DNA of 25,331 bases, from positions 1 through 25,331 of IMG/VR virus record IMGVR_UViG_3300033571_011770; one strand, 5' to 3'. Origin of the DNA: a virus. Positions 1 through 25,331 of the stretch are shown piece by piece; positions within the stretch are counted from its first letter, which is position 1, and the number at the start of each line of letters is the position of its first letter. The translations under genes were made by a program, and so were the position numbers. The notes beneath the pieces were generated by a model. The model was given only the letters and a program-made list of their open reading frames with translations. It had not been told where the DNA came from and did not search any database.

Positions 1-1712
1 CCGCCACCGCCGCCAGCGTTCATTTCAGCTTGTGCGGTATTCATCGCTTCTAAATGCTCTCTCCAATTTGGTCCGAATTGTGCAATTTGTTGTAATTCCC
101 ACGCCAATGCTTGGTCTTTTCTTTTCCATTCCATGTTTTCCGATATTTTCTCATCGGTCATTCCCAAATAATATCTTTGAGCGAATGTTTTTGAAATCGA
201 ATCGTTGTTGGATAGGTTGTTAAAGTTGTTATATTTCAATTCAAACAATTGTTGTTGTCTGATTGCGAAATAACTTGCTGGTGGTGTAAACGCTAAGTCA
301 AAATAAGACTCATGCATCTTGTATTGTTTCCACCAACCACGAAGTTTCAGGTGTGTTACGAATGCGTGTTTAAATCCTTGAGCAAATGCTTGTTGTATTC
401 TTAAAATGAATTTTGCAAATCTCAATTCTTCTCTTAGAATTTCTGCACCGTCACTAAATGTTTGTTCGGGCGACAAACGGCTGATCGGAACTTTGAGAGA
501 TTGGTATAGCTTCTTAACGAAATATGACAAGTCTGATAGCTCGCCCAATTGTCCACCGCCTTGAATCGATTCTACGTCTGAACCAGCTTCACCGTTTCTG
601 CGAGCGAACCAATAATCGTCTAACATCGAAAGAGGTTCGTATACGTTGGATGCTCCGGGTGCGCTGCTCGATCCGTCAAAAACTTTGCGGTTTCTATATT
701 GCTGCATCATTTGTTTGATGTAAGCTTCGGCCTTTACAGGTGGTAATGATCCGACATCGATTTTAAACTTCAATCTCTCTGGCGCACGAACCATACGGTA
801 TATGATGATTGCGTCTTCGATCAAAGATACTTGTTTGTATGCTCTACGACAATTTTCCAAGAAAGGAATTCTTGTGGTAAAGTCTTCGTTCCATATACTA
901 GAATGTATGTAAGTAACTTGCTTACCTTCTAATGTAATAATCTGTTGTTGCAGCGAATTTATAGGATTTGTGTTTGTGTTTTTAAGCTGGTTCGCCATGT
1001 TTCGATTAGCTTCGATATCAACAGGCTTTTGAAACAAGAAATTGTTAATGACTGTGTTTTGTATATTGTCATAAACCGGATTGATCAAATCACCGGGGAT
1101 TGGCAAGCATCCAACAACGCCTAAATCTGTTTTTTGTTCGTGGACAACGTTTTCAAAAAACACTTCACCTTCTACTAACCAGTTTCTACAATAACCCCAA
1201 CCTTTTCGTTCGAGTTCGTAAATGTTTATGAACTTGTAAAACTCTTTTTCGATTTCATTTTTTTCTTCGGGTTCGAGTTTGTTGTGAGATTGAAATCCAA
1301 TAGTTACAATTCGGTTGTTATCATCTTTGTTGATAAATTCGTCACAAATTTCATCCAAACAGTCTGACACTTCCGCAAAAGCGGCCATTCTTCTATATTC
1401 TGACAGTCTTCTAACTTTATCCGTGTCAAGCTTTGCGTAAATGAATTGGTGATATCCCGCATCGGAAGAAAACCCTGCTCCTGCTCCACTTTGGTCCCAA
1501 GATTGGTCCAAATAAGGACCAGTCAGAACCGACTGTTTCATTATTTTGTAATCGCGGTTCTTGGTTATCCGATTAAACAACTCATACTTTGGATTACTTT
1601 CATCAACATCTTGAACAATGTTGGAATATGGAAGTTTTGATAAAATGCTGGATATAAACCCGCGCCCTTGGTCTGGTGCGTTACCGGATTTGCTGTAAAA
1701 ATTAGAAGGCAT
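1..1712 (-). CDS. 20: Portal vertex protein, T4 gp20-like (3' end cut off by window)
   Basis: I read this frame by hand from an ATG at 1712; it stays open to the left edge, giving about 570 residues with no stop. T4 gp20 is about 524 residues, so this homologue is longer. It would form the dodecameric ring at the capsid vertex through which DNA is packaged and to which the neck attaches. The diagnostic stretch is encoded at about 500-800: 'RAPERLKFKIDVGSLPP' followed by 'KAEAYIKQMM', then 'MLDDYWFARR', 'GGGQLGELSDLSYF' and 'KKLYQSLKVPISRL', all matching gp20 block by block. The visible C-terminus ends in a run of glycines. A TAAATA box lies 5 bases before the ATG, which suits late expression. 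The identification is confident; the end of the gene is not visible. Confidence 0.93.
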   Translation of the reverse strand, partial: MPSNFYSKSGNAPDQGRGFISSILSKLPYSNIVQDVDESNPKYELFNRITKNRDYKIMKQSVLTGPYLDQSWDQSGAGAGFSSDAGYHQFIYAKLDTDKVRRLSEYRRMAAFAEVSDCLDEICDEFINKDDNNRIVTIGFQSHNKLEPEEKNEIEKEFYKFINIYELERKGWGYCRNWLVEGEVFFENVVHEQKTDLGVVGCLPIPGDLINPVYDNIQNTVINNFLFQKPVDIEANRNMANQLKNTNTNPINSLQQQIITLEGKQVTYIHSSIWNEDFTTRIPFLENCRRAYKQVSLIEDAIIIYRMVRAPERLKFKIDVGSLPPVKAEAYIKQMMQQYRNRKVFDGSSSAPGASNVYEPLSMLDDYWFARRNGEAGSDVESIQGGGQLGELSDLSYFVKKLYQSLKVPISRLSPEQTFSDGAEILREELRFAKFILRIQQAFAQGFKHAFVTHLKLRGWWKQYKMHESYFDLAFTPPASYFAIRQQQLFELKYNNFNNLSNNDSISKTFAQRYYLGMTDEKISENMEWKRKDQALAWELQQIAQFGPNWREHLEAMNTAQAEMNAGGGG

Positions 1713-1717
1713 AAAAA

Positions 1718-1723
1718 TATTTA
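1718..1723 (-). promoter_or_regulatory. Late-type promoter box TAAATA before portal
   Basis: TAAATA lies 5 bases before the portal ATG. It resembles the T4 late -10 octamer core. With T4 geometry the transcript would begin at about the start codon. Confidence 0.6.
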
Positions 1724-1748
1724 GTTAAAGGTGGTTTATATTCAATGG

Positions 1749-2192
1749 TTATATCGGATACAGCGGGTTTGAGCACACGGTTATACCCAAGGTCCAAGGA
1801 AATTGAATATTTACGGAATCTGGGAACGAGCTAAGATATGGTAACATTGTGTCTGTTGTGAATTTTCCGTATCCTGCTTCGTTTTCTGCTATTATATCGA
1901 CGTATCCAACAGTTTTTGGTGTTTCTGGAAAGGTGAATACAACAATATCATCGGAAATTGTTGTAAAGTTCGGTATTAATACTGCTTCAAACGCAGGATA
2001 GGCGTTTTTTATTCTGTTACCACACGCCGAAAACGGATTATACTGCGTTGTTCCAGTAAACATCGCAGGATTCGATGCACTTAGATATAAATTTCTTAAA
2101 TTTAATAAAAGCTTTCCACGAACGAGAACGTCAATGCTGGATGCGGGTGTGTTTGTCCCTACATAAATTCTATTTGGGTATATTCTGCTCAT
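1749..2192 (-). CDS. Small structural protein candidate, unknown family
   Basis: This encodes 147 residues starting 'MSRIYPNRIYVG'. I chose the ATG at 2192 because it lies one base after the stop of the upstream gp15-like gene; a start at 2246 would overlap that gene by about 50 bases. The protein is rich in beta-strand-like alternation, with 'VDVLV'-type strands and a 'VGYVDIIAENEAGYG' segment that recalls an IPT/TIG or other Ig-like domain. That is an impression from the pattern, not a recognised family. It sits between the portal and a tail-completion gene and shares their operon, so a virion role (neck, tail or decoration) is the natural inference. No separate promoter box precedes it. 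Confidence 0.7.
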   Translation of the reverse strand: MSRIYPNRIYVGTNTPASSIDVLVRGKLLLNLRNLYLSASNPAMFTGTTQYNPFSACGNRIKNAYPAFEAVLIPNFTTISDDIVVFTFPETPKTVGYVDIIAENEAGYGKFTTDTMLPYLSSFPDSVNIQFPWTLGITVCSNPLYPI

Positions 2193-2193
2193 T

Positions 2194-2940
2194 TTAAAAC
2201 TGTGGTCGCGCTGACAATGACAATGTTTCTGTTGAAAAATCATCAAAACTTTGTAATAGATTGTTAGAACCAGAATATGATTTAACTTCGGAATCTATCG
2301 TGTATATTTTACTATAATTATCGCCAATCTCTTTGAACATCCAACCTTTTATTGTAAATCCAGTGTCTGCGGTTATTCGATACGACTGGTTTCCCTGTAA
2401 ATCGAGTGGATAGTTCAGTGTCACATCGCCGCCCCACAATACTTCCGATCTGATTTCTACTGGAAAGTTTTCGTTTAAATTTGGAATTTTCCAAGAAATT
2501 ACAACATACGGATCGTTATATGGTATGAAATTCGAAAGAATTTGGTCCATGTCGGATTGCGTTTTGGTGATCATCGTCATGTTAACACCGATATTAACAG
2601 GGACGGGTTGTAATATACGCTTACCAATTTCTAAACTTGTGGTTCCGTTGTTATACGGGACGTTGAAACCATCAATTTTATTGAAAACTCTGGTGTTGTC
2701 GCGGGATATTCTCGAAATGTTTACTGCGACAACGGGAAGAACCAGCCCACCGGGTGCTGGATTATTTAAAGTTTGGAAAACGCGAGATTTGGGGGAGTAT
2801 ACGTAAGAAACCTTGATAGAACTAGGGTTCGTCATCAAAGTTTTGTCCTTGTCGTATCTTTTTATGACAATATCATTGAACGCACCGATAAATTGCTCTA
2901 ATAAAGTTTGTATTTCCCAATTAAACGTGTATTTTTGCAT
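2194..2940 (-). CDS. Tail sheath stabiliser/completion protein-like (T4 gp15-like)
   Basis: This encodes 248 residues. The order of elements resembles gp15-type proteins of T4-like phages: an N-terminal helix ending 'FNDIVIKRYDK', a 'VSYVYSPKSRV' strand like the family's 'KVPVAY..K' segment, 'VVAVNISRISRDNTR' matching the 'P.MSFELT...D..R' block, a beta segment ending 'MDQILSNFIPY' (family 'QI.EQILPFF.P'), and a C-terminal 'YRITADTGFTIKGWMFK' like 'W.L.FT.KGYLFG'. gp15 caps the tail after sheath assembly and joins tail to head. The protein is near the T4 length of 272. It is first in a late operon running into the portal gene, with a TAAGTA box 6 bases before its ATG. The call rests on pattern similarity, so it is moderate. 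Confidence 0.6.
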   Translation of the reverse strand: MQKYTFNWEIQTLLEQFIGAFNDIVIKRYDKDKTLMTNPSSIKVSYVYSPKSRVFQTLNNPAPGGLVLPVVAVNISRISRDNTRVFNKIDGFNVPYNNGTTSLEIGKRILQPVPVNIGVNMTMITKTQSDMDQILSNFIPYNDPYVVISWKIPNLNENFPVEIRSEVLWGGDVTLNYPLDLQGNQSYRITADTGFTIKGWMFKEIGDNYSKIYTIDSEVKSYSGSNNLLQSFDDFSTETLSLSARPQF

Positions 2941-2945
2941 TGAAA

Positions 2946-2967
2946 CTACTTATTATAAAATAAGTAG
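2946..2967. repeat. Perfect hairpin between helicase and gp15-like genes
   Basis: CTACTTATT, a four-base loop (ATAA) and AATAAGTAG form nine-base-pair arms. Each arm holds a TAAGTA or its complement, so the element could act as a weak terminator for the helicase transcript and as a promoter box in both directions. No long T tract follows. Confidence 0.6.
2947..2952 (-). promoter_or_regulatory. Late-type promoter box TAAGTA before gp15-like gene
   Basis: TAAGTA lies 6 bases before the ATG at 2940, inside one arm of a hairpin. Confidence 0.6.
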
Positions 2968-2979
2968 ATGCTCAACACT

Positions 2980-4626
2980 TTAGACAAATCTTTCCAAAAA
3001 ATGTTTGGGAAGATGTCGGGACTCTCTCTGTATGGCGTTGACCAATGTTCCGTCCAAAATGTATGTAATCGAATAATCTTCTATCGATCTTGTGCATCTT
3101 CCACTCATTTGGATTGTATTGTCCAACATCTTCATCATATACTTCCGAGGATTTTCCTTGAACATGCGTTTGATTCGATTTGAACCCAAAGGAAGATACG
3201 GTGCTTTACAAACAATTTGAAATCTGCCCAACTCATCATCCAAGCTTACGCCTGTGTCCAATGATGGACTAACCAATATAGTCGGCTCTTTGGAATCGTG
3301 GTGAATTTTCAATATTTGTTCGTTTGTTGCTCCATCTTCTCTAAAAAGAAATCGCGGATTGCCTTTTACTTGCTTTTTAAACTCTTGGGTGATCTTATGA
3401 GTATGCGTATGGATAAGACCCTTCTCATCTTTGTGGTTTTCACACAATTCAATCGCAGAAACAACCAACTTCGGCAAAAGCATATCCATATTTTTGAAAT
3501 TTAATGCATATTTTCTGCTACAAACAATCGGAGATTTCTTTGTGTCGAAAATCGAGTCTATTTCAAAAAATTCATAATCGTCTTTAGCGATACCCAAAGA
3601 CTTTGCATACTCTTCTGGGTCTGATATCGTCGCAGACATTAATAAGATTTTATCTGAACTGTTAAAAATGACACTAGCCAATGGTTTGATATCGTATGGT
3701 GTAAAAACCACTCCATCAGCATCAACCTTCTCAACCATGAATTGGCACGGCCTCCAATATTCCAACGAGTCTCCAATGGTGGATGTTAAATTTTTTAATC
3801 TGAATATTTTCTGAGACATTTTGGAATCAATCGAAGAGAATCCAGAACTACTTGTTTTTTGGGAAGCTTCGGCCATAGCGTCATCCAATGCGTTGTTGAG
3901 TTTGCTGTGAATATCTCTCAACCAAATTTCGGCTTCTTTTGCATCATCAGATTTCAAAGGCTTAAAATCGATGCGTTCATATTTCAGATTTTTATAGTTT
4001 AAGCTGGTTGTGTATTTTGCGACCAACTCTTCTTCCAACTCACCCGCTTCATCAAGAATCAAATGCTCTCTTTTTTTCAAAAAGTCGGGCAAATTGAAAA
4101 ATACGCTGTAATTCAGAAACGCACACTTCGATGCCAACCCCAAATTTCTGTTTTTGTAATAAGGGCATCTGTTTTCGTTGAAACATCTTTGTTTTTGCTC
4201 TGGTAAAATCGAACAAGGTGCAAATTCGGCGGTAAAATTGTTGTCTACGTCACATTCGTAGTTATTTTTACCTTTTATGACGTAATCATCATAAAATATG
4301 TTTTTGTATTGGTCTTGAAGTGACTTCGTAACGGTCAAAACGAACGCCCCAAACGGTTTTGCGTCTAAAAATTCGTTGGCAACCGTATAAGCACCCTCTT
4401 TGTTGACCTTGTATATCTGATAAGTCTCTATCAACGATTCTAAGTGTGGATCGATGTCTTTTGAACTGTCAGCAATCGTTTTGGCGATGTGAGACTTGCC
4501 CGAACCTGTTGGTAACACACCGATTGCAACCCTTTTACCCGAACTCCATATTTTTTCAATCTTATCAAGAGCATCGATTTGTTGTGTTCTTGGTGTAAAA
4601 TCTTTAGGAAAGAAATCTTTTAGCAT
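2980..4626 (-). CDS. DinG/XPD-like superfamily 2 helicase with probable Fe-S cluster
   Basis: This encodes 548 residues from the ATG at 4626; an ATG at 4653 would add nine residues. I prefer 4626 because a promoter -10 box (TACAAT, 4638-4633) lies between the two. Walker A is 'LPTGSGKSHIAK' (Lys44), Walker B/motif II is 'LILDEAGELEE', and motif VI is 'QMSGRCTR'. Between motifs I and II lie five cysteines, near residues 125, 138, 148, 154 and 168, followed by 'FLNYSVFF', which parallels the 'NH.LL' after the cluster in DinG/XPD. That arrangement marks a 4Fe-4S helicase acting 5'-3' on DNA, probably in replication, recombination or R-loop removal. Motif II has Gly where most members have His (DEAG for DEAH). 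It has its own early-type promoter and a hairpin just after the stop. Confidence 0.88.
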   Translation of the reverse strand: MLKDFFPKDFTPRTQQIDALDKIEKIWSSGKRVAIGVLPTGSGKSHIAKTIADSSKDIDPHLESLIETYQIYKVNKEGAYTVANEFLDAKPFGAFVLTVTKSLQDQYKNIFYDDYVIKGKNNYECDVDNNFTAEFAPCSILPEQKQRCFNENRCPYYKNRNLGLASKCAFLNYSVFFNLPDFLKKREHLILDEAGELEEELVAKYTTSLNYKNLKYERIDFKPLKSDDAKEAEIWLRDIHSKLNNALDDAMAEASQKTSSSGFSSIDSKMSQKIFRLKNLTSTIGDSLEYWRPCQFMVEKVDADGVVFTPYDIKPLASVIFNSSDKILLMSATISDPEEYAKSLGIAKDDYEFFEIDSIFDTKKSPIVCSRKYALNFKNMDMLLPKLVVSAIELCENHKDEKGLIHTHTHKITQEFKKQVKGNPRFLFREDGATNEQILKIHHDSKEPTILVSPSLDTGVSLDDELGRFQIVCKAPYLPLGSNRIKRMFKENPRKYMMKMLDNTIQMSGRCTRSIEDYSITYILDGTLVNAIQRESRHLPKHFLERFV

Positions 4627-4632
4627 TTTTAC

Positions 4633-4660
4633 ATTGTAGCACCTTTTGTCCATAGATCAA
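4633..4660 (-). promoter_or_regulatory. Early sigma70-like promoter for the helicase
   Basis: -35 TTGATC (4660-4655), 16-base spacer, -10 TACAAT (4638-4633), then six bases and the ATG at 4626. This decides the start codon: the ATG at 4653 lies upstream of the -10 box. Confidence 0.62.
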
Positions 4661-4666
4661 TAAGTA
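4661..4666 (+). promoter_or_regulatory. Late-type promoter box TAAGTA before 4674 gene
   Basis: TAAGTA lies 7 bases before the ATG and abuts the -35 of the divergent helicase promoter, so the two could compete for polymerase. Confidence 0.6.
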
Positions 4667-4673
4667 TTTTTCC

Positions 4674-4868
4674 ATGCTTGAATTTAAAAATCCTATCCCT
4701 GTAATCACACCAATGGGTCAAGGTTATGCGATATATGTCAGAGACGGCGGAACTTTTGAAAACGATATTTGGTGTGTTGTTTTGGAAGATGGTGGAAAAA
4801 TCTTACATTTTCGATCCGATCATCTGAAAATGTATCAAAATGCGACATTTGACATTAAAGGGCAATAA
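4674..4868 (+). CDS. Conserved small phage protein, unknown function
   Basis: This encodes 64 residues with a balanced globular composition and a 'GQGYAIYVRDGG' then 'ENDIWCVVLEDGG' pattern. I have an impression of similar small proteins in other large phages, but I know no function. It reads like one small beta-rich domain. It diverges from the helicase gene and has a TAAGTA late-type box 7 bases before its ATG, next to the -35 of the helicase promoter on the other strand. The TAA stop also serves as the first three bases of the TAAATA box of the next gene. Confidence 0.72.
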   Translation: MLEFKNPIPVITPMGQGYAIYVRDGGTFENDIWCVVLEDGGKILHFRSDHLKMYQNATFDIKGQ

Positions 4869-4871
4869 ATA
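4866..4871 (+). promoter_or_regulatory. Late-type promoter box TAAATA before 4879 gene
   Basis: TAAATA lies 7 bases before the ATG; its first three bases are the stop codon of the preceding gene. Confidence 0.6.
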
Positions 4872-4878
4872 TATACAT

Positions 4879-5184
4879 ATGAAATTTGAAAAATTAGTCG
4901 AAAGCTTTTTAAACGTATTTTCCCCAGAAGAACCCACAATCGAAGAGGGTAAACATTCCTACAAGGAGTATGGTGAATTGATTGAGATAGCAAGACAACT
5001 CGGTTGCGCTATAAAAGAAACAACAAAGGGGCATATTTTAAAAGCACCCGAATCTATTGCAGGTAGTTTGCCCTTTAATATGAGAATGTTAACGGTTGAT
5101 CGTGGCGACAAGGCGATTTATCCAATTAAGAGATGGTTGAAAAACTATCTTAAACTGAGTCATCCAGTTATCGATAAATTATAA
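4879..5184 (+). CDS. Small protein with capsid-targeting-like N-terminus
   Basis: This encodes 101 residues. I chose the ATG at 4879 over an in-frame ATG at 4840 because the latter overlaps the previous gene and 4879 lies 7 bases after a TAAATA box. The N-terminus 'MKFEKLVESFLNVF' is amphipathic and contains L-V-E, a possible cleavage tripeptide for a gp21-type prohead protease. The body, 'IEIARQLGCAIKETTKGHIL' followed by 'KAP', loosely resembles the small alpha-beta fold of HicA-type proteins ('L...G......GSH..Y..P'), but the catalytic His context is not clear. The stop overlaps the stop of the convergent gene. Function unknown. Confidence 0.72.
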   Translation: MKFEKLVESFLNVFSPEEPTIEEGKHSYKEYGELIEIARQLGCAIKETTKGHILKAPESIAGSLPFNMRMLTVDRGDKAIYPIKRWLKNYLKLSHPVIDKL

Positions 5185-5415
5185 TTTTTCTGTGTAATTT
5201 GCTCGGTCAACGACTTTTCTCACACAGTTGCAAGCATAATAGGCAAAATTGCTTGTATCCCTGCTGGTGTAATATCTCCCGTAACACTTGTTACAATTCT
5301 TTTTGGGATATTGTTTTAGTGGTATTTGGGTAACGTCTAAGATTTTAGAGTCGATTTCGGGCATCTCGAAGATACATCCTGAAAAAACACTATATACTAT
5401 TAAGTTTTTGTTCAT
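5179..5415 (-). CDS. Small zinc-ribbon-like protein
   Basis: This encodes 78 residues. A 'CNKCYGRYY' knuckle (CX2C) at about residues 41-44 is followed 17 residues later by 'ACNC' (CXC), giving four possible zinc ligands. The N-terminus 'MNKNLIVYSVFSGCIFEM' is mildly hydrophobic but too short and polar to call a signal peptide. The start overlaps the end of the upstream gene by about 26 bases, so it is the last gene of the 7900-5179 operon, and its stop overlaps that of the convergent gene. A role in nucleic-acid or protein binding is inferred from the zinc ribbon only. Confidence 0.68.
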   Translation of the reverse strand: MNKNLIVYSVFSGCIFEMPEIDSKILDVTQIPLKQYPKKNCNKCYGRYYTSRDTSNFAYYACNCVRKVVDRANYTEKL

Positions 5416-5758
5416 TTATCTTTAGTATTGTATCAAAGAATTTGTTCTTTGCAAGTTTTGGTGTGAAAACTGTTAAATTCGGCTCTGCTGTAGAAAAGTG
5501 ATTTGATAGTGTTGAAATTCTGTAATCAAACTGTAACACATTCTTGTCATCGTCGCGTGTTATTTTAAAGGGGATCGGAATTTCAATTTTATCTTTGGAT
5601 TTTTTTTCAGAATCGATCAGGAAAACCAGATGGAAGTTTCGCTGGAAAAACAGAACAATTTTTCCTCGTTTTAAAACTTTATTTTTAAGTTCAAAGGTAA
5701 CGTTTTTTTGCAACAAGTCTTTGCAGCATTTTTCAATGTGTGTTCCGTTTATTAACAT
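5390..5758 (-). CDS. Unknown small protein
   Basis: This encodes 122 residues that I do not recognise. It is basic, with strand-like segments ('KIVLFFQRNFHLVFLI', 'IEIPIPFKI') and two adjacent cysteines near residue 11. Its start lies just after the upstream stop and its end overlaps the next gene, so it belongs to the operon that also carries the co-chaperonin. No signal peptide or membrane segment is evident. Confidence 0.65.
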   Translation of the reverse strand: MLINGTHIEKCCKDLLQKNVTFELKNKVLKRGKIVLFFQRNFHLVFLIDSEKKSKDKIEIPIPFKITRDDDKNVLQFDYRISTLSNHFSTAEPNLTVFTPKLAKNKFFDTILKINEQKLNSI

Positions 5759-5759
5759 A

Positions 5760-6185
5760 TTATTTGTCCATGAAAACGCTTTTTTGTGCTGGCGTCCACT
5801 TTAAGATGGTTCCGTTGAAATATTCCCAAAAAGTTTGTTGGGCTTTCTTGTTTTCCAACGTGTTGTTTATATTTTTTTGGGACCGTGTGGGTATTACACC
5901 TGTTGGGATGATGCGCGTTCCCTCAAGCGGGACGGATCGCCAGTCTTGCATGATTATATCCCAAACAATTAAGAGATTTTTCGATGCGGCGTTATAGGAT
6001 GCTTGAAATCTCGGTGCTCTGAATCTTAAAACCTTTTTACCCAAAGCTGAATTCAGCAAAAGGGGATCAAGAGTCATAAGCATTCGACGGGTTCGGGGTC
6101 TTCTGTCTTTATCCCTGCGTGTGAAAATTATTTCCACAACGTTCGTCAATGCTAATCTCTTTAAAGCATCTCTAGATAGGGCCAT
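5760..6185 (-). CDS. WYL_2/DUF2693-like Sm/SH3-fold phage protein
   Basis: This encodes 141 residues. The N-terminal half, 'VVEIIFTRRDKDRRPRTRRM' then 'LMTLDPLLL', and the later 'LLIVWDIIMQDWRSVPLEG' match the family layout I know as DUF2693/WYL_2: 'V.FTK.DG..R.M.CTL' followed by 'V.DL....WR.F....' with a small Sm-like SH3 beta-barrel. Phages carry many copies of this domain; a nucleic-acid or ligand-binding role is suspected but not established. The ATG shares bases with the stop of the co-chaperonin gene, indicating translational coupling. A C-terminal tail of about 40 residues goes beyond the usual domain. Confidence 0.7.
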   Translation of the reverse strand: MALSRDALKRLALTNVVEIIFTRRDKDRRPRTRRMLMTLDPLLLNSALGKKVLRFRAPRFQASYNAASKNLLIVWDIIMQDWRSVPLEGTRIIPTGVIPTRSQKNINNTLENKKAQQTFWEYFNGTILKWTPAQKSVFMDK

Positions 6186-6568
6186 TATGCTGTCTTCGCT
6201 TCAACTACACCGAAGATTCGGGCTTCGCTCAAGAATACAACATTCTTCAAACCATTAACGTTTGCGGCTTTAATTCCTTTATCATTGGGGAACATGATAT
6301 GGTCGCCAGTCTTGACCGTTTTACACCCAACTCCTGCGAGAACAACTTTACCAATTCTCCAAGTAAAAGTAACTGCGTCAACAGGAACCCATAAGTTTCC
6401 CCGTCTGACTTCTCTACCATCGTCAGATACGTCTACGTATTGAACGAACAATATATCGTCTAAAACGGTGGTTAAATTCCAACCGTCAAGATTAATGTCA
6501 GAATTTTTATAGTTTTCAAGCTCTACTAAGCCTTTGTTTAAGTTTTCAGTGTTAGGTCTATCGATCAT
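6185..6568 (-). CDS. 31: Co-chaperonin, T4 gp31/GroES-like
   Basis: This encodes 127 residues with a GroES-type layout: 'VLDDILFVQYVDVSDDG' (GroES 'L.DRVLV'), a mobile-loop-like region, 'NLWVPVDA' (GroES 'GIIIP'), 'RIGKVVLAGVG' (GroES 'GEVVAVG'), 'VKTGDHIMFPNDKG' (GroES 'VKVGD.V.F....G') and a C-terminal 'VVFLSEARIFGVVE' (GroES 'L.E.DILAVV'). T4 gp31 replaces GroES on host GroEL to fold the major capsid protein, and this protein would do the same. An extra N-terminal arm of about 30 residues precedes the domain. A TAAATA box lies exactly 6 bases before the ATG, consistent with late expression alongside capsid production. Confidence 0.78.
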   Translation of the reverse strand: MIDRPNTENLNKGLVELENYKNSDINLDGWNLTTVLDDILFVQYVDVSDDGREVRRGNLWVPVDAVTFTWRIGKVVLAGVGCKTVKTGDHIMFPNDKGIKAANVNGLKNVVFLSEARIFGVVEAKTA

Positions 6569-6574
6569 GAAAAC

Positions 6575-6580
6575 TATTTA
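6575..6580 (-). promoter_or_regulatory. Late-type promoter box TAAATA before co-chaperonin
   Basis: TAAATA lies exactly 6 bases (GTTTTC) before the ATG at 6568, within an otherwise continuous operon, so the co-chaperonin can be expressed late on its own. Confidence 0.65.
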
Positions 6581-6581
6581 C

Positions 6582-6950
6582 TCATGTTTTCAAATCTTCA
6601 AGTAACTTATTATAACGAATCAGTTCTTTCTTGGAAATTTCTAAATTTTGACACACAGTTATATCGTCCACCGCCTCTTTATCCTTGACCTTTTTAGTTT
6701 TTTTAATATACGTTATTCTTTTGGTGTATTTGGGTATAATTTTCTGATAAAACCGAATAACGTGGTCCCTGTCATATTCGTCTTTAGATATATTCCACCT
6801 GTTATATGTAAGATTTACAATCTTGGCAACGTCAGAGTTCGCCATTGACAACCAACGGTTCAGCATGAAAAGACTCAAATCGTTTTCATCTATCGGAAAC
6901 GATTTTGTTTTTCGCAAAATCCAGTTTAAAAGTTCAAAAATGTTTTCCAT
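6582..6950 (-). CDS. Possible clamp-loader small subunit (gp62-like)
   Basis: This encodes 122 residues, helical and basic. The pattern 'LSLFMLNRWLSM' followed by 'FYQKIIPKYTKRITYIKKTK' resembles the small clamp-loader subunits of divergent T4-like phages, where a '..PF.VNR.LS' block is followed by a basic '..R.SKW.K' segment. gp62 and gp44 load the sliding clamp, which T4 also needs for late transcription. T4 gp62 is 187 residues, so this would be a shortened version. The gene lies between a small unknown and the co-chaperonin, with its start overlapping the previous gene. This is a tentative call; a generic small helical protein is the alternative. Confidence 0.5.
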   Translation of the reverse strand: MENIFELLNWILRKTKSFPIDENDLSLFMLNRWLSMANSDVAKIVNLTYNRWNISKDEYDRDHVIRFYQKIIPKYTKRITYIKKTKKVKDKEAVDDITVCQNLEISKKELIRYNKLLEDLKT

Positions 6951-7227
6951 TTTTATTTTTTCTTTTTATGATTTGAGCAGTTCCGTTTTCGTATTGTGGT
7001 TCAAAGTTTTCTTCTAACCATTTATAGGCAGCTTTTATGTGTGGGACAAATATACCATTTCCGCTGGTGGCAAAATCAACCAAATACCAATCGGTTCCGC
7101 GCCAATGTAAAGTAAAACTTGCCCAACACCCCCAAAATCCACTCTTTTCATCAAAAATAAAGGTGTTATGCTTTCGTGTTACGGTATACGAAATGGCACA
7201 TAACAGAATATTTTCAGTATCATTCAA
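6934..7227 (-). CDS. Unknown small protein with probable TTG start
   Basis: This encodes 97 residues with no internal methionine; the only plausible start is TTG at 7227, which overlaps the stop of the upstream glycosyltransferase gene. It is rich in aromatics ('FWGCWASFTLHWRGTDWYLV') and ends in a basic, Asn- and Lys-rich tail. I know no family. Overlaps on both sides (8 bases upstream, 17 downstream) make it an internal gene of the operon, and translational coupling could explain the weak start. Confidence 0.62.
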   Translation of the reverse strand: MNDTENILLCAISYTVTRKHNTFIFDEKSGFWGCWASFTLHWRGTDWYLVDFATSGNGIFVPHIKAAYKWLEENFEPQYENGTAQIIKRKNKNGKHF

Positions 7228-7900
7228 AATCTTTGTATAATTTTTTAAAAGTTTCGGCGGATTTTGCCCATTCTGGTGTATTCATACTGTCACCCAACCC
7301 AAAGTGGATTGCGCGTAGAGGTATTACGCCCATTTTTAGCTTTAATTTGTTTGCCATTAAACAGAATGTTATATCGTAGTGGTGAAAATCGAAATTTTCG
7401 TCAAACTTTAAACCGACTTCCAATGCTCGGTTTACATTTACGCCGATAAAAAGACCATCTATAACCAATGCTCTGGATTTTGTTGGACCGAAACAGGTTG
7501 TCCATATGACATCATCCTTTCGATGTGCCACTTCTCCGACAAAATCTTCTCTTTGTGACATCATATGCCATGCTGGAACAGATGCGGTCAAATCGCACTT
7601 TTTAGAACCCGCCAACCCGATGATATCGTAATCGGAAAAACCGTTTATAATCTTCTCTTCGAAAAAAAGGTCATCGATGATAACATCATCATGAACAAAA
7701 ATGATATATTTGTCTCGATATTCTTCCGTTAGATACTTGTTGTATACTTTTGTTAAGCCTGTCTTGTTATTTTCTACAATGTCCGTTTGTTTGTCCATCT
7801 TTGATTTCTCTAGGAATAACCCTAACGGTTTATTGAGTAGTAATTCAGTTCCAGACCCCTTCGTTGCGGTAACAAATAGAAGATTTTCGATATTTTCCAT
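7220..7900 (-). CDS. StrF-type GT-A glycosyltransferase
   Basis: This encodes 226 residues. It has the layout of the StrF/Glyco_tranf_2_5 group: an N-terminal 'NLLFVTATKG', a metal-binding-like 'IIFVHDDVIIDD', 'YDIIGLAGSKKCD', 'VIDGLFIGVNVNRALEVGLK', and 'FDFHHYDITFCLMANK' with the conserved H-Y-D. Such enzymes move a sugar from a nucleotide donor to an unknown acceptor; in phages this may be DNA, a virion protein or a host surface glycan. It is first in its operon and has a clear sigma70-like promoter whose -10 box (7912-7907) ends 6 bases before the ATG. At least two more GT-A genes lie at the right end of the window. Confidence 0.8.
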   Translation of the reverse strand: MENIENLLFVTATKGSGTELLLNKPLGLFLEKSKMDKQTDIVENNKTGLTKVYNKYLTEEYRDKYIIFVHDDVIIDDLFFEEKIINGFSDYDIIGLAGSKKCDLTASVPAWHMMSQREDFVGEVAHRKDDVIWTTCFGPTKSRALVIDGLFIGVNVNRALEVGLKFDENFDFHHYDITFCLMANKLKLKMGVIPLRAIHFGLGDSMNTPEWAKSAETFKKLYKDFE

Positions 7901-7906
7901 TTTTAT

Positions 7907-7934
7907 AGTGTAACAGCTTTGATTAAATTGTCAA
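7907..7934 (-). promoter_or_regulatory. Early sigma70-like promoter for the StrF-type glycosyltransferase
   Basis: -35 TTGACA (7934-7929, perfect), 16-base spacer, -10 TACACT (7912-7907), then six bases and the ATG at 7900. The predicted transcript is leaderless. Confidence 0.7.
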
Positions 7935-7955
7935 ATAAATTGTTTCTGTCTGGGA

Positions 7956-7961
7956 TAAGTA
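7956..7961 (+). promoter_or_regulatory. Late-type promoter box TAAGTA before 7971 gene
   Basis: TAAGTA lies 9 bases before the ATG at 7971, in the divergent gap opposite the early glycosyltransferase promoter. Confidence 0.55.
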
Positions 7962-7970
7962 ATTTATAAC

Positions 7971-8588
7971 ATGCAAAAGAGTGTGAAAAGCAAAAAAACC
8001 AAAAAATCTATGAAAAGTTCCGTTCCTCAAGCTTCCCCCAAGCACAAAAAAGAAGTTAAGCGAATTTTAGACGCTAATATGAAATTAATCAACTTTAATG
8101 AATCGGAAATTCCGTTTATTGAGAGTTTTGTTAAGCATCTTTTAGTCGAACAGGGAGAAAACGATAGCGAACCTATCGAAACGACTCCGACACCTTCTAG
8201 CGTATCCGCGCCTTCTGATTTCACACCAGAAAAAAATGCCCAAGATTTTGAGCAAAGCCTTTCGCCTGAAACTCAACCCGAAACTTTCAACACCGAAGGT
8301 ATTCCTGCTCACGTAACACAACAAAACATCGATCAAATCAAAACATGGGCTGATAAACTCGATGAGTTCGCAAACTTCTTAAACGATCCTGACAAGGGAA
8401 CATCATTACACCGTATTTTGGCTGATGCTGACCGTCCCGGAAGTCTCTTACGTGGTGTAACCCGTAAAGCATCGGATTCTATCACCAGAATTGCTGGTGA
8501 AGTTGAAAAGTTAAAAGAAGTTCTCAACACCTTCATCATCACAGCACCTAAAAAGATGCGTGATCAAGACATTCAAGGAACCAAGTAA
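7971..8588 (+). CDS. Unknown late-class protein, disordered N-terminus and helical C-terminus
   Basis: This encodes 205 residues. The first 30 are very basic (Lys/Ser-rich), residues 60-110 are a Pro/Thr/Ser/Glu-rich linker, and residues 115-205 look helical ('IKTWADKLDEFANFLNDPDK', 'ITRIAGEVEKLKEVL'). A possible helix with 'FVKHLLVEQ' lies before the linker. This modular shape would suit a virion core or internal protein, but that is inference. A TAAGTA box lies 9 bases before its ATG, and the stop overlaps the next start as TAATG. Confidence 0.7.
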   Translation: MQKSVKSKKTKKSMKSSVPQASPKHKKEVKRILDANMKLINFNESEIPFIESFVKHLLVEQGENDSEPIETTPTPSSVSAPSDFTPEKNAQDFEQSLSPETQPETFNTEGIPAHVTQQNIDQIKTWADKLDEFANFLNDPDKGTSLHRILADADRPGSLLRGVTRKASDSITRIAGEVEKLKEVLNTFIITAPKKMRDQDIQGTK

Positions 8589-8986
8589 TGAAATACAAAG
8601 ATCATACCGTTCTAGAGGAACTGTATGATACCATAGCTGAAAATTTAGGCTATCGTATCAAAAAGTCTGAAAAGTCTAAAATATTCGATGTTTTAAAAAA
8701 GCACGGTTTAGACGGAAACGGTAGATTTGGTAATGTATCCAAAGGTATTGCCAGATTGAGCGCGGCTTTACAAGAAGTCGGTTATGAATTGAATATGGTT
8801 ACTGGTGACATTCTTTTGGGTGAAAAGGGTTCCCGCCTTTTGGGTTACAGAAAATACTCAGACGCTACCCAACCGTTCGAAGAACACCCAGAAATTGTCA
8901 ACTCCCGAATATCTTTCAATTGGGAACTGTTGCGCACAGACGAGCAAGGCGATCCCGTCTACGAAATCCTCGCTTATCCGAACTAA
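8588..8986 (+). CDS. Unknown protein, coupled to previous gene
   Basis: This encodes 132 residues: a helical N-terminal half ('TVLEELYDTIAENLGYRIKK', 'IARLSAALQEVGYELNMV') and a strand-rich C-terminal half. It looks like a single globular domain with no cysteine cluster, signal peptide or membrane segment. I know no family. It starts within the stop of the upstream gene (TAATG), so the two are probably cotranslated late. Its own stop overlaps the stop of the convergent primase gene. Confidence 0.7.
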   Translation: MKYKDHTVLEELYDTIAENLGYRIKKSEKSKIFDVLKKHGLDGNGRFGNVSKGIARLSAALQEVGYELNMVTGDILLGEKGSRLLGYRKYSDATQPFEEHPEIVNSRISFNWELLRTDEQGDPVYEILAYPN

Positions 8987-9930
8987 TACAAGTTTTTTAA
9001 AACTTCGTCAGTCGGTATCTCGTTTAATTCTTCTTCAACACACCATTCGTTGAAATCCTTGTATTGGTTGTTCCACCGATAAACGCTTTGGGAATCGTTC
9101 AGCAATCTTAAAACAGTCTTTTTGGTTTCTTCGTCCTTCGAAACGGCTGTATTGTCAATAACCCATATTTTTTTATGGAAAGGAAAGAGTTGGAGTTGTT
9201 TTTCTTGTAGCTCTGTTAGCTTTAATCCTGCCAACGCGACACCGTTTCGGATAAACATGGCATCGATTGGACCTTCAAACAAAAAGATATACTCAAAATT
9301 AGGATCGATTTTATCGATGTTGAAAACGGATTTGTCTCCACCGTATTTTCCAACGTATTTCGGTTCACTACCATCCAAACTTCTGGTTTGGTAAAAAATT
9401 ACATCCCCTTTTGTGTTATAGAATGGTAATATCAATCGATTTTTGTGATACTTGTCATTTACAGATATAAAAAAATTGTCTACTCGATTCACGGCAACAT
9501 CCAAGCGTCTTTTTTTGACATATTCCAAAGCTCTTGAAAAGTGAATATTGTTTCTATAATATTTTTGCTGACTTTCCGACAACAAACTAATCGAATCGTG
9601 TGGGAGGTTTGATTGTTCGACAATTTTAGCAGAGTTTCCGCTGGAAATTGTTTTGGAAACGTCTCTTACGCTGTCACCCGCTTGCATTTCTGCATAAGAC
9701 AAACCCGAAACGTTATGAATCCAACTTTTTGCAGACCATGAACGGTTGCAGTTGAAACAATAAAAACTTTTAGTTTTTGGATAGTAATATAATCGCTTCT
9801 TTTTTCCCCAAGATTTGCCTTCGTGACAAATCGGACACCCGCAATTATATGTTCCTTCGTATTTGTTGAACGTAGGTTTACCCGAATAGGTATAAACAGC
9901 GTTTAAAATATAGCTTTCAGACAACTCCAC
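8983..9930 (-). CDS. 61: DNA primase, DnaG-type (T4 gp61-like)
   Basis: This encodes 315 residues from a GTG at 9930. The N-terminal zinc domain has 'CGCPIC' (Cys30, 32, 35) and 'FYCFNC' (Cys58, 61). A RNAP-like core follows ('NRLILPFYNTKGDVIFYQTR' near 164-183). The TOPRIM motif is 'FLFEGPIDAMFI' (Glu219, Asp223), with a second acidic site at 'IWVIDN' (Asp259). It makes RNA primers for the lagging strand with the replicative helicase. T4 gp61 is 342 residues. A strong promoter (TTGACT, 17 bases, TACACT) ends 6 bases before the GTG, so the message may be leaderless. An alternative start is the TTG two codons later. Confidence 0.92.
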   Translation of the reverse strand: MELSESYILNAVYTYSGKPTFNKYEGTYNCGCPICHEGKSWGKKKRLYYYPKTKSFYCFNCNRSWSAKSWIHNVSGLSYAEMQAGDSVRDVSKTISSGNSAKIVEQSNLPHDSISLLSESQQKYYRNNIHFSRALEYVKKRRLDVAVNRVDNFFISVNDKYHKNRLILPFYNTKGDVIFYQTRSLDGSEPKYVGKYGGDKSVFNIDKIDPNFEYIFLFEGPIDAMFIRNGVALAGLKLTELQEKQLQLFPFHKKIWVIDNTAVSKDEETKKTVLRLLNDSQSVYRWNNQYKDFNEWCVEEELNEIPTDEVLKNLY

Positions 9931-9936
9931 CCTTAA

Positions 9937-9965
9937 AGTGTAGCAAACTATCTTGAGCTAGTCAA
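9937..9965 (-). promoter_or_regulatory. Early sigma70-like promoter for primase
   Basis: -35 TTGACT (9965-9960), 17-base spacer, -10 TACACT (9942-9937), then six bases and the GTG at 9930. Confidence 0.72.
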
Positions 9966-9967
9966 GA
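9951..9967. repeat. Inverted repeat over the primase -35 box
   Basis: TCTTGA, five bases and TCAAGA form six-base-pair arms that cover the -35 of the primase promoter. It could be an operator or a weak terminator for the gene at 9975-10769. Confidence 0.45.
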
Positions 9968-9974
9968 TGTTTTA

Positions 9975-10769
9975 TTAATCTGTTGAACGGAGATAGTCTT
10001 CATCTCCGAATGGGTCGTTGGCGTCGATACCAAACTCATCTGCTAACTCTGGCGGGATTCTAGCACCCTTTTCATCTTCTTCGTCTTCGAGTCTATCGTT
10101 TGCGAAAATTTCTGTTGGGTCTTCGGATGTGGTTGATAACTTGTCCAAGTCTGCATCTTCGGGATCGACATCATCGGATGGATCGTTTGCTGCTTTGAAC
10201 TTACCGTCCATTTCGATCAATTGACCGTCAGTAACCATCTTTTCAATAACCTTGGAAACTTCTTCGGAATCGTGACCGTATCTTGCGATATATTGCACAA
10301 TTTCTTCTTTGGTTGTTGATTCCTCGTCAGATTGGCTAACATAATCAAAGATATGTTGCTCCATGCTTGCGATAGATTTATCGACTGATGGCTCTGCAAC
10401 GTATTCTGAAAAATATTCTCTATCTGGGTCTTTAACAAAATTAAAGAATCTTTCTCCAAAACGCTTTCTTTCAAGCTTGCTCAAAGAATGACCGAGAAAG
10501 GCATTATTGATAGCTTCTTCCCATTCTGGAAGGGTTTTTGCCTCTTGTGACATTTCTTCATTTGAGAAATAATTGTCACCACCGTAGCTCTTTAAGCCAC
10601 TGATCGCGTGTTGATACAATTTCTTGAATGGATTTTGGTCGGAAAGACCGTTGATATCGGATTCAAGTTTATCAAAGTCGATAACCATTTTATTGTATTG
10701 TTTTGGTTTGCGACCTTCCGCGATGTTAAGCATGTGCTCGACTAATAGATCAAATTTTGTTTTTTCCAT
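9975..10769 (-). CDS. Acidic protein with winged-helix-like segment
   Basis: This encodes 264 residues. Residues 1-20 ('MEKTKFDLLVEHMLNIAEGR') form an amphipathic leader containing L-V-E and I-A-E, the tripeptide type cut by T4 prohead protease. Residues about 140-195 ('IFDYVSQ', 'TKEEIVQYIARYGHDSEEV', 'MVTDGQLIEMDGKF') read like a winged helix. The C-terminal 65 residues are strongly acidic and likely disordered. A TAAATA box lies 13 bases before the ATG. A packaged or core-associated nucleic-acid-binding protein is possible but speculative. Confidence 0.75.
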   Translation of the reverse strand: MEKTKFDLLVEHMLNIAEGRKPKQYNKMVIDFDKLESDINGLSDQNPFKKLYQHAISGLKSYGGDNYFSNEEMSQEAKTLPEWEEAINNAFLGHSLSKLERKRFGERFFNFVKDPDREYFSEYVAEPSVDKSIASMEQHIFDYVSQSDEESTTKEEIVQYIARYGHDSEEVSKVIEKMVTDGQLIEMDGKFKAANDPSDDVDPEDADLDKLSTTSEDPTEIFANDRLEDEEDEKGARIPPELADEFGIDANDPFGDEDYLRSTD

Positions 10770-10782
10770 ATGAAATTTTAAA

Positions 10783-10788
10783 TATTTA
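10783..10788 (-). promoter_or_regulatory. Late-type promoter box TAAATA before 10769 gene
   Basis: TAAATA lies 13 bases before the ATG, the widest spacing in the set, so this mRNA would have a short leader. Confidence 0.5.
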
Positions 10789-10793
10789 TCATT

Positions 10794-11456
10794 TTACGGC
10801 ACAATAATCTCTTTTTCTGGCGGTAAATATAAATCCGACACTAAACTTGAGTCTTCTCCATAGAACCCGCCTGTCTCGCTAACATACAAAGATGCCAACA
10901 TAATTCGCTCTTGACGGTTTCCAAAAATCTCAATCATCGGTGGACAATCATCTTTTGGAAATACTTTACCATCTCCTTTGTGATACGATTGTTGGAAAGC
11001 TTTGAATATCGCATCAATCTCTTGACGATATACCTCATCAATGTCGCGGGTTCCGTTTTCTTCAATAGGAATATTTGAATATTTTGTTAACGGTAGAAAG
11101 AAAATGATATCATACATTTTCAAAGATTCTCTTGCGATTGTTACGCTGGTATCTAGAAAATCATCCGAAAGTTTACCGTTGAGATTCAACCACGATGAAT
11201 AAGCCAAATTGTCAATGGCGCAGCGATCAAATATTACGTTATCACTTTTATCGTAACCCAAAGATTGGTCGATTAGTGCGTTTAAAATTATTTTTTGACT
11301 TTCTTCGGTTCCTTCTTTGCTGGTTGGAAGGTTTTCCTCTTTAACATAATCACGGTATGTTTTGTCCGGTCTTTTATACATCGGCCATTTCATTAAAAAA
11401 TCATCAATGAAAGTGCTTTTTCCAATATTTTGTGTTCCGATTACTGCTATCTTCAT
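10794..11456 (-). CDS. P-loop kinase-like NTPase (AAA_28 type)
   Basis: This encodes 220 residues. 'MKIAVIGTQNIGKSTF' is a Walker A at the very N-terminus (Lys13, Ser14), and 'VIFDRCAIDNLAYSSW' is the D-R motif of nucleoside/nucleotide-kinase-like enzymes and the AAA_28 family. The middle 'YDIIFFLPL' strand fits the same fold. It could phosphorylate a nucleotide, nucleoside or nicotinamide-riboside-type substrate; the substrate cannot be read from the sequence. It is unusual in this window for a metabolic-looking enzyme to have a late-type box (TAAATA, 6 bases before the ATG), which overlaps the stop of the upstream gene. Confidence 0.78.
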   Translation of the reverse strand: MKIAVIGTQNIGKSTFIDDFLMKWPMYKRPDKTYRDYVKEENLPTSKEGTEESQKIILNALIDQSLGYDKSDNVIFDRCAIDNLAYSSWLNLNGKLSDDFLDTSVTIARESLKMYDIIFFLPLTKYSNIPIEENGTRDIDEVYRQEIDAIFKAFQQSYHKGDGKVFPKDDCPPMIEIFGNRQERIMLASLYVSETGGFYGEDSSLVSDLYLPPEKEIIVP

Positions 11457-11461
11457 AAAAA

Positions 11462-11779
11462 TTATTTACTGATGCATTTTGAGTTTTCAACTATCTCTGG
11501 GAAGTAATGTAAAATTTCGGGTGTGTGTTCGTCGCAGTAAAACTCTCCCCCATCACCAAACTTTGTGGCATACGGTGGTATCTCTGTAATCTTAACATTT
11601 TCGGTTAAAATTTCTGGATACAACTTGCGAAGTTTTATCCCAAGATTTTTTATATCTTCTGTTTCTTCTCGATACACGTTACAACTAACATCGATTGAAC
11701 ACGTAAACAGAATGGATTCTAAAATTAGCTGATATTCTCTGGCTGTTAAATTGACATTTACTACATCATCATTATTCAT
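11462..11779 (-). CDS. Unknown small protein
   Basis: This encodes 105 residues. An N-terminal helix-rich half ('LTAREYQLILESILFTCSI') is followed by a region with scattered Cys and His ('GEFYCDEHTPEILHYF'). I know no family. A sigma70-like promoter lies directly upstream (TTGACT at 11815-11810, TAATAT at 11793-11788), so it is probably early and starts close to the mRNA 5' end. Its stop is embedded in the late box of the next gene. Confidence 0.65.
   Translation of the reverse strand: MNNDDVVNVNLTAREYQLILESILFTCSIDVSCNVYREETEDIKNLGIKLRKLYPEILTENVKITEIPPYATKFGDGGEFYCDEHTPEILHYFPEIVENSKCISK
11463..11468 (-). promoter_or_regulatory. Late-type promoter box TAAATA before P-loop kinase gene
   Basis: TAAATA lies 6 bases before the ATG at 11456 and overlaps the stop codon of the upstream gene. 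Confidence 0.6.
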
Positions 11780-11787
11780 AATGATTT

Positions 11788-11815
11788 ATATTATATCAAA
11801 GTTGGCAAAAGTCAA
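11788..11815 (-). promoter_or_regulatory. Early sigma70-like promoter for 11779 gene
   Basis: -35 TTGACT (11815-11810), 16-base spacer, -10 TAATAT (11793-11788), then eight bases and the ATG. A perfect TATAAT overlaps at 11795-11790 but its 14-base spacer is too short. Confidence 0.5.
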
Positions 11816-11818
11816 TTT

Positions 11819-12205
11819 TTATATTTTAGCCGCTTCGGGAAAATCGGATTTTGTAATTGCCTTTAATGCGTCCAATTTCTCTTTGTAATTGTCAGAATTT
11901 GCGCGATCATTCGTAAAACCATATTCCTTTAAGAAGTTGATTTTTTCTTTATCGGATAAGTTTACGAAATCGATAAACATGTTCAAAAGATCGATTGTTA
12001 CTGTCTCTGCTTCTTTTGGATCAGGCAACTCGCTTTCGGTTTCTGGTGGAATCTCGCCAGTCATGCCATCGGTTGGTGGTGTTGGGGCGGCGGTTTGTGG
12101 GTCTATTCTAGGTATATCCTTGATTTCCGCTGTTTCTTCGGGTGCTTCTTCTTCAAATAATCTGCGGTAAGAATTTTTAAAGTATTCGTTAAATTTTGAT
12201 TCCAT
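11819..12205 (-). CDS. Unknown protein with capsid-targeting-like N-terminus
   Basis: This encodes 128 residues. The N-terminus 'MESKFNEYFKNSYRRLFEEE' is amphipathic and contains L-F-E, followed by a Pro/Thr/Glu-rich linker (residues about 20-65) and a helical C-terminal part ('LLNMFIDFVNLSDKEKINFL'). The start resembles those of the proteins beginning at 18358, 10769 and 4879. A TAAGTA box lies 5 bases before the ATG. A virion core or internal protein is my inference; no family is recognised. Confidence 0.7.
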   Translation of the reverse strand: MESKFNEYFKNSYRRLFEEEAPEETAEIKDIPRIDPQTAAPTPPTDGMTGEIPPETESELPDPKEAETVTIDLLNMFIDFVNLSDKEKINFLKEYGFTNDRANSDNYKEKLDALKAITKSDFPEAAKI

Positions 12206-12210
12206 ATATA

Positions 12211-12216
12211 TACTTA
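12211..12216 (-). promoter_or_regulatory. Late-type promoter box TAAGTA before 12205 gene
   Basis: TAAGTA lies 5 bases before the ATG at 12205, in a 35-base divergent gap shared with the spanin candidate. Confidence 0.58.
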
Positions 12217-12229
12217 TAGCTGTCCTGAA

Positions 12230-12235
12230 TAATTA
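12230..12235 (+). promoter_or_regulatory. Variant late-type box TAATTA before spanin candidate
   Basis: TAATTA lies 5 bases before the ATG at 12241. It departs from TAA(A/G)TA at one position, so it is the weakest member of the set. Confidence 0.35.
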
Positions 12236-12240
12236 CTTAT

Positions 12241-12837
12241 ATGAAATATTTAACAATTTTACTAATATCCGTCATGGCCCTACTTTCAACGTCATGCACA
12301 GTCTATACCGAAAAGCGATCAGAAGCTTTGTCACAAGCTGTCACAGCAACCTCAGACTCTATCGACGTTGCAAGATTTGATCTGGCGAACCAATATTCGA
12401 AAGAAGCTGTAAAGCTTGCGTTTCCACCAAAACACAAAATAAAAATATCAGGTTTAGTGACTAAAAAAGAAACCGTAGACGCCAAAACTTCTATTATAAC
12501 AACAAACACTGTTACGCGAATTGTTGTTCCGAAAGAATTGGAACGATCTGACATTTTGGTTGTGGGTTCGCCTGAATGGGAAGAACTTTTAAAAAATAAA
12601 GATTTTGCCGAACAATTAAAGATTGATAATATCAACCTAACCACATTGAAAACCAATGTTGAGAAAGAATTGACCAAACAGAACGAGATGCAAAACAAAA
12701 TGATCCAAGATTTGAACACTATGCAGAAAAAGCTGGTGGAAAAGGACTTGGCTATTCTTTGGAGAAATATTGTAATCGTTTCTCTTATTGCTACAATGGC
12801 GGCGGCTGTTTATCTGCGCATCAAAGGAATCCTCTAA
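12241..12837 (+). CDS. Candidate unimolecular spanin (lipoprotein with C-terminal membrane anchor)
   Basis: This encodes 198 residues. 'MKYLTILLISVMALLSTSC' is a lipoprotein signal ending at Cys19; the -3 residue is Ser instead of the usual Leu, so the lipobox is permissive. A periplasmic stretch follows with a long charged helix at about 125-170 ('VEKELTKQNEMQNKMIQDL'), then a C-terminal transmembrane segment, 'NIVIVSLIATMAAAVYL'. An outer-membrane lipid anchor plus an inner-membrane anchor in one chain is the plan of phage T1 gp11, the u-spanin that fuses the two membranes at lysis. T4 itself uses a two-component spanin. The position at the head of a cassette ending in an endolysin supports this. 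T1 gp11 is shorter, about 130 residues. Confidence 0.72.
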   Translation: MKYLTILLISVMALLSTSCTVYTEKRSEALSQAVTATSDSIDVARFDLANQYSKEAVKLAFPPKHKIKISGLVTKKETVDAKTSIITTNTVTRIVVPKELERSDILVVGSPEWEELLKNKDFAEQLKIDNINLTTLKTNVEKELTKQNEMQNKMIQDLNTMQKKLVEKDLAILWRNIVIVSLIATMAAAVYLRIKGIL

Positions 12838-12840
12838 ACC

Positions 12841-13029
12841 GTGCGGAACTTTTTTGGTGCTACTGTTGAGCGCGACCAAACGATCAACAAGTTAGAATCT
12901 GATTTATTAAAAAAAATCAAAGAGATTTGTCCACCGGAAGCACCCCCGAATTCTGTTAAAGTCAACGAAACTCGGTTTGTCGGATTTGAGGATGCAATAA
13001 AAGAACTAATTGCCATGTCAAAACAGTAA
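12841..13029 (+). CDS. Small unknown protein, GTG start
   Basis: This encodes 62 residues starting at GTG, three bases after the stop of the spanin candidate. It has an N-terminal helical part ('RDQTINKLESDLLKKIKEIC') and a Pro-rich turn. No signal peptide or membrane segment is seen. Its TAA stop is also the start of the TAAATA box of the next gene. It is small and has no ribosome-binding site, so its reality rests on the tight fit between neighbours. Confidence 0.52.
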   Translation: MRNFFGATVERDQTINKLESDLLKKIKEICPPEAPPNSVKVNETRFVGFEDAIKELIAMSKQ

Positions 13030-13032
13030 ATA
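13027..13032 (+). promoter_or_regulatory. Late-type promoter box TAAATA before 13041 gene
   Basis: TAAATA lies 8 bases before the ATG; its first three bases are the stop of the previous gene. Confidence 0.58.
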
Positions 13033-13040
13033 GTTAATAT

Positions 13041-13265
13041 ATGAATTTCAAAAAAATCGTTAGCGAGAACTTGGACAACATGATGGCTGATATCAAAAAT
13101 ATGAAAGATACCAGTCAACCAGACTCGACCCAAATATCACCAACTCCGACACAACCTCGTCCTGCTGCACCCGCTTCGATGTATGAAATTAGACTTAATG
13201 GTAAAGTTCTGGTAACGGCAAAAAATAAACAAGAACTCTTTCAAAAGATACAAACCATTCCTTAA
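13041..13265 (+). CDS. Small unknown late-class protein
   Basis: This encodes 74 residues: an amphipathic N-terminus ('MNFKKIVSENLDNMMADIK'), a Ser/Thr/Pro/Gln-rich linker and a C-terminal strand-helix unit ('MYEIRLNGKVLVTAKNKQEL'). The N-terminus recalls the leader-like starts of other late-class proteins here, though it lacks a clear L/I-X-E tripeptide. A TAAATA box lies 8 bases before the ATG. It sits inside the lysis cassette, but nothing in it shows a lysis role. Confidence 0.62.
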   Translation: MNFKKIVSENLDNMMADIKNMKDTSQPDSTQISPTPTQPRPAAPASMYEIRLNGKVLVTAKNKQELFQKIQTIP

Positions 13266-13270
13266 AACTT

Positions 13271-13735
13271 ATGTGGAACACATTCATGAACATGGTAAAA
13301 GGTGCTGGTTCGATGTTAACGAACAGCGCACCACCAAACACGCCACCGGAATATATTGACGAATTAAAGGAAACCAATTTTTTAAGAAGTAAAAAATTCT
13401 TTATCGTTTTTAGTTCCTTTTTAATAATCTTGGCATATTTCGGCGTGGGAACATTCATTTTGTTTTTAACAAGTCCGTTACCCGACATCATCGCACCGTT
13501 TGTGACAATTTTTACCAAAACTTTGGAAGTTTTGGTTATCATCGTATCAGTATATCTCGGTCTTCAAGCTACTTTAGATTTTAAATACGGTTCAAACTCT
13601 AATGTAAATTACAGTGGAGAAAATAAAGTTACCACCGAAAAGGTTGAACAAGTAATTGTTCATAAATACGCCGAAAAATACAAAAACGACCCAAGCTACG
13701 CCCCAATCGATTGGGCTTTAAAGGATGACAAATAA
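13271..13735 (+). CDS. Two-helix membrane protein, holin candidate
   Basis: This encodes 154 residues with two strong hydrophobic segments, 'FFIVFSSFLIILAYFGVGTF' (about 43-66) and 'LEVLVIIVSVYLGLQATL' (about 85-105), and a hydrophilic charged C-terminal tail. It lies directly before the endolysin gene and after the spanin candidate, which is the usual place for a holin. Size and topology fit several holin classes, but holins have little shared sequence, so this is context-based. T4 holin t has a single membrane segment and a large periplasmic domain, so this is not a t homologue. Confidence 0.66.
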   Translation: MWNTFMNMVKGAGSMLTNSAPPNTPPEYIDELKETNFLRSKKFFIVFSSFLIILAYFGVGTFILFLTSPLPDIIAPFVTIFTKTLEVLVIIVSVYLGLQATLDFKYGSNSNVNYSGENKVTTEKVEQVIVHKYAEKYKNDPSYAPIDWALKDDK

Positions 13736-13736
13736 T

Positions 13737-14432
13737 ATGACACCTTTAAAATTAGGAAGTTTCGGGTTAGAGGTAAAAACATGGCAAGAGTTTTTAAAAA
13801 AGTCTGGTTATAACATTCCCATTATTGATGGTGCGTTCGGTCCCGTAACAGATTCACAAACAAAAGCTTTTCAAAAGGCAAACGGTCTTACGGTTGATGG
13901 TGTTGTTGGTCCAAAAACTTTCAAATTCGCTGACAAGTCCGATCCGACAATAGATTTGACAAAAAAATGGCCAAAACAAAACTATGATTCTATGGTGGAG
14001 TTTTACGGGCCTGTTGGTGAAAACCAAACATCAATCGATGTTCCATATCCGCTGATTATTGCGTGGGAACCATCTCAAGTTATAAAGAAGATCACATGTA
14101 ACGAAAAGGTTGCACACTCTTTGTATAAAATTCTCGAAGACACTTTAAAATCTTACGGTCAAAAAGATATATCCAAATTAAAGTTGGATTTATTCGGTGG
14201 TTGTTTAAACGTTCGCAAAATGCGTGGTGGTAGTGCATGGAGCATCCATTCTTGGGGTGCAGCATTAGACCTTGATCCTGATAACAACCAATTAAAGTGG
14301 GGGAAAGATAAAGCCGCCTTCGCTAAAAAAGAATATGAACCTTTTTGGAAAATTGTAGAGGGTGAAGGATGGGTAAGTTTGGGACGCTCTCGCAATTACG
14401 ATTGGATGCATTTCCAGGCTGCGTTGTTATAA
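13737..14432 (+). CDS. Endolysin: peptidoglycan-binding domain plus M15 peptidase
   Basis: This encodes 231 residues from the ATG at 13737; an ATG at 13725 adds four residues and overlaps the previous gene. An AAGGA at 13721-13725 is better spaced for 13737. Residues about 1-65 are a PG_binding_1 domain ('GSFGLEVKTWQEFLKKSGY', 'IDGAFGPVT', 'LTVDGVVGPKT'). The C-terminal domain is a VanY/M15-type zinc peptidase with 'SIHSWGAALDLD' (the HxxxxxxD zinc ligands) and a final 'DWMHFQ' histidine. It would cut stem-peptide bonds in peptidoglycan at lysis. T4 uses a muramidase (e) instead, so the lytic enzyme is of a different class. Confidence 0.9.
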   Translation: MTPLKLGSFGLEVKTWQEFLKKSGYNIPIIDGAFGPVTDSQTKAFQKANGLTVDGVVGPKTFKFADKSDPTIDLTKKWPKQNYDSMVEFYGPVGENQTSIDVPYPLIIAWEPSQVIKKITCNEKVAHSLYKILEDTLKSYGQKDISKLKLDLFGGCLNVRKMRGGSAWSIHSWGAALDLDPDNNQLKWGKDKAAFAKKEYEPFWKIVEGEGWVSLGRSRNYDWMHFQAALL

Positions 14433-14891
14433 CAAAGCTTTCAAAACCTTTTCCAATTGTTCTCCACCCAAGTTTAAACACTTCAAACTTTGGTATTCAC
14501 CGCTTGAAACCAAATCGGATTCTAGTTTTGGAATATTTTTCCCACCGCACAAGTTTTTTTTGCAACAGGTTTTAACCTTTTTGCTAAAAGCTTCCAGATC
14601 GTCGATATAATCTGAATAAATTTCTGGATTTTTATCGAAATCAAAGAAATACACCTTCATGTTCAAGGCTTTGGATGTTTCTTCGATCTTAGCTTTGGTT
14701 TCTTCGATGTGTTTTAGAATATAATCGTTCGTGCATCGGTTATATTTTTGAATTTTACCGTCTTTTAGAAGGTTCCATTCGTGTAAAAAGTCCAAAGTGT
14801 CCAACGCTAATCGTTCGACGTAATTCGACACCGAAAAAAGCAACAATCTTTCGGATAAGACGCAATAAAAACAGTCTTTAAAATTTATCAT
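14427..14891 (-). CDS. Unknown Cys-containing protein
   Basis: This encodes 154 residues from the ATG at 14891. A TTG at 14900 would add three residues. The start overlaps the end of the upstream gene. It is mostly helical, with 'DCFYC' near the N-terminus and a second cluster 'TCCKKNLCGG' near residues 110-120, so metal binding is possible. The two clusters are far apart and I know no family. Its stop overlaps that of the convergent endolysin gene. Confidence 0.66.
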   Translation of the reverse strand: MINFKDCFYCVLSERLLLFSVSNYVERLALDTLDFLHEWNLLKDGKIQKYNRCTNDYILKHIEETKAKIEETSKALNMKVYFFDFDKNPEIYSDYIDDLEAFSKKVKTCCKKNLCGGKNIPKLESDLVSSGEYQSLKCLNLGGEQLEKVLKALL

Positions 14892-15414
14892 CGCTATCAA
14901 GTATAGCGGATATTAAAATCTTTTCAACTATTTCGACGGGTAGAGCAGCATTTGCATATTTCAAAGTCGCTCGAATGTCTTTGAACTCTTCAACAAGCCT
15001 GTCTTTGATATTTTCAATCTCTTCGGTTTGGTTGGCGTCTTTTCCTTCGATGATTGGTGTTTGCGATATGGCAAATGCTTCCAACAATGGTTCGGATAAA
15101 CGCAAAACCATTTCTGACAATCTTTTATACATTCGATCCAGCGGGGATTTGTATTTTTTGTCGTTTTTTTGTTGCAGCATTTCTAACATGTGCGTCATAA
15201 CTGCTGATTTTTTAACTTGTTCTTGGATTTGCATAAAGATTGTTCCGCCTCTTACGTGATAATTGCTGTATGGATTGTATGCGCAACCGCTTCCGTAAGA
15301 AGTTGAGCCGCAATAGATGCATTTGTTGGGTTCGTCAGCATGAACGTGTGTATTTGTTGGACTATAAATACACGGTTGTCCATAAGACGAGGATGCGCAA
15401 TACATACATTTCAT
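14878..15414 (-). CDS. Protein with tandem zinc knuckles and helical C-terminus
   Basis: This encodes 178 residues. Two near-identical units make up the first 55: 'KCMYCASSSYGQPCIYSP' with a following 'HVHAD', and 'KCIYCGSTSYGSGCAYNP' with a following 'YHVRGG'. Each supplies CX2C, a third Cys nine residues on, and a His, so each probably binds one zinc. The rest is helical ('MTHMLEMLQQ', 'RLVEEFKDIRATLKYA'). I have seen this knuckle type in other large phages, but its function is unknown. The gene starts four bases after the stop of the nuclease gene, in the same operon. Confidence 0.72.
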   Translation of the reverse strand: MKCMYCASSSYGQPCIYSPTNTHVHADEPNKCIYCGSTSYGSGCAYNPYSNYHVRGGTIFMQIQEQVKKSAVMTHMLEMLQQKNDKKYKSPLDRMYKRLSEMVLRLSEPLLEAFAISQTPIIEGKDANQTEEIENIKDRLVEEFKDIRATLKYANAALPVEIVEKILISAILDSDDKF

Positions 15415-15418
15415 TTTT

Positions 15419-15916
15419 TTATTGTTCCACCTTTAAATCGAGTATTCTTTGTTTGTTTTCGGCCAAAAACGGTTTGGCTAATTCTATTAAAAACTTATCC
15501 TTGTAAATCATTACATTACCTGTTTTTATAAAGTTATATTCTTTTAAATAACAAACATATACATTTTTATGGGTTATTTTAAAAAACAATAACCAAAACG
15601 GTTTATTTGTATGACTCGCTTGTGAAATCCAACCATCTAAAACTGCGCATTCGTCGTTAAAAAGTGCATGAAAAGGAAAATCTTTATAATTTTTAACCTC
15701 TAAACTTAAATGATCGAGTTCTTCTGGAACAACAATATCCCCTTCGTTTAAATTTTGTTGTTCTTTTGTAAAATTATTAAATTTAGATATATTTTTACCA
15801 CCAAAAAACGAACCCGATCCAAAAACTCGCATAAAGGGGAGGTTAAAACATTCCGACAACATATTACATACTGCCGTTTCGCCTCGCTTTCCCTTCGCTT
15901 TAGATGTATTAGACAT
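15419..15916 (-). CDS. PD-(D/E)XK nuclease, Hjc-like Holliday junction resolvase candidate
   Basis: This encodes 165 residues from the ATG at 15916. A start at 15943 is a TTG inside the upstream gene. The N-terminus 'KAKGKRGETAVCNMLSE' carries the first acidic residue (Glu13) in the 'G.RGE' context of archaeal-type Hjc enzymes. 'NEGDIVVPEE' gives Asp60 and 'LSLEVKNYK' gives the E-X-K pair (Glu73, Lys75); 'WISQA' could supply the usual Gln. The predicted job is resolving branched DNA before packaging, which T4 does with the unrelated gp49 (endonuclease VII). A generic restriction-like nuclease is the alternative. No promoter box directly precedes it, and the homing-endonuclease gene overlaps its start. 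Confidence 0.74.
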   Translation of the reverse strand: MSNTSKAKGKRGETAVCNMLSECFNLPFMRVFGSGSFFGGKNISKFNNFTKEQQNLNEGDIVVPEELDHLSLEVKNYKDFPFHALFNDECAVLDGWISQASHTNKPFWLLFFKITHKNVYVCYLKEYNFIKTGNVMIYKDKFLIELAKPFLAENKQRILDLKVEQ

Positions 15917-16655
15917 TTGATAATCGATTTTTATAACTATCAACTTCTAAAAGTTGATAAGATTTTATGACACAATTGGTTTTAATCATTTTTTTAATTT
16001 TAAATCTAGATATTTTCAAATTTTTTTCAGCATCTTTAATATTTCGAAATTCTAACAATTCTCCACTCGTTACATTTAAAAATTTTAAATATATCCAAGT
16101 ATTATATCCGCTATGTTGTTTTCCTATTTTGGTCATATCTGCGCCCACCAAACACCATCCTTTCACAGATTTTTGATCGCCTTTTAAAATTGCAACCAAA
16201 TCTGATCGATTACAGGATAATTCTTTAGCCGCTAAAAAACAATATTTCCATTTTTTAATTTTTCCCGTTTTAATATTCATCAGTTCTATACTTCTTTTAC
16301 CTTTATATATCGGCGGTTTTGAGCATATAGGATTAATATTTAAACACAATTTATTTTTTATATTTTTATCCACATATTTTTGCTCTATATCAAAATAATT
16401 CACCACATTCGGATCAAAAATTTCTAAAATTTCTACATAAAAAGCACTTTTACCGTATTTGTTGTATACATTTTGTAATTTTTTATTATCATGTAATTTT
16501 TTATTTAAATTTCGATAATGTTCTAAAAATCTTTTATATAAATTTTTAGAACTTCCGATGTAAAACTTACCATTTGTATCACACAAAATTTTATACACAC
16601 AAGAAATATTTAATTTTGTTTTTATGATATATTCTAACGGGTATTTTATAACCAT
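15909..16655 (-). CDS. Free-standing GIY-YIG homing endonuclease with NUMOD-like repeats
   Basis: This encodes 248 residues. The catalytic domain is textbook: 'CVYKILCDTNGKFYIGSSKN' (G-Y variant 'VYK' and 'YIG'), then Arg42 and His46 in 'LYKRFLEHYRNL', 'LQNVYNKYGKSAFYVEIL', and the metal-binding Glu91 in 'IEQKYVD'. Two DNA-binding NUMOD-like units follow ('IKTGKIKKWKYCFLAAKEL' and 'FRNIKDAEKNLKISRF'). The gene is visibly more AT-rich than its neighbours, a sign of transfer. It carries its own perfect T4 late octamer (TATAAATA, 16669-16662) and its 3' end overlaps the start of the resolvase-like gene. Confidence 0.92.
   Translation of the reverse strand: MVIKYPLEYIIKTKLNISCVYKILCDTNGKFYIGSSKNLYKRFLEHYRNLNKKLHDNKKLQNVYNKYGKSAFYVEILEIFDPNVVNYFDIEQKYVDKNIKNKLCLNINPICSKPPIYKGKRSIELMNIKTGKIKKWKYCFLAAKELSCNRSDLVAILKGDQKSVKGWCLVGADMTKIGKQHSGYNTWIYLKFLNVTSGELLEFRNIKDAEKNLKISRFKIKKMIKTNCVIKSYQLLEVDSYKNRLSNV
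15938..15959. repeat. Inverted repeat near the end of the homing-endonuclease gene
   Basis: TATCAACTT, four bases and AAGTTGATA form nine-base-pair arms, inside the last codons of the homing endonuclease and just before the start of the resolvase-like gene. It could affect translation of that gene, or be coincidence within coding sequence. Confidence 0.5.
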
Positions 16656-16661
16656 ATTAAC

Positions 16662-16669
16662 TATTTATA
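16662..16669 (-). promoter_or_regulatory. Perfect T4-type late octamer before homing endonuclease
   Basis: TATAAATA lies 6 bases before the ATG at 16655. This is the exact T4 late consensus, the only perfect copy I noted before a gene start. Confidence 0.7.
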
Positions 16670-16693
16670 TAGAATACCTAACAAATTAAATTT

Positions 16694-18358
16694 TTATTTT
16701 TTGATTTGTTTGCCACGTTTTTTCTTTGTTTTCTTTTTGGCGGTTGTTAATTCGGGAAATGTTCGTCTCTGAACCTTTCCTAAGATTTTCGGAACTCTTG
16801 CATCGTTTGGTGCGTAGTGATCACCGGAAAATTGTGTTGCTGTTGCCGAAACGTCACCAAAAACGCTCATCGCACCCGCCGCAGAATTTTCCTCAAGGTA
16901 TTCCAAATATTCATCAGCTTTTTTGCTGAAAGAACTTTCTTTCATCGTTCCTACAGCTTTGATTTTTTCTTTTACTTGTTCTGGTGTAACTTTCATACCC
17001 ATTTCGATCACCCAATCTCTGACGGCATTTTTAATGCGACCAATTTCTTCGCCTTTTACGTTCGGCAAGAGTTCCATGATCATTTTACCATTAATTATCG
17101 TTCCCATCTGTTTTTCAAATTCGTTTACTGGTTTGTTTTCAAACTTTTTCAACACATCTTCGACTTTACCCATCTTGGTTTCGAATTTTTCAGGTTCAAA
17201 TACGTGTAATCGGGATGCTTCGTCGGAATATATAACATCTTTGAGCAAATCCCAATGTTTGTTGTGTCGTAATTGCAAAATTTTCTTATCGTTCATCTTA
17301 TCGATGTTGTGACCGCGCATATGGTTCTCTATTGCATAGTTGATAGCCTCTTTATCATCGTTGGAGAACTTCAAACGTGCAGCTATCCCGTTAAATATCG
17401 GAACACCCGCCGCTTCGTGACCATAATAAGTTGGTTGGTCGTTTTTATAACCTAATGTGGTTGTTTTGCCCAAATCGTGAAACAATACAGCCAAATTTGT
17501 TAACGGGTTTGTCGATTTTGAAGCACGTAAGGCTGATAAAGTATGTTCGTATGGTCCACCCTCTGGATGGTGCTTTGGATTATGCTTCAACCCTTTCATT
17601 TTGTGAAATTCTGGTATCAATCTTTCTAGGATTCCCAATTCGTCTAATTTTTCGATGAATCGGGCTAAAGATTCGCCAGTTTCCGCCGATTTGAAAAACT
17701 CATCACGAATTCTCTCTACTGATAAGGTTTGTAACGAGTCTAAAAGTTCAGTTGCGCTAGTTAAAGTGTTTTCATCCACATCAAAACCTGTTTTAGCAGC
17801 AAATCGCAACAATCTTAGTATTCTCAAAGCATCTTCTTTGAATCTTTTCTTTGGATCACCAACCGCTTTGATTATTTTGTTTTTTAAATCGTCTAACCCG
17901 CCAACATAGTCTATAATTTCACCGTCTTTGTCGATTCCCAACGCATTGATCGTAAAATCTCTACGCATAGCGTCTTTCTCAAACGATTTAACGGCTTTTA
18001 CGCTATCAGGTCTTCTATTATCAGTATATTCTCCATCTTCCCTGAATTGAGCGACTTCAAAACTGAATCCGTCTTGTTGAACCACGACAATTCCGAAATC
18101 TTTGGATTTTCCGATGTCATGCGTTTTAAAAATTTGAGATATTTGTTCAGGATCGGCTGATGATGCGATATCCACATCTTTTGGCTCTTTGCCCATGATG
18201 ATATCACGAACACACCCACCAACAATATAAGCCTTTTCTGATAATTCGCTTTCGATCCGATTTAATACCTTAACCGCCGCAGAATACATTGGATTATCGG
18301 GAACTTCGATGCGACTTTCTGTTATGCGCTTAAAAAAACTGTTAAATTTGTTTGACAT
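16694..18358 (-). CDS. cca: tRNA nucleotidyltransferase (CCA-adding) with HD domain
   Basis: This encodes 554 residues. The nucleotidyltransferase core is clear: 'YIVGGCVRDIIMG' (44-56), the catalytic 'DVDIAS' (Asp61, Asp63), and 'RRDFTINALG' (132-141). An HD phosphohydrolase-type domain follows: His272 in 'PYEHTLSAL' and 'LFHDLGKTTTLG' (His294, Asp295). It would repair or add CCA ends on tRNA. Two features are odd. The first 20 residues ('MSNKFNSFFKRITESRIE') form a leader with I-T-E, like T4 capsid-targeting peptides, and about 80 extra C-terminal residues include 'GDHYAPNDARVPKILG' and a Lys-rich tail. A TAAGTA box lies 6 bases before the ATG, so expression looks late. No tRNA gene was seen nearby. 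Confidence 0.92.
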   Translation of the reverse strand: MSNKFNSFFKRITESRIEVPDNPMYSAAVKVLNRIESELSEKAYIVGGCVRDIIMGKEPKDVDIASSADPEQISQIFKTHDIGKSKDFGIVVVQQDGFSFEVAQFREDGEYTDNRRPDSVKAVKSFEKDAMRRDFTINALGIDKDGEIIDYVGGLDDLKNKIIKAVGDPKKRFKEDALRILRLLRFAAKTGFDVDENTLTSATELLDSLQTLSVERIRDEFFKSAETGESLARFIEKLDELGILERLIPEFHKMKGLKHNPKHHPEGGPYEHTLSALRASKSTNPLTNLAVLFHDLGKTTTLGYKNDQPTYYGHEAAGVPIFNGIAARLKFSNDDKEAINYAIENHMRGHNIDKMNDKKILQLRHNKHWDLLKDVIYSDEASRLHVFEPEKFETKMGKVEDVLKKFENKPVNEFEKQMGTIINGKMIMELLPNVKGEEIGRIKNAVRDWVIEMGMKVTPEQVKEKIKAVGTMKESSFSKKADEYLEYLEENSAAGAMSVFGDVSATATQFSGDHYAPNDARVPKILGKVQRRTFPELTTAKKKTKKKRGKQIKK

Positions 18359-18364
18359 TGAAAA

Positions 18365-18370
18365 TACTTA
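18365..18370 (-). promoter_or_regulatory. Late-type promoter box TAAGTA before CCA-adding enzyme
   Basis: TAAGTA lies 6 bases (TTTTCA) before the ATG at 18358, one base from the -35 of the divergent early promoter. Confidence 0.62.
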
Positions 18371-18371
18371 C

Positions 18372-18400
18372 TTGACAATTCGGGCAAGAATATGTATAAT
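18372..18400 (+). promoter_or_regulatory. Perfect-consensus sigma70 promoter upstream of uvsY
   Basis: TTGACA (18372-18377), exactly 17 bases, TATAAT (18395-18400). Start would be near 18407, giving a leader of about 175 bases to the uvsY GTG. Confidence 0.85.
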
Positions 18401-18404
18401 TACA

Positions 18405-18414
18405 GAATGTATTC
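18405..18414. promoter_or_regulatory. Operator-like palindrome, copy 1
   Basis: GAATGTATTC (GAAT-GT-ATTC) lies at the predicted start of the consensus promoter, where a bound repressor would block it. Confidence 0.5.
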
Positions 18415-18430
18415 GGAATATTACCAAAAG

Positions 18431-18450
18431 ATTAAGAATGTATTCTTAAT
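18431..18450. promoter_or_regulatory. Operator-like palindrome, copy 2 (extended)
   Basis: ATTAAGAAT-GT-ATTCTTAAT has nine-base-pair arms. Its core is identical to copy 1 and lies 31 bases further on, about three helical turns. Confidence 0.5.
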
Positions 18451-18463
18451 ACATACAGTTGTA

Positions 18464-18525
18464 TCCAGAATTTATATATTTATACCCACCCTCCCGCCCT
18501 TCTATAGAATATCCAAGATTCTGGA
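18464..18525. repeat. Inverted repeat flanking the G-quadruplex motif
   Basis: TCCAGAAT at 18464-18471 and ATTCTGGA at 18518-18525 are exact complements with 46 bases between them, enclosing the C-rich tract. They could extrude that tract as a loop. Confidence 0.45.
18485..18499 (-). other. G-quadruplex motif with single-base loops
   Basis: The minus strand reads GGGCGGGAGGGTGGG: four G3 runs with one-base loops, the most stable quadruplex class. The plus strand is the matching i-motif sequence. Confidence 0.8.
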
Positions 18526-18545
18526 AAAGTCAAGTATTAAAAAAT

Positions 18546-18573
18546 TTGCAATTGTATAATAGTATAGTATAAT
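18546..18573 (+). promoter_or_regulatory. Second early promoter, adjacent to uvsY start
   Basis: -35-like TTGCAA (18546-18551), 16-base spacer, TATAAT (18568-18573), then ten bases and the GTG at 18584. Another TATAAT at 18555-18560 lacks a -35. Confidence 0.55.
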
Positions 18574-18583
18574 AGTTTACATC

Positions 18584-18979
18584 GTGGAAGTTTTAGACCA
18601 ATACAAAGAAGAAATCAAGGCTGACGTTAAAGTTGACCAGTTGAACATACTGGAAAAACAATTAATGTTGCCAGCGTTGAAACACAAGTGGGTTGCTCGG
18701 TTAATCGACTGTAAAAAACAATTGAATAAGCTTAAACGTAAAAAAAACGAGCTAAAGGCCAGTGTAATGGAGTCTATATCCAAAAGCATTCCGAGTAAAA
18801 TTCCAAAAGTTGCGTTGGAGGCAAAAATCGAATCATCTGAAAAGATAAAAGAAATAACAGCAGAGATGGATGAGATAGAAATAATAATCGATTATTTAGA
18901 AAGGGTCGAAAAGATATTCTCAGCTATGAGTTTTGACTTCACAAACATGGTCAACCTCATAAAAATGGAAACAACATGA
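18584..18979 (+). CDS. uvsY: Recombination mediator UvsY-like
   Basis: This encodes 131 residues from a GTG at 18584 (T4 UvsY is 137). It is almost entirely helical and matches UvsY in layout: 'LDQYKEEIKADVKVDQL' (T4 'LEDLQEELKKDV.ID'), 'LKHKWVARLIDCKKQLNKLK' (T4 'YSKWLNKHSSIKKEML'), a Lys-rich helix, and a C-terminal 'EIIIDYLERVEKIFSAM' (T4 'ILLDFCSGALDAI'). UvsY loads the UvsX recombinase on SSB-coated DNA. It overlaps the next gene (UvsW) by ATGA, the same pairing as in T4, which supports the call. Two promoters lie upstream; the nearer one ends only 10 bases before the GTG. Confidence 0.85.
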   Translation: MEVLDQYKEEIKADVKVDQLNILEKQLMLPALKHKWVARLIDCKKQLNKLKRKKNELKASVMESISKSIPSKIPKVALEAKIESSEKIKEITAEMDEIEIIIDYLERVEKIFSAMSFDFTNMVNLIKMETT

Positions 18980-20400
18980 TAAAAATTGACTTTTCAGGTA
19001 AAAAGAGAAGCCTTTTACAATTTTTTGGAGATGCGAACGAGTTGGAAATCATTCGGGATTCTTTTTCGGTCCCAAATCCAGCTTATATTTCTAAAAAAAA
19101 GTTTATTCCCGCGAGACTATACGCAATTACTCCTAGCGGTAGGTTTGATATTGGTTTATTAGATGCAGTTTTGGACGTTTTAAAAGAGTATGCCTTTGCT
19201 TATGAGCTTTCGGATGCTTTAAAACAGTATTTAAATTCGTTTAAACGCCCAGAATTTCAACTTTCTGTCCATTTAGCCCTTCCATACCGAGATTACCAAG
19301 AAGACGCGATAGAAAACTGTGTAAAAGCAGGAAACGGTGTTGTGTTGGTGGGAACGGGTGGTGGAAAAACACTTTTAACTGCTGGTTTGATCGAAAATAT
19401 TCGAACTGCGATAGGAAAACCCGATGCAAAGGTGTTAATAACCGTTCCAACGCTACAATTAGTTGAGCAAACATCAAAAGATTTCGAAGAATACGGGTTA
19501 ACCAGCATTACCAAGTGGTCGGGAGACAATAAATTGGACCACACGGCAAAAATTATTGTTGCGGGAACCCAAAATTTAACAGGGAAGAACACAGACTTGT
19601 CAGTTTTGGCTGATGTTGATATTTTTATCGGAGATGAAGTTCACGTTTATAAAAAAGCGAACGTTTTAAACAAAGTATTCAAATTTATTAACACGCCATA
19701 CCGATTCGGATTAACCGGAACGATGCCGTCTGAAAAAATTGATCAATGGAACATCATCGGCAAGTTCGGAAAGGTGTTATACGAGAAAAAAATCGAAGAA
19801 TTGAAAAATGAAAAGCATGTATCTGATTTTAAAATCTATATTTTAAACATCGATCACAAAGGGAAAACGTTTTCGGGCGATAAAAAAACACCAGCCTTGA
19901 AATATATGAGGGAATTGAAATATTTGATAACAAATCCCAACCGCAACAACATTATTTCTAATTTGGCGTCAAAACTCGACGGAAATACTGTAATCATGGT
20001 GGATCGTTTGATAAACGGAGAAGCTTTGTTGAAAAATTTAACACATAAAGCACCCAACCGCCCAATATTTTTCATTCAAGGTGAAACCGAAGTCGAAGAC
20101 CGTGAAAAAATTAAAAATTTGATGGAAAATACCACCGATGCGATAGTTATTTCTGTTAGCAAGATATTTTCCACAGGTATTAACATCCCAAACTTGCACA
20201 ATATCATTTTTGCCAGCGCGGGTAAAGCTAAAATCAAAATCATTCAAAGTATTGGTAGATCGTTGCGCAAACATCCGACAAAGAAAAGCGCAAAAATTTT
20301 CGATATCTCGGATAACACTTACTACGGAGCAATTCACAAGGAAAAGAGAAAAGAATTGTATACCGCCGAAAACTACCCATACGTAGAAAGAAATTTATGA
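18976..20400 (+). CDS. uvsW: UvsW-like RNA-DNA/DNA helicase
   Basis: This encodes 474 residues (T4 UvsW is 503). An N-terminal DNA-binding domain ('IPARLYAITPSGRFDIGLLD', near 44-63) precedes two RecA-like domains: Q-motif-like 'PYRDYQEDAIENC', Walker A 'VGTGGGKTLL' (Lys131), motif Ia 'ITVPTLQLVEQ', DEVH (220-223), 'FGLTGTM', then 'FSTGINIPNLHNIIFA' and motif VI 'QSIGRSLRKHP'. These match T4 UvsW block by block. UvsW unwinds branched DNA and R-loops and shuts off origin-dependent initiation late in infection. It overlaps uvsY upstream and the sigma gene downstream by ATGA, so the three are translationally coupled. Confidence 0.94.
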   Translation: MIKIDFSGKKRSLLQFFGDANELEIIRDSFSVPNPAYISKKKFIPARLYAITPSGRFDIGLLDAVLDVLKEYAFAYELSDALKQYLNSFKRPEFQLSVHLALPYRDYQEDAIENCVKAGNGVVLVGTGGGKTLLTAGLIENIRTAIGKPDAKVLITVPTLQLVEQTSKDFEEYGLTSITKWSGDNKLDHTAKIIVAGTQNLTGKNTDLSVLADVDIFIGDEVHVYKKANVLNKVFKFINTPYRFGLTGTMPSEKIDQWNIIGKFGKVLYEKKIEELKNEKHVSDFKIYILNIDHKGKTFSGDKKTPALKYMRELKYLITNPNRNNIISNLASKLDGNTVIMVDRLINGEALLKNLTHKAPNRPIFFIQGETEVEDREKIKNLMENTTDAIVISVSKIFSTGINIPNLHNIIFASAGKAKIKIIQSIGRSLRKHPTKKSAKIFDISDNTYYGAIHKEKRKELYTAENYPYVERNL

Positions 20401-21077
20401 AAAGAAAAAGAAGAATAAAAATCGAAGACCTGATAACCGACGATGAAGAAACAATTCATGAGGTTGAGAAGGAGATTGTCTTGTATGATATCGATCATCC
20501 AGAAGAAGATCACATTCTTTCATCATTAATAAAAGATGAAGACTCTGACGAAGATGTTGACGAAGATGAAGATGAAGAACTCGATGATGACGAGGAAGCA
20601 CTTGAAGATATTGTTGACGAAGAGGAAAAACCTGTTAAGGCTGCGAGAAAATATAAGATTAAAAAGCCCGACAAAGCAAAATTTTATATACAGCCCAAAG
20701 AGTTTGATGATGAAATCATAAAATATTACAACACCGGAGTAATGTCAGACGAATTAGCCTTGATGGTGGAAAAAATTGCAAACAAATTAAGCTTTAGTCC
20801 AAACTTCATCAACTACAGTTACAAAGATGATATGATCGGTGATGCAGTTGTCAAAATGATGAAAGCTTTGATTGGGAAAAAATACCAGCACGACAAAGGG
20901 AGCAATCCGTTTTCGTATTTTACCCGAATTGCTTTCAATTCGTTTATCTGTCGGATCAAAAAAGAAAAGCATACGCAAGAAACTCACGAAAAATATCGTG
21001 ATGAACTCTTGATGTTTGCCGACAACTATAATACAATCACAAAGAACAGAAATGTTAGAATTATACCAGAAAATTAA
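20397..21077 (+). CDS. 55: Late-transcription sigma factor, T4 gp55-like
   Basis: This encodes 226 residues (T4 gp55 is 185). Residues 110-200 match gp55: 'LALMVEKIANKLSFSPNFIN' (T4 'LAIMLIAEGLSKRFNFSGY'), 'KDDMIGDAVVKMMKAL' (T4 'KQEMIADGIEASIKGL') and 'NPFSYFTRIAFNSFICRIKK' (T4 '[20 protein letters not shown]'). gp55 binds host RNA polymerase and reads TATAAATA-type -10 boxes; in T4 it works with gp33 and the clamp gp45. This is the obvious reader of the TAA(A/G)TA boxes in this window. The odd feature is an added N-terminus: a basic start, then a nearly unbroken Asp/Glu tract at residues 47-77. It overlaps uvsW by ATGA. Confidence 0.92.
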   Translation: MKRKRRIKIEDLITDDEETIHEVEKEIVLYDIDHPEEDHILSSLIKDEDSDEDVDEDEDEELDDDEEALEDIVDEEEKPVKAARKYKIKKPDKAKFYIQPKEFDDEIIKYYNTGVMSDELALMVEKIANKLSFSPNFINYSYKDDMIGDAVVKMMKALIGKKYQHDKGSNPFSYFTRIAFNSFICRIKKEKHTQETHEKYRDELLMFADNYNTITKNRNVRIIPEN

Positions 21078-21078
21078 T

Positions 21079-21441
21079 ATGAAAAAAAGCGATTATTACA
21101 TGTCTTACAACCGTTTGATATACGGTGGCGAAAACTGTTATGATGTAGCGGCAAACCCATTGTTATACAGTCGTAACAACAGAATAACATCTTTATTATT
21201 TGACGCAATCGATGATGTAGGCAAATCACAATTTAAATTTCATGCAGGAGTAGATATTATTGATATTTTTCAACAACATCCGATGTATTGTGATATTACA
21301 CCAAGTAAAATACGGTTTGAAGAAAAAACCGCGACATGTGGACATTTTTCAACATGCGGTTGTCGAATACTGGTAGAATTAGATTTTGATTTGCACCGAA
21401 AAACGTTAATATGCAATGGTGAAATTTTAATTTCGGAATAA
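21079..21441 (+). CDS. Unknown small protein with C-terminal Cys motif
   Basis: This encodes 120 residues from the ATG at 21079, two bases after the gp55 stop; an upstream in-frame TTG at 21016 lies inside gp55. A helical first half ends near 'FKFHAGVDIIDIFQQHP', followed by 'CGHFSTCGC', a tight Cys/His cluster that could hold zinc, and a strand-rich end. I know no family. Its stop overlaps the gp47 start (TAATG), so it is cotranslated between the late sigma and a recombination nuclease. Confidence 0.7.
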   Translation: MKKSDYYMSYNRLIYGGENCYDVAANPLLYSRNNRITSLLFDAIDDVGKSQFKFHAGVDIIDIFQQHPMYCDITPSKIRFEEKTATCGHFSTCGCRILVELDFDLHRKTLICNGEILISE

Positions 21442-22490
21442 TGGATACATTTAAAAGCAAAAAGATCGGAATGTTATCCGATTTACATATCGGTGTTCGC
21501 CAAGACAGTGAGTTGTGGCATGAAACCGCTTTGGATTTTGCGGAATGGTCTTCGAAAAAATTCGAAGCTTTGGGGATAACCGAGATTGCCATATTGGGAG
21601 ATGTTTTTGACAACCGTTCTGAAATATCTGTAAGAACTCTAGGCGTTGCGCAAAAATTCTTTGAATATTTTAAAGAATTTCAACTGGTTGTTCCGGTTGG
21701 CAACCACGACTGTTACAAAAAATATGATAGTGATGTCCATTCGTTGGGATTACTCAACGGTTGGAAAAATGTAGAGATTGTCGATACACCCAGAGTGTTT
21801 AAAACAACAATGGATAAAACTATTTCTGTTTTACCTTGGGGAACGAGTTTGGAAGAAATGCCAACCGCAGATATCATGTTCGGACACATGGATATCAAAT
21901 CGTTTTATATGAACGGTTACAATTTGTGCGAACATGGGTTTGAATCAGCAGACTTGTTTTTAAAATCCAGATATGTCATATCAGGACACTTTCATAAAAG
22001 AGATTTGAGAGAATACAGCAAGGGAAAAATCTTGTATTTGGGTAGTCCGTATCAAATGAACTTTGGGGAAGTTGGTGACGAGCGCGGAATTTATGTTTTC
22101 GATCTTGAAAAAGAAACGTTCGACTTTATCGAAAACACAATATCACCAAAACACCAAAAAATAAAAATTAGTGAATTGATATCGAAAAAAATCAAGAGTT
22201 CCGACTTGCAAGAAATGGTTCCAAACAATATCGTGTCGTTGATTGTTGACCATCCGATAAAACCCGACACCCAAGCGATGCTACTTTCGAAAATTCAAAA
22301 TCTATCGCCAAAATTCTTGAAACCAGACTTTGATTTGCCAGATATTGACATTTCTTCTGACGGTAACGATGGATCAGAAGCGGTGGACATCTCGGTAATC
22401 ATCGATGAATACATTGACGGGTTGGATACCGAAAATAAAGAGCCGATTAAAAAATATATCGGAGAACTCTATCAAAAATACGCCGTTTAA
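21441..22490 (+). CDS. 47: Recombination nuclease subunit, T4 gp47/Mre11/SbcD-like
   Basis: This encodes 349 residues (T4 gp47 is 339). The calcineurin-like phosphoesterase motifs are complete: 'SDLHIG' (Asp14, His16), 'LGDVFDNR' (Asp54), 'VGNHDC' (Asn88, His89), 'FGHMD' (His149) and 'SGHFHKR' (His183, His185). A C-terminal region of mixed helices and an acidic linker would bind the gp46 ATPase. The gp46/47 complex resects DNA ends for recombination-dependent replication. The gene follows uvsY, uvsW and gp55 in one operon. In T4 gene 46 follows directly; here it does not. Confidence 0.94.
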   Translation: MDTFKSKKIGMLSDLHIGVRQDSELWHETALDFAEWSSKKFEALGITEIAILGDVFDNRSEISVRTLGVAQKFFEYFKEFQLVVPVGNHDCYKKYDSDVHSLGLLNGWKNVEIVDTPRVFKTTMDKTISVLPWGTSLEEMPTADIMFGHMDIKSFYMNGYNLCEHGFESADLFLKSRYVISGHFHKRDLREYSKGKILYLGSPYQMNFGEVGDERGIYVFDLEKETFDFIENTISPKHQKIKISELISKKIKSSDLQEMVPNNIVSLIVDHPIKPDTQAMLLSKIQNLSPKFLKPDFDLPDIDISSDGNDGSEAVDISVIIDEYIDGLDTENKEPIKKYIGELYQKYAV

Positions 22491-22494
22491 AAAT

Positions 22495-22523
22495 TTGACA
22501 ATGCGCAAGATATAAGATAAGAT
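22495..22523 (+). promoter_or_regulatory. Early promoter for the 22531 gene
   Basis: TTGACA (22495-22500), 17-base spacer, TAAGAT (22518-22523), then seven bases and the GTG at 22531. It restarts transcription after gp47. Confidence 0.65.
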
Positions 22524-22530
22524 TGGTATT

Positions 22531-22890
22531 GTGAATATTAAAAATGTTTTAAAAAGCTTTTTGACCTATTATGATGTGTCAAGGCAATCTGGTCATACGA
22601 CAGTAATGTTTGAAGGCATAAAAAACCTTCCAGAAACACAAACAGCTATCGTAGTTGCGCAAAATTTTAATCATGCAAAAATGTTAGAACAAGAACATCA
22701 ACACCCTAACGTTTATTATGTAACACCATATTCGGCAGACGCACGATTACGTGGAAGAAAAGGTCCAATGCTTTTTGATAATTTTGCTTTGATTAATATT
22801 TTTGAGGAAGCATACCACTCTATAGAAAAATTGGAACGCGATGTTATGATGGCAAACAATAAACTCGCAGCAATTAAAAGTATATTATAA
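22531..22890 (+). CDS. Small protein with P-loop-like 'SGHTT' motif
   Basis: This encodes 119 residues from a GTG at 22531. 'VSRQSGHTTVMF' (about residues 16-27) has the feel of a degenerate P-loop, and 'MLFDNFALINIF' (about 80-91) could be a Walker-B-like strand; between them lies a strand, 'TAIVVAQNFNHAKML'. I have an impression of similar 'GHTT' or 'GRTT' small proteins in phages, with no known function. Its own promoter (TTGACA, 17 bases, TAAGAT) ends 7 bases before the GTG, so it begins a new transcription unit after gp47. Confidence 0.7.
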   Translation: MNIKNVLKSFLTYYDVSRQSGHTTVMFEGIKNLPETQTAIVVAQNFNHAKMLEQEHQHPNVYYVTPYSADARLRGRKGPMLFDNFALINIFEEAYHSIEKLERDVMMANNKLAAIKSIL

Positions 22891-22893
22891 AAT

Positions 22894-23670
22894 ATGGAAG
22901 ATTTAAAAAACACTGATGTTGGAATTGGAATATTGGACATTTACAGCGATGCGTCACTGAAACGATGCATTGAATCTGTAATTCGTTCAGACGCAGCCCA
23001 ATCACCATCATACATCATATCAAACAAGAAAATAAAAACGTCTGATGTTGAGTTCAACAAGCATATTACACACCAAGTTAGTATGGCGGCACTACGAAAT
23101 CATTGTGTGGCGCATTTTAGAAGCATGGGTGTCAAATATATATTCTTGCTCAACTCAAACGTAACGATTACCGATCCAGATTTTGTTAAAAATACAATAA
23201 AAACCGCCGAAACGTTCGGAACTTGGTTTTTAACAGGAAACAACGAAACACCAACCATATTAGATGACGATAGCGGTCAAAGTTTGGAGATTAACAACAA
23301 ATTAAACACGGATTTTGTGTTTATTCGGTCTGGTGTCGCGGGAACTTTGGGATATTTCGACGAAAGATACGTCAACACCAAAGATTTGGACGTATTGGAC
23401 TACATCAACACGGCCAGAAAGAACGGGATGTATCCAAAACATCCATTTCACACAACGGTTGGTCGTGTGGCAACATACGAAAAAGAAAAGATTGAAAGAA
23501 TCGATCACAGCGACACGTTAGATGTTGAAAACAGAAGCGTTGGATTTTCTTATGGATATTTCAAGCACAGATGGAATTACATTCCCGACATGGAAGAAAC
23601 CGAAACAATATCCAAAGAAGATTTGATGGTTTTCATGGGAGATTTACAAAAAAATTATGGAAAATCCTGA
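22894..23670 (+). CDS. GT-A type glycosyltransferase-like protein
   Basis: This encodes 258 residues. It opens with 'VGIGILDIYSDASLKRCIES', a GT2-like first strand and helix. The central 'SMAALRNHCVAHFRSMGVKY' and 'IFLLNSNVTITDPDFV' correspond to the GT-A 'ARN.G......G.YI.FLD.D....P' block. Asn replaces the first metal-binding Asp (LNSN instead of LDxD), so catalysis may be altered. Donor and acceptor are unknown. Its last 14 bases overlap the next gene. A similar N-terminus is found in the partial gene at the right edge. Confidence 0.7.
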   Translation: MEDLKNTDVGIGILDIYSDASLKRCIESVIRSDAAQSPSYIISNKKIKTSDVEFNKHITHQVSMAALRNHCVAHFRSMGVKYIFLLNSNVTITDPDFVKNTIKTAETFGTWFLTGNNETPTILDDDSGQSLEINNKLNTDFVFIRSGVAGTLGYFDERYVNTKDLDVLDYINTARKNGMYPKHPFHTTVGRVATYEKEKIERIDHSDTLDVENRSVGFSYGYFKHRWNYIPDMEETETISKEDLMVFMGDLQKNYGKS

Positions 23671-24049
23671 TATTGTATACACAATCGATCTGATTCAACC
23701 AGATGTGCCAACGGCAAATGGTCGAATTTATAGCAAAGATGTTATCAACGAGATAGTCAACAAAACCAATCTTAATATACTAAAGAAAAAACCAGTTCTT
23801 TTATATTCGACGCTTGGAAACGATTTAACAAATGCTGTTGGAGTTGTTGAAAATTCTAGACTTGTTAACGATAGAATAGTCATCGATATAAAATTGTTAG
23901 ATACAACAACCGCTTTGGTGGTAAAAGAACTTCTAAGCGACCCAAAAACATTTTGTATAACTCCCACATCCGTAGGAACGGTTGATGAAAATAACCGTGT
24001 AACCTCTCTTGATGATGTGCAATATTATAACATAGCACCTAGAATATAA
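23657..24049 (+). CDS. Prohead-protease-like fold protein lacking the catalytic His
   Basis: This encodes 130 residues. 'TANGRIYSKDVINEIVNKTN' resembles the 'NRN.RLYPK.ILE.AV' block of T4 prohead protease gp21, and the following 'TNAVGVVENSRLVNDRIVID' and 'DPKTFCITPTSVGTVDENN' follow the same order as the gp21 fold. The gp21 catalytic 'NHP' is replaced by 'LYSTL' and the 'SSRG' serine region by 'PTSVG', so it may be an inactive relative or a structural cousin. It starts inside the end of the glycosyltransferase gene, away from the capsid genes. The likeness is weak; an unrelated beta-rich protein is possible. Confidence 0.58.
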   Translation: MENPDIVYTIDLIQPDVPTANGRIYSKDVINEIVNKTNLNILKKKPVLLYSTLGNDLTNAVGVVENSRLVNDRIVIDIKLLDTTTALVVKELLSDPKTFCITPTSVGTVDENNRVTSLDDVQYYNIAPRI

Positions 24050-24054
24050 AAATT

Positions 24055-24258
24055 ATGAAAAAAGAAATAAAAACATACACAGATATGGTCGAAGATTGTA
24101 AAAACGTCCTTTCTGAAAGTGACGCGATTTTGCAAAACGCGATGAAAAACGTTAAAGATGCTAACGGCGCATCTGACGATGATAAAGAATTTTTCGGAGA
24201 ATTGGAAAAAATTCTGAAACGGATGAAAAATTTTAGTAAAGAACTTAATACAAAATAA
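24055..24258 (+). CDS. Small helical protein, paralogue of the 24537 gene's N-terminus
   Basis: This encodes 67 residues, all helical and charged. 'YTDMVEDCKNVLSESDAILQ' aligns with 'YKDMLEDGKNLLAESGEILQ' in the protein at 24537-25178, and the DNA itself is alike (24081-24150 against 24563-24632). The rest, 'DKEFFGELEKILKRMKNFSK', is a second helix that the longer paralogue lacks. Function unknown; a coiled-coil or partner-binding module is likely. Confidence 0.65.
   Translation: MKKEIKTYTDMVEDCKNVLSESDAILQNAMKNVKDANGASDDDKEFFGELEKILKRMKNFSKELNTK
24081..24150 (+). repeat. Direct repeat, copy 1
   Basis: Seventy bases encode the shared helical module; by hand count 56 of 70 match the copy at 24563-24632. 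Confidence 0.75.
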
Positions 24259-24263
24259 AATTT

Positions 24264-24305
24264 ATGGAGGGCTTGCAGAAAGATTATGGAAAAAAATATG
24301 AATAA
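24264..24305 (+). pseudogene. Relic of a glycosyltransferase C-terminus
   Basis: A 13-codon frame reads 'MEGLQKDYGKKYE' then stop, close to the last residues of the protein ending at 23670 ('MGDLQKNYGKS'). In both places the next gene's ATG sits in the same TATGGA. It looks like the remaining end of a lost upstream gene. Confidence 0.45.
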
Positions 24306-24525
24306 AACAACAGAAAAATGGAAACCGTTATTAATAACCAAAAGACCAACAGACGGTTCTTTTGTGCTGGAAGAATATCACCAAGAATGTGCTGAACACT
24401 TGGAATATATAGAAAGAAAATTCTCCAAAACAGACGAAAACAAATTTAGAGAATATATGGCCTTCTGCATACAATGTTATCGAGACGGTGGAAAATTTGG
24501 TGGAGTAATTGAACAAATTTTATAA
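24286..24525 (+). CDS. Unknown small protein
   Basis: This encodes 79 residues from ATG 24286; an ATG at 24298 is an alternative. A GGAGGG at 24266-24271 lies 14 bases before the start and is the only strong Shine-Dalgarno-like sequence I noticed. The body is helical with 'YHQECAEHLEYIERKFSKTD' and two Cys in 'AFCIQCYRDGG'. I know no family. The start sits inside a 13-codon relic that resembles the C-terminus of the glycosyltransferase at 22894-23670. Confidence 0.62.
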   Translation: MEKNMNKTTEKWKPLLITKRPTDGSFVLEEYHQECAEHLEYIERKFSKTDENKFREYMAFCIQCYRDGGKFGGVIEQIL

Positions 24526-24536
24526 TAAAACAAAAC

Positions 24537-25178
24537 ATGAAGAATATAGAAGAAAAATATAAAGATATGCTGGAAGATGGTAAAAATCTCCTTGCTGAAA
24601 GTGGTGAGATTTTGCAGAACTCGATAGAAAAAACGAAACTACCAACAAAAGCTAACAGAGTAAAACAACAAAAAAAGGTTGATGTTGAAAGAAATAAAAT
24701 CATCGACACCCTTTTGAGCGCAAAAGAGAGAAACCAACACAAATACGTCGAAAAAGTATTGGAAGACTTTCGAAAGAAGGAAATTCCTGTTATCTTTTTT
24801 GCCCAACTTCCGTTCGTCAACAAAACTACCGGAGAAAAGGAAGCAAATTTGATTCAATATAACAATATTGGCGCACTTTACGGTCATCATCCAGCAACTT
24901 TAGAAAATGAATTGGAGAATTTGAAAAATCAAAGAAATACACACATTTTCAACCGATCTTTGTTCTACCAATTTGTTTATACCTTTTCAGGGATAAACAG
25001 TTATTTGTTCAACATGAAAAAGGGTGAAATTTTTGAAAGCGCAACAGTCGATGAACTTCTTTCGAGGTTTGTTTATAGCCTTAAAAACATATTCAATGGA
25101 ATGTTTTATAGATACAAAGATTCGGTTCTAGAAGAAATCGATGAAAAGATTAAAAAGTTAGAAGATGAAAAAAAATAA
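24537..25178 (+). CDS. Unknown helical protein with duplicated N-terminal module
   Basis: This encodes 213 residues. Residues 1-35 repeat the module of the protein at 24055-24258 ('DMLEDGKNLLAESGEILQNS'). The middle has 'EIPVIFFAQLPFVNK', a hydrophobic strand, and the C-terminal third is helical, ending 'EEIDEKIKKLEDEKK', a probable coiled coil. There is no signal peptide. I know no family. Its last 14 bases overlap the start of the next glycosyltransferase gene. Confidence 0.68.
   Translation: MKNIEEKYKDMLEDGKNLLAESGEILQNSIEKTKLPTKANRVKQQKKVDVERNKIIDTLLSAKERNQHKYVEKVLEDFRKKEIPVIFFAQLPFVNKTTGEKEANLIQYNNIGALYGHHPATLENELENLKNQRNTHIFNRSLFYQFVYTFSGINSYLFNMKKGEIFESATVDELLSRFVYSLKNIFNGMFYRYKDSVLEEIDEKIKKLEDEKK
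24563..24632 (+). repeat. Direct repeat, copy 2
   Basis: This matches 24081-24150, offset by 482 bases, in the same reading-frame position of a longer gene. Confidence 0.75.
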
Positions 25179-25331
25179 AATAGGAATCGGATTAATCACA
25201 TGCGATAGGCCCGAATTCTACAAAGAATCGATGGCAAGTGTGGCGAAAGCCGTTGAGCATTTGGGGATTGAACACATTCTTATTAACGATGGTGAAGAAT
25301 TACCATACTATCCTCGCAATTACATCCAAAC
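25165..25331 (+). CDS. Glycosyltransferase family 2-like, N-terminal part only
   Basis: The frame is open from ATG 25165 to the window edge, about 55 residues. 'NKIGIGLITCDRPEFYKESM' is a GT2-type first strand and helix ('vsIgI.TynRp..l...l.S'), and 'HILINDGEELP' matches the 'iivvDdgS' strand with its donor-binding Asp. The N-terminus resembles that of the protein at 22894 ('VGIGILDIYSD'). The rest of the gene lies outside the window. Confidence 0.68.
   Translation, partial: MKKNKIGIGLITCDRPEFYKESMASVAKAVEHLGIEHILINDGEELPYYPRNYIQ

Follow-up and report, generated by a model that had tools for sequence, protein, structure and literature searches.

Late and early promoter boxes next to start codons point to leaderless messages in a clade of uncultured T4-like phages

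The window, i.e., the whole stretch of 25,331 nucleotides that was analysed (IMG/VR record IMGVR_UViG_3300033571_011770), belongs to a clade of related uncultured T4-like phage contigs. It encodes the T4-type portal and gp15 families, and homologues of 16 T4 late families are present in the clade, in line with T4-like (Straboviridae/Kyanoviridae-like) myoviruses. Twelve genes on both strands are preceded by a TAARTA box, and the gaps between box and ATG given in an earlier note on this DNA were confirmed by checking coordinates and upstream sequences (Table 1). The hexamer is not commonplace in the window, with 32 sites on both strands compared to 44 expected from shuffles. With independent gene calling, which overlooks some of the start codons listed in the earlier note, a box at a gap of 4 to 9 bases was found in 10/38 window genes (shuffle mean 0.6, maximum 2). 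The gp55-like sigma gene described in the same note was recovered as well, and sigma70-type promoters were located on both strands. The ATG at 18407 starts a 50-codon ORF (18407-18559); its sigma70-type promoter and the late box belonging to the gene that starts at 18358 stand back to back. The UvsY-like gene at 18584 is a first gene, located ahead of the uvsW-like gene and gp55. The label 'E_33' (T4 gp33 HMM), initially assigned to 18584-18979 and its relatives, was rejected as PHROGs gives UvsY-like.

Table 1. Promoter elements and late sigma gene of the window; gap, bases between element and start codon.
Feature	Position	Strand	Gap	Start codon	Gene or remark
Late box TAAATA	1718..1723	-	5	ATG 1712	portal protein gp20 (Portal_T4 E 2e-98)
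Late box TAAGTA	2947..2952	-	6	ATG 2940	tail sheath stabiliser gp15 (T4-gp15_tss E 2.9e-16)
Late box TAAGTA	4661..4666	+	7	ATG 4674	
Late box TAAATA	4866..4871	+	7	ATG 4879	
Late box TAAATA	6575..6580	-	6	ATG 6568	weak GroES-like match (phrog_3188 E 2.6e-4)
Sigma70-type TTGACA-N16-TACACT	7907..7934	-	6	ATG 7900	
Late box TAAGTA	7956..7961	+	9	ATG 7971	
Sigma70-type TTGACT-N17-TACACT	9937..9965	-	6	GTG 9930	primase (phrog_47 E 4.1e-36)
Late box TAAATA	10783..10788	-	13	ATG 10769	
Late box TAAATA	11463..11468	-	6	ATG 11456	thymidylate-kinase-like (phrog_2107 E 1e-15)
Late box TAAGTA	12211..12216	-	5	ATG 12205	
Late box TAAATA	13027..13032	+	8	ATG 13041	
Late box TAAATA	16662..16667	-	6	ATG 16655	GIY-YIG homing endonuclease (phrog_314 E 9.5e-21)
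Late box TAAGTA	18365..18370	-	6	ATG 18358	CCA-adding enzyme (PolyA_pol E 1.6e-37)
Sigma70-type TTGACA-N17-TATAAT	18372..18400	+	6	ATG 18407	position by eye
Sigma70-type TTGCAA-N16-TATAAT	18546..18573	+	10	GTG 18584	UvsY-like (phrog_231 E 1.3e-10)
gp55-type late sigma factor	20397..21077	+			phrog_234 E 6.1e-25; acidic N-terminal extension (alignment)
Sigma70-type TTGACA-N17-TAAGAT	22495..22523	+	7	GTG 22531	gene caller start here is 22606

Across nine clade contigs, window included, a box 5-9 bases upstream was found at 256/1187 gene starts versus 6/4190 internal in-frame ATGs. The distribution of the gaps shows an abrupt edge at 5, with 4 boxes at gap 4 followed by 90, 72, 47, 26, and 24 at gaps 5 to 9, and a tail reaching approximately 15 bases. 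In each of ten contigs the boxed genes outnumber the largest of 20 shuffles, and in further loci over 8 kb, some of which share contigs, a box at gap 5-9 was present in 27/27, 28/29, and 12/14. TAAGTA is a frequent variant (28% of 209 boxes), while the first two bases of the octamer TATAAATA are only weakly conserved. The earlier note had stated that genes within tightly overlapped runs lack the box; this holds as a strong tendency, as a box at gap 4-15 was found in 13/308 genes overlapping their upstream neighbour compared to 101/330 genes at a spacing of 0-19 bases, 107/331 at a spacing of at least 20 and 108/214 divergent starts.

The boxes are specific for the gene class. Exact late boxes precede 52/91 homologues of T4 late genes versus 0/95 of early genes, and sigma70-type promoters precede 33/95 early versus 0/91 late homologues; these homologues are not independent, as the contigs G017 and G018 have 19 kb in common at 99.96%, and doubtful labels were kept in the counts, i.e., 'gp21' at window position 23657 and short 'gp23' matches in G017/G018, of which the spurious gp23 pair contributes 2 of the 52. 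The early count stands despite the 'E_33' label, because gp33 and UvsY are both early genes in T4. Counted by family, the late box is found in 14/16 late and 0/16 early families and the sigma70-type promoter in 10/16 early and 0/16 late ones. Late promoters are devoid of a -35 element, with a sigma70-type pair at gap 4-12 in 0/91 late homologues. The late box discriminates between the classes only if it is exact, because with one mismatch allowed a box-like hexamer at gap 5-9 occurs in 17/95 early versus 47/91 late homologues. The major capsid gene gp23 mostly lacks the late box and retains a leader, with AGGAGG in two relatives.

The TTGACA/TATAAT promoters possess an edge of their own at 6 bases, with 9 promoters at gap 5, 53 at 6, 21 at 7, and 27 at 8; in a control scan within genes 24 matches were found in 698, 2 of them at gap 5-9. 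A late box is also present at 9/126 selected sigma70-type starts. In T4 the late octamer begins at -13 according to the passage cited (PMC2988020), so that gap 5 would correspond to a leader of 0 with +1 on the start codon. With the sigma70 edge at 6 and the late edge at 5, each promoter type would thus show an edge where its predicted leader is zero, if +1 is placed by the spacing of E. coli and T4 promoters, respectively. Taken together, 322/545 first genes carry a late or sigma70-type promoter and 223/545 carry neither by the criteria used.

Shine-Dalgarno motifs upstream of boxed genes are at background, with 8/330 compared to 7/330 at a control position, and in T4 they were found in 136/248 genes. 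GTG starts amount to 18/90 at gap 5 versus 6/194 at gaps 6, 7, 8, 9, 10, and 12, and TTG was not found, counts to which the gene caller contributes by penalising GTG and TTG, cutting their share equally in every class. The use of ATG and GTG resembles mycobacterial leaderless initiation, for which the portion of the literature cited describes only ATG or GTG as functional (PMC4633059).

The earlier note had proposed leaderless late mRNAs, and leaders of 0 to approximately 4 bases are supported by geometry, late-gene specificity, the absent Shine-Dalgarno signal, the T4 control, and conservation in relatives. The proposal can be widened, as the predicted leaderless geometry is shared by the early genes, whose sigma70-type promoters also abut the start codons, and is therefore no special feature of the late programme. 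It is not universal, because gp23 retains its leader. Judged from the sequences, a clade-wide leaderless programme using host sigma70 for early and phage gp55 for late genes is thus the reading in which we have high confidence.

It is improbable that the boxes are gp55 late promoters with +1 further upstream or with the true start codons downstream, which would leave the messages with leaders. The start codons are predictions, as is the placement of +1, and the tail of the gaps to approximately 15 bases makes some leaders of up to approximately 10 bases likely. However, conserved protein N-termini coincide with the called starts, e.g., for gp18, gp20, and gp25, and leadered transcripts would leave the edges at 5 and 6 unexplained. 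Slightly less probable still is that TAARTA is a translation-initiation element on ordinary leadered mRNA, an A/U-rich substitute for the Shine-Dalgarno sequence as proposed for Bacteroidota. Strong Shine-Dalgarno signals are missing in the clade, AT-rich upstream signals are described for Bacteroidetes in the passage cited (PMC3160421), and the contig of one relative (L274) was binned with a Chitinophagaceae genome. However, sigma70-type promoters occupy the same place before early homologues, which have no exact box, the box is scarce before overlapping genes, where a translation signal is most needed, the abrupt edge at 5 tracks promoter spacing, and TAnnTTTG, the promoter of Bacteroidota, shows no upstream enrichment. 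Owing to class specificity, overlap scarcity and the edge at 5, this AT-rich signal was dropped as main reading. A chance origin of TAARTA near starts in AT-rich intergenic DNA (clade GC 0.29-0.36) is refuted by the shuffles in all ten contigs and the internal ATGs, and none of the comparators T4, P-SSM2, and PAU, all AT-rich, rises above its own shuffles.

Within this T4-type programme of promoter-adjacent starts, transcription of many first genes would begin on the start codon or a few bases before it. For early genes, the host RNA polymerase would use a factor of the sigma70 type at TTGACA-N16/17/18-TATAAT promoters, the -10 box ending approximately 6 bases before the start codon, and late genes would be transcribed with phage gp55 reading a single TAARTA box that ends 5-9 bases ahead of it. 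Where transcription starts at the start codon, the 5' end of the mRNA would therefore be AUG or GUG, and the ribosome probably binds this terminal codon directly, independent of a Shine-Dalgarno site. Genes in overlapping runs, as a rule, have neither promoter; their Shine-Dalgarno signal is weak, and translational coupling is the probable mode of their expression. The major capsid gene keeps its leader. If confirmed, this constitutes a T4-type cascade rebuilt such that promoter position alone fixes the start of transcription and translation, with two promoter classes using different sigma factors, each independently under a zero-leader limit, and start-codon annotation in such phages would be nearly exact.

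The gp55 family (phrog_234) was found in 13/19 related records, several of them fragments. The gp33 coactivator (phrog_254) and the gp45 sliding clamp (phrog_223) were each detected in 0/12 clade records by profiles that do find HTVC008M and P-SSM2; for gp33, divergence beyond the profile is possible. With PF02916, gp45 was also detected in 0/12 clade records, but this profile misses HTVC008M and P-SSM2 as well. The clamp-binding tail of T4 gp55 is missing from the clade alignment; this was not taken as loss of clamp binding, because the P-SSM2 and AG-345-O18 proteins also end differently. Ribosomal protein bS21 is phage-encoded in 5/12 clade records. A joint reading, which we regard as doubtful, would have the clade regulate through the mode of initiation: almost every gene with a promoter of its own, early or late, would be leaderless, the capsid protein, most abundant of the products, would have a leader with an SD-like sequence, and phage bS21 would turn host ribosomes to phage messages, late transcription perhaps proceeding without the T4 clamp and gp33 and the acidic N-terminal extension of gp55 partly substituting for them.

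Concerning the host, portal-gene relatives were found in one MAG named Chitinophagaceae and in one named Lachnospiraceae, bin membership being weak evidence, and the bS21 sequences of three records, judged by eye, did not settle it. tRNA genes are present in large relatives.

As in T4, where late transcription depends on gp55, gp33, and gp45 at TATAAATA promoters in the account cited (PMC2988020), the clade encodes a homologue of gp55, and its virion genes on both strands are preceded by a TAAATA-type box that lacks a -35 element. In contrast to T4, in which the box mostly lies 20-29 bases from the start codon, the clade box lies 5-9 bases away, boxed genes have no Shine-Dalgarno signal, TAAGTA is frequent, and the gp33 and gp45 families were not detected; many clade genes would thus probably have messages without leader or ribosome-binding site, unlike T4. 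In the searches of open-licence PMC papers no account of leaderless late promoters in T4-like phages was found, the one paper that matched this combination having 'leaderless' only inside a reference title; the source cited (PMC5312081) remarks in passing that leaders are often missing from phage transcripts. A precedent for leaderless phage messages is the Thermus phage phiYS40, most middle and late mRNAs of which are described as leaderless (PMC3594737). By this description it is set apart by its Thermus host, the cited passage gives no gp55 or T4-type late promoter, and it covers middle and late genes, whereas in the clade early genes share the start-abutting geometry. Leaderless genes of Actinobacteria and Deinococcus-Thermus, as described in the passages cited, likewise have their -10 box only a few bases upstream of the start codon and RTG at the 5' end, but they are cellular and use sigma70-type boxes only, with no second class for a phage sigma (PMC3160421, PMC4633059, PMC12340547). 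Among nine comparators, only the cultured pelagiphage HTVC008M exceeds its own shuffles. This T4-like Pelagibacter phage encodes gp55 and has TAAATA exactly at gap 5 in 9 genes, including gp2- and gp25-like ones; the likeness is partial, with Shine-Dalgarno motifs in 87/178 genes and 1 match at gap 5-9 in the sigma70-type scan. Late-promoter searches for pelagimyophages failed according to the passage cited (PMC7029224), for which start-abutting late boxes may account, and HTVC008M is a cultured phage suited to testing the leaderless idea.

The sequence evidence strongly supports the view that, in the clade of the window, both the early and the late genes would be read from leaderless transcripts. 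The leaderless late programme proposed in the earlier note is supported, but the underlying promoter geometry is not confined to late genes. A search of 50,697 phage records returned no near match to the window, a 25,331-base IMG/VR contig. Over its full length the window is 99.99% identical to a portion of G001, a contig with 41,165 bases. By profile matches the window encodes a T4-type portal, gp15, helicases, a gp47-like nuclease, a primase, gp55 and a CCA-adding enzyme, and its portal shares only about 30% identity with the closest portals of GenBank phages. Relatives were collected by portal search (80 kept of 159 loci) and by helicase search (17), and 1187 gene starts were analyzed on nine contigs, including the window but not its duplicate G001; two of the nine (G017 and G018) have 19 kb in common.

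All twelve late boxes (TAARTA) described earlier before ATG codons were found with the gaps reported, the gap being the bases between box and start codon. In a motif-free positional count of hexamers, TAAATA or TAAGTA ranked top at about -15 to -4 of starts in 9 of 10 contigs; the top hexamer was TAATTA in G018 and ATAAGT, overlapping the late box, in G019. Four genes have the box at gap 4 and 90, 72, 47, 26 and 24 at gaps 5 to 9, with a tail beyond. The T4 late octamer starts at -13 (PMC2988020), so at gap 5 +1 coincides with the start codon's first base, and a shorter gap would cut into that codon. The concern that the motif might be equally common at random positions does not hold, as a box at gap 5-9 precedes 256 of 1187 gene starts vs. 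6 of 4190 internal in-frame ATGs. Among these 256 starts, 75 are divergent, and in 31 the TAA of the box doubles as the stop codon of the upstream gene. Where the window is low in GC, the GIY-YIG homing-endonuclease-like gene at 15909-16655 has its own late box.

Pairs resembling TTGACA-N16/17/18-TATAAT precede 236 of 1187 genes, with the -10 box at gap 5 in 9, gap 6 in 53, gap 7 in 21 and gap 8 in 27 cases. A spacing of 6 from the -10 box is the usual sigma70 distance with +1 on the start codon. The same scan inside genes gave 24 matches in 698, two of them at gap 5-9.

Examples of candidate sigma70-type promoters in the window
Gene	Start	Gap (bases)
Primase	9930	6
Gene	7900	6
Gene	22531	7
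ORF	18407	6
UvsY-like gene	18584	10

Clade homologues of T4 genes were sorted by T4 function into 91 late and 95 early; in these non-independent sets, where some labels are doubtful (gp21 at 23657 of the window, short gp23 in G017 and G018) or wrong (gp33), the late box at gap 4-15 precedes 52 late and no early homologues, and the sigma70 pair at gap 4-12 precedes 33 early and no late ones. By family, the late box occurs in 14/16 late and 0/16 early, the sigma70 pair in 10/16 early and 0/16 late. Against this separation, when up to one mismatch is allowed, hexamers resembling the box lie at gap 5-9 before 17/95 early as well as 47/91 late homologues. First genes were defined as those that are divergent or follow a same-strand neighbor at a distance of 20 bases or more; one or both promoters were found before 322 of 545 of them, and before 30 of 308 genes that overlap their neighbor. 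That tightly overlapped genes lack the box is true as a strong tendency.

Shine-Dalgarno (SD)-like motifs, scored at gap 4-13 with a control position for each class, precede 8/330 boxed genes (control 7), 20/333 unboxed first genes (control 10), 18/229 genes with a gap of 0-19 to their neighbor (control 12) and 38/295 overlapping genes (control 11), compared to 136/248 in T4 (control 11), 87/178 in the cultured Pelagibacter phage HTVC008M (NC_020484; control 16) and 63/285 in P-SSM2 (control 18). Therefore, a weak SD signal persists mainly where leaderless reading is impossible. Start codons at late gap 5 are ATG in 72 and GTG in 18 cases, compared to 188 and 6 at gaps 6, 7, 8, 9, 10 and 12; TTG is absent at all these tabulated gaps, and unboxed genes have 816 ATG, 32 GTG and 9 TTG. 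For sigma70 pairs the GTG increase at the zero-leader gap 6 (ATG 45, GTG 8) is less clean because gap 8 also has 4 GTG among 27 (ATG 23). In mycobacteria, ATG and GTG are the only codons at which leaderless initiation works, according to PMC4633059.

The major capsid gene gp23 has a leader in relatives, with AGGAGG 9-12 bases upstream of its ATG in G003 and G004, a GAAAG-type sequence in G010, G014 and G018, and in G006 a late box at gap 10 preceded by GAAAGG. Several of these six contigs have SD-like sequence upstream of gp23, and hairpins are predicted in several from uncontrolled folds. The most abundant protein therefore seems to have a leadered message.

The gp55-like sigma noted earlier was recovered in the window by profile search, and its profile (phrog_234) in 13 of 19 records tested. 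Clade gp55 has a long acidic N-terminal extension, with 29-38 acidic residues among the first 90 in 8 of 9 proteins (20 in G010) compared to 10-12 in T4, P-SSM2, HTVC008M and AG-345-O18; it somewhat resembles sigma70 region 1.1. Profiles for gp33 (phrog_254) and gp45 (phrog_223), which detect HTVC008M and P-SSM2, matched none of 12 clade records; the clamp loader gp44 was found, so a diverged clamp is likely. Five late-boxed window proteins (4879, 10769, 12205, 13041 and 18358, the last being the CCA-adding enzyme) share a KF[DN]xxVxxxL-like N-terminal motif, found in 41 clade proteins outside the window and G001, 30 with a late box vs. 319 of 1149 genes generally. The motif is reminiscent of the T4 capsid targeting sequence, which would mean packaged proteins. 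Ribosomal protein bS21 (PF01165, above cut-off) is encoded in 5 of 12 records (G003, G010, G014, G015, G016); published bS21 phages have hosts predicted as Bacteroidetes (PMC9723584). ARAGORN predicted tmRNA-like genes in G010 and G014 (loci L151, L132), whose tag peptides would be 9 and 33 residues long.

Among loci of at least 8 kb (27 of 34 with portal identity of at least 60%, 29 of 45 with 44-48%, 14 of 16 helicase relatives), boxes at gap 5-9 occur in 27/27, 28/29 and 12/14, respectively, and the gap peaks at 6 in the first group and 5 in the second. Two bacterial MAG contigs with relatives on them have 6 such boxes in 16 genes (L274) and 5 in 21 (L275). In comparators, predicted with the same gene caller, boxes lie mostly at gaps 20-29 in T4 and at 20-25 in P-SSM2. 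Boxes at exactly gap 5, compared with 200 shuffles per comparator, were absent from T4, RM378, phiW-14, phiM12 and Atu_ph07 and not above the shuffle maximum in PAU (2, maximum 4), P-SSM2 (3, maximum 3) and AG-345-O18 (2, maximum 2). HTVC008M, a cultured SAR11 phage otherwise reliant on SD sites, thus shows the arrangement in part: nine of its genes have TAAATA at a gap of exactly 5 to the ATG (shuffle mean 0.67, maximum 4). No report of a leaderless programme combined with a T4-type late system was found in the open-licence PMC papers searched; each part is already known by itself, namely leaderless genes, the T4 late system and, in phiYS40, a leaderless phage programme.
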